Positions 1 to 64,000 of a DNA stretch of 64,000 nt are shown here, one piece after another. The DNA comes from Adenophora triphylla var. japonica. Its lineage: Eukaryota; Streptophyta; Magnoliopsida; Asterales; Campanulaceae. The DNA is taken from NCBI GenBank assembly GCA_022495995.1, contig JAFEMH010000161.1, positions 682,001 to 746,000 of the forward strand. Reading direction: 5' to 3'. The notes below the pieces were generated by a model. It was not told the DNA's origin, made no database searches, and saw only the letters and a list, made by a program, of their open reading frames with translations. Made by a program: the position numbers and the translations under genes. The first letter of the stretch is position 1; every line of letters begins with the position of its first letter.

Positions 1-223
1 CGGGAGGCACCAGTGAGAGACACGTGGCCCCTCGCATGCCGTGCCTCCCTAAGCAAGTGGGCCCCTTGGCAGATGAAAAGACGGGGCGTGGTACGTACAG
101 GGGGTACGTGTCAATCATCAAAGAGGGGTAATAAATGCTAACCGGCGGATTTTTCGAATTTTCAAACGTTGGAGACGGTTCAGGGTTCGAGGAACGGTTT
201 GTGGGCTAATTAATACGGGTTAA

Positions 224-257
224 ACGGGTTAACCCGTATAGGTAGGCCTTATAAATA
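224..257 (+). promoter_or_regulatory. Promoter of the antisense gene of element 1: palindrome plus TATA box
   Basis: TATAAATA sits at 250-257. Twelve bases upstream is a perfect 14-bp palindrome ACGGGTTAACCCGT (224-237), preceded by a partial direct copy (TACGGGTTAA, about 214). A purine/AG-rich 5' leader follows, and the first ATG of the gene is at 445. This is promoter-like by sequence only. It points opposite to gag-pol. Confidence 0.55.
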
Positions 258-444
258 CCAAACCCTTAAACCTCATACCCTTTTTACCGTCTTCAAACCT
301 TCAAAGAGCTTTAGAGAGAGAATTTTTGCTGCGAATTCCGTGCTTGTGTTCTTCGAATCCAACCCTCCAGATTTTCTTTCGTAAGTAATTGTTGGGGTGT
401 TTCTTCTTCATCTCTTTCTGTTTTTCTTTTCTGGGTTTTGAACA

Positions 445-762
445 ATGACCACTCGTGAATTTGGACCCCGCCGTCCCATAGAGTTAGGAGATGGAACCAC
501 CCCTGATACCTTCGCCGTTTGTAAACGGATGGGGGGAATATTTAGGAAGGTAGGACTAGGGTTGTTAAAGGTGTCCCTGCATTGTTTTTTGTATTTCTGT
601 GAGAAATCGGATTGGGGGCCGTTCGTCCCACCCCGGTTGTGGGAGGCCAAGAGGAAGTACATTTTTAACCGTGACGTATTGGTATTGGGGGATACCAGTA
701 GGCTAAGAAATTTTGTGATGGGGGTTTTATGCAGGTTTCCTCGCGAGAGAGATCAAGCTTAA
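445..762 (+). pseudogene. Antisense gene of element 1, N-terminal segment
   Basis: The first ATG downstream of the TATA box opens a 105-codon frame. It starts MTTREFGPRR and ends at a stop after a basic stretch (PRERDQA). A donor-like GTAAGT at about 381 suggests an intron in the leader. The next coding block (885 onwards) is in another frame, so this segment is joined to it only by a lost splice or a frameshift. I recognise no domain here. It is called part of the gene by its position behind the promoter and its direction. Confidence 0.4.
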
Positions 763-884
763 CGCCGTGAACTTGTGAGGAGATCGATCCGTGTCCCCAA
801 CCAAATAATTGATCGGGAGAAGTGTGAACTAATGGATCCCGATCAAACCAATGATGTGCGGGCACCGAGCACCGGGACCCGAGT

Positions 885-2108
885 GACCCTTTAGATGTTC
901 GCCCCGAGTACCATATTTCCCAATGTTGTGCTCCGGCCCCTAGTGCTAACCCAATTGAACTGAGTAGCAGTGAGGAGCTGGAGCCTCTGAACTTTGAGGT
1001 GACCGAAGGCGGGGGAAATGAGACTGAAGTAACTTCTGCCCGCGGTGATGCCACCGGTCTCTTTGGCTCGACGAGCTCGGAGACCGAGGAGGATGACCGC
1101 GAGGTTGAGGATAGGAGGGTTGCGGGGACCTCTAAGAAGGCTACTGAGACCACGGAGATTGTGGATGCCTTTGAGGACTCTAACTCCGAGGAGGAGATAG
1201 TTGTGGCCCCTGCACGGAATAAAGGCAAGAGGCCAGCTGCTGGGGTGAATCCTGGCCGTGGCCATGGTAAGAAAGCCAAGGAGGTGGCTAATATTGACTG
1301 GGAGGAGGAAATTTATGAGATTTACAATGTGGACCGCAATGCCTTCCGTGTCCGCACCCTGGGTCATGTACAGATAAAGGGGAAAGACAAGCCGAGGCAA
1401 GAGACCATAGCAGATGTCCGCGAGGACAACAGAGCCTGTGTTTTCTATGGGGCCCAATTTGAGAATGGCTTGAGGCTGCCTCTGGACCCTTTCTTTTATT
1501 TTTTCCTTGAGTTCAATTGCTGTCTCCCAATGCACCTGACTCCCAATGCTATCAGGGCTCTTGTCCACTTTATAACGGTTTGCAGATTCCTGGGCTACGA
1601 ACCTACCCTTGAGGGGCTTTATGCTTATTATCAGAACCAGATCAGCCATGGTAACCTGAGCTTGAAGGCTAGGAACTATTCTACCCGGACCTTCTCTCCC
1701 CCATCAAACAAATTTGACCAATGGAACCAGAGGGATATCCTGGTCATAGAGTCTAGGTTCGGCTGGCCCTTCTCAAGACCTTCAAATCCAAATTCCCCGA
1801 TGAAGGTGGCCGCTAATAGTTATCCAGACTCCCACTTCGCCGATGGTATGCCCCGTGCCATAGAGAAACATCTCGGCCACCTATCTAGACAATGTGGGGA
1901 GGTGCCCGTATATGACGTGGGCGCTATCATTGAATCCGAGCCCCTATTAATCTACTCGGGGGGTGGCTCCTCGCAGGGAGGGCGCCCCACATGCCCCCAG
2001 AGTAGAAATAGAGCCCATGCCCCGTGACCCTGATTGGAGGGTGCACGAGTATTACTAATTTGAGGCCGATTGTAAGCACCCGCATGCCGGGCGCCGAGTG
2101 CGAGCCTC
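885..2108 (+). pseudogene. Antisense gene of element 1, core domain (plant 'putative gypsy-type transposon' protein)
   Basis: An open frame runs through a Ser/Glu-rich acidic stretch (about 945-1200) and a Lys-rich basic patch (about 1220-1290). A conserved globular region follows (about 1300-1760), with a block ending in DPFFYFFLEFNCCLPMHLTP and a later NQRDILVIESRFGWPF. This arrangement is typical of the plant family annotated as putative gypsy-type transposon or Transposase_28-like. Family members are encoded antisense in Tat elements, and their function is unknown. The annotated frame stops at 2027. A neighbouring frame carries the family-like end (MPRDPDWRVHEYY) but with a TAA after it, so there is a frameshift near 1990 and a premature stop. 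A donor GTAATC at 2109 ends the exon. Confidence 0.6.
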
Positions 2109-2212
2109 CGTAATCTAATTGGTCTCGACTCTTTATAAGTCTCGTTGCAAATTTATCTTGCTTTTGATTTTTTCGAACCGCATTCTAACCATTTTTCTTT
2201 TCCTCCGTGCAG
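2109..2212 (+). other. Probable intron in the antisense gene of element 1
   Basis: It begins GTAATC and ends in a pyrimidine-rich tract with CTCCGTGCAG. Protein-like sequence lies on both sides. It is 104 bp, a normal size for a plant intron. Confidence 0.5.
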
Positions 2213-3708
2213 TAGATCCGTAAGAGTATAACTTCGATGGCCCCTCCAACCGCCGCTCGATGAAGGCCAAGAACATGAAGGCCAATAGGGAAGCCGCCCG
2301 AGGAGGCAAACCGAGATGGGGAGGACTCCCGGCAAGGATAAAACTCGTGCCCATTTGTCGCCAGGAAGACTGGGGAGCCTCTGACCAGCTCCAAATCTAT
2401 CCCCACAACCGGGGAGCTGCCTCCACCCCCAAGGGGTCCTCCCCCTGCCCATGCCGTCCGGGCATCCTCTCCTGGTCGCACTATTCCATCCGGGCATAGT
2501 ATAGAGCCCCGGAAGAGTACTGAGAGAGAAGCGGATCTTGCGCACAGGGAGAGGGCCTCCAAGTCCCAGAAAGTGGGGGACACTCAAGTTCGGGGCTCTA
2601 CTGTTCCTGCCTCCGTTTCTGCCACTGCTCCCTCCACCGCGGGGACCATCTGCTCCACTGCCTATCCCATAGCCTCCTTGGCCACCCGCGAGGAGACATG
2701 GGCACTGAGGAAGAAGGTGGGTGAAGTGCCCGCTATCACAGGAGTGGACTTATATGCCCGATCATCCTACAATTCTGCTGTGGGGATCGGGCTTATCAAC
2801 AGGCTCTATGCCCCGGACTTCTATCAGAATGTGGCTGAGAAGGAGAACCCGTCAGCCTTGATGGGAGATATTGGGCTTGCCCTCACCGAGGTAGGGACCT
2901 TTCTGCCTGTCTCTTTACTTAGCTTCTTGCATCACCATATTTCTGACTATCTTCCTCGCAGGTGGGCAACAAAGCTAGGCGGCTTCGGGAATGCTGCGAC
3001 AACTTGACCGCTGAGTTGGAAAACAACACCAAAGACTTGGCGGGCAAGCTTCGCGAGCTGGAGCAGGCTCAGGAGAAGGTGGGAACCTTGAACTCCCTCC
3101 TCGATGCCAAGGAGAAAACCCTCTCCACCAAGGAGGCTGACCTGAAGGGTTTTCAGGAGAGGTTGACGGAGGTGGAGGAGAGCTTGAAAAAAGCTAAGGG
3201 GGAGAGGGATGAACTCCGGGGAAAGAGGGCAGAGTGGGAGCCCAGGAATGCCGAGCTGTACCAAAGGCTGGAGGCATCCAAGACCACCATCTCCACCCTG
3301 GAGGCAAAAGTTGATGAACTGTCCGATCAGCTGCTCCCCCTTAAGCAATTTCAGTTGGAGAAGGATGCCATACTGCTCGCCGCTCGGAAGGAAGCGGTGG
3401 AGGAGTATAAGAACTCTGAGGAGTTCAAGAATTTTCTGAATGAGGAGAATCTGGCTCAGTACGAGGCCGGGGTCCGGACACAGATCAGGAACTTCGCGGC
3501 CACGGGCAAGTTCTCCGTGCAGCAGTTGGCCGTGATCGGCTCAATAGTTGCTACTGACGCGGAGTGCCTGCCCGGGCATGCGTTAGTTCCTCTGTCTGAG
3601 GATGAGGTCAAGGGCTTGGATCTGGACGCAGCGGCCTCCTTGCCTCCTGTGGCCGAAGTGACTGCCCTTAGCCTCATTGTCGAGCTGGACGAGCTGAGAT
3701 TTGGGTAA
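2213..3708 (+). pseudogene. Antisense gene of element 1, C-terminal coiled-coil region (two exons)
   Basis: The first exon is low-complexity and basic, with an in-frame stop near 2221 and a frame change near 2450. From about 2480 to 2890 it stays open and continues, across an intron, into 2962-3708. The last 248 codons are rich in Glu, Lys and Leu in heptads from 3010 to about 3350, a long coiled coil. A compact end follows with FLNEENLAQYEAGVRTQIRN and an acidic tail. Coiled-coil C-termini of this kind are usual in antisense Tat ORFs. There is no catalytic motif, so structural or regulatory binding is likelier than enzyme activity. The stop is TAA at 3706-3708. Confidence 0.6.
2891..2961 (+). 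other. Short intron (71 bp) in the antisense gene
   Basis: The donor GAG|GTAGGG is at 2890/2891, and the acceptor CTCGCAG|GTGGGC is at 2961/2962. Both exons are open and join in phase (codon boundary) with no stop. A well-formed intron in frame shows that this strand was once transcribed and spliced as a gene. Confidence 0.65.
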
Positions 3709-4040
3709 AATCCGATACCCCTTGGGGATGCCATAACTGGCGTTCTTCCAAACGGGCTTGCTATAGGTGATCTATTCCCCCAGCGGGCAGCCCCCACTCC
3801 GATCTCTGCTGAGCCTTCATCTGATCCTATCACAGACTTGCTGGTGAATAGTCTTCCTTCTCCAACCCCGGCCTCAGAAGCGGGCACAGGGAGAGCGGCC
3901 ACCGAGGACCCCAAGGACCACCAAACTCCTTTAGTTTAGGTTTTTGTTTCCTTTGTTGTAATAGATGGTAGGATCTTGTAAATATTTATTTCTCATTAAT
4001 ACAAGCATTTTTCGTAACTATTCTCTTAATTACCGGGTCT
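3709..4040 (+). terminator. 3' end of the antisense gene
   Basis: After the stop the sequence becomes T-rich. At 3940-4010 it has TTGTAAATATT and AATACAAG stretches that resemble a plant 3'-end region. I see no canonical AATAAA. The call rests on position and composition. Confidence 0.3.
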
Positions 4041-5040
4041 TGTAGGTCGCTTTGAGTGTTCGCAATTTTGAGTACCTTGATACTTGCATTCTTGCTCTTT
4101 CTCCAGCGTTTTTGACTTGCAATTAAACTTTATACTCTCCTTCTGTGGTCAAAAGCTTAGTAGGCCCTTCGCCCGCATTTTTTGAGTTTTCCTAACTCTT
4201 TATTCAAAATCACATGGATTTTTCGTGAGAGTCAGCCCTATTTTTCTGTGACCGCGTTTGTTTAGCCTTGTGGCAAATTTAGGGGCCTTGACCCGCACTT
4301 GTCTTTTTGGCTTTGTTAAACTTGTTTGATCACTCTCATCCATTTACACTTATTCCCAAATTTTGCGAGCTGTGGTGTAAGTCGAAAGCAGCCAAGGCAA
4401 GCTACTTTCATAGGGCATGTAGAATGTGGCCGTGAGGCTATTGTCTACGCAACATAAGGTAGGAGCATATTTAGCATAAAGACCCTTTAACCCCCTGGCA
4501 TCTGTATCCCCATATTGGAGGTTCACGCTTTTTGACCCTTTATTCAAAACCCCTTGGAGTTTTTTGTGAGGGTCTTGTGGCGATCATGTAAGCGGGCTTA
4601 TATGTAGGCCTTTGTTACATACAGGCATGCGAGTAACGGCCCTAACGAGGTCCTTCGCGCAATTAGTGGGTCCGGACTTCAGGTCTTTGTCCCCACTAGA
4701 GTCCGTAGGTACGGGCATCATGGCCTTTGTACCTACGTTCATCTATATCCACTTTTTCTTGGTGGTGTCACGCGAGCAGGACGGAGTATCCTCCCCGCGA
4801 TCGAGTACGGGCATAATGGCCTTTGTACCCATATAGGCTTGCGGATCTTAATGGATCTTTGCGCATCGCAGGTAGGAGCTCATATGTTGGCTCTTGAACC
4901 TACCGGCATCCGCTATGCGGCATCCACCTCGCCTGAGGCTGGTGGGAAAGGCGTTATAACTATTTTTGCACCAAAATTAGATGGTAACTTCATACTTATA
5001 CATATAGGGGTCTATACTCCCTCCAAAAATTACAAAGATA
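4041..5040. other. Non-coding spacer between the antisense gene and pol
   Basis: No ORF of either strand makes sense here. Two loose duplications are visible: a CTTTATTCAAAA...GTGAG block at 4196-4232 and 4538-4574, and GGGCATCATGGCCTTTGTAC-type blocks near 4711 and 4808. Such spacers, where two convergent transcripts end, are common in Tat elements. Confidence 0.5.
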
Positions 5041-5997
5041 TCAAAAGAAGTACTTTCTGAGGTGATCGCTATTCCAAGCGTGTTTAAACTCTTCTCCTTC
5101 TTTTGGTCGCAATATGTAGGTACCCTCCTTGACTATTTTGGTGACCTCATATGGTCCCTCCCATTTTGGGGACAGTTTGTTGAAACCAGGTTGGGTCCCT
5201 TTGACCTCTACGCTTCTAAGTACCCAATCTCCAACTGAAAAACTCCTCTTATTTACCCTTTTATCGTGGTGCTTCTTTGCTTTCTACTTGTAGTTCACCA
5301 TTTTTTCATATGCCCGCATTCTCTTTCCTTCGAGATCGTCCAGGTCACACCTTCTGTTTGCCTCGTTTTGAGACTCATCGAAGTATGTGACTCTGTACGA
5401 GGGTAGGGCAACCTCAACTCGAGCCATTGCCTCTGACCCATACGTGAGTGAGAAAGGAGTTTCTCCTGTAGAATTTCTTATTGTGGTGCGGACAACCCTT
5501 AATGCGGTCTGCAGACTTACGGTGTTGCACTTTCATTCTCACGCATTCAGCAGTGAATTTTGCAGAAAACTGAGTGCCATTGTCCGAAATTATTGCTCGG
5601 GGGACCCCAAATCGACAATAGATGTGATCGCGGACAAAATTGATGGTATTCTCCTTGGAGATAGTGGCTAAACCTCGCTTCGTCCACTTGGTAAAGTAAT
5701 CCACGGCCACCACAAAGATACTTGATGTTTCCTCGAGCAGCTGGGAATGGTCCAACGAGATCAATCCCCACGTATCAAACGGCCACGATGGTACAACCAA
5801 AGTTTGCTCGTTGATGGTAGTCCTGGGATGTCCGCAAATCTCTGGCACTTATCACACTTTCTCACATATTCCTGCGCATCCCTTCTCATTGTAGGCCAAA
5901 AGAATCCCTGGAATTTGATCTTGTCTGAGAGGGTGCGAGCACCTGGATGTCCGCCACAAACTCCTTCATGAACCTCATAGAGTAAGTTAGTGACCAT
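5041..5997 (-). pseudogene. Integrase region of element 1
   Basis: Reading leftwards, the zinc-binding HHCC domain appears first (HEGVCGGH ... CDKCQRF, about 5850-5975). The core follows, with the first acidic residue in DYFTKW (about 5690) and the second in SDNGTQF (about 5580). A C-terminal domain (GDWVLRSVEV, PKWEGPYEV, LRKYFF) ends at a TGA at 5041-5043. Integrase joins the DNA copy to the chromosome. The frame changes between blocks and stops occur around 5270-5415, so it is not functional. Confidence 0.8.
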
Positions 5998-6409
5998 GTG
6001 AGTTTTAACACATCTCGAGCAAAGGCTTGGTGAATGATCATCGAAAAGTACCCCATCGAGGACGAGGTATTTCGCTTGACACCGCTTCCGATGGCTCTAG
6101 CCTTTGGCTGATCCTGGGAGGGTCCGCTTTCGATGTAATCTTTGATCTCATCTACCCAAACCTTATTTGATCCTCAATATTGTTTATCCGAATCCGATCT
6201 ATAGCAGTCTCTCTGTGAACTCAATCTGCAATCTGTCTCCAATTCAACAATTTCTTGATCTAAGTTATTCTCGGGAGAGGAGGCCCGCTCTCCACATCGT
6301 CCCTCTCTCATGACTTAGTTCACCATAAGAGGTGAAATTTTTGATGAGGGTTTTTGCAAGGCCGCAAGACTCGAGTTAGCACTGGGTTGATAGTATCATA
6401 CTCCCTAAT
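5998..6409 (-). pseudogene. Degenerate pol linker between RNase H and integrase
   Basis: By position this is pol sequence on the minus strand. No frame is open for more than a short distance and no motif was recognised. Confidence 0.4.
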
Positions 6410-6837
6410 TTGATTAACTATGAGCCGAGAATCACCGTTGATCTCTATATTCGAACTCCCAAGTCTCTTGCCAATTCCATGCCCGCTATAATTGCTTCAT
6501 ACTCGCCTTTGATTGTTAGATGCCTCGAACTTGAATCTCAAGGCCCTCTTAAATTTCTCCCGCAAGGTGCGATCTTAAGTATGCCCGCTCCACTAATTAA
6601 CTTGCTCGCAGAGCCGTCCACGAATAAAGTCCATATTTCTTCCAGGCGCTCTTTTGGCCGTATAATTTCGGTGCTCGAGCTATCTCGGGGCTTCTTCGAT
6701 TCTCGCCCGCTTTCTTTTCCAAGGTCGCCGTCCGCCAATTTAAATGATGATTCTACCACAAAATCAACTAAGGCCTGCGCTTTGATTGTCTTTCTCGGGA
6801 GTAGGTGATCCGGAACTCGCTGAGTTCGATAGACCAA
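6410..6837 (-). pseudogene. RNase H region of element 1
   Basis: A frame at 6538-6837 contains KAQALVDF followed by LFVDGSASK, the Ty3/Gypsy RNase H start with its first catalytic aspartate. The domain then runs out of frame towards 6410. RNase H removes RNA from the RNA-DNA hybrid during reverse transcription. The upstream frame (6768-7325) holds the connection domain and overlaps this one in another frame, so a frameshift separates them. Confidence 0.7.
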
Positions 6838-8187
6838 GCTAGCATTCTCCCCGAAGACTCTGGGTTTGTGTAAAACCTTTCTAAGCGGGGCCTCGCTAGT
6901 ACGCTTATAGGATGTGCGTAAAAGTAGGCTCTTAATTTTCGAGCAGATACAAGCAAGGCGTAAGCTAACTTCTCTATATTAAGATAACACCCTTCTACGG
7001 CGGACAGTGCCTTAGAAACATAATAAACTGGTTTTTGGGAGTTATTATCCTCCCTTACAAGAACAGCAGCTACTGCCAGATCAGTAACTGCTAAAAACAG
7101 AAAAAGCTCTTCCCCGGGCACCGGGCTGCTGAGTAGAGGTGGCTGCCCGAGGTATGTCTTGACTTCTTCAAAAGCTTGATGGCACTCGTTGCTCCATGCA
7201 AATTCATCAGGCTTCTTCCCCCCTTCAGAGTTTTGAAGAAGGGGAGGCATCTCTCTGCTGACCGCGAGATGAAGCGGCCAAGTGCGGTGATGCGACCATT
7301 GAGTTTCTGTACATCTTTCACGCAAGTAGGAGGTTTCATGTCCAGCAGTGCTTGAATTTTTTCGGGATTAGCCTCTATTCCTCGCTGGTTTACCATGAAT
7401 CCAAGGAACTTCCCCGCCTTTACCCCAAAAGCACATTTCAGGGGGTTTAGTTTCATGTTGTTGCGGCGCAAGTTTTGGAAGGTTTCCTCCACGTCGAGCT
7501 CGTGGGAGTTTTCTTTGGTTTTTATAACCATGTCATCAATATAGGCCTCAAGGTTTCTGCCCAGTTGGTTTTTGAAGACCAGATTGACCATTCGCTGATA
7601 TGTGGCTCTTGCATTTTTTAGCCTGAAGGGCATCATGGTATAACAGTAAGTCTTGCCCGCAGCGATGAAAGCTACGGAGCAGACATCTTCAGGAGCCATC
7701 TGGATCTGGTGGTAGCCGGAGTATGCATCAATGAAGCTTAATACTCTGTGGACGGCTATAGAATCCACCAATCTGTCTATGCGAGGAAGAGGGAAACAGT
7801 CTTTGGGACATGCCTTGTTGAGGTCGGTGAAATCAACACACATCCTCCACTTGCCGTTGGATTTTTTGACCATTACCACATTGGCCAGCCATTTTGGGTA
7901 GGTACCTTTATTATCCCTGCTTTGAGCAATTTTTCCACCTCTTCCTTGATCGCGATCTCTTTCTCCGAGGAGAAATATCTTGACTTTTGATGAATGTTCT
8001 TGAAGGATGGGTCATCATTGATTTTATGGAGGATCACGTCCTCGCTGATTCCTTGCATATCCTCCACCCTCCAAGCGAACACATCGCAGTTTGCTCTAAG
8101 GAACTCGATGAGTATCCTTCTCTCCTCGCAGTGAATTTCCAGCCCAACCTTAACAGTTTGCTCAGGGAAGTGGGAATTTATTACCAC
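6768..8187 (-). pseudogene. Reverse transcriptase of element 1
   Basis: Three frames cover the RT. At 7873-8187 is the N-terminal linker (FAWRVEDMQGI). At 7091-7879 are palm and fingers, with KSNGKWRMCVDFTDLNKACP, SFIDAYSGYHQI and the catalytic YIDDM box (about 7525). At 6768-7325 is the thumb/connection with YYVSKAL. The usual PFGLKNA is PFRLKNA here. RT copies element RNA to DNA. Frame changes at about 7880 and 7250 disable it. Confidence 0.85.
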
Positions 8188-8208
8188 CTCCTCGAGCTCG
8201 TCGTTAGG

Positions 8209-9147
8209 TTAAAGATCGGTGATCTCACGATTGTGCAAGGAGTCAATGATAAAAGTTGGGGGGTTGACCTGAGCTCCGGTCAGTGTTGCCATGGAATATA
8301 TGATCTCATGGTCCATTGTCCCTTCAATTCCTCGATCAATGTAACCTCCCTCAACTGGGGCCAACTGTTTTGATTTTCTGCTCGTCTTGAGCTCCACCTT
8401 AGTGGTATGGAAAGAAAGCATGCCAATTGGAATGGGCGGCGGCACAAGTGCAAGGGCCTTCCCTTTCTTCGATTTGTCCTCGCCCTCTATCTGCGGGCAG
8501 GATGTCTGGCCTTTACTAGCTTTTCTCTTCTCCTCAAGTGCTCAGAGGAATCTCCCGGGCTGGTTCTTGATGGTAGCAACCCCGCCCGAGGTGTTAAATT
8601 TCACCCTTTGGTGGGGAACGGAAGCAACTATTCCCAATTCGGCCTGAGCAGTTACGCCGAGAATGGCATTGTATTGGGAAGGAAGATCGACCACCATGAA
8701 AGTGATTTTGGCCGTCTTCTGCATGGGCTTTTCCCCAATAGTTACTTCAAACACAATCGTCCCCTTTACTCCCACGGCGTGATTCGTGAAGCCCTCAAGC
8801 ATGCCCGCATATGGAGTAAGATGCGCTTCGGTCATTCTCATTCCTACCAAAGTATGGTAGTAGAGTATATCACGGGCAGCTCCAGTATCTATCAACACTC
8901 GGCCTATGTTTGCCCGGTTGATTCTCATTCTGAGGGTGAGCGGCTGAGTGGAATGAAAAAGGGAGGAGGCAAGTTCACTCCTTTTGAACCCAATTTCTTG
9001 CTCTTCCTCTGGAGCCATTGCGGGGATGGAAAAAACCTTCTCTAATGTCCGGATTTGGAGGGAGAGCTGTTTGTTGGAGGGGGGTTCCTCTCCAATGAAG
9101 TTTATATTGTAGTCACCCTCGTCATCATCAAAATTGTCTCTTTCCAC
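8209..9147 (-). pseudogene. Aspartic protease region of element 1
   Basis: The frame 8542-9147 holds NRANIGRVLIDTGAARDILYY. The retropepsin signature has a DTGA core where family members usually have DTGS. MVVDLPSQYNAILGV follows, the flap-to-C-terminal part. The protease cuts the Gag-Pol polyprotein. The next frame (8209-8445) is the protease-RT linker, entered by a frameshift near 8540. Confidence 0.75.
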
Positions 9148-9266
9148 CCTCTCGGGACCATTCGGGTTTCGTGCCCGCTGCTGGTTATTGTTATTTTGGG
9201 CGTTGTTATTGCCTTTAACCCACTTGGTTAGCTCCCCGTCGTTGATTTTCTGTTGGATTATTCGCT

Positions 9267-10813
9267 TCAGCTGGAAGCAGTCCCCCGCCCGTGCTCGTGG
9301 TCGTTGTGATACTCACAGAACTTAAGCCTGCTCCTCTCATTTGGCTTTCGAAGCATGGGGGGAGGAGGAGGAAAGTCTGAGGCCCTCATGATTACTACCC
9401 TTGGGTCGGTGAGCTCGGTGTAAACTGTTTCCTCTATTGTTTTTCGGAGTTTATCCGACCCACGTCGGTTTTTACCCTGGCTGTTGGTGCGGGCAGGCTC
9501 TGGGGTGGTTTCCTGAACTTGGCTTATTCTTTCCTTGGCTGAAGCTCGGGGAGCGGGCACATGGGGTTCTTCGGCGGATGCAATGGCTGAAGCCCTCTCA
9601 TACATTTCTTCCACGGTTTTAGGCCGGCTGGAGGCAAAATTCATTTTGAGGAAGGAGGAGCTGAGGCCACCCTCAAAGCAGAGTCTTATGTCTCCCTCCT
9701 CTAGGTCCACAATCTCCTCGCTCACCTTCCTGAATCGAGATATGTAATCCTTTGTAGGCTCGTTTGGGTCCTGCTTGACACGGACAAGATCTGTCTTTGG
9801 TCTAGCGGGCACCCCCGCCCCAAAGAAAGGCATTAAGGAAGATGCTTCTAAACTGGCTGAATGATTGGATGGTCCGGGCTTGAGGGCTAACATCCAAGAT
9901 AAGGCCTTGCCCGTGAATGTTGCAGCCAATGCCTTGCACATCACGGACTCATCCGAGGAGAATAAAGACATTTGTCCCTCGAATTGTCCCATATGGCTCT
10001 TGGCATTCTTGGAGCCATCATAGGTGTCCATTTGGGGGGGGCTTGCCCTTTCGAATTGGTGCCCCCGATCTTATCATTGAAAGCATCCATGGTGCGGCCA
10101 CACCTCTGGGCGGCCTTCTGGTGGGTCTCCCACATCTCGTTCATAAACTTGATAAATTCCGGGCTCTGGTTATCAACCTTCCGTTTTTTAGCCCGTGGAG
10201 TCACGGCCTTCTCCTTGGCTGGGGCCAAGGGTCTGGCTTTGGACTTCGCACGTAGATTGGATTGGGCCTCTTCTCCAACCTCCTCGCTGTCCTCTACATG
10301 CACCACACTGCGTTTGGCCGGCTGTCCACGCTCAAAGGTTGGTTCAACCCGGTTTGCCCCCCTAGCTTGACTAGCAAGCGATTTGGGGGGAGCTCGTTGG
10401 GAGAACCTTTGTGACCCTGGGAATCGGAGCCCGCCGTTGGCTTCTATTTCGAACATCTCCATTTGAGCATCAGCGACGGCCATGGCCTCTGCGATCAGCT
10501 TGGATTTGGAGGCCAGAATTTCTTGCCTCCTCAGGATTTGGTCCGGGGAGAGTGGAGTAGTCAAGGCGGTGTTTTTTATAGGAGCTTGGGGAGTTTTTGG
10601 GCTATCGTTTAGTAGGGCTTGGGCTTTCTCAGCACGCGCCTCCTCGGTTAACCGGTGTATAGCTCGTTGATCTGGGGATTTTTGGGGCTGAGAATGGGCC
10701 CCCATTCTGTTGAAAACAGAATTGGTTTGCTTATCTCTATTAATTGTGGAGGGTGAGGCCTGGTCCTCAGGGTGTATGGTCAAATGACCAACGTTTTCCA
10801 ATATTCTAGACAT
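9267..10813 (-). pseudogene. gag of element 1, split by a one-base frameshift
   Basis: The gag starts with MSRILENVGH at 10813, directly after the PBS and a short leader. Residues 1-290 are basic and Gln/Glu-rich. The capsid-like Retrotrans_gag domain lies in a second frame (10031-9267), with LAATFTGKALSWM and DYISRFRKV. The end has CEYHNDHEHG, the start of the variant knuckle CxYHNxxxHxTxxC found in Tat gags. The two frames meet at a run of eight G (10034-10041). A one-base change there explains the break. Confidence 0.8.
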
Positions 10814-10913
10814 TTTTGGAAAAGAGGAAAATGACCGAAAAGAAGTGTCCTTTGACAGTCAGCTGTTTAGAATACAAGGTGTATCTGAAAACAAAGAGAA
10901 GACAAATGACAGT

Positions 10914-10934
10914 CGTTTCCCGGAAATGGAACCA
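10914..10934 (-). other. Primer binding site of element 1
   Basis: On the minus strand the LTR ends ...GGCGTCATCA. One base later comes TGGTTCCATTTCCGGG. Remnant D has nearly the same arrangement (TGGTTCCATTGCTGGG after GCATCA), which supports both calls. The tRNA was not identified. Confidence 0.65.
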
Positions 10935-11208
10935 CTGATGACGCCAAGCTTTTCAGGATCAGGAGCGGTTCAAGGATATTTGGCTGGATATATTTAGTGG
11001 ATTGATGTACCTAAATCACAACACAAACAAGCACCGTTAAGGTCAAAGTTGGATGTTACTCCAACTCAGGCCCTCGGGTGTGAGAGTAAGAATACTGAGA
11101 TAATAAGGCTTTGAATACCTTGGAGTGTGTGTGTGTTTAGGGTTTTTAGAGTAATAGGGCTTACTCAATCTATATGGAACTTACCTTGCCCAAGGGGACA
11201 AAGGTCTT

Positions 11209-11218
11209 CTATTTATAG
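11209..11218 (-). promoter_or_regulatory. TATA box of the element 1 LTR
   Basis: On the minus strand this reads CTATAAATAG, about 270 bp before the LTR end, as expected for the start of the genomic RNA. Confidence 0.65.
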
Positions 11219-11539
11219 GCAATGTAGTGGTGCTTGTTGATGTAAGCAATGGGATCAGCCCTATGGGGCACTTTGGTATTTGACCAACTACACGTGTTTG
11301 CAGCTAATTGGCCCTGTCAGGGAGGGAACATTGACTGCTGCAGGGGCATGGCTGAAAGGGACATGAGCCGTGTGGCTGGCTTGGTGCATTAAATGAAATA
11401 GTAGGCGCCTGACTGAGCCGCATTAAATGCGTGATGGGGGAGCCGGCGACTTGCATGTCAGAGCCAGTAAGCTAACTTGCTCAGTAAGGCTTTGACATTA
11501 ACCGGGAGGCATGTGAGATAACCGGGAGGCAGACATGAG

Positions 11540-11735
11540 CCCGCGGTCAACATCGTGGCCGCGGTCAAAGTTATTTGACGCGGGCACGGAAGACGCGGTC
11601 ATGCCTCCTGCGGGCACCGATCCAGCGGTCAGGATCACTGCGGTCTTCGATAGGGATAATGCGGGAGGGATGCGGTCTTGACCTCAAGGGCCTATCTGTC
11701 CGCGGTCTTCCCCCCAGCGGTCTAGGAACTGCCAC
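11540..11735. repeat. Cluster of GCGGTC motifs in the U3 of the element 1 LTR
   Basis: GCGGTC followed by A or T recurs about eight times in 200 bp, for example near 11543, 11561, 11595, 11634 and 11649. It often follows CC or A. It lies upstream (minus strand) of the TATA box, where enhancer repeats are expected. Confidence 0.5.
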
Positions 11736-12119
11736 GTCACTGGTTCCTTGGGCCAGACCGAGCGCGGGCCCGGTCCAGTAGATCTGGGCTCATCAGCAAG
11801 TAATAATTTTCTTGTAATTGTTGAACTTTATGAGAATAAGTTTCACAAAAAATTGCAATTGGTTATCGAATTTGTCAAAGTTGCGATCTGATTACTCAAT
11901 TTAGCGAATCGGTACAATGTGATGTCAAATCTGGTAACCAGTTAAAAAACTAAAAAAATGAGTGGCATGTGCAAAACACGTGACTTTTTAAGAGTGCAAA
12001 TATGTCATTTCAGCAGGAAATCTAACAAAACTAACCAGGTTGGCAAAAGAAAATTTAAATGTCCATTTGTGTTAAAAATTTAACGAAATCTGTAACTCAA
12101 TTAACCACCACCAACACAA

Positions 12120-12190
12120 ACATCATCTCCATCAATACTATCATCATCTTCACCACCACCACCACCACCCTCACCACCAACCACCATCTC
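12120..12190 (+). repeat. CAC/CAT-rich low-complexity tract
   Basis: An imperfect (ACC)n/(ATC)n microsatellite in the left arm of the MULE-like element. Confidence 0.7.
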
Positions 12191-12716
12191 ACTACCTAAA
12201 CACTACATTTTACCTTTAGCAAGAACCATTTCATTAAACCCAAATCCATTTTCAAATTTCAAACCATTTAATTCTCCTAATATTCAACACAAACTAATGA
12301 ATTACCAGATCTGCAAATGTTCAAAACTCATCTAACTTTTTATTTCACACAAAACCCAAAAATTCCTGATCTGTAAATGTTAAAAAGCCATCAAATTCGA
12401 AAGAAATTTTTTCAGATTAAGCAAAAATGACGGCCTACAATGGTTTGTCGCTTTATGTTCTTGCAGTCGACGAATTGACACCTTTCTCAATTAAAAACCT
12501 AGTTTGATTAAAGAAGAGGGTAAATTTGAGACATAAATCACACACAAGCACAAACACACGCCCAAGAACAAACACACAGATCGAAAAAGAACCCTGGGCA
12601 TCTGACTTGTGTCTCGAAGAGATGAGAAACCCAAATTTGAACATGGAAGGATTTGATTTTTGGATTTTTGGCTTGACCCAGATTCTGTAACAGCAAAATC
12701 GATTGGGGGAAAGGAA

Positions 12717-14526
12717 GGTGTGGGCAGTGTTCTAAAAAGCGGCCTAGGCGGTGGTCGGGCGCTGCGCTTTCCTTCAAGGCGGGGAGATTAGGCGCTGGGC
12801 GGGCTGGGTAGAGCTGGGCGGCTAGGCGGACTGGAAGAGCAAGGCGGGTTTGGGCGGGTCTAGGCGGGTTGGGCGGATATAGGCGGAAACAGGTCATTTT
12901 TTTATTTTATTTTAATAAAGTTAAGTTAATTTTAGATATTTTTAGGGAAAAATATCGAAAAGTCCCTTTAAAAAAATTTATATCTAAAAAATTCAAAAAA
13001 TATACTCCCTCCGTCCCACTTCAATTGAGCCATGATATCTTTGCACGCTTTTTAAGATTTTTTTTTTAAATGAGTAAAGAATTGAAAATGGGTAGAAGAT
13101 TAGAGGAGAGAGAATGTAGAAGTTAAAAACATTTAATAGGAGAGAGAATGAGTGGGAGGAATAGTAAGTTAATGATTGTTTTTTTTGTAAATATGTTAAA
13201 ATTATAAAGGTATAATGAATAGTTTTTTTGTAAATATATAAACATTATGAGAGTATAAATGTCCGAAACACTGTTCACTTCTTTCCATTTATGGAATGTC
13301 TCATTTGAAGTGGACGTCTCAAAAAGGAAAGTGGCTCAATTGAAGTGGGACGAAGGGAGTATATTCTATCAAATAAGCCTTGAAACTAGAATTTCAATAT
13401 CAAAAAATCCAAAATTTAACGATTTAACTGATTTCATTAATTTAAGAATTTAAAATGATGAAGACTTGATTTTCTTTTCAATTATGAGTTTTACAAAGAT
13501 AAAATTTATCCATATTGAACAATAATAGTAATAATAATTTACAAATAATTATATTACTATTAATATTAATATAATTGTAAAAAAATTAAAGCAATAATTT
13601 AAAATAATGTCGATAGTGATGATATATGAAAAATAATTCATGATTACTATAATTATATTTTTCTTAATTTTTTTAAATTATAAGTTATAACAATTAAATT
13701 TAATAAGACGATGTAATTGCTTTTCTAATTATTATTGGACATGTGATTAGGAATATATCTTATTATTATTACTTTTTATAATAATTTTTTATAATTATTA
13801 AGTTTTTATTATTTCTGAATATAATAAAGCTTTGCATTCTAAAAGTTAGAAGTGCATGTGACACCTCACTATTCTTAGAAAACAAATTTTCATCTTTATA
13901 AAATTTTCAAACATAACGACATTCGTTAAATAGTTAATTTTTGGACTTTTTAGCTTTGAAAATTGAATTTTGTGACTTTTTAGATTGAATAATTATTCTT
14001 ATGATTTTTTGGATATTAGTTTTTCAGAGGGGTTTTTTTTATGGTATTTTTTCCTATTTTTTATCCTCTCTTATATCTCCGTTAGGGCTCTATCTCTCGG
14101 TTTCTCAACGACATTGTGTCTATACTCTCTCCTCTCCGCCGTTCTCTCTCCATTTGTCCATCATCTTCATCGTTCTCTTTCCTCGTCTCCATGATTAGAC
14201 TCCACCATCTCTATCATCAACTATAAATTCATTAAATTGTAAGCCCTCTCTTTCACGTCTCAAAAAAAATTGGGTATTTGATTACTTTATTTAAAAAGTG
14301 TGAAGTAATTGTTCTATTCTTTTTGCCACATGAAAATGTTGTATTGTTGTTGATATATGTTATTCGTATTGGTAACATTGAAACTGAAATTTCATTTTAT
14401 ATGGAATATATTTATAAATTTGTCTAATTTCTCGGCCCCGCCTAGGCCCCGCTTAGGCCCCTAGGCACTATGCCCGACTCCACCGCCCAGCATCCGCCTA
14501 TCACTTTTTAGAACCTTGGGTGTGGG
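12717..14526. mobile_element. Non-autonomous hAT element (12725-14518) with perfect 8-bp TSD
   Basis: GGTGTGGG occurs exactly at 12717-12724 and again at 14519-14526. Between them the ends are inverted: CAGTGTTCTAAAAAGCG at left and, reverse-complemented, CAAGGTTCTAAAAAGTG at right. GC-rich CTAGGCG-type subterminal repeats follow on both sides (12740-12890 and 14430-14500). An 8-bp duplication with short TIRs is the hAT signature. No transposase is present. The interior is AT-rich. Confidence 0.85.
13003..13361. mobile_element. Stowaway MITE (13005-13359) inside the hAT element
   Basis: The ends are CTCCCTCCGTCCCACTTCA and its inverse TGAAGTGGGACGAAGGGAG, flanked by TA on both sides (13003-13004, 13360-13361). 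CTCCCTCCGTCCC is the known Stowaway terminus, and TA is the target of Tc1/mariner-type transposition. It is 355 bp with no ORF. Confidence 0.9.
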
Positions 14527-15045
14527 TGGGGATGGAAGAATGGGCACGAAGGAGGAAGAAAAAATGGAGGGCGGTGGGATAGATATGGATCTACTCGTCT
14601 CCGGTGCCGGAGAAGAAAAGATGGGTACAGATTTGGCTCTAGTGCCAAAGAAGAAGAGTGTCCGGTGAGGGTAAGGGTGAGGTCTGGAGAGAGAGACATA
14701 GATATTATTTTATAACATAGAAGTGGACAAGGGCACAACACAAGATAAAAGACATATATGCCCTCTTAAAAAGTTACGTGTTTTGCACATGCCATCCATT
14801 TCGTTAGTTTTTTAATCGGCCATCCAATTTGACATCAAATTGCATCGGTTTGATAAACTAAGGAATCCATTCGCAACTTTGACAAATTCGATAACTAATT
14901 GCAATTTGTGGTAAAACTTAGGTTACCAAAATGCTATAGCCCCTTTATTTTTTTTGCTATTCTATGAATAAAGGAATATAAGAAGTTTATAGTGTGACTA
15001 CTGTGACAAACAGAAAAATGAAAATAAGAAGCTTATATTAGAACT

Positions 15046-15629
15046 TGTTGGGTTTGGTTCCATCTAAATTGGGGACACCTAAATTAGGGGATTAAACAAG
15101 CAAACCTTGGAATTCCTGTGGCATAAAAGGGAACGATCGCACAATCATGAGGCACGCGACCGCTCCAAGCTTCTGTGAAAGGGGAGCGACCGCGTCCAGA
15201 AATGGGGCCATTGCGAGAAGTCTATTTTAGAGAAGGGGTGATCACGCCCTATGCCGAATTCAGGTTGTTCAGTGACAAACTTGGTGCAGGGCTCTAAAAC
15301 CCTGCAGGGTTAGGAATATGCAGTATAAATAAGTCATATTATCTAAAAGTTTTTGAGGTTTTTATTCCTATTGTGATAGAGAACAATACTTCTAGGTGTT
15401 TCAAGAGTTTTCTTGTCTCTCTGTTTCTCTAGATATAGGGTTTGCACAGTTGTGAATTTTTGTGATCAAGAATTTCGTGCATTAGATTAGAGATTGTTTT
15501 TGTTGATTGCCAGTTGATAATAATATTCTTGCCCTCTGCCCGTGGACGTAGCCAAGTTGGTAAACCACGTATATCCTTGTGTTGTGTGATTTATTTATTT
15601 TCTGTCTTCAAGATAGATCTGTTATAACA
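15046..15629 (+). repeat. 5' LTR of Copia element 1
   Basis: It starts TGTTGGG and ends TATAACA, 584 bp. TATAAATA is at 15324-15331. The PBS follows three bases after the end. U3 carries repeated CG-rich words (ACGATCGCAC, ACGCGACCGCT, AGCGACCGCGT) at 15133-15200. Confidence 0.8.
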
Positions 15630-15632
15630 AAC

Positions 15633-15648
15633 TGGTATAAGAGCCAGT
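15633..15648 (+). other. PBS of Copia element 1 (initiator Met tRNA type)
   Basis: TGGTATAAGAGCCAGT differs from the standard TGGTATCAGAGCC by one base in the first 13. Confidence 0.8.
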
Positions 15649-15693
15649 TAGGTTGATAAAGGTCTAGGGGGTTTTTCGCTGCTGAAGAAGAAG

Positions 15694-16940
15694 ATGGGAT
15701 CAGGAATTAAATCACCGGTTGACAAGTTCAATGAGAAGAATAGTTTTTCTCTTTAGCAAATCAAGATGAAAGCCTTGTTAAGAGACAAGGGTTTGTGGGC
15801 TCCGGTGGCTGCTGCAATCAGGAATCGTCAGGATTCAAATGGCAAGGCTGTAGCAGGTTCCATAGGTATTGTAGCGGCTGCAAGAGTAGAGGGTTCGGGG
15901 AAGGTAGCTGAGAAGGAAACAACAAATTTGATTGCGATAGATGAGAGGGTCCACTCTAAAATCATCGGATGCTTAGATGATGATGTTCTGGCAGATATTG
16001 CAGATACTGATTCCGGAGGTGCTCTGTGGCTTGTTTTAGAAGATATGTATCTGACACGGTCACTGACCAACAAGTTGTATCTGAAAGCAGAAGCCGTATT
16101 TTCTCTGAATGATGGAAGGTACGCCCATTAGGGATCATATAGATTGGTTAACATCTTTATTAGTTGAGTTACATAATATTGATGTTAAGGTTGAAGATGA
16201 GGATGATTCTCTTGTGTTATGTGTTTGCTTACCACTGTCATATGAGGAATTTGTGGATTCCTGCATTAATGGTAAGTATACGGTTACGTTGGAAGAGGTT
16301 AAAAATAATCTCAAGAACAGAGATATGCCCCTCAATGCGAGCGGTTTATCTACATAATCTCAGTGAGCAGTGTTGGTTGAAGAAGGTAATAGGGGCCAAG
16401 GTAGGAGGCCAAGGTAGGAGAAACAAGGGTTCTTCTAAAAGGGGTCCAAGACCTGGAGATGTCTGTAGTTACTGCAAGAAAAAGGGGCATTGGAAACGTG
16501 AATGTCACAGGTTGAATAAGAGCGAGAAATTTGGGTCTACTACAGCTATAACAGAAGACGATGAGGAGGAATATGCCCTAGTAACCGAAGAAGACAAAGG
16601 TATGATATATACATGGATTCTTGATTCTGGGGCTTATTATCACATGTGTTCACGCAGGGAATAGTTTGCAACGTACGAGGAGACGTAAGGGGGTGATATT
16701 TATATTGTTAATGGTTTAGTCTGCAAGGTAGTTGACGTGGGTTCCATTAGGGTGCGAACTTTGGGTGGTAAGTTATGTACATTGAACAAGGTTATACATG
16801 TTCCTGAAGTAACGAAGAATCTGATATCCCTTAGTCAGTTAGACAAGATGGGATTCAGTTTCAAAAGAGAAGGCGAAGCAGTAAATGTCTATAGGGATTC
16901 GAATGTAATAATGAAAGGGGTAAAACAAGGTTTCTTGTAA
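15694..16940 (+). pseudogene. Copia element 1 gag, protease and start of pol (broken)
   Basis: ATG at 15694 opens a gag frame (SGIKSPVDKF). It meets a TAG at 15754-15756, where the family has Trp before QIKMKALL. It continues at 15766-16131, shifts frame near 16105 (MMEGTPIRDHIDWL), then carries a CCHC knuckle (CSYCKKKGHWKREC, about 16467-16508). A protease-like motif follows (LDSGAYYHM, about 16620) and the pre-integrase segment (16737-16940, NLISLSQLDKMGF). These are UBN2-type gag and Copia protease signatures. The element stops abruptly at the CACTA end. Integrase and RT would lie beyond the inserted elements. Confidence 0.8.
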
Positions 16941-16996
16941 GTACTCCAAGGATCTACGTTTTTGGGTTTGAGTCCAGTACTAGAAATAGGGCATTT

Positions 16997-17168
16997 ACCG
17001 ACGGACTTTTACCGACGGACACCGTCCGTCGGTAATACCGACGGAAAACAGACGGTTACCGACGGAAATTTAATTTTATTTTACCGGGATTTTTTTTTTT
17101 AAATTTCGTTTTGTCCGTCGGTAATTGAAAAACTTCCGTCGGTAATACCGACGGCCACGTCCGTCGGT
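16997..17168. repeat. CACTA subterminal repeats, ACCGACGG / CCGTCGGT
   Basis: There are nine copies in 172 bp. Forward copies are at 16997, 17011, 17037, 17058 and 17147. Inverse copies are at 17026, 17115, 17136 and 17161. In En/Spm, subterminal repeats bind an element-coded protein that brings the ends together. Confidence 0.8.
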
Positions 17169-17178
17169 AAATACGCCC

Positions 17179-17640
17179 TATATATAACGAAAAAAATCCC
17201 ATTTTTAATTACGCCTTCATTTTATTACGCTTCTTCTCTCTCAGTCATTCGCGAACGCGAACCCTAACGCGTCGTTCACCGTTGCCGTCGCCGTCTTTCG
17301 GTAAGCATCTTTCTTTCTCTCAATCCCTTCCTCTCTCACTTGATTTCTCTCTCTCACTTTCTCTCTCTCTCATCAGTAATTCGCGAACAAACACCGTCGC
17401 CGCCGTGGAAGCCGTTCGCCGTCGCCGTCTCCGTTGCCGGTAAGCTCTCTTTCTCTCTCTCAATCCCTTTCCCTCTCTCACTCGATTTCTCTCTCTCACT
17501 CACTTTCTCTCTCTCTCTCTCTCGCAGTCGCCCTCTGAACAACGCCGTTGCTGCCGAGCGCCCATTCGGCTCGCCGCCGTCTCCGTCGCCAGGTAAGCTC
17601 TCTTTCTCTCTCTCTCTCTCTCTCACTGGATTTCTCTCTC
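17179..17640 (+). promoter_or_regulatory. CACTA promoter and triplicated leader
   Basis: TATATATAA at 17179-17187 precedes a CT-rich leader. A segment with GCCGTC-rich sequence, then GGTAAGC and a CTTTCTCTCTC tract, is repeated three times (around 17282, 17407 and 17560). Each copy supplies a splice-donor-like GTAAGC. The ORFs seen here are CT-microsatellite artefacts. Confidence 0.5.
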
Positions 17641-19842
17641 TCAAGTATTGATTACGAAAGTATGCCTAATTTTGAAACAAATGGATTAGGGTGTGTAATC
17701 AAATTAACGAGGTCGAATAACTGTGTATTAATTTGATAGCTTCCTTAGAAATGAAAATTATTTAAAATTACAATATATAAATAATTAATATTTATTGAAA
17801 AATAGGAGTATTGCACGATTTCGAGTTTCAATATGGAAATTAAATGGCGCTAAAGATAAATATTGATCTTCTTCCAAGCGTAAAAGTGAACATTTTTGAA
17901 CTGTAAATGAGAAAGTGTAATTATCTTATTTATAAGAACCACATAATTATTATTCTGAAATAGAATAATTATGAAATAACTAAATGATAGTACATATTTT
18001 GAGGATCTCGTAACTATTTTGAGATACGAAGGATATTAATGTTTTCTCTGGAGAAACCCTTATTTTAAAATGGAGACAATAGGAACTTATATTTTTAGTC
18101 GGTTGTGCTCTTCTTTGCCCCGATTGTACATGTGCTTAAATTTTATTTTGTGGTGTTATTTTTTAAATTCTTCTTCTTCGTTATTTTGGATCACATTGTT
18201 TGTTTACTAGTAGATCGTATCATTGTTGCAATTTCTTACTCACCTCTGCTAAGTTGATTTGCTTAGATCTAGTTAACACAGGGAAGTAGATTGTTTGTTA
18301 TTGTATGCCTAATTGTTGTTGTAAATCACTCTATTTGAGGAATTGTTGCAATTTTGTAAGTTAGTGTTACTTCAGTGTTGTTTTTCAGCTTCTGCTTTGA
18401 CTGGTTAATTAAGTTTTGAAACGGGATGCTCTGTGACATTCTAGAAAGAGAAAGTAGAAAGATGAGTGGAAGGAAGGGAGTAAGATGAAGATCCATAGCA
18501 TTTTTTAGATGAACAATAAGTCATATAAATCCAATGAATTGATTCTTGCGAACATTTTATTTTTGGTTGAAGTTAAAATCCATAGCATTTTTTAGGAAGA
18601 AAACTCTTAGTGGCACTGCTTATAGGATATTGTGGTAGGTGGTTAACATCTTAAAATATAAATAAGATGAGAGTCTTTTTCTCCCACAGCTATCAAAATT
18701 CGTCTTCTTTGATCAAGAAAGACAGAGCAAACAAGTTCATTACCGTTTGAGCAAAGGATTTTCTGTTTAATAAGAGTTTTTCGGTTTCACTTTGTCCTCT
18801 TTCTCTCTAAGGATCTCAAACATCACTTGAGATCCTTAGAGAGGAGGACAAAGGAAACCGAAAAAATTCTTATTAAACAGAAAATTCTTTGCTCAAACGG
18901 CAATGAACTTGTTTGCTCTGTCTTTCTTGGTCTAAGATGAGATTGGGTTTTGATAGTTGTGGATGAGAACGACTCTTATCTTGTTTATAAATGTTAATTT
19001 AATTCATCATTGTAAAATTTCAAATTTTACAATAAAGAATTAATATTTCAAATTATTCACAATATTAATAATTTAAAAAATATGATAGATATGTGTGTTA
19101 ATTCATTATTGTAAAATTATGCATTTTACGGTAATGAATAAAAATTAATGTTACGACGTGACGTTGTGACGGTTGAAACACAAAAGCTTAGAAACCCGTT
19201 TAAGAATCTTTAACTTATCATGTTGAGGTCAACATGTAGTCATCGATTCTTAAATTGTCCGTATGGACAGCCTTGAAATGCACGATTATATGTTTTGTAA
19301 ATATCATCATTGTCTATTAAAATTGCTTGAATAGTCGATAGTTGAGATATTTCGGTTGCATTAATCCTATTGTTCTCTCGAGTGTATACTAGACATATAT
19401 GGTTGATTACACACTGTCGATTCTAATCGATAGTGTTTGATTGATCTAGTCTACGTCGTGCACTTGGAGACCATGGGGTTATGCTGCCGAAATTTCTTGA
19501 TTTTCGATTATAAAGCAAGTAGACAAGGTGATATTTGCAATTCATACGTGTATTTCGGGATGGGATAGAAGCCAACCCAATTCTAAACCTAATGGACATG
19601 AATTGTCCTTTCATCATAGGGAATGATATACTTTACAACAAATAATTAAATATTATTATTTAAAATTATTCAAAATATTAATAATTAATAATTAAAAAAA
19701 TGTGATAGATGTGTGCGATAGAAGCCAACCCCAATTCTAAACCTAAAGAAACATGTCTTGTTGCTTTTAAGTTTGTAATCCAAATTTAGGGAATTGTAAT
19801 GCATTAATTACATCTTAACTGTTAATACATTATGAAATGCAG
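17641..19842 (+). other. AT-rich intron-like region of the CACTA element
   Basis: No protein-like frame appears. The region is AT-rich, carries the foldback at 18664-18982 and ends at an acceptor (ATGCAG) at about 19842 before the transposase exon. A small perfect hairpin ATTGTAAAATT...AATTTTACAAT lies near 19012-19034. Confidence 0.5.
18664..18982. repeat. Long foldback (two 156-bp arms, 7-bp loop)
   Basis: The arm 18664-18819 is repeated inverted at 18827-18982. The loop is ACATCAC (18820-18826). The inner 100 bp are nearly perfect, for example GAGCAAAGGATTTTCTG against its inverse GAATTTTCTGTTTAATAAG context, and the outer part is more diverged. It could be a foldback MITE or a young small-RNA hairpin. 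Confidence 0.8.
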
Positions 19843-19852
19843 GAGTTAATTA

Positions 19853-20176
19853 TGTCTGGAGAAGATCGTAGTTGGATGGATGATCGTAGTAATCCCGGTA
19901 GAAGGGGTGCCCAGAGTTTGATTGGAACCCTAATCCAACAGAGGCACCAAATCCCGTTGCAAAGAAGTTTATAGATTTAATGGACTCTGCAAATGAGAAA
20001 ATTTATCCTGGTGCAAAGGCTTCAGTGTTAGAGCAAGTGACTGAGCTTCTAACTATAAAGGCTGATACAAATATGAGCCAGCATACTTACGATCGTATAA
20101 TGTCATGGGGACAACGGATGCTACCCGAAGAAAATAATATGGTTCACAATTTTTATGAGACGAAAAAGTTGGTGGG
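19853..20176 (+). pseudogene. CACTA transposase N-terminal exon (TNP2-like)
   Basis: ATG at 19853 gives MSGEDRSWMDDRSNPGRRG, the typical start of plant CACTA TNP2 proteins. A frameshift near 19920 moves the reading into the frame that holds NPTEAPNPVAKKFIDLM, NEKIYPGAKASVLEQVTELL and NFYETKKLVG. This resembles the TNP2 region before the transposase_21 domain. The frame is cut at 20176 by the LTR of element B. Residues read after that belong to the LTR. The enzyme would cut and move the CACTA element. Confidence 0.7.
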
Positions 20177-20726
20177 TGAAATTACCCGGATTTCGCGCGC
20201 GGCGAAAGCGGTTGTCTTTCGCGGAGGGTTGGTGTCTGAGACCTCGCTTCATGGGAAGGAACAAAATGAGGAGTCGCCACGCGGTTTTTGTATTTTGAGC
20301 CCAAACGTTGAGAAACGACTTATTGAAAATGGTGTCGTTTTTATTGGTAGCAAAAACTTAGGAAAAGGCTTTTGAAAAAGGGGATCATTTTTATTGGCAG
20401 CAAAAACGAGTAAAAAGCTTTTAGTACCAGAGATTGTTAGGTTCGGAGGTCAGGTTACGTTTCGGGTAGAGTATTACGAGATCGCCCGAAACGCCTCGCA
20501 TGACGAGTCTTTCTACCTTTCTCGAAATCGTGTGTGTGTGTGTGCGTGCATGTTTTGAAATGGGGGCTTGAATGACAAGCTTAATCTTGGTTTGAATGAC
20601 AAACGTTGATTATGTGACTTTTGAAAAGACGAGCGTTTGAATGACAAACGTCGGTTTGAGTTTGAAATGAGCGTTTGCGTGGCAAACGTCGATTTTGAGT
20701 TTGAAATGAGCGTTTGCGTGGCAAAC
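20177..20726 (-). repeat. LTR fragment of element B (Tat-lineage, inverted)
   Basis: Read on the minus strand it is the last 550 bp of an LTR related to, but not the same as, the LTR of element A. It has the two-hairpin module (20458-20507), the conserved GTAACCTGACCTCCGAAC, a GTGGCGACTC copy and the end CGGGTAATTTCA at 20177. It contains TG repeats at 20528-20546 and duplicated GCGTTTG...TGGCAAAC units (20630-20726). Element A starts where it breaks off. Confidence 0.7.
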
Positions 20727-20920
20727 TGTAAGTACCCCAATCTGGATCACACCCTTTCAAACACACGGGAAACACCGCAGACTCATCAACACAGTCTCGA
20801 CGACCCCTCTCACTCAAAACCCTCTCTAAACCCCCAACCAAACCAAGGGAGGAGCCTTTCTGGGATAAAAGGGACAAAAGGACCTTTTGGGAATTTTCAG
20901 GAAATTGGGAAAGCAATACT

Positions 20921-21172
20921 GGTCCGTACGGACCTCTTTGTTGTCATAATTACTGAATCTTCTTAAAGTCCACAATATTCCCTCAAATCTCGGGGAAAAT
21001 GATTACTCCCTCACAGAGTTCAGTCCGTACGGACCTCTTTGCATGCAAGATGGTCCGTACGGACCTTATTGCTCAGGGGACACCATAATTGCAAATATTC
21101 CTCCATCATCACAGATTCCCTCAAATCGAGGAAAACCAAAAGTCTGGATTACCAGGGAGGTCCGTACGGACC
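20921..21172 (+). promoter_or_regulatory. Four palindromes upstream of the LTR TATA box
   Basis: GGTCCGTACGGACC lies at 20921-20934, 21052-21065 and 21159-21172, with a near copy AGTCCGTACGGACC at 21022-21035. Three are followed by TCTTTG (two by TCTTTGCA). The last ends 21 bp before the TATA box. A shared binding site is the simplest reading. Confidence 0.7.
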
Positions 21173-21193
21173 TCTTTGCACCAAATCTGGCAC

Positions 21194-21201
21194 TATAAAT
21201 A
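21194..21201 (+). promoter_or_regulatory. TATA box of the element A 5' LTR
   Basis: TATAAATA in GGCACTATAAATAGAGGGC. The same sequence is at 37913-37920 in the 3' LTR. Confidence 0.75.
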
Positions 21202-21874
21202 GAGGGCTCCCCCTCCTCATTTTCACACACCTCCCACTTCTCTCTTCCTCCCTAGGCCTTCTGGCTTCCCTTCTAAGTCCTTCCGAGGCATTTCCGGCCC
21301 CTTTCGGATCCTTCCGAGGCCTTCCGAGCCCCCTCGTGGTGCTCCGAAGCCTCCCCGAGCGCTCCCGAGACGCTCCCGCGCTGCCCCGAGGCACTCTCGA
21401 GGTACTCTGAGGCCCCTCGTGGTACTCCGAGGCCTTGCCTGGTCTTTCCACGGTGTCCCGGCTCTTTCCGAGTCAAGCGGCGATCCCAAACCACGCCGAA
21501 ACTCCGCCCGAGTGACTCCGCCACCACAACGCACGCCGAACCTCTCGCCCGAGTGATCCCAGCGATCCCCACGCACGCCGAACCTCTGCCCGAACGCATC
21601 CTGCAACATCAACTCACGTCGAAACTCCGTCCGCGTACAACCGCATCTCCCGAAGCAATCCCGATCCGTGCAGGAACGCTACTCCGACCTCAAACACTAT
21701 TCCCCAGGCGGAAGACAAGACACGAACCAACATTGGTAAGGCTTCCTTCCATTACTATTTCAATAAATTTCCATACATAGCATACAATGTAGACATCCGA
21801 TACAAAGATGCATTTTTAAAAGCACACACACACACACACACAACATTTAAAGGATATTAGGGGTATCCGAAAGA

Positions 21875-21954
21875 CTCGTTTTTTACGAGGCTACTCGGGT
21901 GAGCTCTAATATTCTAATATTCTCTTCCCGAGGAGTCATCCGACCTCCGAACTC
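21875..21954 (+). ncRNA. Two-hairpin structured module near the LTR end (element A)
   Basis: Hairpin 1 is CTCGT (21875-21879), loop of T, ACGAG (21885-21889). Hairpin 2 is CTCGGG (21894-21899) paired with CCCGAG (21927-21932). The conserved box CGACCTCCGAACTC follows (21941-21954). The same layout recurs in four other LTR copies with changed but still paired stems. It would be part of the transcript leader. It is a structural call, not a known RNA gene. Confidence 0.6.
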
Positions 21955-22036
21955 AAAATCTCATCACACAAAAACAGTTTAAAATTATCTTTAAGCGATG
22001 CCCTTTTTCAATGTTTTGGGCTTAATAAAAACGGCG

Positions 22037-22045
22037 TGGCGACTC
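22037..22045 (+). other. Internal copy of the PBS core in the LTR
   Basis: TGGCGACTC inside the LTR, 108 bp before the true PBS core. The same duplicate is present in the related LTRs of B, C and E, with one change in A'. Confidence 0.6.
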
Positions 22046-22144
22046 TACAAATGCGAAAACAAACGGCGAGACAAACCGCTCCAACGCGAAAGACTGCCAG
22101 ATGCCGGGGCCGCGAGGCCTTTCTCGGATCCGGGCTATTTCAGT

Positions 22145-22162
22145 TGGCGACTCATTGAGGGA
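22145..22162 (+). other. PBS of element A
   Basis: TGGCGACTCATTGAGGGA starts two bases after the LTR end. Its first nine bases are the same as those of the PBS of family E (TGGCGACTCCGCTGGGGA), a form common in Tat-lineage elements. Confidence 0.65.
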
Positions 22163-23486
22163 AAATTTTGTTTTAAAAACTTTTAAACAAAACAAAAAGA
22201 TTTTTAAAACGATGATGAGGGTCAAACTTTCATTTTACCCCTTCCTTTAAGCGTTGTGTGTGTGTGCACGTGCTTCGTTTTTATTTTACAAAAAAAAAAT
22301 AAAAATACAAAAAAAATGCATCAATATACATATGTTCATACATTTAAAATTCTTCAAAAACTTCTGTTTTACTCAGAAAAAGAATTTTAGAGACCGCACA
22401 CTACGCGCTTCTTTGCCTCGGTTACACCGCACACTACTCACTGTATTCTTTGCTTTGGTTACACACTGCACGCTACGCGCACTTTGCCTCGGATACACCG
22501 CACACTACAACCCTCAACCGGAGTGGTCTCGGTTGCAGTCCGTTAGGTCTTCCTAGGCCTCTTGGACGCGCACGGGATCATTCCAAACATCCCATCCTAG
22601 CCAAGCGTCAACCCCACACGTTTGAGTCTTGAGTCACACTCTGTCCGGACTCGGTTGGTTTTTACCCGGTCAGTGTCATACGGCTGGATACATATACCAT
22701 GCCGGCCATTTTTCTCGAGTCAAGGCTCGGAACTCAAGATCCCTTGCGCAAGAAGCGATGAAAGGTCATGCTAAAATCTTGACTGATCTTGATTTCCGAA
22801 GCTACACCCAGCACGATGTTCCGTCCCGGATATACATCCATGCTCGCATGACACCATGTCATCACGCCTTTGATACGTCGGCCATGACAATATGACCCGA
22901 CCAACGCCTAATGTCACGAGATCCCTTGCGCAAGCAAGGCAAGAGAGGTCATGCCGAACTCTTGACCCGATCTTGACTCGGTGGCGACTCGGTTCACTAT
23001 TCACATGGCTAACGCATCAAAACGAACATGACAGGCTCGGTCCTTAGGTTCGATTTTTCTTTTAGGCCGGTGGAAACCGCTTGCACTATAGGACCCTCGC
23101 TGACAGTCCGCACCTGGGATGTCGAAATACGGGTGCAAAACGAGGGGCTTATAGCCGCACGGATGGTCTCCGGCGGACCCGGGATCTAGCATAGTTGCGA
23201 AAAACAAGAGCAATCTTTTCCAACCTACCTAGGATTCTGAGAAAACATGTTTTAAGTAAATTAAAACAACAAAAAAAATCAAAAATAAAAGAAACGGAAA
23301 CCGCATGCCACGTGAGCTTTCCCCTTTTATCCCGTTAGGCCATTCCCGTGTCTAAACCTTGCCCGTCACCCCCTCCAGCGAACCGAGAGTGGTTGAGAAT
23401 ACCCGGGAGCCGCCTTTTCAGTATCGAGGTCACAAGGTCCGATAGCCCTTCCAGTTCAACGGTCCGCACCGTCCGATACTCCCCCA
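22163..23486 (+). other. Leader of element A with internal repeats
   Basis: No ORF. Three loose 50-bp copies with CGCACACTAC...TTTGC-TCGG-TTACAC lie at 22388-22510. A duplicated block with the palindrome CTTGCGCAAG (22743-22752 and 22925-22934) and GGTCATGC...TCTTGA lies 182 bp apart. Confidence 0.6.
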
Positions 23487-25210
23487 TGACGGGATCAACA
23501 GATAACAGTGAGGGAAACGGAACCCCGCCACTAAGGAATCTCCAGACAATGGAGGAGGTGCTGCGAGCCTTCGAAACCATCAAGAAGCGCCAAAAAGAAC
23601 AGCAAGCCTGGATCGTCGACACCCTGTGTCTTCGAGGAACAGTTGCAGTTCCTCAGCCTGACGGGACCTTTGTTCTCATAGAGGACGAAGACATACCGGC
23701 TCCCCCGGTCTCTCAAAGCTATCAGCAAGTTCCGCCTCCGCCAAGCTACGAGACCCCAGCAACGCAAAGCAGCTCTCGCTCAAAGCTCCTCTCGGGCGTC
23801 GGTCAAGCGGCTCCGACATGCCCGCCTCGGCACGGTCGGTTTCCGGCTCTGCACACCAAGCTCGGTACCAACGGCACACATACGTGCACGCTCCGCGAGA
23901 TCCCAATGCATCTCGGTATCCCCAGATTCAATCCTTTGCCTCTATACGAGCCTCGCAATCACAATCAAAAAGTCCCCATGCTTACCAGGGATAGGCATCC
24001 CGAGCGGATATCCCGACATCTCAAGCTTGCCACCTGCTAGTCTCCCAATTGGGGCTAACGAATTATTTCCCCAGTTCCCAAACACAACCCTTAGCGGACT
24101 GGCAATCACGCCCTCAACTTCAACACCCCGGGGTATGGGTTGGTATACACTCAACTACCTCCCCAAGACTCCCGAATGGCGATCCCATCGCCCAATCCAC
24201 CCCCATCTTCGGTTTCCGTCCCCGAAAACGGTAACCCACCTCGCATGCAGTGATCCTCACATGGCTTGGCTGATCGAACAAATGAAAGACATGCAAGGCA
24301 AGCTAGCTAGTTCTCGGAAGGACTCCCTCCTGCCTCTTGATCCGAACAAAGTGGTCCCTCTCCCTCCAAAGTTCAGATGCCGGAAATGGAAAAGTTTGAC
24401 GGGACAGAATGCCCAAAACCCACATAGACACCTACGTCCTGGGTATGAGAGCCAAAGGGGCAACCCTCAACGGATGGCGGATCACTTTCGGCATTCCCTC
24501 AAATCCACAAAGCACTAAGGTGGTTCCTCAATGTGAAGGCGTAAAACCGCTCCACATGGGATCGGATCGGTGAAATCTTCTGGAGAAGTACCGCGCCAAC
24601 CTTGAATGGGAGACAAACCACCATGACACGCAAGCCACCGAACAAAAGGATGACGAACCGGTGGGCGAGTTCTACAAAAGATGGAACTGGAAGCTAAGCG
24701 AGATAATGGATCCACTTTCCAAAGAAGAAGCAGATGGACATCTTCCATTCCCGCCTCAAGCCATCTTTGAGGACCTTGATCGGCCACCATTTCTATCCGG
24801 ATCTCCGTGCCATGGTCAACGCCGGGACAAAGTTTGAAAAGACTCGAGTCTTCAAAAGGCAACAACAACCCCCGCCTCGTCTTACCGTTATCGAACAAAC
24901 ACAGCAACTTCAACCCCGCCCGACCAAAGGAAAGGAAGCCAGGAACGATGCACTACATTCGTAACGGAGCTCAAGTAAACCGCGATCAAGCGGCCCCGAA
25001 GGAATAACAATCCCCTCGCTTCCCACAAGTTCCCAAAGATTTAGATAACTGGAAATGCCCTTGGGTCAAGTATTTGAAGCTTTGGTGAAGCGAAATCTTC
25101 TCAAACCACTCGAGAATTTCCAACCGAAGACTCTCAAACCCAACATGGATATGAGCAAACACCGCGCTCTTCCACAACTACCCCGGCCACACCACCGACA
25201 ATTGCTTCGT
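23487..25210 (+). pseudogene. gag of element A
   Basis: ATG at 23487 starts MTGSTDNSEG. An amphipathic helix follows (EEVLRAFETIKKRQKEQQAW), then a Pro-rich linker (about 23690-24240). The capsid-like part begins near 24360 (VVPLPPKFRC...) and passes through several frames to about 24900. The variant knuckle CxxHNxxxHxTxxC (FHNYPGHTTDNCF) is at 25163-25207. Gag forms the particle that packages element RNA. Frameshifts near 24385, 24430 and 24640 break it. Confidence 0.7.
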
Positions 25211-25599
25211 ACTCAAGCGAGGTGGTCCAGGGCTCATTGAGGAGGAAAATTGGAACGCCCTCGTGGTCCCAATACCATCGGAAATCCATTCCCCGAACGA
25301 CAGGTAAACTCAATAGCCTTTGACGAAACTCCAAGCGAGAGCGGACCCGCAATTTCCGAAACCGTCGGCATGCTTTGTCCCGCTACGGCCCGGGAGCGTG
25401 AAACCGCAGTCAAGAGATTTCGTGACCGGGAATTCCGACAAGAACGCCCAAGGGCCACCGTCTCCCTACGATCTTTGCCCCACCAAGGCATATAAATGGA
25501 TGGATCGAACGTTCCCGAAGAGACCGAGTCAAACGGTAGCACGGGAAGCGGTTTAGCCTTCATGATGATGACTTGCCAATATGTGAGAATCGGCACAAC

Positions 25600-26000
25600 G
25601 AAGCCCTCCTCATCCTCATAAAAATAGAGATGTTCTTCCTCCCGAATGTCTTGATTGATAACGGCTCCGCAGATCAACATCATCGCTTTGAGCACACTGG
25701 CTGAAACGACTCCGCATCGATCGTTCTGCGATAAGGCCTTCACCTCGGGTAATCCGAGCCTACGATTCCACCGCACGACCAATCGTAGGAGTCATCAATC
25801 TAAGGATCCAATTCGACGTACAACCGGAGTCGGTAGAGTTCCAAGTCGTGGAAATCAAACCAACCTTCTCTCGCTTTGTTGGGACGACCTTGGATACATC
25901 GATGAAAGCAGTATCATCTACTCTTCACCAATGCGTGAAATTCATCAATGCCAACGGAGCAATCGAAGTGATCCGCGGAAGCGGTGCAATGGCAAGTGCT
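25600..26000 (+). pseudogene. Protease of element A
   Basis: VLIDNGSAD at 25648-25674 is the Tat-type retropepsin active site (DNGS form). It is followed in other frames by RAYDSTARPIVGVINLRI and MKAVSSTLHQCVKFI, the C-terminal part of the protease domain. The fragments are in different frames, so the protein is broken. Confidence 0.65.
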
Positions 26001-27079
26001 TGGCCAGAAGCTATGACCCGAAGAAGGTCCCGACATGACCGAATACTCTTCTCCGAGATGATTCTCCTACCCCGTCCCGCTACGAAGTGGATCCTTACAT
26101 CCACGCTCTAAGCCGCGACGAGCCGGAAATTGAAGAACTCATGGGTCGGGATGACAACTCGATATATGCGGCGTGAAGAATGCTTCGAGAGAGGATCAAG
26201 AGATGGGTGCCCTAATGGAGATTGATCGAGGAGTAGACCCTTACTTCGCCGAAAACCCTCTTGCAACCGGCTCATCACCGATCCCCGGTACAAGACAACC
26301 CTCTAGCCGAGCACTCTCGGATCTTACTGTGGACAAATGCATCACAGCTTAGTTCAATTCAACATTCCGGTGTCCGACCCGGACGAACAATGGCGCAACC
26401 TCCTCCAAGGCTTAATCGGGGAAGGAGATATAGCATGTCCGCTCGAATCGGACATTGTAAACGTTGTCCAAGCAAAGATCCCGGATAAAGAAGCGGATTC
26501 TATGAAAGTGATCAACATCGGCAAGAATCCACTCCGAATCGCCGAGTGCTTCGCCCTCCTAGAAGTAGCCCTCGGCGACTTCTATCATCAAAAACCCCAA
26601 GGGACTGGTGGCAACACTAATGGAGGGACATCATCGGGAGCAGCCAAAAACCTCCGCAATCTGGTTTGAAATCGAATCGCATGCAAGCTACTTTCCGGGA
26701 CTCATGCCAAGGGAAGATTGGCCACCTGAACCAGCACCACTCCCTCTAGAGCTACAGCCATCCGAGAGTAATGAAGCCTGGTCCAATCCCTCGTCGCCTA
26801 TAGTCTAGCTTCGAGTCTTGTTGTCTGTGTATTCACATCTTTTGAGTCTTTTGACGGCCTTACGCCCGACGATTGTGAATCTTTGATCAACAATGTACAG
26901 TCTTCACGCTTTCAATAAAAGGTCCGACCTTCCTAAAAAATCATCTCATTGCATCTTTGACAAATGATGATATTAACTAATCAAAACAAGTTAATAACAA
27001 TTCATCTATACAAAAGAAAAACACATTAATTAAATAAATGCATCAAGCAAACATTTAAGCATGTTGTCAAACGAGAGAA
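26001..27079 (+). pseudogene. Protease-integrase interval without RT
   Basis: An open frame at 26337-26669 (VSDPDEQWRNLL, MKVINIGKNP) could be the linker that normally leads into RT. No RT box (Y-V/I-D-D) or RNase H motif was found in any frame. A stop at about 26806 is followed by a T-rich stretch with AATAAAAGG at 26914, like the 3' end of a transcript, then AT-rich sequence to 27060. In related elements RT and RNase H would need over 2 kb here. Confidence 0.5.
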
Positions 27080-28400
27080 AAACCGGGCCCAAGCTGCCGA
27101 GAAGGTTTTAATCACAACGATTTGCAAGATTGCTGAAGAGCCAAAGAGACGCAAGTCCGACGCCATTTCCAGCACAAACCAGATCTTCCAATACCTCAAG
27201 AACGGGGAAGCCACCTTCATAAACAAGGGAGACCCACACACGGAAGGGGTCAAAACTAAGAGCATCATGGCCCTAAAACGCCTCGCCTCTCACTTCGTCA
27301 TCCTCGGGGACATGCTATACAAGAAACGCTACCATGGGCCACTCCTACGCTGCATCAGCCAAGAAGAAGCAAGCAAGTTCATGAACGAAGTCCACAATGG
27401 GGCTTGCGGTCCCCACATGAACGCCGAGCCCCGATGCAAATCATTCTCGGGATGGGCTACTCTTGGATCTCCATGGAGCGGTGCATCCACTTTGTCCGAA
27501 GCCGCGACAAGTGCCAACGGTTCTCCAACCTCAATCATCTGCCGCCCCACGATCTCTACTGCATGACTACACCTTGGCCATTTGCCACTTGGGAATTGAC
27601 GTCATCGGGAAAATCGCTCCGCCGAGCGGCAACGGTCACGAGTTCATCTTAGTAGCCATCGACTACTTCACCAAATGGGTCGAAGCCAAGTCCTACAAGG
27701 TACTCACCTCCAAGAAGGTCGCGCATTTCCTTAAGGAAAACATCATGCGCCGATACGGCATCCCAAATGAGGTCATATCGTACAATGGCTCACACTTCGA
27801 AGGAGTTCGACAGACCGCCGGCTGAATTCAAGATCACACGCCACAAATCTTCTCCCTACCGGCCACAAACAAACGGCGCCGTGGAAGCGCAAACAAAACC
27901 CTCGAACGGATCATCCGAAAAATGACCACCCGAGGACGAGATTGGCCCGAGAAGCCGCACCTTGCACTTTGGGGCTACCGCACATCGGTCGAATGGCCAC
28001 GGGAGAAACCCCATTTGCCACGACGTACGGGATGGAAGCAATTCTTCCCATCGAGTTAGAAATTCCCTCACTCCGAGTCTTCTGGAAAATGACATCAACG
28101 AAGTTGAATGGCTCGAAGCCGACACGACGAATTGGCTCACGCTAGACGAGCGACGACTAAAGGCCATGGAACACGTCCGAGCCTATCAAAGCGGGATGGC
28201 TAGAGCTTTCGACAAGAAAGTCAAATCCCGAGACATCGGGAAGGCGACCTTGTACTCAAAGAAAAGCCTCCCACTCGAACCAACCCACTGGGAAAATGGG
28301 AACCCACATGGATCGGCCCTTACTTGGTTCAAAAGATCTTCTCCGGGAGGCGCCATGAAGCCGACGGACCTAGACGGCAATCCCTTCATGAATCCGGTCA
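27080..28400 (+). pseudogene. Integrase of element A, with altered catalytic site
   Basis: An N-terminal region (LKRLASHFVILGDMLYK) leads to the HHCC domain (HNGACGPH at about 27391; DKCQRF at about 27508). The core has IDYFTKWVEA with the first Asp at 27661-27663. The second catalytic position reads TAC (Tyr) at 27781-27783 where NGS normally follows Asp. The Glu is kept (NGAVEA, 27894-27896). A C-terminal part runs to about 28390 (ETPFATTYGMEA, ARAFDKKVKSRDIG). Several frameshifts are present. It is inactive on two counts. Confidence 0.75.
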
Positions 28401-29640
28401 ACGGAAGCAAACTTCGCGAGATACTTCGCCTAAAGAAGAACAACCGTGAATCTCTTGGCACTCCATGTAGTGTCGAACTACGTGCACTGAGCCCTCTAGT
28501 CCTGGGGAACGTAGGCAACCTTAATTGGTCCGGTCTAAAAATACACAAAAAGTCAAAAGTTTGAATGTCAATCAAGACCTCCATCAAGCTACGCACTTTT
28601 CAAGAACACGCCCCAAAGAAGTCACCTTGACCAAGTCAAACGACGGCGGCAACATCAAAGGACATCCGAGGGTCACTCAAAGATCAAACGACCGACTCGT
28701 ATGCGCTTCCAAGCCGGGGGCTTGTCTTCGCCCTCACGCGCTTCAAAAAAAAAGAGCTCGAGCAAGGGCTCACAAAAAAAAAAACAAAGCAAACAAAAAA
28801 AAAGAAGAGCTCGAGCAAGGGCTCACAAAAAAAAGAAGCTCAAGCAGAAGCTGCAAAAAGAGGTCAAGAGCCCGACGCCAACAAGAGGCAAGGAAGCTGC
28901 AAAAAAGACCATCAAAACGACTTGTCAGGGGATCATTCAACCTCCCGAACACAAAGCCTAAGCAAAAGGGATTGCCGTCATGGCCCAGACTGCTTCAGCC
29001 CGCAAATGCAACAGAAAAGTCCAAAGATGGACGCCGACAAAGTGCACAAAAGAAACAAAGGCAAACAAGAGATCTTGCGTCTCGACAAAGCTTTAAAAGT
29101 AAATCACAAATCACTAACGGTTACAACATTTCTTGATGAGTTCAAGCACGGTCTACTCTCAAGTTCACAACATGCTAAAAGACAACTTAATACATTTAAC
29201 AAATAATGTGTTTGCAATGCAATGAATGGATACCTAGGAGGTCATTCCGCGCCATCTGCGCTTGTCCCCTCGCCATTCTTTCCTTTCTTCCCTCGTCCCC
29301 GGCGAGTCTTCTTTCGCTCCACGTGAACCAACTCTGCGTCTCTCAGTCCGAGATCAGGGGTCCTCCCCGTAGAGTCAAACAATCCAGTAGCTCTCAGGGC
29401 TTCATTCGCCCGTGCTTCGGCTCGGATCTCCTCCCTGCGAGTCCGTAGCAGAGGACCTCTCCTGTCGGCCGGTCAACTCTAGTCTCGTAATCAAACAAAG
29501 TGTCTCCCGTCACATCCAAAGGGTCGGACCGTGCTTCGGCACTCCTAAGGCAATAGCTACTACGGCAAACCGGTCCCGAGAATCGCTACACGCCCGCTCT
29601 CCAAGACCACTTGGGACTGCCCAACACGCCGCTCATACTG
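28401..29640. other. Spacer with Lys/Arg-coding low-complexity repeats
   Basis: At 28750-28910 a purine-rich tract repeats AAGAGCTCGAGCAAGGGCTC two to three times between A-runs. The long ORFs here are products of that composition. The rest shows no recognisable gene. It separates pol from the oppositely oriented genes. Confidence 0.5.
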
Positions 29641-29649
29641 TGCCAGTGC

Positions 29650-30756
29650 GAGTCGTCAATACGACGCTCCCCCGACGTCTAAAGAGTACCACAGAGGGAA
29701 AGCGGAATACTTCCATACCCTCGGAAAATACAAGAAGCGCACTGAAGCCGCCATACAAAGAGGAACTACCTCCGCATTAGCAAGGTCATCCTGCACCAAC
29801 AAAGGCTCCTGCTTCATCCCAAACCGCAGGAAACAAGCGACGGAATATAAAAGGAAGACCAAGACAAACTCGAACTCGACGACATAGGACCCTTCCTGAA
29901 AGACCCTCCTAGTCTCAATCCTCCAGTGAGGAACCCACCGGCGGATCCGATACGTACCAAGCCGTGCCATCCATCTCTCCCGTGCGGATCGATCCATATC
30001 CAACACAAGAGGTCGGCGAGCTAATGACCACGGGCTAAACGACGTCGGAGCCTCGGGCATGGCCTGAAGTCTCTCTCGCAGCCACAAGGTGGGCAAAGTG
30101 GGGCTTCCCCTCTCATAAAACGATCCCCGGTCGCGGACGATCGATACCATGAAGAGTCTCCCCCGGCACCAACGGGACAATATCCTCTCCGGCTCTGCGG
30201 TGCCCTACCACATCTAGCAAAGCCCCATCACAAATGCCAAGGAGCCGACTGTGAAAAGCGTCGCCATCACGCACAAGGCGAATGCATCCCAAGAGACGTC
30301 ACTCTCATCATCAACCATGAACCGCTCCGGCAGCTCGTAAATGTCGATATGACCCGAATCAAGGATCATGCCCCGCACTTCTTCCAACGAAGTACGAAGA
30401 AAGCCTGCAAGCTTCACGCTTACAAGCAAAGACCACCAATCAAAGGAAGCGAGATGGCCTCCACCTCCGGTCCTCCAATCAAAGCCCGAAAATCCTCAAA
30501 AGTGGGCACCATTTCATTGTAGGAGAAACAAGACACGTGCCTCCTAACATCCCAGAACTTCGCGGCGGCCGCTACAAATCCCAATCGGGAACCAACTCCT
30601 TAAAAGACCAAACCGAGCAAAGACGAAACCTTACCTCGAAAGCCCGTCTACGATGCCTCATACGGCGCCGCATCCACGTTTTCAACGCTCAAGAAAGTGT
30701 GCTTGCCTCTCCTGCGAAAGCCTCGGCAAAATTCTAGGGACGTACGAAGAATCCAT
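29650..30756 (-). pseudogene. Antisense gene 2 of element A
   Basis: The first ATG on the minus strand downstream of the palindrome pair is at 30754-30756 (MDSSYVPRILPRLSQERQA). The frame soon stops and a donor-like GAGGTAAGG follows near 30640. Later pieces are 30214-30429 (GMILDSGHIDIYELPERFMV, then a hydrophobic stretch) and 29656-30180 (LPTLWLRERLQAMPEAPTSF, RRWVPHWRIETRRVF). The look and antisense position suggest the plant retroelement-associated DUF7745-like proteins. I am not certain of the family, and the function is unknown. Frameshifts and stops are many. Confidence 0.5.
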
Positions 30757-30846
30757 GGAAAAAATGGAGGTTCCTAGAGAAAATGGGGAAGAAAGCTCGA
30801 AAATGGCTGCAAATGGGGAAATGGGGAAGAACCGGACACTGGAAAG

Positions 30847-30920
30847 CATTTATCTCCTTCCCAAAAGCAAGGTTGGTCCGTACGGACCTCTTTGCATGCT
30901 AAGTATGTCCGTACGGACCT
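30847..30920 (-). promoter_or_regulatory. Promoter of antisense gene 2: paired palindromes
   Basis: GGTCCGTACGGACC at 30875-30888 and GTCCGTACGGAC at 30907-30918, centres 31 bp apart. On the minus strand a TATA-like GATAAATGC follows (30847-30855), then a leader to the ATG at 30756. Confidence 0.55.
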
Positions 30921-31239
30921 CCTTGCAAAAAGAACTCATTTCCCAAAGAACAAGATAACAACCACCGTCCTCGCAGACCTTGCTCCAAACTGCCCAAACA
31001 CTGGCCAAAGCCATTCCCGGCAAACATACACTACCCACAAACGCACTCTCAGCTCACGTGGCATGCACAAAATAAAAAATAATAATAGCAACCATTTCTA
31101 GGACAAATCCCGGGAATCACAAAAATGACATTACATCTTAAAATAAAATACTGTTTGCCGTGCAAATACGAGTGTTTTATTACAGGTACATCAAATGTCT
31201 GTTGCTAAACAAAAAAAAAAGAGGGAAAGCAAATGAATA

Positions 31240-34200
31240 CTAATCAGACTCCTCAGCATCATCATCCTCGCCGAGGTCCTCCAAAGAAAAGTCGGGCATT
31301 CCAGCGAACTCGCCCGTCACATCCTCGTCGTCAGAATACCGAGCACCCGCCGGAGGCTCCCACGAAAAGTAATCCGAAGGATCAAATCCGGCGAAAGGGT
31401 CAAAGAAGGAAGGCTCTGACGAACCCTCACCCTGGGCATCCTGCTGAGGGAAGAACTGGTAAAGGGTCTGCGGCCTCGGAGCTCCCGAAGATGTCCCGGC
31501 ATCCATGCTATGCCGCCCCCTCGAAGGCCCCTCCTGCTGCGGCTCCGGCTCGGCTCTAGGCGGAGGAACGTCCACAGAATGCCTCGAAGGCATAGGCTCG
31601 TACGCCGGCACGCGTCGCGAAGACCGGCAAGATATCTTCGAAGCCATCTTCTTCGCAAACGACCTCATCGCCACGTAACGGCGAGTCAGCATATCATAGG
31701 CTCTCCCCTGACTCCGTAACAAGCGCCCAAGGAAACGCTCAAAGCAATACAAGCTTACACTCGACAACAAAAAGAGAAAAATACGTAAAGATGCCAAGAT
31801 GGAAAAGAGTCGCACACTCACCGATCTATCGGGTCCACTCGTATGCAGCAGAGCTCGCTCCGAACGGCATGCAGACACCCTCCTCCTCGATCCGTCCCCA
31901 CTGACATACGTGAAATCCGGCCCCGGCATCGAAACCTCTCGGGAGCTCGCGGCGCCTCTCTCTCCTCGCCACTGCGGCGCCCTCGCCTTCCTCCTCACGA
32001 AGGCCCCGTACTCCTCTCCATACAAGATGAACGCCTCGGCGCCGACACCGCCAAGGTACCTCTCAAAATCGAGCACGTCCATGTCCCGGAATCAAGCATC
32101 CCAAAGGGAGGGTCCCTGAGCCACGGGAAGTACACCGGGCCATGCCGCGTAAGACCCGCCTCCCGCATACATAACATCGCAGTCAAGCCCCGCAAAGATC
32201 TTCCGCCGCGCCGTCACTCCGGGAGCCCCTCAAACTCATCCCCTCATACCGAGCCCACGGGAACAAAACGAACCCTCCGGGCTACCCTCTCCGTATGCTC
32301 CCGCACATCCCCGTAGGCGATGGTGAGCTTCCCCCGCCGGTCCTCCTCTTCCTCGCCGTACGAGCCTGCCTCCAAAGATAGCAGGTACGCAAAGAATGTA
32401 CCCGGATCTCTATCCCACGGGAAGCACTGGAAAACCTCATAAAACCACACCTGTGACAAAAACAGAAAAGGCTCAGTGCAAAAGAAAACGGATAAAAGAC
32501 AAGTTGCTAAATCAAAGACAGCAATAAACTCATACCTCCAAAGCAAAGTCAAAACAGGCCAACGAATCAGCTACACCCCCGGCTAAACCGGTCCAAGGAA
32601 AAGTAGAGCTCGGCCAAGCCCGCCCGCCCCAAGCAATATCACGCACCTATCCAGGTCAATCAAGCTCTCCAACAGAGCAAAGGGAGCCGCGGTCGCGTGG
32701 TTCGAGAACAAAGTCTCTGACAAAGGCATACCACAAAAAGGAGCGCGCCAACCGCTCCGCCGTCACCCGGCCGGTCCCCCGAACATAGGCCCCAATGCCG
32801 GCCGTGATCTTCGCCCACATCACTATACAACATGCCTGTGCCCTCGCGAGGACGAGGCTCAAAGCCCAAGCAGCTCGGTCAACACAACATCGGAGATCAT
32901 ATCTCTCCACCGCACCGGCCCTCCTTTGAAGGAAAGCCCGCGATCGCAAAGAAAGTCGGTCGGCGTCACCGTCACCTCTCCCCACTCGATGGAAGGTGTG
33001 AGTGGTATCCCACCGCACTCGTAAAGGCCAAGGAAGACGCTCTTGTTCTTCCTCGTGTCGAAACCCCACTGTGTTCTCAACGAACACACCTGTGCCGTAA
33101 GCGTAAACCACCTCCGGACTCGCCTACCGTCCACGGAAATATCGTGCATCCGCCGCCATACCAACAACAGCCTCGAGCGATCCCCGAAGTCTTCATCCTC
33201 TTGGCCTTCCCGCCATAAGCTCCCGCATCCCGCAGTAAACACAAAGAAAGGTACGTCAATCACAAGCATTTAATACAAAACAAAAGGCACAAAAGTCCGT
33301 CCCAACACCTAAAGCCATGAAAATAACCCGTCACAAAACACGGCACACATTGCACATATTTTTCACATATAACCCGTCACAAAACACGGCACACATTGCA
33401 CATATTTTTCACATATATCCCGTCACAAAACACGGCACATGTCGCACATAATTTTCACATATATCATACATATAATTTTTCCCATGCAGTCCGTCACAAA
33501 AACACGGCACACACTGTACACATTTTCTCAAAAGAAAAAAAAGGGGGGGGATTAAACCCTACACGACACATTTTCAAAAAAGTCCGTCCCAACACGGAAA
33601 GCCATGAAAATAACCCGTCACAAAAACACGGCACATATTGCACATATTTTCCCCACAAAGTCCGTCACCCAAAAACATGGCACACACGGCACGACACATA
33701 TACATAACACATTTTTTCAAAAAATCCGTCCCTACACGGCACACACTTTCAGACAAAACCCGTCACAAAACACGGCACATGTCACATTTTTTCACAAAAT
33801 TTGTCACTACACGACAAACTTTTCTCATAATGTACATACATAAATAGCATACGGTACAAAACACCAAAGCATGCATTTCATTAGAGAGGCACTTTATTTT
33901 CACAAATAAAAGCTAATCTACACATTTCTGCACAAAATACACATACCCACAATTTTTACATGTCCATTTTCAACAATTCATCAAGAATTTCACAAAAAGG
34001 CATAAAAAATAACAAAAAATTCAAAAATGCGAAAAACTAAAACCTAGTTCTAGCATTCAAAAATTCGAGCAGGGAATCAAAACGGAACGGATTTCTTACC
34101 TCCCCAACGTTCATAGAGCGACGATTGTGCACCTCCGGATTCGGATACAAGACATCCGGTTCTTCAAGATGGAACGAATGAGATCCAATTTCTTTGAAGC

Positions 34201-34265
34201 TCCATCCGTTGCTCGACCACCTCGATCAAGCGTTGACGACGACTCCTTCGAGATCCTTCAGCCAT
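31240..34265 (-). pseudogene. Antisense gene 1 of element A
   Basis: ATG at 34263-34265 gives MAEGSRRSRRQRLIEVVEQR. After a frameshift a family-like stretch ends in NRRSMNVGE and a donor GAG|GTAAGA at about 34096. A probable intron (33300-34095) carries tandem repeats. Coding pieces resume at 32859-33269 (GLYECGGIPLTPSIEWGEVT, TPTDFLCDRGLSF), 32244-32552 and 31240-32082. The last has FERYLGGVGAEAFILYGEEY, a Ser/Pro/Gln-rich linker and a very acidic end (LEDLGEDDDAEESD). It has no known catalytic motif. Its acidic tail and basic start suggest binding rather than catalysis, which is inference. The frames are broken. Confidence 0.55.
33300..33845. repeat. Tandem repeat, about 46-bp unit, in an antisense-gene intron
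   Basis: CCCGTCACAAAACACGGCAC followed by a CACATATTTT tail starts at 33327, 33373 and 33419 (46-bp period). It continues with more variable copies at about 33490, 33582, 33615, 33660, 33725, 33758 and 33797. Confidence 0.8.
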
Positions 34266-34375
34266 GGCAAGCAATTCAAGCAAAAAATTGTTGATTTTGG
34301 TTAACAATGGAGGATTTTCTCTTTTTCTCTCTCTCTGGTTCACGCATGGAAGAAGAAGGAATGGGGAAGGGCTCG

Positions 34376-34470
34376 GCATTTAAACCTGGTCAAAACCTGG
34401 GAACTGTAAAAACCAACTTGGTCCGTACGGACCTCTTTGCAACTGTGTTGGTCCGTACGGACCTCTTTGC
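34376..34470 (-). promoter_or_regulatory. Promoter of antisense gene 1: paired palindromes
   Basis: GGTCCGTACGGACC at 34420-34433 and 34450-34463, centres exactly 30 bp apart, each followed on the plus strand by TCTTTGCAA or TCTTTGCAAC. A TATA-like TTTAAATGC on the minus strand (34376-34384) leads to the ATG at 34265. Confidence 0.6.
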
Positions 34471-34574
34471 AAGGGGTGACCAAATTACTTTCCCGCCCTT
34501 ATAATCTTTGCCCCCGGCCGTCCTAAGGCCTTTTCCAAAGAAATCCAAGTGCAGAATGGTCCCTAACCCTTCAA

Positions 34575-35735
34575 TTCAATCCCCGGCCATCAACGTAAGA
34601 CCGGTCCTCGCCCACTCCAACGGCAATTCAATCCCCGGCCATCAACGTAAGACCGGTCCTCGCCCACTCCAACGGCAATTCAACCACCGGCCGTCAGCGT
34701 AAGACCGGTCCTCGCCCACTCCAACGGCAATTCAACCCCCGGCCATCAACGTAAGACCGGTCCTCGCCCACTTCAACGGCAATTCAACCACCGGCCATCA
34801 ACGTAAGACCGGTCCTCGCCCACTCCAACGGCAATTCAATCCCCGGCCATCAACGTAAGACCGGTCCTCGCCCACTCCAACGGCAATTCAACCACCGGCC
34901 ATCAACGTAAGACCGGTCCTCGCCCACTCCAACGGCAATTCAACCACCGGCAGTCAGTGTAAGCCCGGCCCTAGCCCCACTTTAACGGCCTTAACCTGGC
35001 AGCCGCCGTAAGCTCGGTCTTAGCCCCGGCTCAGCAGCAGCCTTCCAACGGCAATTCAATCCCCGGCCATCAACGTAAGACCGGTCCTCGCCCACTCCAA
35101 CGGCAATTCAATCCCCGGCCATCAACGTAAGACCGGTCCTCGCCCACTCCAACGGCAATTCAATCCCCGGCCATCAACGTAAGACCGGTCCTCGCCACTC
35201 CAACGGAAATTCAATCCCCCGGCCATCAACGTAAGACCGGTCTCGCCACTCTAACGGCAATTCAATCCCTGGCCATCAACGTAAGACCGGTCCTCGCCAC
35301 CTAACGGCAACTCAATCCCAGGACGTCAACGTACGACCGGTCCTCGCCCACTCCAACGGCAATTCAATCCCCGGCCATCAGTGTAAGACCGGTCCTCGCC
35401 CACTTCAACGGAAATTCAACCACCGGCCATCAACGTAAGACCGGTCCTCGCCCACTCCAACGGCAATTCAATCCCCGGCCGTCAACGTAAGACCGGTCCT
35501 CGCCCACTTCAACGGCAATTCAATCCCCGGCCATCAACGTAAGACCGGTCTCGCCCCACTTGCCAACGGTAATTCAATCCCCTGGACTGGCCAACGTAAG
35601 ACCGGTCTCGCCCACTCCAACGGCAATTCAATCCCCTGCCATCAACGTAAGACCGATCCTCGCCCACTCCAACGGCAATTCAATCCCCGGCCATCAACGT
35701 AAGACCGGTCCTCGCCCACTCCAACGGCAATTCAA
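34575..35735. repeat. Tandem repeat, 52-bp unit, about 22 copies
   Basis: The unit holds CCCCGGCCATCAACGTAAGA then CCGGTCCTCGCCCACTCCAA and CGGCAATTCAA. The exact 52-bp period is seen at 34581, 34633 and onwards. Two diverged units lie near 34958 and 35010. Point changes and one-base deletions rise between 35180 and 35340. The ORFs through it are not genes. Confidence 0.9.
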
Positions 35736-35945
35736 GAAGGAGCCAACACCTCCCAGTACGAATATCAAGGCACGAGACGCCTCCCAAAATGCCCGACGGC
35801 AATTCAAGAAGGAGCCAACACCTCCCAGTATGAATATCAAGGCACGAGACGCCTCCAAAACGCCCGACAGCAATTCAAGAAGGAGCCAACACCTCCCAAA
35901 GACGAATATCAAGGCACAAGACGCCTCCAAACGCTCAACGACAAC
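35734..35945. repeat. Tandem repeat, 71-72-bp unit, three copies
   Basis: Starts at 35734, 35806 and 35877 (AAGAAGGAGCCAACACCTCC). A fourth, isolated copy is at about 36198. It grows directly out of the last 52-bp unit, sharing CGGCAATTC. Confidence 0.85.
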
Positions 35946-36414
35946 TCAACCATCGGCCTCAAAGGAGGTCCGAAGTCATCTTCCCAACAAAAAGGGCCCC
36001 CTACAAGGACATGCATCCCCAGCATTCAAGCACCGACAAACAGGTAAGCCCGAACCTCGCCCACTTCAACGCCAACGCAAGCACCGGCCATCAAAGTAAG
36101 CCCGAGCTCCTCCCCAACAAGTCAAAGCGGAAGTCATACAAGACTGCATATCCTCAAAGACCGACCATCATCCTTGCCCACTCAACGGCAAAACAAGCAC
36201 AAGAAGGAGCCAACACCTCCGAGTACAAGTCCCAAGGCACGAAGCGCCTCCAAAATGCCAAATGGGGAAGCAATCACCGGCCGTCATCCTTGCCCACTTC
36301 AACGGCAGCGCAAGCACCTAAGCCATCGTAAGTCCAACCTTCTACTCAACATGCAAAAACACAAAGGCATCTACGCCTCGCAATCAAAGCACAAGGCAAC
36401 CATGCTTCCACAAT

Positions 36415-36910
36415 CGCGGCTAGAAGACGATTCAAAGTCTCGCGCATTACATCAATCATGCTAGAAGACGATTCAAAGTCTCGCGCATTACATCAATCAA
36501 GCGGCTAGAAGACGATTCAAAGTCTCGCGCATTACATCAATCAAGTGCTAGAAGACGATTCAAAGTCCTCGCGCATTACATCAACTGCGGCTAGAAGACG
36601 ATTCAAAGTCCTCGCGCATTACATCAACTGCGGCTAGAAGACGATTCAAAGTCCTCGCGCATTACATCAACTGCGGCTAGAAGACGATTCAAAGTCCTCG
36701 CGCATAACATCAACTGCGGCTAGAAGACGATTCAAAGTCCTCGCGCATAACATCAACTGCGGCTAGAAGACGATTCAAAGTCCTCGCGCATAACATCAAC
36801 CGCCGCCAGAAGACGATTCAAAGTCCTCCAGCGTGGCACAAACCGCAGCCAGAAGACGATTCAAAGTCTTCAAACATGGCGCAACCGCAATCAGAAGACG
36901 ATTCAAGTCC
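36415..36910. repeat. Tandem repeat, 43-bp unit, twelve copies
   Basis: TAGAAGACGATTCAAAGTC marks starts at 36421, 36462, 36506, 36549, 36592, 36635, 36678, 36721, 36764, 36807, 36850 and 36892. The last three are the most diverged. Confidence 0.9.
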
Positions 36911-36964
36911 TCACAACTATCTCCTACTTAAGGCCTTAAACCACCCGATTAGGAAAATCGTAAA

Positions 36965-37400
36965 ATTTCCATCCCAGACACCACCACGCCCTCACAATTG
37001 ACCTCACGGCGGTCACACCACACTTCAGTGGCACCACCACGCCCGCACTCACGATTTCACGAACTCCGAACTACGACTGTGCTTGATTCCCCGCCGGGAT
37101 ACGTAGGAATCCTATCACGTGGTCCAGCCATCGACCTATGCGGTCACCCAGACACCACCACGTCCTTACCACTGACCTCGGCAGTCACACGACACTTCAG
37201 GGCACCACCACGCCCGCATTCACAAAACACTCACCCCACACCCGAACTACGACTGCAGCCGATTCCCGCCAGTGGATACGTAGGAATCCTATCACAGGTC
37301 CAAATTTACCGACCTATGCGGTCACACACAGGACACCACCACGTCCTCACACCGACCTCTCCTGGCCACTTTATCTCCCAAAGACGCGATCCAGACAGGA
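36965..37400. repeat. Tandem repeat, about 175-bp unit, 2.4 copies
   Basis: AGACACCACCACG recurs near 36977, 37149 and 37331, with GGATACGTAGGAATCCTATC in the first two units. Confidence 0.75.
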
Positions 37401-37454
37401 CCCTTATCTTATCGGCGACCCCACTTCTTTCATAAGTGACGTCGTCGAGGGCTT

Positions 37455-37953
37455 CGTAAGTACCCCAACTGGATCACACCCTTTCAAACACACGGGAAAC
37501 ACCGCACTCATCAACACAGCCTCGACGACCCTCTCACTCAAAACCTCTCTAAACCCCCAACCAAACCAAGGGAGGAGCCTTTCTCGGGATAAAAAGGGAC
37601 AAAAGGACCTTTCGGGAATTTTCGTAAAATTGGGAAAGCAATCGGTCCGTACGGACACCTTTGTTGTCATAATTACCGAATCTTCTTAAAGTCCACAATA
37701 TTCCCTCAAATCCCGGGAAAATGATTACTCCTGCAGAGTTGGTCCGTACGGACCTCTTTGCATGCAAGATGGTCCGTACGGACCTTATTGCTCAGGGGAC
37801 ACCATAATTGCAAATATTCCTCCATCATCACAGATTCCCTCAAATCGAGGAAAACCAAAAGTATGGATTACCAGGGAGGTCCGTACGGACCTCTTTGCAC
37901 CAAATCTGGCACTATAAATAGAGGGCTCCCCCTCCTCATTTTCACACACCTCC
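37455..37953 (+). repeat. 3' LTR of element A, first 499 bp
   Basis: It is nearly identical to 20727-21232, with four palindromes (37644, 37741, 37771, 37878) and the TATA box at 37913-37920. The first base pair is CG instead of TG. It is cut at 37954 by the Copia element. Confidence 0.8.
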
Positions 37954-39390
37954 TGTTGGTCCCAAAGGTGACAACAAGGGTGAAAATACAGCTAGAGGGG
38001 GGGTGAATAGCTGTATAAAATTTTTCGCCCTCAATTTAAAACTAAACCTCTACGCTTACAAAACCTCTTGCAAAGCGTATAAGAAACTCGCAAGTAGAGT
38101 TGTAAAATGCACAATGAATATACTTAATAAAATGCGGTTTTGAGAAGGCGGCAAGGCGGTTTTAGTGCAATTTTCGAGCAGCTTGTAAACCGAAAGTGTA
38201 GTTTGACTATGTTAACTCCAAACACAATTTCACAATAAAGGATAACTATATAAGATCAAACAGAGAAAAGGAAGATAATCAAGAAGCACAAGAAATATAA
38301 ATGCGTAAAGTAAGAACACAATATTTGGAGTGGTTCAATCGATAAACGATCTACGTCCACTACCAAGATGGTTAGTCTTGGATTTCTAAGAGAGATTTTA
38401 TATCAAGTATTTGAGAGATTACAAAGTACAATAAAATCTTTACTATGAAGAACAAATCCAAAACTATAACCAAAGTATCTCAAATGAATAAACTATGTGT
38501 TTAGACAAGAGAGGTGTGTGTGTGAGAAACAAGATCAAGGCTCTTTAAATCTGTGAGATATAGAGCTCAATGATTCTTGAATGTGTTAAGGCTTGATTTC
38601 GGGCCGGGAATATTTCTTGAAGTATGAAGATGAAGATTCAAAAGACTAAGAATTTACTCGGGGCAGAGCTTCAACTTCGATGATCACAAAGAATTTCTCA
38701 ATATTTCAAGCAATCTTCAAATGGTGAAGATTGGGGGTATTTATACCCAAGCATCTCAAATATACCCGTTGGACACACTGCTCAAGGACAAGACTTGATG
38801 CTTTCCCATTGGTCCACCGATATCCACTTTTGTCCTTTAGAGCCGTTGGTGCAAGAAAGCCGATCGACCTCACCCGCAATCAAGGTGGTTAGGACATCTG
38901 TCACCTTTATGAGATCTTTGCAGATCTCGCTTCCGACATTGGGTCACGTGACAATATATGGTGGTTGACATTTAATATTGCCGACGTGGATTCCAAGGGA
39001 TAAAAGGATCACTTCAAGAAGTCAATCATTGGGGCAGCTGGGGCAAGCGGTTTGACAAAAGGCGGTTCCACCGTAAGAGGATTTCCAAAAGTGCAGTTTG
39101 CACTTGATTGATCAAGCGGTTTCAGATGAGAGGAATCTCAAGGCAAAAGGCGGTTCTGCCAAGCGGTTCAAAAAGGCGGTTCAGAACCCTTGAAACCGCA
39201 ATCCTAAAATCCAATGATTCTTGAGCCGCCTTCAAGCCTAAATTTAACCTATTCTATAAAATGGACTTAGCTAAAAATTGAAGTCTAAGCTTCATTACAT
39301 AGGGTCCTAAAGTCCTTAAAATAAATAGGAGGTCATGGTATCAATCAAATCTAATACAAAATAGGAGGGTTAAAATATGCATACCCAACA
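37954..39390 (-). repeat. 3' LTR of Copia 2
   Basis: TGTTGGTCCC...TACCCAACA, 1437 bp. TATA on the minus strand (GTATAAATAC) at 38738-38747. It differs from the other LTR by many substitutions and small indels, so the insertion is not recent. Confidence 0.9.
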
Positions 39391-39405
39391 ATCTCCTCCT
39401 ATTTG
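39391..39405 (-). other. Polypurine tract of Copia 2
   Basis: On the minus strand AAATAGGAGGAGAT abuts the 3' LTR start. It is the expected plus-strand primer. Confidence 0.75.
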
Positions 39406-40444
39406 ATTGATGCCATTACCTATTACAAAGAAAAAGCAATCATTGTACTTGGTAAAAACATGTCCATAAGAATTAACATGGTAAGTCATGTCCCAAGTCA
39501 ATGCACACACTAGCTTAAGCTATAGATTTCTATACTTTTGAAAGATTAAAAACGTACAAATTTAAGAGTATAGAAATGCATTCGAAAGCACTTAAAAAAT
39601 ATGAGTTTAAGTTCAAAGTGCAGTTTAAACTGAATGTTTAAACATCAATTCAAAAGAGTGAGTTTTAAGTTGAAAAATATTTGAATGAGGTTTAAGACCA
39701 TAAGCGGTTTCATTGTTCTACAAACAAGCAGTTTGATATGAACAAAGTTTTGGAACCATGATGCAATTTCCATTAATTCCTAAGATGATTACAAGTACAG
39801 AATGAAAGGAAATTACAAGATTACAAAATCAAAAAATGAAGTAAGTTGGACAAAGGAAGATACAAAGAAAGTGCGGTCCAAACTTACCAAAAATACAAGG
39901 AAAAGCGGTTTACCGCCGAGGCGGCTTGTTCACTTCATGATCGCCTCCACCGGGCCCAAATTTCTAGAATGGTCAGTGCAAACGCTTTCCTTAGTCTTCT
40001 TACTTCCTCTGCGGTTACGGTGAGAGTAGCTTCAAGCTTCTTTAAGGCATTCACGTAATGAGCAGAGGTAGAATTGGTGGCACCAACCGCTTTGGTGTTT
40101 TCCAAAAGGTTGTCTCGATGGTATCCACCGCACGTGGAGGGATGAATAAAGGGAATTGAAAATAGTATGGATCTCCTCCTCGCACGCTAGCCGGTTTGCT
40201 CTTGGATAGCTTCCTTCATTGGATCAAGATCAATGGTAACTCTCAGCAGAGGTTTTCAGTCATGAATTTCAGCCTTCAATCTTGGCAATGAATCCAAATT
40301 TCCTTCAGTTGTCCAGCGGCCGTTAAATTCATCCCGAATCTCATTCAACTTTGCCATTGAGGCATCTCCAACACATTCCGCATTTACCTTGGAGTCCACC
40401 TTGAATATATCAATTTGCTCCGTAACATCTTCTCTCGAGGGAAT
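39406..40444 (-). other. Post-pol untranslated region of Copia 2
   Basis: It is AT-rich, with no convincing ORF and several GCGGTT words on the plus strand (39704, 39904, 40012). Confidence 0.5.
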
Positions 40445-42830
40445 TCAAGGCGGTTTGGACAATCTCGTGCCATTTGCGGTCCTGGAGTTTAAGGTGGAAA
40501 CAAGTTTTGAGGTCAGATCCCCAAGGTCTTTCTCAATGGAATTGCAGACCTTCTCTTGAATTTCACTTAAGGCTTTGACCAATCCTTCTTCAACCGCGGT
40601 TTTGATAAGGGACGCGGTTTGATCATCAAGAGCGGTTGAGGAGGATGGAAGGATTGCTGTAGATCTCTCCCCCTTAATGGCATCAAGCAATGTTGATTTA
40701 AGGGTTGCCATCTCCAGGGATTGAGACTCTACCTTGGCCTGAAGAACAAGGTTTGACTCGTAGAGATTTGAGAGAGAGGTTTGGAGGGAAGCATTTGAAG
40801 CTGTTAGATGTCATTGGAAGCGGTCAGCTTAATGACAGGACCTTGGTTTATTAAGAGTGGGCTTTGGATGAGGGAAAGGGTTTGAAGGATTTGGGAATAG
40901 TCAGAAGGAGGTGCGGTTGAGGTAGAAGCGGTTGGAAATATAGGAGGTGGTTGTGTTTGGGTAGTTTCAGGAGCGGTTTTGGTTTGAGTATTTGTTTGAG
41001 GAGGAGACTTTTGGTGGTTGGGTGATTTTTGTGGAGGAGGGGATTTTGAAGGAGAGTTGGATTTAGAGCGGTTAGGTGTAGGGGAGCGGTTTCTATTAGG
41101 GGAATGGTTTCTGTTAGGGGAATTGTCAGGGGTTGGATCATCTCTAACTGACTTAGAGGTGGCATGTCCAAGCAGAAGGTCTGACCGCCATTGTTGGTAG
41201 GCCGAGAGTGAGTAGGTGTTTGGTTGGAATGTTGGGAGTTCATGGAATGGGAATGTTGGGGTGAGTTATATTGGGATTGAGAAGATAGGGGTGAGAGTGA
41301 TTTTCTGGGGGAAGGTGAAGGGGAATTTTGAGGAGGTGATTGTGGAGGGGAATTTGAAGGAGTGGGTAAGGGTTGTACAGGCTTGGTTTTCTTGAAGGGT
41401 TTCTTCTTGGCGCCCATTTTCTTCCTTCTTAGGTTTCTCCCCCGAGATTGTGCGGTTTTGTTGGGGGAAGGGGTTATGGATTTGGCTTTGGATGGAGATT
41501 TGATTGAGAGTTGGCAGTGGATCGGGCCGGGATTGATTTGGAGATTGGACAGAGAGGTTCGAGGAGATGGAGGCGGTTGGGTTTCGGAGGCGGTTCATGG
41601 GGTGAGGCGGTTCCAGCCTTCGGTTGATTTTCCCTTGGCCCGATACTTCTCCGCCTTGCTCCTTGGCCAATCTAGCAATCCTATCTTGGAGAACCTTCAT
41701 CTGTTTCTTCCACACCAAACCAACCATCTCATCTCTCGGCTTTCTTGGCTCTAGCCACCAAGTCGGGAATACTTGGATCTTCCTCTTCTTCATCATCTTC
41801 ATCCACCAAATGCATGGTTTTAGGTTCAGTTCCTTGGATGATTTCTTCTTTCTCTTGCTTGTACCGCCTCCATCATCGCCAGTAGGCGGTTTGGTTGCAG
41901 GAGCGGTCTTGGCCTTTTTCCGAGGCGGTTCAGCTCTTGCTTGGGGCTTCCCGGACCGCTTGGGGTGCTTGCCTGAGGAGCGGTTGAAGGATCTCTCGAG
42001 CTCATAGGGCTCTTTGTTTAGATATGTATCTCGCATCATACAACGATTTGTACAAAGCATCACCATTGGCATACCCGAAAGTGTGGCATGCTAGCACTCC
42101 AAGGGAATCATCCGAGCAAACCCACCATAAGATCTCGGATTCTTGGTGACCATTTCATCCAAGTGCTCATAGTCCATCAACAGAGCGGTTAGGATCCCGC
42201 GTAATGGTCTCCACCTCTCGATCTTCACCTTTGACCTTGGACCGATAGGTCTCTATGCTATCCTTAATCTCAAAATAAAGGATCCTTGGCCAAAGGCAGC
42301 CTTGATCTCCATAAAGATAGCAAGACCGTACATCCATTGTCGGGATGTGAAATTGTTGTGGTTCCCAGCCTTTCCACAAATAGATCTCCCCACTAGATGA
42401 CCTATGAAGTTCATTAGTTCACCAAAGTTCTTTCTTGGGATCTTCTTATACTTCTTGGATAAGGTATCCACTTTCGCGGTTTGGAAAGCAAAGATTGTCT
42501 TGAATAACCCGATCAACCTCTAAGGGAGCTCCACCAACAAGAATCAAGAGTCTTCTTATATCAATGTAGTCAACGGAGAGCTTCATTCCTTCAACTACAG
42601 CGGTCAGCAGAGACTCTCTCGGCCTTGCTCAAGAACTCGAATCCTTCTTAGCGGTTGCAAAGAATTGATCCACAAAAGATGGCACAATGAAGTTCTCGCT
42701 TCGTGAATAGAGGTAGGATGCCCGAGACTCGAGCTTCCTCAAAGAACTCCCTTCCTAGAGCATCTGTTTGAGCTCTTCCTCATTCACTTCCCACCTGTAG
42801 GAAGGTAGTTGGATCCTACAAATTTGAAAT
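40445..42830 (-). pseudogene. Post-pol (env-like) ORF of Copia 2
   Basis: Coding pieces on the minus strand run from about 42830 to 40445. An N-terminal region (VEGMKLSVDYIDIRRLLILV) is followed by KKYKKIPRKNFGELMNFIGH (42253-42516). Then come a Lys/Arg-rich and Pro-rich middle (41266-42072: KKAKTAPATKPP, KRKKKSSKEL) and a helical C-terminus (40445-40711). The position matches the env-like ORF of SIRE-type elements. I see no clear signal peptide or fusion-type segment, so membrane fusion is not supported. It could be a nucleic-acid-binding or plant 'putative plant transposon' protein. It is fragmented. Confidence 0.55.
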
Positions 42831-44183
42831 TTCAAGTGTTAGATCCATTTGTGTATTCATAGTTCACATGCGGTTTGAGCACCAAGCGGTTGAGCAATGG
42901 TGCGGTTTGAGAATTTCAAACCCCAAGTGAAACCATGAATACTCAACAAATAATGAGGACTTGAGAACAAAATTACTTAAGTACGTGGCATTGTAATCCA
43001 AACTTATCCCACACCGCAAGCAAAGTGATTAGAGAGGAATTTCTTGGTTTCCAAATTTATATACTTAGTAAAATCTCAAAAACAAAGAGGAAAGGAATTT
43101 GACCAAAGATGCGGTTTCAAAGTATTTGAAAAAGCGGTTTTTGAACATGCGGTTTAGGTTGAATAGGTGAGGAGCGGTTTGAAACAAAAATTCCTAAGCG
43201 GTTTCATGCAAGCGGTTTCAAACCAACATAAAATCCAAAATTTCGAAAAGTTGGAAAATTTTCTAAGTGTTGGAAAACACTTTCGTAATCAAGGCAACCA
43301 AAATATATGTATTTTCAAGAACAGCTTCATGGGTTTGTGAAGAACACCAAGAACACTCAAGAACACCAAGAACAGAGATTCATAAAACTTAACCAAAATA
43401 AGCAAATAACATGTCAAAATGATCACATTTGAAAGGAGATGAACAATATATCATTAAAAATTCATCCTTTACCCTTAATCATTCATAATCACTAAGAACA
43501 AGAAAGTGGGTTTTCGAAGAGTATAAACCGAAAATCATAAAATCGCACCCAAATCATGCATTGATTATGAAATAAACTATGAAATGTAAATCTAGGCATG
43601 ATTTCGAGCAAAACCCAACAAATTTCAATCAAAATGGTCAAGAAACATGAACATTAATCATCAAAAATTATGAAGGAAGCATACGAACAGCTTTCTTGCA
43701 AGAACTATGGCAGATTTGAAGAAATCAAGAGTTAGGGTTTAGAAGTTGTTACCATTTCCGTGATGGGTTTCTTAGCCCTAGCAAAGTGGTAGATGCTCTT
43801 AGCCTTTTGAAGTTGAAGGTTTCAAGTAGAAGCCATTGATGCTTAAAGGTTTTGAAAATGAGGGTTTTGAAAGGTTTTAGAAAGAGAGAGTGAGTTGGTA
43901 AACAGAGTGTGCAGAGAGTTGCGTAAAAGATAGAATTTCACCAACTTAGGTTTATATAGGGTGAAGGGGGCAGCAGCTGGTTCAAGAAATGATTGAAAAT
44001 AAAACCAACCGTTGCACCCTTTCACCTTCTCGCACCTCTCTCTAAGACGGCTGACATGAAGGCTTTAAATGCTCATGTCCCCTTAGCATTAAATGCTCTA
44101 AAATTTTGAATTTTTGAGGGAAAACATTTGCAAAAATACCCTTTTGTCAAAAATAAAAAATAAATAAATAAAGGAATTTGAAC

Positions 44184-44227
<44 letters not shown>

Positions 44228-44447
44228 TAATAAGGATAAGACATAAATAGAAAGAATTTACTCTTAGTTGAAACGCGGTTTTGATCCAAGCGGCCGACCG
44301 CATCAAGCGGTTTGGAAGTAGCGGTTGGATGCAGCGGTTGGATATCTTGCGGTTTTGGTATAGGCGGTTTCAACACAGCGGTCTCAATCCTTAGGAGTTT
44401 CATCATAAACTCAACAAACAAAGTTAGTTAATAAAAAGTATGGAATA
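42831..44447 (-). other. Region between RNase H and the post-pol ORF of Copia 2
   Basis: Non-coding, with long AT-rich stretches. A T run of 37 lies at 44187-44223. Dense GCGGTT words occur at 42870-42915, 43110-43215 and 44270-44375. No gene was recognised. Confidence 0.5.
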
Positions 44448-46165
44448 TTATTTAAGTTCAAGCATACCCATTTCTCCTCTCGAGAAAAGAAAATCTCTTG
44501 GAGTCAAGAGCCTTTGTGAGGATATCGCAATCCGGTTGTCCGTCCCCACGTACTCTAAATGGATATTCCTCTTCTCCACATGATCTTTGAGGAAATGATA
44601 CTTGATATCTATATGCTTGGTCTTGGAATGCATGACAGGTTGTTGGAGACCGAAATTGTTGAAGTGTTGTCACACATGATGGGGCAATTCCCTTCATGGA
44701 TTCCATAGTCCACCAACCGCCGCTTCATCCAAAGGATTTGACAAAGAACAACTACCAAAGAAGAATATACTCACTCCGTGGTTGACACCGAAACCGAAGC
44801 TTGCTTCTTGCCGGCCCAAGCAACTAGTCTATTCCCGAGGAAATGACAAGTACCACTAGTGCTTTTCCGTCAATAGTACAAGCCGCATAATCTGCATCCG
44901 AATAACCTACAAGATTGAAGTTCGAATCTTTGGAATACCAAAGTCCAAGGTTAGTGGTTCCGTATAAATAGCGGATTATACGCTTGATCGCAATTAGATG
45001 TGCTTCTCTAGGATCTCGCTTGGTAGCGAGCACATACACGTACACTAAACATGATATCGGGCCTACTAGCAAGCTAAGTAAAGTAATGAGCCGATCATAC
45101 CTCGATATAAAGTCTCGATCAACTTTCTTACCTTTGAGATCTTTATCTAGCTTATTGCCGGTGGCCATAGGAGTATCATATGCTTTAGCATTTTCTAATC
45201 CAAACTTCTTTATCAACTCCTTGGTGTATTTGGCTTGGTTGAGGAAAATACCTTCTTCGCATTGCTTGATTTGAAGCCCGAGGAAGAATGTTAATTCTCC
45301 CATCATGCTCATCTCAAACTTGCTTTTCATTAGCTTCTCGAAACGCTTACAAAGTAACTCATTAGTAGAACCAAAAATAATATCATCGACATAAATTTGA
45401 ACAAGTAAAGTATGCTCATTATATTTGGCAATAAAAAGAGTTGTATCAATTTTACCACGTTTAAATCCTTTTTCTAGTAAAAATTTAGAAAGAGTCTCAT
45501 ACCATGCCCTCGAGCTTGCTTAAGTCCATACAAAGCTTTCTCGGAGTTTGTAGACATGATTGGGAAATTTGGAGTCTTCAAATCCAGGTGGTTGGGCAAC
45601 ATACACGGCCTCTTGCTTCGCCGTTGAGGAATGCACTCTTTACGTCCATTTGATATAACTTGAAACGCTTGAAAGAGGCGTAGGCTAAGAAGATCCTGAT
45701 AGCTTCCAATCTTGCAACTGGAGCAAAGGTTTCATCATAATCAATTCCTTCTTCTTGCCTATATCCTTGTGCAACCAACCTTGCTTTATTCCTAGTGATG
45801 CTTCCATTCTCGTCCATCTTATTCCTAAATACCCACTTAGTTCCTATCACTCCTTGATCCTGAGGTCTAGGCACCAAAGTCCAGACCTTGCATCTTTCAA
45901 ACCGGTTGAGTTCTTCTTGCATAGCAACGACCCAACAGGAATCTTGGAGTGCTTCATCAATCTTCTTGGGTTCAACTTGAGACAAAAGTGAAGTATGCTC
46001 ATCATAATTAGATCTCCTTGTTTGCACACCGGAAAACAGATCACCAATCACATTTGTGAGGGGGTGACTGCTGACTTCACGAACCTCCTGGGGTAAGTCT
46101 CGGTTGGATCGAGGTTTGTCGAAGATCTTCAATTGGAACATCGTTAGATCCTTCAAATAAGTCAT
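44448..46165 (-). pseudogene. Reverse transcriptase and RNase H of Copia 2
   Basis: RVT_2 starts near 46060 ([55 protein letters not shown]). After a break near 45580 it continues through a region holding YVDDI (about 45390, the catalytic box), then 44824-45330 (MMGELTFFLGLQIKQ). RNase H follows with GYSDADYA (about 44890) and KTKHIDIKYHFLKDHV (44448-44633). Several frames are used, so the enzyme is dead. Few or no GCGGTT words occur here, unlike the flanks. Confidence 0.85.
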
Positions 46166-46449
46166 GGAATGTAAGTTGACGAAGAGGTTCTATAAGCCGG
46201 ATAGGGAATTCCTAACTTCATCTTCCCTTGCAGCTGCATCCGGAGAGGGATCTTCAGGTGCGGTTTCAAAATTGCGGTTTTGGGGAATGTCACTGAGGGT
46301 GCCGGATTTTGCGGTTGAGGTTCAAAGTGCGGTTTGAGATGGTTCACCTAGTTCATTATGCTCAACAAAATCATCAAGAACATTTGGAGCCAAATGTGGC
46401 TCAAGGAGAGAATGCTCATCAAAAGTAACATGGACAGACTCAACTATTT

Positions 46450-47055
46450 TTAAACTAGTTTTATTGAAAACACGAAAAGCTTTAGAATGTTTAGCATACC
46501 CAACAAAAATACCTTCGTCGGCCTTGGCTCCGAATTTACCTCTATTTTCTCTTCCGTTGTAGATGACAAAACATTTGCAGCCAAAAATCTTGAAGAATGC
46601 AATGTTGGGGGTTCTTCCTCGCCAAAGCTCATAGGAGTCTTATTATAGGTTTTGTTGATGAGGGAGCGGTTCGAGTGAAGCATGCGGTATTGATTGCTTC
46701 AAATTTCAAAATACCGAGGTAGCTTCGCTTCGTATATCATTGTCTTTCCAAATTTCAATCAACGCCCTATTCTTCCTTTCCACAACCCCATTTTGTTGTG
46801 GAACACCACTGTGGAAAAATTGTGATCAATCCCATGGTCATCACAATACTGAGCAACACCGTTGTTCTTAAATTCTGTTCCATTATCTGATCGAACACTA
46901 ACGATGTCATCTTCTTTTTGAGTTTGGAGCCGTCTGAAGAGTGCGGTGAGAATCTCAAAACAATCATCTTTAGAAATCATCATCTCAACCCACGTATATC
47001 TTGAGTAATCATCCACCACCACTAAAGTATATCTATTTCCTCCAATGCCGGGCAA
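46450..47055 (-). pseudogene. Integrase of Copia 2
   Basis: DDYSRYTWVEMM carries the first catalytic Asp and RSDNGTEFKN the second (about 46885). The Glu-containing part (WKGRIGR) near 46765 is altered. The C-terminal part lies at 46450-46683 (NKTPMSFGEEEPP). Confidence 0.8.
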
Positions 47056-47059
47056 GTGG

Positions 47060-47695
47060 TTACGGGTCCAAATAAATCAATGTGAAGCAGCTTGTAAGCA
47101 TCTTGAAGTTGATGGAGCGGTCTTGCCGTGAAAGACGACGCTGATCGCTACCAAGCTGGCATGCACTGCATTTCTCTGGATGGTGGTCAGCCACTTTAGG
47201 TAAACCACGAACGAGGTTTTCCCTACCAATCTTTGCAAGATACTTGAAGTTCAAGTGGCTCAACCTCTTGTGCCATAGCCAACTATTTTCGCTCACATTC
47301 TTAGCTACAAAACAGAGATTAGTAATACTACATGCAGAATTTAGATCAATAATGTAAATATTACTCTTACGAATCCCTGTGAGTAGGGTGACGCCGGAAA
47401 TGCTATCTTTGATAAAGCAATTTGATGACGTGAAGTTGCAAAGCATTCCTTTGTCGCAAAATTGAGAAATTGAAAGGAGGTTGTGCTTGAGTCCATCGAC
47501 AAGTGAAACCTTCTCAATGGTTAGGTTTCCTCTCCTTATAACACCATATCCAATGGTCTTGCCTTTGTTGTTGTCACCAAAGGTTACAGACGGACCACTT
47601 GCTTCAACGACATCTTCAAGTAATGTTCTATCTCCAAATATATGTCTTGAGCAAACCACTATCAAGATACCATTCATTATCCTTGGAGTGACCAA
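47060..47695 (-). pseudogene. Protease remnant and pre-integrase domain of Copia 2
   Basis: CSRHIFGD (about 47640) is the remnant of the Copia protease GCSRHMTGD site. The Asp-Ser-Gly is lost. Downstream are NLLSISQFCDKGM and the pre-integrase HHCC-like block WLWHKRLSHLNFKYLAKI...CSACQLG. Confidence 0.75.
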
Positions 47696-49137
47696 CCATG
47701 AAGCGAGAGGACCCGAAATGTAAACATTAAGAACGAGGTCCCCTTTATTCCTTGGGTCCCGAAGTTAGCAACCCTTTACAACCCACACCGCTTGACGGAA
47801 GGAGGTTTACTCTTCCCGGCATTGGATGTGAACCGCAAAAGGCATTCTCGCAGCCTTGTGACCTAAAAAACCATCACACACGTAACATTTATAATAGCTA
47901 CAAGCTTCATGAGGTTTTACTAACTCCTTACTCTTCTTAGGAGTTCCATGCGGTTTGGGACAAGGAAGCGGTTTGGGAGGTGCGGTTCCAGCCTAACATT
48001 CCAAATGATATAAAGGGAACAGCTTTGGTTTGACCACGTATTTCGGGAACGCTATTCCTGCTTTTGAGGGCGTGAGGAGCGGTCGAAGAAGAAGCGCGGT
48101 CGACCCGGAGTTAGCGTAACCTCCTTTTCCACCGTAAGCGGTTGGAGCAGGTATTCTACCAATTCCATAAGCCATTTCCTCTTCAGTGCTTCCACAATCC
48201 TTAGGTTTTAAACACGTAATTCTTCCCATATTGCGTTCCTTTAGGGTAGACATAATTTACTTGTCTTGCTTTACCCTGACCCTTAGCATGCTTCTCCTTA
48301 GGAATTTCTTTAGTTAGTTCTAAATTCCTCATCCTTTTCACTCGAGGATGCACACTTCTCCTCTTCCTCGCATCCAAACCCTAGACCATCCTTAGTTCCA
48401 GGAGGAACTTGGAAGTCCAAGATTTTATCCTTGGTGGATTGAGACTTGAGCCACGAATCAATAATCTTTGGAGATCGTTGATTTGGGTTACCAAGTCATC
48501 ATTCCCGAGTTGAAGTGCAAAGCAACCTTAGTTTCAAGGATGCGGTTTTGATCAAAGAAGAGGAGTCATACTTTTGATTTGGTCCTTAAGATTAGAAATT
48601 TCAGACCTCATCACAGCTTTTCTCCGTCTTGCATGCATTAAGTTCATCATGAGCTAAGCTTAAGGCTTTCTTAAGATTTGAGAATTGATGGATCACCATT
48701 TCACTTTCCTTGAACATCTTTTCATGTTCCATGGGAGAAACCTCTTCCACCACCTTTTTCAAAATTTTCTTTGGAATAGCTTTTGAAGGTGGAGCAGTTT
48801 TAGATGAGAAAATGGGACGTGAATACGAACAATTTCCTATCTTAACGCTAGGAGTAAGTTTAATATCATCATCCAATTTATAATTTGGAAGTTTTGCAAA
48901 AACCTCCTTTTCCTCCATATCATGCAACTCAAATGATTCGTAATCCGAGTCATCGAAGCTGTCCGCAACTAAGCGAGGTTAACCTCTTCGGTTTCACCGT
49001 CACTTCCATCCTCGTAATCTGTTTCAATCCAAGTTGCTAATTCCTTGGAATTCTCTTCCTCCTCAAAGAACCATTCCCTTACGATGAGAAAATTTCAAGG
49101 AAAAGTTTTCTTTTCATATATTCATATTTAGGCCGTG
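47696..49137 (-). pseudogene. gag-protease linker of Copia 2
   Basis: Only pieces are readable. The best is 48601-48927 (KLDDDIKLTPSVKIG, a Lys-rich coiled stretch). The rest is frame-broken. Confidence 0.5.
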
Positions 49138-50118
49138 GACACTCGGATGCAAAGTGGCCGGGTTTCCTACAGCTTGTAGCAAACCAAGTCACTCTTCTTC
49201 TTTGTATCTCGCAGCCCTAGAAAATGTTGCAGGAGGTTTGCCTTTTGAAAATGATTTTGTGAAAGGTTTTGAAGATTTTCTGAATTTTTGGAATCTTTTC
49301 ACAAACATGGCAAAATCATCATCATCCATCTCGATGAGTGATGAGGTTGATATGGAAGGATCGATGGTTTGATTGGATGTGGATGGTTTCTCTTCATGTT
49401 CCACTACGTACATAGAAAGCGATTTGGTTTTCCCTTCTATCTCTTCAATATGATTTAATTTAAGTTCATAGACTCTAAGATTGGCATACAAGTTACTTAA
49501 CGACCAAGTACCCAATACTTTGGAGTCTTCTAGAGAGGTAGCCTTATTTACCCATCTAGAACCTAAAGCGTATAGGAAAGTCATATTGATTTCCTTATCG
49601 GTTAAAGTTTTACCAAGAGATCTACAAGCATTAACTACCTCAACATAGCGATCGTAGGTTTGACGCAAGGTTTCGTTGGGTTTTCGTTGAAGTTGTTGTA
49701 GGATCTTTCAACAAAGTGTATAATTTGTTTTCCTTGCACTCTTCATCACCTTCGAGGTAGCTCTCTATGGCATCCCACATCTCGCTTTGCGGTTTTGAGG
49801 TACATCACTTTCGAAGAGTTGATACGGGGAGGGTTCCGTAAATGATGAACCTAGCCTTGCCGTCCAAGGCAACTATTCTCTTCTCTTCATCCGACCACTC
49901 TTCTTTTGGCTTTTTGACCTCGGAGTTTCAAAGATTGGTGGTTGCATCGTGTTGGCCTTCATTGGAACTAGAGGGCCATTGATCACGCATTCCACCAGCA
50001 TTTCATCTATAGTTTCCAAATGAATGAGCATTCGGCACTTCCAGATGTCAAAGTGGTCTTCGTCCAAAATTGGAATGTGTGAATAGTTAACAGTAGTCAT
50101 TGTCTTTGAGGTTGCCAT
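49138..50118 (-). pseudogene. gag of Copia 2
   Basis: The start is MATSKTMTTVNYSHIP just after the PBS leader. The UBN2-type capsid region follows (RQTYDRYVEVVNACRSLGKT, TFLYALGSRWVNKATSLEDS). A CCHC knuckle CRKPGHFASEC lies near 49140-49180. One inserted base displaces its first Cys. Gag packages element RNA. Confidence 0.8.
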
Positions 50119-50172
50119 ATCGAATCGGCACACAAGCTGTTAAGCTTGAAAACAAAGTGGTTTTAAAATGTG

Positions 50173-50186
50173 TTAGCTCGATACCA
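50173..50186 (-). other. PBS of Copia 2
   Basis: On the minus strand TGGTATCGAGCTAA follows the LTR end by two bases. It is a variant of the initiator-Met tRNA site TGGTATCAGAGC. Confidence 0.8.
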
Positions 50187-50188
50187 CT

Positions 50189-51616
50189 TGTTGGTCCCAA
50201 AGGTGGCAACAAGGGTGAAAATACAAACAGAGGGGGGTGAATAGTCGTATAAAATTTTTCGCCCTCAATTTAAAACTAAACCTCTATACTTACAAAACCT
50301 CTTGCAAAGGTGTAAGAAACCGCAAGTAGAGTTATAAAATGCACATCGGAATAATGAAGTTACAAAGCGGTTTTGAGAGAGGCGGTTTTGCAAGCGGTTT
50401 GATAGTGAGGTTTTCTCGAAAGTGCGGTTTGCAAAAGTGAAGTCTAGACAATGTTAACTCCAAACACAATTTTCACAATAAGGATAACTATATAAAGATC
50501 AAACAAAGAAAAGGAAGATAATTAGCAAGCACAAGAAATATAAATGCGTAAAGTATATGAACACAATATTTGGAGTGGTTCAATCGATAAACGATCTACG
50601 TCCACTACCAAGATGGTTAGTCTTGGATTTCTAAGAGAGATTTTATATTGAGTATTTGAGAGATTACAAAGTACAATAAAATCTTTACTATGAAGAACAA
50701 ATCCAAGACTATAACCAAGCAGATCTCAAATGAATAAACTATATGTTTAAACAAGAGAGGTGTGTGTGTGAAACAAGATCAAGGCTCTTTAAATCTGCGA
50801 GATGTAGAGCTCAATGATTCTTGAATGTGTTAAGGCTTGATTTCGGGGAATATTTCTTGAAGTATGAAGATGAAGATTCAAAGGACTTATGAATTTACGG
50901 GTGAGCTTCAACTTCTCATGAACACAAAGAATTTCTCAAGATTCAAGCAATCTTCAAATGGTGAAGATTAGGGGTATTTATACCCAAGCATCTCAAATAT
51001 AGCCGTTGGATACAAATTGTAAGGACAATACTTGATGCAATCTCATTGGTCCACAACACCCACTTTTGTCCTTTAGGAGTGTTGATGCGGTAAAGGCGAT
51101 CGGACCTCATTTGCAATCAAGGTGGTTAGGACATCTCGTCACCTTTATGAGATCCTTGCGGATCTTGTACGAAAAGTAATCACGTGACAAGATATGGTAG
51201 TTGACTTTTGACATTGCTGACGTGGATTCCAACGGTCAAGTGAGGTTCACTTCAAGTAACCAATCATTGGAGCGGTTCTGGAGAAAGGCGGTTCCACCAG
51301 AGAAGGATTTCCAAGTGCGGTTTGCACTTGTTGTTCAAGCGGTTTCAGATGAAGGGAATCACAAGGCAAAAGGCGGTTACGCCAAGCGGTTCTAAAAGGC
51401 GGTTCTGAAACCCTTGAAACTGCAATCCTAAGATTCAATGATTCTTGAGCCAATCTTCAAGCCTAATTTTAACCTATTCTATAAAATGGACTTAGCTAAA
51501 AAATTGAAGTCTAAGCTTCATTACAAAGGGTCCTAAATTCCTTAAAATAAATAGGAGGTTATGGTATCAATCAAATCTAATACAAAATAGGAGGGTTAAA
51601 ATATGCATACCCAACA
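50189..51616 (-). repeat. 5' LTR of Copia 2
   Basis: TGTTGGTCCC...TACCCAACA, 1428 bp, TATA (minus) at 50974-50983. About ten GCGGTT words lie in the outer and inner parts. Confidence 0.9.
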
Positions 51617-52267
51617 CCCGGCCCTTTCCGAGCTCAACAGACGATCACGACGCATGCCGAAACTCTGCCCGAGCACAACCGACGATTACAACACACGATG
51701 AACCTATGCCCGAGCACAACTAGCGATCCTAACGTAAGCCAAAACTTTTCCCAAGTACTCACCTGACAATCTCGAGGCACTCCGAAGCTCTGTCCGCAGA
51801 CACCGGCACGTCCCGACGCCATCCCGGTCCGTCCCGGAACACTATTCAACACTCAAACACTATTCCCTAGCGGAAGACAGACACGAACCAACATTGGTAA
51901 GGCTTCCTTCCATTTCAATACATCTCAATACGCAGTGTACAATGTAGACATTATATACAACATGCATTTTTAAAAGCACACACACACACACAACTTTTAA
52001 AGAAAGAAGGGGTACCGAAAGACTCGTTTTTACGAGGCAACTTGGGCGCACATTTACTATGCCATTCCTGAGGAGTAACCTGACCTCCGAACTCAAAATC
52101 TCATCACACAACAGCAGTTTTTTAAACTGAGCATTTTCTCAATATTTTGGGCTAAATCAAAACGGCGTGGCAACTCTACAAGCAAAAAACGCAGCGACAC
52201 ACGGTCTCGACTGACCAGATGCCAGATGCCGGGGCGCCCGCACGCCTCTCGGATCCGGGTAATTTCA
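51617..52267 (+). repeat. 3' part of an element-A-type LTR (A')
   Basis: It aligns with 21457-22142 of the element A LTR to the end CGGGTAATTTCA, but with many more differences than the part left of the Copia element. The two-hairpin module is at 52023-52094, with wobble pairs in hairpin 2. The PBS-core copy reads TGGCAACTC. It may not be the other half of the LTR at 37455-37953. Confidence 0.65.
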
Positions 52268-53372
52268 GACAAAGCGTGCCATTGGAAAATACATATGCAA
52301 GGTCGCGCGACATTGTTAGCCACTCCCATGCAGCTATAAATTGAGGCCTTCTTCTCCCATTTCGGGATCCCCTCTCGACCCCTTACTGTCACTCTGCCAA
52401 AATTGGCGTAAATAAACAGTAAACACACACAAACACACACCAATTCTCTCTCTCTCACACACAATTCAACACACACTTCACACACACATATTGAAGCTTC
52501 TAAACTGGATCTGATTTGAGTTCTAATCCTGGTTTCGAAGCTGATATTAGAAGAATTCTATACCCAACTTGGTATAGAATTAGAGGACTTCAAGGGTAAC
52601 ACTCTCTCCCCTTCCTTCTCCCTCTCATCCTTTACCATTCATGCAAAATATATATTGCTTAATCTGCTAATTACGCTTAATCCGAGGCAATTAGTGTAGG
52701 ATTTCAATCGCAATATCTCTGTTTAAATCTGATTCAGTAGATTGTTCATTGTTACATGTTATTGTATGTTTATAAGTCAATTTTGATATATGGTGCATGA
52801 TCATCAAGATGGGTGTGGATCTCTCATATCCACACTCTCTTGAATGTTGTCTATTGATCTATGTGATTTCTGAAATGTATATTTGGTCTTATTCGATCTA
52901 GATTGTCTTTTGTTTGTTCTGCAAATAAGTTCTGTTAAGTCTCTGCAGACTGGCTTGTTGTGTCATGCGACACACTTTGCCAGTCCATGTCCTATGTCAC
53001 GCGACAACATTAGCCAGTTTGCAGAAACGCTCTTCCAATTGTAATCTGTTCTTAGTTTTTGTAATCGGGATGTGGCCCCCCACACCAAGTGGCTCGCAAA
53101 TTGTATTTTTCTCAGTTTATCAATAAAAGCAAAGCACATAAACACATTTCTGTCTCACACATTTGCACACACATTTAAATGATATTGGATGTTTTCATTG
53201 AAAGACTCGTTCACGAGGCGTGTTGGGTGAACTCTCGGTTCTTCCCAACATGTAACCTGACCCCCAAACTCTCTCTCTGATTTCAAAAGGTTATTCAATG
53301 TTTAAAATGGTGTGGCGACTCTTTTTATTATTTACATATTTCCCGTCCCATTTCCAAAACTATATTTTCATA
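52268..53372 (+). repeat. LTR of a further related family (C), probably solo or truncated
   Basis: TATAAATT near 52334, GTCGCGCGAC at 52302-52311 and related GTCATGCGAC / GTCACGCGAC at 52962 and 52996. The two-hairpin module (53206-53250), AACCTGACCCCCAAACTC and GTGTGGCGACTC (about 53311) follow. It ends near ATATTTTCA with no PBS after it. The start is not defined. Confidence 0.5.
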
Positions 53373-53932
53373 CGGGGTATGTTCACATAGGTATACAACA
53401 GGTCTTGACCAATCCAGCCAAACTTGTCTATGTGGCGTATGGTTCAATAAACGTTAAAGAGTCTGTATTGTAATGCCTGATGAGGCTAAGATCTAGTAAA
53501 GCTGCTATTAATAAGGATAATTCCCTTTCTTTTTATATGTTGTCTTGGGATACAATTGTACAAGGATTGAGAGATAGAGGAAAGAAAGAAAATTAAAGTC
53601 AACTCTACTCCATCCATAGAAATAAAGTCTACAAAAATCCCTGAGGTCCATCTCCTCGCTAAATCCAACCAGACCTAGAACTATAGAGCCAATCTTAAAC
53701 ATATCCCAGAATCCAAACTGATTACCCTCCTAAATAACCCTCTCTCGAGGAAGAAAAGAAAGATTCCATGTTGACCCATCTAAAAAAAGTCAATTATTAT
53801 AAAAAATTAAATAATGTATAATTGTATTGCACAAATCTCAAATCCGTATATATCATTTGACCTGTCTCAGCCTAGCTTCACGTGCCTTACTCTTTTAAAT
53901 TAAGCCACATAATTTCGAATCCAGGACCAAAA
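53373..53932. other. Unassigned AT-rich sequence
   Basis: I see no gene, repeat or element end I can support here. Confidence 0.5.
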
Positions 53933-54136
53933 TCAATTGGACCCTTTGGTAATGTGGTTATGCAGGCCCGTGCCATTAGCAACTCTATTGGAGCGGGTGG
54001 CTCTTCTAGCTTGGCATCCCGGTGGGGGAGGAGGCAAATTAGTGTTACGGTTTCCGGCACCAGCGTCCGTGTTTCTACCCGTGTTTTCAGGATTCAGATT
54101 GTCAGAGGCATCAGAAATATGGCCGTCAGATGCCAT
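53933..54136 (-). pseudogene. gag N-terminus of remnant D
   Basis: MASDGHISDASDNLNPENTG begins right after the PBS and a 40-base leader. A Pro run and a basic stretch follow, and then it stops. It is a truncated gag of an element related to element 1, judged by PBS and LTR end. Confidence 0.6.
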
Positions 54137-54175
54137 TGATGTGGTGTAAGTAGAGTTTCAAGGTCAATTAAGCTT

Positions 54176-54195
54176 CGTTCCCAGCAATGGAACCA
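54176..54195 (-). other. PBS of remnant D
   Basis: TGGTTCCATTGCTGGGAACG on the minus strand, two bases after the LTR end ...GCATCA. It parallels element 1. Confidence 0.65.
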
Positions 54196-54197
54196 AC

Positions 54198-54913
54198 TGA
54201 TGCTGCACGGAATATGTTGATCAACCTACGTCCAGCAATTAGGATGATCACCTGGATTTATTGACCTAAAACCAACGAATACACGACTAGCCGGGATGGT
54301 CTCCGACTAAGACCCTCCGGCGTGAGAGTAAGTATCACGTGTTTAGCTTATGAACTATAATTAACTGAAAGGAAATCAATTGAATATCAAATAAGGCATT
54401 ACCTTTTAACGTTGGCTATTGTGAGGTATTTATAGACTTAATAAGAGATTGAGTTGGCGTAGGATTGTACTGAATCCCGAAGATCTTGGAGAGAATCGTG
54501 GACGTAACTGACTCTGTGATTTTAGGAAGCTGTTACGAAAAGAGTTCTAGTCGTGCTACGCCTCTGTAGGTCGTGGTCGCCCGAGTAGATCAAGGTCGAC
54601 CTGACTTTGCACTATAGTCAGATATAATTTGTACAAGGAGATGATCGTATGTCGGACAAAGCTAGGTCAGAACCAATGATGGTTGGACAATGAGCTAGGT
54701 CGACTGATCTTCGCCCCGGCCCAGGCTATGGGCCTTATAATAACTGGGTCGGTCTACTTGATGACGCTGCTGTAATAACGTCTGAATAATTAGGCTTAGT
54801 ATGTTGGGCCTAGCCCATCACATTTATTCCGTTCAGTGGACCCCAACTTTTTGAGTTGACTTTGTCGACCAGGATGTTATAAAAAGTTTGATGAAACCTT
54901 AGGTAGATCGTCA
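54198..54913 (-). repeat. LTR of remnant D
   Basis: The inner end is TGATGC (plus strand). TATA on the minus strand (CTATAAATA) is near 54430. An ACTCTCACGCCGGAGGG block matches the ACTCTCACACCCGAGGG block of the element 1 LTR. It ends at or is cut by family E at 54914. Confidence 0.6.
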
Positions 54914-55029
54914 TGTTAGCGATGCGTGAATTTTGAATAACAGAGTCGCCACTTATTATTTATTTAGGAAAACAATAAGAAAAACCTTATTTATTTAAAA
55001 GAGATTTGAGGGTTCGGGGGTTAAGTTAT

Positions 55030-55077
55030 GGAATGGGTAGGTCGAGGAGCATCCATTCCACCCGATCCGAAGATCGG
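55030..55077 (-). ncRNA. Two-hairpin module of family E LTR, with UUCG tetraloop
   Basis: On the minus strand hairpin 1 is CCGATC-TTCG-GATCGG (55062-55077), the stable C(UUCG)G type. Hairpin 2 is GGAATGG paired with CCATTCC (55030-55036 and 55053-55059). CTTAACCCCCGAACC follows. In the right LTR (59464-59510) hairpin 2 is intact and hairpin 1 is weakened by two changes. Confidence 0.6.
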
Positions 55078-55754
55078 TCTTGCCAATTGAGTATTATCAA
55101 TCTTTTTAATATAATAATTAAAGAATAAGAAAACTCTAATCAATTTCTTGATTAGGAATGTCGGATTATATGCTTCGAGATCGCCTTCATCGATTGAAGG
55201 GACTCTAGGCCAATCCTTTTGATGGGATTACACCACTCTAAAAGCCAATAGAGAGAGATTGAGAAGAAGAAGAGAGTAAAAGTATAGGAATTTACCTAGC
55301 GTTTAGAGAGTATTTGATTTAGAACGTGGTTTTAAGATGTCTTTTCGGTCGAGAAGTGATTTTGGCAGAGTTTCGACTCAATATGAGAGTCAAATCTTGA
55401 TACGGACAGAGCTTCGCCTCAATCCTTGATTCGGGTTTGGATGTTTGTTGATCAACAAGGTTGATAAACAAACTTTAGGTGATTTTAGGGAGGTTTTGTG
55501 AGTGATTTGAAGGAATCTTTCGTGGAGAGAAACCAACAAATTGTGTGTGTTGTGTAGAATTCTGGACCTCTGAAACAGTGGAAGTCACCAAGTATTTATA
55601 GGGGTTTAAGAGGTAGAGGTGGAGAGGTAAAACACTCCTAGGAAGCTTCCAGAACTCAAATTCTATTGGATGACCGGATGGGATAAGATTTTATCAAGAA
55701 AAGAGTTTGAAACGGAGAAGGAGAGTGATTTCTGCACATCCTGTCGAGGGGATA

Positions 55755-55785
55755 TCTCGCGCGAGACACGCTATTCCGCACGAGA
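55755..55785 (-). promoter_or_regulatory. Paired CGCG palindromes upstream of the family E TATA box
   Basis: TCTCGCGCGAGA (55755-55766) and TTCCGCACGAGA (55774-55785), centres 19 bp apart. The right LTR has the same pair at 60186-60197 and 60205-60216. Confidence 0.6.
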
Positions 55786-56269
55786 TAACTAGTCAAATGA
55801 CCGTTTTTTCCTCTTCAGTTGTTCCGTTAGTCAGTTAGGTCCAAAACTAACGAGGTTAGTTAGAAACTTAATGAAACATGACGAAACTGATATGCTTTCA
55901 TCAAAACATAAAAGAGAGATGAAGAGTAGTGTAATCATGAATTATTGGTTCAGAATGGGGTGTCTACAGAGCCCCTCGGCGACAAGACTTATGGAAGAAG
56001 TCATGTCGTCGATAGAAAAGACATCATTCTGAACATTGGGATGGTCGTGCCGCACGGCTGCCTACGTATCTCTAAGAGAGAATCAGACCAAATGTAGTTC
56101 GACTCCAAAACACTAAAAAGGTTATTTTTGGTATTTTGAAAAGCATTTTTGAAAATCAATTTTGAAAGAGAGAAAGGTAAGATCGTACTGAGGAATCAAG
56201 GACTTGACCCAATTCTGATGATACCCAGTTTGTTGATGAAGTTGTTGAAGTGCGCCGTCCGAGGTTACT

Positions 56270-56520
56270 GACGTAGCTTGTTGTTGCCGAGGTCACGGAC
56301 TTTGTTGTCGTTGCCGAGGTCACGGACTTTGAAGTTTGCTGCCATCACAGACTTTGAAGATGTTGCCGAGGTCACGGTCTTGAAGTTTGCTGCCGTCACA
56401 GACTTTGTTGATGTTGCCGAGGTCACGGACTTGAGGTTGCTGCCATCACAGACTTTTTTTTGACGTTGCCGAGGTCACGGACTTGAAGTTGCTACCATCA
56501 CAGACTTTTGAAGTTTGTCG
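56270..56520. repeat. Short tandem repeats in family E LTR
   Basis: GTTGCCGAGGTCACGGACT alternates with GCTGCCATCACAGACTT units, about six rounds. The copy in the right LTR (60710-60950) has small deletions. Confidence 0.75.
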
Positions 56521-57042
56521 GTTGAGGTGGAGGTTTTGTCGGCCCCTGTAATGCAAGGATATATGCACGCTGGTCTCGGATGGACCCGAAACGATTCTTA
56601 CCTTTCTGTACCTGCTAGCACATAAAGATTCCAAGTAGATTTTTCCAGATTTTAGTTGTTTAACTGGACTTACGTGGTGGTGCTCACGTCTGTTCGTGCA
56701 AATGGCCGGTCGGACATTTTGGTGGTGAGTTTATGTATGAGCATATGGTGTATGGAAATGTAGGGACATTTGTATGGATTTATATTTGAGATGGGTGAAC
56801 TGTATGAGTGAACTTGTGTTTGACAAGTTGGGACCAAATCAGGTTTATGCAGAATCTGTTGCTAGTCAGCAAGGCTGTATTGTTTCTTCATTGTTATAGG
56901 ATTTTGATGAGTAACCTTGTGTGAATACATCTAGGTCTGTTGAGAATTTTCATTCTTACTTCTCCTTGAGTCTTGTCTCTAGGAGGCAAACGACTACACA
57001 TCTGTTGACTGTCGTAATGGCTTTATGTCTAAGGCCCTTTGG

Positions 57043-57808
57043 TTTGTTGTTTGGTTTGTTCAAGATCCCTCCTAGTAGGGCGATAAGTAGAGTTATCTTC
57101 AAACTGCCTTTAGAAGACTAAACATGCGGATGACCAATCAAGCCTTGTAGTCGTAGGAAGAGACATGTACCAATCCCTTGCAGCACCTTCTAAAGTTTGA
57201 GGAAAGCATTGGGCCAAGATTGTGTTATCAACGCCCATAGGAAGCATAGCCCAAGTGTAGGTCTCAACATGAGCTCGAGGACAGGTAGTACCATTGAACT
57301 TGGCAATATCGGGTGTCTTGTACTTGAGAGGAAACTTAGTGATGGATTGTTGAAGAGTATCGGGATCAAATGGAACGAATGACCCTTTGGAACTGTCAAG
57401 AGTTGCAAGCTTCTTTTCGAGGTAGTTCTTAGTAACATGGTTACCAAGTTTAGTAGTTTCACCACTGCCTTCTTTCTTGGTTTTAGCACCATTAGAGGTA
57501 TGTTCCTCATCATCGGAGGAGGATGAGGAAGAGGAGTAATCTGATTCTTCCTTTTTCTTACTTGACTTCTTGGTTTTTCTATTCACTTTGGTGTAGGATT
57601 CCTCTTCATCGGAGGAGGATTCCACTTTCTGCTTTTGCTTTCTTCCTTTCTTGACTTTCAAATCATTGAGTTCTTTCATGAGGGCGGCCATTTGGGCGTT
57701 TTGTTCCTCAATTTGCTTACTTTGTTCATCCATCTTAAGCAGAGTTTGGATGAGTTGGGCCTTAGCTTCGTTGATATCGGCCTCGTTGGTAGAAGAAGAA
57801 GCAGACAT
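57043..57808 (-). pseudogene. gag of family E, truncated at both function and structure
   Basis: Start MSASSSTNEADINEAKAQLI. Then a coiled coil (to about residue 50), Lys/Ser/Glu-rich disorder, and the capsid-like domain (FPLKYKTPDIAKFNG, VDNTILAQCFPQTLEG). A TAA at 57110-57112 stands where the sister copy has CAA. Coding similarity continues to about 57043, where the sequence jumps into the LTR at a short shared CAAAC. Confidence 0.8.
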
Positions 57809-58879
57809 CGTGTCGAGCTTTCACGATGGACCTAGACGTGTAGCAACCGTGTTAAACCATGATCGAGTCCCAACAAGTCGGCTGAATAGGGTGTATGAAG
57901 GCTTTGAAGGTTTGAATGTTTTGGCCAAAACACGAAAAGACCGAACACTTATCTCGCACGGGACAAGCAGTCTCGCGCGAGACAATACCACGGAAAGTCA
58001 CAATTTTCTGATTTTAATCCTAATTTTGGTCAGACGGAAAATCCATTTTGGGGGTTTCTAACGTTCAGAATCCAAGCCTAAGGGCCTAGGGGTCGAAGTA
58101 ATCTCAAGTAACATCGAGTTTTGTACAATAAGTTTGGTGAGAAATTTTTCACTTTTTAGGAGCAAATCTGAAATGACAACCGTAGGGACATTTCCGAAGC
58201 GACAATTCCCAAGCGACGATTTTTTGATTTCTTTTCCATGGTTTATTGCACAAAACAAGATCTTGACAATGAATTACAAGGACTCCAAGATCAAACCGAC
58301 CGGTCACGGAGTGTCTTAAAAAGTCAATCTACATGATATGTGGCAATGCAGGGCTGGAAGGCTAGGCTCCCCGCGATATGACAATCTAGATGGATTGAAT
58401 ACGCGGAGTGGGATGATCCAACTTCGGAGAGACCAGCGACTAGGTGGTTACCGTCATCCGTCCTTAGTGTGGGTCCCGAGTTTATAGAGGGTATGTAGTG
58501 CAATGACAGTTATAATATGAGTGCGCGTGTGTGAGAGTCAATCTAGGTGATAGAGTAAATTAGAAAGTTTTTTTTTTTTTGAAAACTAAAAGAAAAACAG
58601 AAGTGGCCGCACAAAGTGGTTGCCTACGTTTCTCCTAAATTAGGAAGACTCAGGCCGTCGTAGTTCCACAAAAAGAGAGAGAGAGAATAAATTAATTAAT
58701 TACAAAGCCCGAGTCAACCGATGACCGGTAAAAATCAAAATAAATTCAATCTCACGCAAGTACATAATTTAAGTACTTAAAATTATTCTACCCTGCAAAA
58801 TAAAGTTAGCATAAGCAAAATAAAATAATAACATTTATTTTGATTTTTCTGGATTTATTTTGAAGTTTTCTTGAAACCT

Positions 58880-58915
<36 letters not shown>

Positions 58916-59328
58916 TACGGAACATGGATGAAAAGTCCATTGACTTAACCTCCTCTTTTTTTAAAAAAAATTGCTGAGTCAAAGCTTTTAAAGGAAAAGT
59001 CATCTGTTCAAAAAAAAAGACCAAGCTTGGCGGCTGAACCCCTTTTCCTATTTTTTTTAAATGGGTCAAACCTTGAAAACAGGTGAAACCCTTTTCTTTA
59101 ATTTAATGCCAAGCTGCTGCCGCCAAACGCAGGTTCCTTTGTGCGAATGTTAATCTCGCGCGGTATTAGTTATCACGTGCGGGATAAACAGTGGCACATC
59201 AATTTTTTTTTGACGAAAACAGTGTAGAAAAATTTCAAAAAAAATCCAGAAAAATCAAATTTTTGCAGAAAAATAAAAAGATTGATAATATTCAATTGTA
59301 ACGCAAGTCTAACCCTCTTAATTAACTG
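57809..59328 (-). other. Leader of family E element
   Basis: No gene. It holds two more palindrome pairs: 57952-57963 with 57971-57982, and 59154-59165 with 59173-59184, each 19 bp apart. A T run of 34 lies at 58881-58914. ORFs near it are homopolymer artefacts. Confidence 0.6.
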
Positions 59329-59346
59329 TCCCCAGCGGAGTCGCCA
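59329..59346 (-). other. PBS of family E
   Basis: TGGCGACTCCGCTGGGGA on the minus strand, one base after the LTR end CGCTAACA. A second GTGGCGACTC lies inside the LTR, 39 bp away (59377-59385 on plus). Confidence 0.8.
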
Positions 59347-59347
59347 C

Positions 59348-61468
59348 TGTTAGCGATGCGTGAATTTTGAATAACAGAGTCGCCACTTATTATTTATTTA
59401 GGAAAACAATAAGAAAAACCTTATTTATTTAAAAGAGATTTGAGGGTTTGGGGGTTAAGTTATGGAATGGGTAGGTCGAGGAGCATCCATTCCACTCGAT
59501 CCGAAGATCCGTCTTGCCAATTGAGTATTATCAATCTTTTTAATATAATAATTAAAGAATAAGAAAACTCTAATCAATTTCTTGATTAGGAATGTCGGAT
59601 TATATGCTTCGAGATCGCCTTCATCGATTGAAGGGACTCTAGGCCAATCCTTTTGATGGGATTACACCACTCTAAAAGCCAATAGAGAGAGATTGAGAAG
59701 AAGAGAGTAAAAGTATAGGAATTTACCTAGCGTTTAGGGAGTATTTGATTTAGAACGTGGTTCTAAGATGTCTTTTCGGTCGAGAAGTGATTTGGGCAGA
59801 GTTTCGACTCAATATGAGAGTCAAATCTTGATGCAGACAGAGCTTCGCCTCAATCCTTGATTCGGGTTTGGATGTTTGTTGATCAACAAGGTTGATAAAC
59901 AAACTTTAGGTGATTTTAGGGAGGTTTTGTGAGTGATTTGAAGGAATCTTTCGTGGAGAGAAACCAACAAATTGTGTGTGTTGTGTAGAATTCTGGACCT
60001 CTGAAACAGTGGAAGTCACCAAGTATTTATAGGGGTTTAAGAGGTAGAGGTGGAGAGGTAAAACACTCCTAGGAAGCTTCCTGAACTCAAATTCTATTGG
60101 ATGACCGGATGGGATAAGATTTTATCAAGAAAAGAGTTTGAAACGGAGAAGGAGAGTGATTTCTGCACATCCTGTCGAGGGGATATCTCGCGCGAGACAC
60201 GCTATTCCGCGCGAGATGACTAGTCAAATGACCGTTTTGTCCTCTTCAGTTGTTCCGTTTGTCAGTTAGATCCAAAACTAATGAGGTTTGTTAGAAACTT
60301 AATGAAACATGACGAAACTGATATGCTTTCATCAAAACATAAAAGAGAGATGAAGAGTAGTGTAATCATGAATTATTGGTTCAGAATGGGGTGTCTACAG
60401 AGCCCCTCGGCGACAAGACTTATGGAAGAAGTCATGTCGTCGATAGAAAAGACATCATTCTGAACATTGGGATGGTCGTGCCGCACGGCTGCCTACGTAT
60501 CTCTAAGAGAGAATCAGACCAAACGTAGTTCGACTCCAAAACACTAAAAAGGCTATTTTTGGTATTTTGAAAAGCATTTTTGAAAATCAATTTTGAAAGA
60601 GAGAAAGGTAAGATCGTACTGAGGAATCAAGGACTTGACCCAATTCTGATGATACCTAGTTTGTTGATGAAGTTGTTGAAGTGCGCGTCAGGGTTGCGCG
60701 TAGCTTGTTGTTGCCGAGGTCACGGACTTTGTTGTCGTTGCCGAGGTCACGGACTTTGAAGTTTGCTGCCCACACACTTTGAAGATGTTGCCGAGGTCAC
60801 GGTCTTGAAGTTTTTGCTGCCGTCACAGACTTTGTTGATGTTGCCGAGGTCACGGACTTGAGGTTGCTGCCATCACAGACTTTTTTTTGACGTTGCCGAG
60901 TCACGGACTTGAGAGTTCTTGCCATCACGACTTTTGAAGTTTGTCGGTTGAGGTGGAGGTTTTGTCGGCCCCTGTAATGCAAGGATATATGCACGCTGGT
61001 CTCAGATGGACCCGAAACGATTCTTACCTTTCTGTACCTGCTAGCACATAAAGATTCCAAGTAGATTTTTCCAGATTTTAGTTGTTTAACTGGACTTACG
61101 TGGTGGTGCTCACGTCTGTTCGTGCAAATGGCCGGTCGGACATTTTGGTGGTGAGTTTATGTATGAGCATATGGTGTATGAAAATGTAGGGACATTTGTA
61201 TGGATTTATATTTGAGATGGGTGAACTGTATGAGTGAACTTGTGTTTGACAAGTTGGGACCAAATCAGGTTTATGCAGAATCTGTTGCTAGTCAGCAAGG
61301 CTGTATTGTTTCTTCATTGCTGTAGGATTTTGATGAGTAACCTTGTGTGAACACATCTAGGTCTGTTGAGAATCTTCATTCTTACTTCTCCTTGAGTCTT
61401 GTCTCTAGGAGGCAAACGACTACACATCTGTTGACTGTCGTAATGGCTTTATGTCTAAGGCCCTTTGG
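59348..61468 (-). repeat. Right LTR of family E, shared by two units
   Basis: 2121 bp. It serves as 5' LTR of the left unit and lies 3' of the gag at 62984-64000. TATA (minus) at 60023-60032. Confidence 0.8.
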
Positions 61469-62983
61469 TGTCCCAAGCCCCAAGTTGCTTGCAAGTGGTA
61501 GATGACTTTGTGAACAGGCTTGTGAATCTGCTCTCTTGATTTGAAGATGATCGAAGAAGACTCTCCTTGTTGATTTGATTTGAAGAAGATCGAATGATGC
61601 TCGATGAATAAGGTTAAAGAATACTCTCCCTTTGTCCTTGATTTTTTTTCTTAGTGACGCACCCTGATTTTTGCCTAGACCGCCCTTTCGGGTTTTCAAT
61701 CTAGCGGGCATCTCTTTTGCGTCTTTTTCTTTTCTCTCTTTTTTTTGTGCTCTAAATTTTGCCTAGGCCGCTCTTTACGAGTTTTTCAACCTAGCGAGCC
61801 ATTTTTTTTGAAAAGTATGTGTACTCGAAGAGGACTCAGTTGGAAGAATCTCATTAATGAGAAAGATGAGATCTCAAGTTTAGTTGAGGAGAGACGGACT
61901 CTATTCTTTGGAAGGTAATCCAAGCATTGACTCTTTGAAGAAGTGTATTATCTGATGATGAGAGTGAGGAGCAAAGAGGAAAGCCCCTAATGCAGATTCG
62001 ATTATTTTGAAGAGTTGAAATAGAGATTGACTGGGGGAGGAAAGGATAGGAAGCCCCAATTTTGATGCTTGGAATTCAAGATTGTGTATGAGAGTGGCTA
62101 ATAAGAAGCCCCTAGACTCAACGAGAAACGCTTCTTGGCTCAAAGATCTAGAAAAGTCGTTCTACCTTTTAATGAACCGTGCCCCATCTAGAAGTTTCTA
62201 AATAAGTTTGAGGAGAAAGCCAATCATTAGTATGACTTAAGGGTAAACATTTTTCTTGATACTGAAAGTCTTCTTCACTTGTTGTAAGAGGATGATGAGT
62301 AATCTTCATTTCCTTTGTTGGTACCACTTGACTCCTTTTCTTTGTGGGAGAGTCCTTCATGCTTTTGAATTTTCACCTTTGTTGAAATTCCATCCTTGTT
62401 GTGTGGTGATGAAGGCTTGAGAGTTTTTTTTTTGATGCTCTATTTTTGCCTAGGACGATTTGAGGAGTTTCGTCCTAGCGAGATTTTTATTTATTTTTTA
62501 CTCTCAAAGCCTTGAATTGAGCATCCCCACTCTTCTTTGATAAGAAGGTTGACAGCGGCACCTTTGGCTTTCTTCGTTTGTTGACCTTTGACTTTCAGTA
62601 GGGGTAATGTTTAGCCCTTAAGCTTCCTAAGGATAACTTTCTTCTTAAACTCGCTTAGAGGTCTCTATTTTTGCGATGATTTAGGAAATGGAGGGTCCAT
62701 TGTTTTGTTATGAATTAAATGATATTCATGAGGTAGAACAACCTTAGGGAAAGTGTTTAGGAAAATAAAATTACTTTGATTAATTGAAGAAATTTAAGAA
62801 CAGACTAGATAGTTTAGAGGACACAAACTAGAGGAGGTGAGAAGTACTAGAAAGACATAACGACTCTTCGAGTTCATACTTGGAAATTTAAAACCTAATC
62901 TACTTCTATCAAAGGAGAAAGGGAGAGGGTAGTTGTAGCTTCAAAGTGGTAAGTGCAGCTTTCTTCTCGGAGCTTCATCTTCT
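61469..62983 (-). other. gag-to-LTR spacer of family E with three hairpins
   Basis: Non-coding. Three TTGCCTAG...CTAGCG hairpins lie at 61671-61710, 61760-61800 and 62446-62484. The rest is T/G-rich with no ORF that I trust. No pol remains. Confidence 0.6.
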
Positions 62984-64000
62984 TCATGGAGTACGAGGCA
63001 GAGGATTGGTGATGACGTTGGGACGTTCTAGATCTTCATTGTCGAAGAGGTCTTGGATGATGTCCTTCAAGTGATGGCAAGAGTTGGTGTCGTGGTCGGT
63101 GAAGTTATGGTACTTGCAGAATAAGTGATGAGCATGATTTGGACCCATATCCTTCGGAGGACCACCTTTCCTTGGTTTGATCTTTTCATTCTGGACAAGC
63201 ACATCGAAGATTTCTTCTTGAGTGATTCCTTCAATTTTGTCGTAGTGCCTCTTTTTCTTTTCGGGAGGAGGGACAGCAGAATACTTTTCGGTGTTGGAGT
63301 GGTTGAATGCAATGGCATTGACTGAAACATCCTTACTTGTAGCGGGTTTGTTGTAGCGGAAGTTACTTTCCCTCTTTTTACTTTTGAGGAAGTCGTCAAC
63401 CCTAATTCCAGACTCGAGGAGTTCATTGAAACTAGGAAAGTAATTACCGGCGAGCTTCTCTTGAAATTCATCACGAAGGCATTGGAGGAAGATGTGGATT
63501 TGCTCTTTGAGAGTAGGCCTTTCGACGATTTCAGTGAGTTTGAGTCTCCATCTTCTAGCAAATTCAGCAAAGGACTCATTGGCATGTTGTTTGGTTTGTT
63601 CAAGATCCCTCCTAGTAGGGCGATAAGTAGAGTTATCTTCAAACTGCCTTTGGAAGACTAAACATGCGGATGACCAATCAAGCCTTATAGTCGTAGGAAG
63701 AGACATGTACCAATCCCTTGCAGCATCTTCTAAAGTTTGAGGAAAGCATTGGGCCAAGATTGTGTTATCAACGCCCATAGGAAGCATAGCCCAAGTGTAG
63801 GTCTCAACATGAGCTCGAGGACAGGTAGTACCATTGAACTTGGCAATATCGGGTGTCTTGTACTTGAGAGGAAACTTAGTGATGGATTGTTGAAGAGCAT
63901 CGGGATCAAATGGAACGAATGACCCTTTGAAACTGTCAAGAGTCGCAAGCTTCTTTTCGAGGTAGTTCTTAGTAACATGGTTACCAAGTTTAGTAGTTTC
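62984..64000 (-). pseudogene. gag of a second family E unit (runs off the window)
   Basis: This is the sister of the gag at 57043-57808. Frames 62984-63787 and 63730-63987 join at a one-base shift near 63790. It has the capsid-like domain (PTRRDLEQTKQHANESFAEF) and the knuckle CKYHNFTDHDTNSC (about 63065-63125). It ends NPLPRTP at a stop, without protease or RT after it. Confidence 0.8.

Follow-up and report, generated by a model that had tools for sequence, protein, structure and literature searches.

Across the window, the whole 64,000-nt stretch of Adenophora triphylla var. japonica DNA analysed here, Pfam searches of 30 ORFs gave matches in three of them, to RVT_2, gag_pre-integrs with Pol_BBD, and RVT_1, all belonging to elements other than those described below. 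The initial annotation had reported a two-hairpin module ahead of a conserved box in five LTR ends, belonging to elements A, A', B, C and E. All five modules were located by sequence at the reported positions, their parts following one another as hairpin 1, a single G, hairpin 2, the box and the motif GTGGCGACTC, which in A' reads GTGGCAACTC. A sixth copy lies in the second LTR of element E (59444-59518, minus strand), and element A carries another GTGGCGACTC at 22981-22990, ~830 nt 3' of its primer binding site (PBS). The individual features are:

21875..21889, plus strand: A hairpin 1 (CTCGT / ACGAG), located by sequence and matched by the structure model
21891..21935, plus strand: A hairpin 2, arms 21891-21899 and 21927-21935, with one A-G mismatch
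21936..21955, plus strand: A box, whose final 8 nt (21948-21955) are complementary to the tRNA T arm
22036..22045, plus strand: A in-LTR GTGGCGACTC, including PBS nt 1-9
22145..22162, plus strand: A primer binding site, first 9 nt kept, then diverged; 2 nt past the LTR end at 22142
52023..52036, plus strand: A' hairpin 1 (structure-model match)
52038..52075, plus strand: A' hairpin 2, with two G-U pairs via CpG decay
52076..52095, plus strand: A' box
52167..52176, plus strand: A' in-LTR PBS-like motif GTGGCAACTC, one change
53206..53217, plus strand: C hairpin 1 (structure-model match)
53219..53252, plus strand: C hairpin 2, CGTGTTGGG / CCCAACATG (structure-model match)
53253..53272, plus strand: C box
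53312..53321, plus strand: C in-LTR GTGGCGACTC
20495..20507, minus strand: B hairpin 1 (structure-model match)
20458..20493, minus strand: B hairpin 2, 9-bp stem CGTTTCGGG / CCCGAAACG (structure-model match)
20438..20457, minus strand: B box
20271..20280, minus strand: B in-LTR GTGGCGACTC
55062..55077, minus strand: E left LTR hairpin 1, CCGATC[UUCG]GATCGG (structure-model match)
55029..55060, minus strand: E left LTR hairpin 2, TGGAATGG / CCATTCCA (structure-model match)
55009..55028, minus strand: E left LTR box
54943..54952, minus strand: E left LTR in-LTR GTGGCGACTC
59463..59511, minus strand: E right LTR hairpins 1 and 2, hairpin 1 with two broken pairs (structure-model match)
59443..59462, minus strand: E right LTR box
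59377..59386, minus strand: E right LTR in-LTR GTGGCGACTC
59329..59346, minus strand: E primer binding site TGGCGACTCCGCTGGGGA, 1 nt past the LTR end at 59348

Within the window, the earlier claim that the stems change together while pairing stays needs correcting for hairpin 1: A, A' and C share a single stem, B departs from it by a wobble, only E has another stem in its place, and the right LTR of E has two broken pairs. The two wobbles noted in A' (CTTGGG/CCTGAG) are present but not compensatory, reflecting C-to-T decay at the CpG of A's CTCGGG/CCCGAG, and A' was rejected as covariation evidence. The evidence from the window alone was modest: of 120 arm permutations, 2 reached the true score, one of them being the true arrangement itself. 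Minimum-free-energy z-scores of the six copies were weak (-0.85, 0.55, -2.63, -1.5, -1.43 and -0.92) and were therefore left out as evidence.

Another 20 modules came from thirty stretches of 10 kb in this 2.48-Gb genome, for a total of 26 in 364 kb (one clipped at the end of its stretch and one without hairpin 1); with these copies, the observation is strong. The box alone, at up to one mismatch, occurs ~58,000 times in the 2.48 Gb, as compared to ~1,350 times for a reversed control. Searches of viral and genome contig collections with exact patterns gave one and five matches, respectively, to the box, one to hairpin 1 and one to the PBS, all judged from their flanks to be chance, and a plasmid similarity search returned three weak Borreliella matches and nothing else.

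The covarying pairs that had been anticipated for a larger alignment were recovered, using our own score instead of R-scape. When all 30 hits, which give 28 distinct rows and include four weak hits that enter none of the tree, permutation, primer-link and loop or openness counts, were aligned by fitting to the model, 94.8% of 327 cells were paired and 10 of 13 pairs had changed on both sides; the covariation score of 0.489, versus at most 0.130 with slid partners, was reached by 0 of 500 shuffles. Fifteen sequences aligned without structure gave 96.5% of 199 cells paired, with both-side changes in 7 of 14 pairs. When arms were permuted among one copy each from nine lineages, as named by us, only 2 of the 362,880 arrangements, one of them the true one, reached the true pairing total. 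The same permutation in purine/pyrimidine letters, which ignore C/T and A/G changes, yielded 288 of 362,880; C-to-T decay cannot alter such letters. On a tree of 23 copies (the 26 minus two rows identical to others and minus L023:8165-), built on the box plus the sequence that follows, same-branch compensated changes numbered 7, whereas the null averaged 0.9 and reached this number in 0 of 1000 runs. For the same 23 copies in purine/pyrimidine letters, the same-branch test failed (785 of 2000) and the pairing fraction test passed (0 of 2000).

A structure model trained without lineage E recovered all four E copies (43.3, 40.4, 37.6 and 29.5 bits), whereas a sequence-only model with E held out found two of them weakly (15.4 and 15.6 bits) and missed the others, the bits of the two models deriving from different effective sequence numbers and their scales being not strictly comparable. 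Together with the 2-in-362,880 permutation, this recovery upholds the suggestion that pairing rather than sequence is conserved. On sequence grounds, it is near certain that the module, in which both stems have changed on either side from lineage to lineage, is an RNA structure that compensatory change has maintained at the LTR ends of numerous retrotransposons.

Hairpin-1 loops are UNCG in 7 of the 26 copies (three lineages) and GAAA in another 2. A DNA cruciform alone would be compatible with the pairing, yet such UNCG/GNRA loops favour RNA. We do not claim an inner stem in the hairpin-2 loop, where 76% of cells were paired and three of four pairs departed solely by breaking. A ribozyme or known RNA family was likewise rejected, as no Rfam 15 model matched at gathering score across the window, or up to E 10 at 21850-22200.

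With respect to transcription, six of the nine lineages have copies with a CTATAAA box ahead of the module, which is therefore predicted to be part of the leader. This agrees with the leader position proposed previously, in which the final 8 nt of the conserved box would probably lie in U5 rather than R.

The PBS was found just past the LTR wherever the LTR end was visible. In module-type elements it reads TGGCGACTC[C/T]GCTGGGGA, one copy having one change, and its nt 1-9 are contained in GTGGCGACTC: the 9-mer TGGCGACTC recurs inside the LTR, exactly in 24 of 26 copies and with one change in 2 of 26. The complete 18-mer PBS (at most two changes) was present in 7 of 26 copies, which are those where a PBS is visible at all. 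Of eight PBS sites of this type, seven had a second, exact 9-mer no more than 300 nt upstream and the eighth had one with a single change; among iMet-type 12-mer sites, 0 of 8 repeated their own 12-mer upstream. In copies with a visible PBS, 29 to ~180 nt separate the 9-mer from the LTR end, and this sequence looks unlike among lineages. The primer matching this PBS may be tRNA-Arg. The T-arm and acceptor-end sequence predicted from this PBS has 11 matches in the genome (reversed control, 0), and a tRNA gene search found none in the window or the thirty 10-kb stretches.

Given a T arm sequence deduced from the PBS, the final 8 nt of the box are complementary to nt 50-57 of the primer tRNA T arm, a stretch outside the PBS-paired nt 59-76. 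Over the 26 copies, 200 of 208 cells pair, wobbles included. Changes in the 8-mer are mostly C-to-T opposite G, automatically leaving a wobble; those that break pairs are G-to-A at place 2 in three copies and A-to-T at the last place in five. The T loop is near-identical across all tRNAs, and the chance of an 8-nt match somewhere between a 17-nt box and a tRNA, wobbles allowed, is by rough estimate 1 to 25%, depending on pair strictness. The predicted unpaired fraction, averaged over 23 copies, was 0.63 in the 8-mer, 0.41 in the in-LTR 9-mer and 0.49 across the whole segment, a middling openness.

Among the roles the initial annotation had listed, primer-tRNA loading appears to fit best, because GTGGCGACTC contains PBS nt 1-9 and the box end complements the T arm. 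Transcription would start at a TATA box ~450-1200 nt upstream, so that the module would be carried in the 5' leader, its stacked hairpins keeping the box exposed close to the start site. The last 18 nt of the tRNA (59-76) would pair with the PBS, opening the T stem, and the freed T-arm strand (nt 50-57) would pair with the 8-nt box end, in parallel to the pairing proposed for the tRNA-Lys3 anti-PAS (PAS, primer activation signal) in HIV-1; the in-LTR 9-mer would offer a first landing or second holding place for the acceptor end. We give even chances to the module being a compensated leader structure of likely Ty3/gypsy elements and a likely docking site for their primer tRNA. More tentatively, Tat-like plant retrotransposons may possess a two-point tRNA clamp in their LTR-encoded leader, wherein the hairpin-stacked PAS would grip the T arm and the internal copy of the PBS start would grip the acceptor end, then hand it to the PBS. 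Speaking against docking, an internal copy of the PBS could misdirect the second strand transfer.

As to affiliation, L015 is the sole module-bearing element with a pol domain in the scanned frames (RT and G-patch, the frame stopping before the place of an additional RNase H), and the Pfam domains of its best match, P0001, include RT, RNase H and RVT_3. L038, whose LTR lies outside the view, has a related pol with RT_RNaseH, RVT_3 and integrase. According to an excerpt of PMC6317226, the Tat clade (Ogre, Retand, TatI-III) consists of non-chromovirus Ty3/gypsy elements marked by an additional RNase H, and non-chromoviruses use several primers, including tRNA-Arg but not tRNA-Met. The module-bearing elements would resemble this clade as non-chromovirus Ty3/gypsy elements; they differ in their LTR-end RNA structure and in-LTR PBS copy, both absent from the excerpted description (PMC6317226).

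Two properties of a PAS would be shared by the box end, an ~8-nt leader complement to the T arm outside the PBS and the lack of overlap with the PBS-paired tRNA. In HIV-1, the PAS is formed by nt 123-130, which belong to U5 and precede the PBS. The excerpt of PMC3185550 describes the HIV-1 and RSV PAS as 8 nt complementary to the primer T arm or T loop region besides the PBS, places that of HIV-1 downstream of the PBS, reports failed complementation and competing models for it, and mentions that in HIV-2 U5 upstream of the PBS reportedly pairs with the T stem's 5' part. The module differs in belonging to LTR retrotransposons, not a retrovirus; moreover, its 8-mer is located at the base of two stacked hairpins and is accompanied by an in-LTR copy of the PBS start. 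We know of no retrovirus with such a copy.

The bipartite PBS of yeast Ty3 similarly combines a short (8 nt) acceptor-end site with a second tRNA contact elsewhere, but its second site lies at the opposite RNA end, as described in an excerpt of PMC11381356. Here the PBS is a complete 18 nt, and its start recurs inside the LTR as a second acceptor-end site; judged from the PBS and the LTR, the full 18-mer in the 7 of 26 copies does not fit a Ty3-type split PBS. BARE of barley offers a precedent from a plant LTR retrotransposon, its dimerisation and packaging signals being retained by both autonomous and parasitic members, although it belongs to another superfamily (Ty1/copia) and the excerpted description (PMC3735527) contains no structure or covariation. 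Among the first 20 of 164 publications retrieved for the motif from the open-licence literature, judged by title and the opening of the abstract, none was related.

An unlikely alternative, yet one to be taken seriously, is packaging or dimerisation, with Gag binding the hairpin pair or the hairpins seeding RNA dimers and the box-tRNA complementarity incidental. The structure is kept as sequence changes, it is common for such signals to have stacked hairpins close to the PBS, and a shared signal would allow A and E, which look non-autonomous (0 of 18 scanned plus-strand ORFs in the A interior matched Pfam; a mere 1.9 kb separates the E LTRs), to use a helper's particles. Packaging nonetheless leaves unexplained both the in-LTR retention of PBS nt 1-9 and the box/T-arm match, and the loops differ by lineage, with no common kissing loop by eye. 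It is quite improbable that the in-LTR 9-mer represents the relic of an older PBS, engulfed as the LTR grew by priming further downstream: the variable, dissimilar sequence between 9-mer and LTR end and the extra GTGGCGACTC downstream of the PBS in A would suit such a history, but a relic should decay, and here all 9 nt persist between differing flanks in 24 of 26 copies spanning nine lineages. A processing signal, governing polyadenylation or translation of the long leader, is a poor candidate; [C/T]AATAAA does precede the module by 77-107 nt in 8 of 26 copies, from lineages A, C, C2, D and F2 (a pattern without control), and A-rich AATAAA-like stretches lie shortly 5' of the in-LTR motif in A, B and E, but AATAAA is missing from some copies at either place and the identity with the PBS start is given no reason. 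That no structure is selected, the likeness stemming from common ancestry and CpG decay, is hardly credible and strongly disfavoured: every copy is related, the A' wobbles are CpG decay, two-strand decay can yield C-G to T-A swaps and the purine/pyrimidine same-branch test is non-significant, but the purine/pyrimidine permutation, the tree-based null, the structural recovery of a held-out lineage and the choice of tetraloops all speak against it.

Elements of this kind account for much of large plant genomes, and, to our knowledge, hardly anything is known of how they choose and load their primer tRNA or how non-autonomous members compete for helper machinery. As a candidate docking site for the primer tRNA, this short, model-findable structure would give a direct handle on primer loading and on helper competition. 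If the two-point clamp holds true, plant Ty3/gypsy elements would have their first leader RNA structure backed by covariation, judged against the open-licence literature, and the PAS would be common to retroviruses and plant retrotransposons. Should the T-arm contact be real, primer activation from the LTR leader would be older or more general than retroviruses.

All five modules claimed in the initial annotation (elements A, A′, B, C and E) were found where it had placed them in the window, and a sixth lies in the other LTR of element E. In every copy with two hairpins, the layout runs 5′ to 3′ from an AAGA-like lead through hairpin 1, a single G and hairpin 2 to a box, followed 42–163 nt later by TGGCGACTC, usually as GTGGCGACTC, and then, where seen, by the LTR end and the primer binding site (PBS).

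Features in the window around the modules.
~20728 to 22142: 5′ LTR of element A
54914–57043 with 59348–61469 (minus strand): LTRs of element E, pair 1, 97.8% identity
57039–57460 with 63579–64000 (minus strand): LTRs of element E, pair 2
37456–37953, 37948–39390, 50183–51616 and 51617–52268: a 12-kb element and the pieces beside it

The right LTR of E (59348–64000) is broken by other sequence at ~61470–63578. Since just ~1.9 kb lies between its two LTRs, E is likely non-autonomous. The 12-kb element carries Ty1/copia-type domains and LTRs that are 86% alike, and sits between a piece resembling the A LTR start and the A′ piece. The appearance of these flanking pieces fits a single split LTR, but their divergence is too unequal: the first agrees with the A LTR start to 95%, the A′ piece with the A LTR end to only 75%. 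An RVT_1 reverse transcriptase at 7091–8011 (minus strand; E = 7.7e-24) belongs to another, unclassified element.

Fifteen of the modules were used to build a covariance model, which was searched against 364 kb of the genome (30 sampled stretches of 10 kb, prefixed L, plus the window), returning 26 modules at E < 1e-4 and four weaker matches (E 0.005–0.64). Included in the 26 are a copy cut by the stretch end (L009:9934-), one without hairpin 1 (L023:8165-), and the left and right LTRs of the single element E, with L020 and L021 probably forming a like pair. Genome-wide, the box occurred 58,192 times with at most one mismatch, versus 1,354 for the reversed pattern, and a second box form 21,809 times exactly, versus once reversed. 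No relatives turned up when viral and prokaryote collections were scanned for exact patterns. A B-like copy at L024 6452–6490 (minus strand) has hairpin 1 and a shortened box without hairpin 2, a possible natural deletion. At L036 ~4095–4255 (plus strand), the box, in-LTR motif and PBS are all there without hairpins, the preceding sequence being unrelated, as if another insertion had cut in exactly before the box.

We sorted the copies by stem and flank into nine named lineages: A, B, C, C2, C3, D, E, F and F2.

Lineages with members in the sampled stretches.
C2: L031
C3: L020 and L021
D: L015:9555, L025 and L037:703
F: L022 and L023:4124
F2: L038 and L009:9934-

From the window alone, the case for structure is modest: the true score was reached by 2/120 permutations of the hairpin-2 arms, the true one included, and folding energies lay weakly under those of shuffles. 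The two wobbles of A′ are the product of CpG decay on A's stem, and A′ should therefore not count as structure evidence. The broader claim that stems change together while pairing is kept was borne out by alignments, arm permutation, a tree null and a held-out lineage. Hairpin 1 stems comprise CTCGT/ACGAG, CTCGTC/GACGAG, CTTGC/GCAAG, CCGATC/GATCGG and CCC/GGG, with still greater variety in hairpin 2. An alignment of 15 sequences made without structure had 96.5% of 199 cells paired and both-side changes in 7/14 pairs; the model-fitted alignment of all 30 matches, biased towards structure, gave 94.8% of 327 cells and 10/13 pairs. When 3′ arms were swapped among the nine lineages, the true total was reached in 2 of 362,880 arrangements, counting the true one (720 for hairpin 1 by itself and 6 for hairpin 2 by itself), and in 288 when recoded in purine/pyrimidine letters, which are blind to methylation decay. 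On a 23-copy tree of the box plus its downstream sequence, compensated double changes fell on 7 branches (null mean 0.9; 0/1000 nulls reaching 7). Recoded in purine/pyrimidine letters, the tree test was passed for the fraction paired (0/2000 nulls) and failed for same-branch flips, with one seen and as many in 785/2000 nulls. Lineage E, held out of training, scored 43.3, 40.4, 37.6 and 29.5 bits with the structure model; a sequence-only model from the same alignment gave two copies 15.4 and 15.6 bits and missed the other two, the bit scales being not strictly equal. Loops of the UNCG or GNRA kind favour RNA over DNA folding; the hairpin 1 loop is UNCG with C-G closing in 7/26 copies (lineages C2, D and E), the one-letter variant UNUG in 2/26 and GAAA in 2/26. 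That the module is an RNA structure is near certain.

GTGGCGACTC, previously noted as a plain landmark, holds the PBS start and is the more unexpected of the two parts of the result. TGGCGACTC, the first 9 nt of the PBS, recurs 3′ of the box in all 26 copies (24 exact, two with one change), inside the LTR wherever the LTR end was seen; the PBS itself is complete in 7/26 copies and diverged in A. Exact TGGCGACTC occurs 34 times in 364 kb (2.8 expected by a simple equal-base estimate), comprising eight PBSs, 25 sites within 330 nt after a box and one elsewhere. The last, neither PBS nor in-LTR, is an extra GTGGCGACTC at 22981–22990 (plus strand), ~830 nt 3′ of A's PBS, possibly there by chance. 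Of the eight PBS sites of this type, seven were preceded within 300 nt by a further exact copy of the 9-mer and one by a copy with a single change; none of eight iMet-type 12-mer sites repeated its own 9-mer.

A second match to the primer tRNA involves the box. The PBS, TGGCGACTC[C/T]GCTGGGGA, sets primer nt 59–76, and T-stem pairing plus the near-universal T loop predict nt 49–57 as CUGGGUUCR. The box, over its final 8 nt, pairs with T-arm nt 50–57 in 200/208 cells (0.96, R counted as G), compared with 0.62 or 0.50 in registers shifted by one and 0.72 at the best other site within 12 nt. This match calls for caution, as the T loop is common to most tRNAs and changes in the 8-mer are mostly C-to-T opposite G; pairing is lost through two kinds of change (8 cells). 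The T arm and acceptor end so predicted have 11 genomic sites (reversed control, 0), a number that fits a small tRNA gene family. The candidate primer is tRNA-Arg, an identity in line with PMC6317226, which places tRNA-Arg among the primers used by non-chromovirus elements.

A CTATAAA box lies 449–1195 nt upstream of the module in 12/26 copies (lineages A, B, C, C2, E and F2), not counting that of A′, which is outside the A′ LTR fragment; C3, D and F had none in the ≤1200 nt examined. A wider pattern admitting CAATAAA matched 16/26 copies versus 324/2000 random stretches, and [C/T]AATAAA lies 77–107 nt upstream in 8/26. From the upstream CTATAAA boxes, transcription is predicted to include the module in the 5′ leader, within either R or U5.

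As to the carriers, none of the 18 ORFs scanned in the interior of A matched Pfam, and A is thus likely non-autonomous. Element A also contains tandem-repeat arrays of ~52-bp and 43-bp units (34463–36114 and 36461–36914); arrays of this kind have been described between pol and the 3′ LTR in Tat-type elements. In L015, an open frame encoding G-patch and reverse transcriptase follows the LTR and PBS of an A-type element on the same strand. The best matches of this frame all contain reverse transcriptase and RNase H, some of them RVT_3 as well, and RNase H, RVT_3 and integrase occur together in a related pol in L038; the module-bearing L015 frame stops short of the place of the additional RNase H. 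As that additional domain marks the Tat clade among plant Ty3/gypsy elements (PMC6317226), these matches and the L038 pol point to Tat carriers. The elements themselves suggest that the genome is that of a plant.

The main rival reading, that the hairpins are a packaging or dimer signal, leaves both tRNA matches unexplained. Under primer docking, annealing of the last 18 nt of the tRNA to the PBS would open the T stem, and the freed nt 50–57 would be caught by the box, which the stacked hairpins may hold exposed and in position. The model is the HIV-1 primer activation signal, presented in PMC3185550 as a proposed 8-nt partner of the T loop; the 8-nt box end would likewise catch the freed T-arm strand. 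The in-LTR 9-mer could first receive the acceptor end or hold a second tRNA, and is close in size to the 8-nt 5′ PBS of Ty3 (PMC11381356). An earlier report of the module was not found in the open-licence literature, a scope outside which most subscription papers fall. The module is a real, selected RNA element that likely serves in primer docking, and is a new form of retroelement leader signal, a kind already known.
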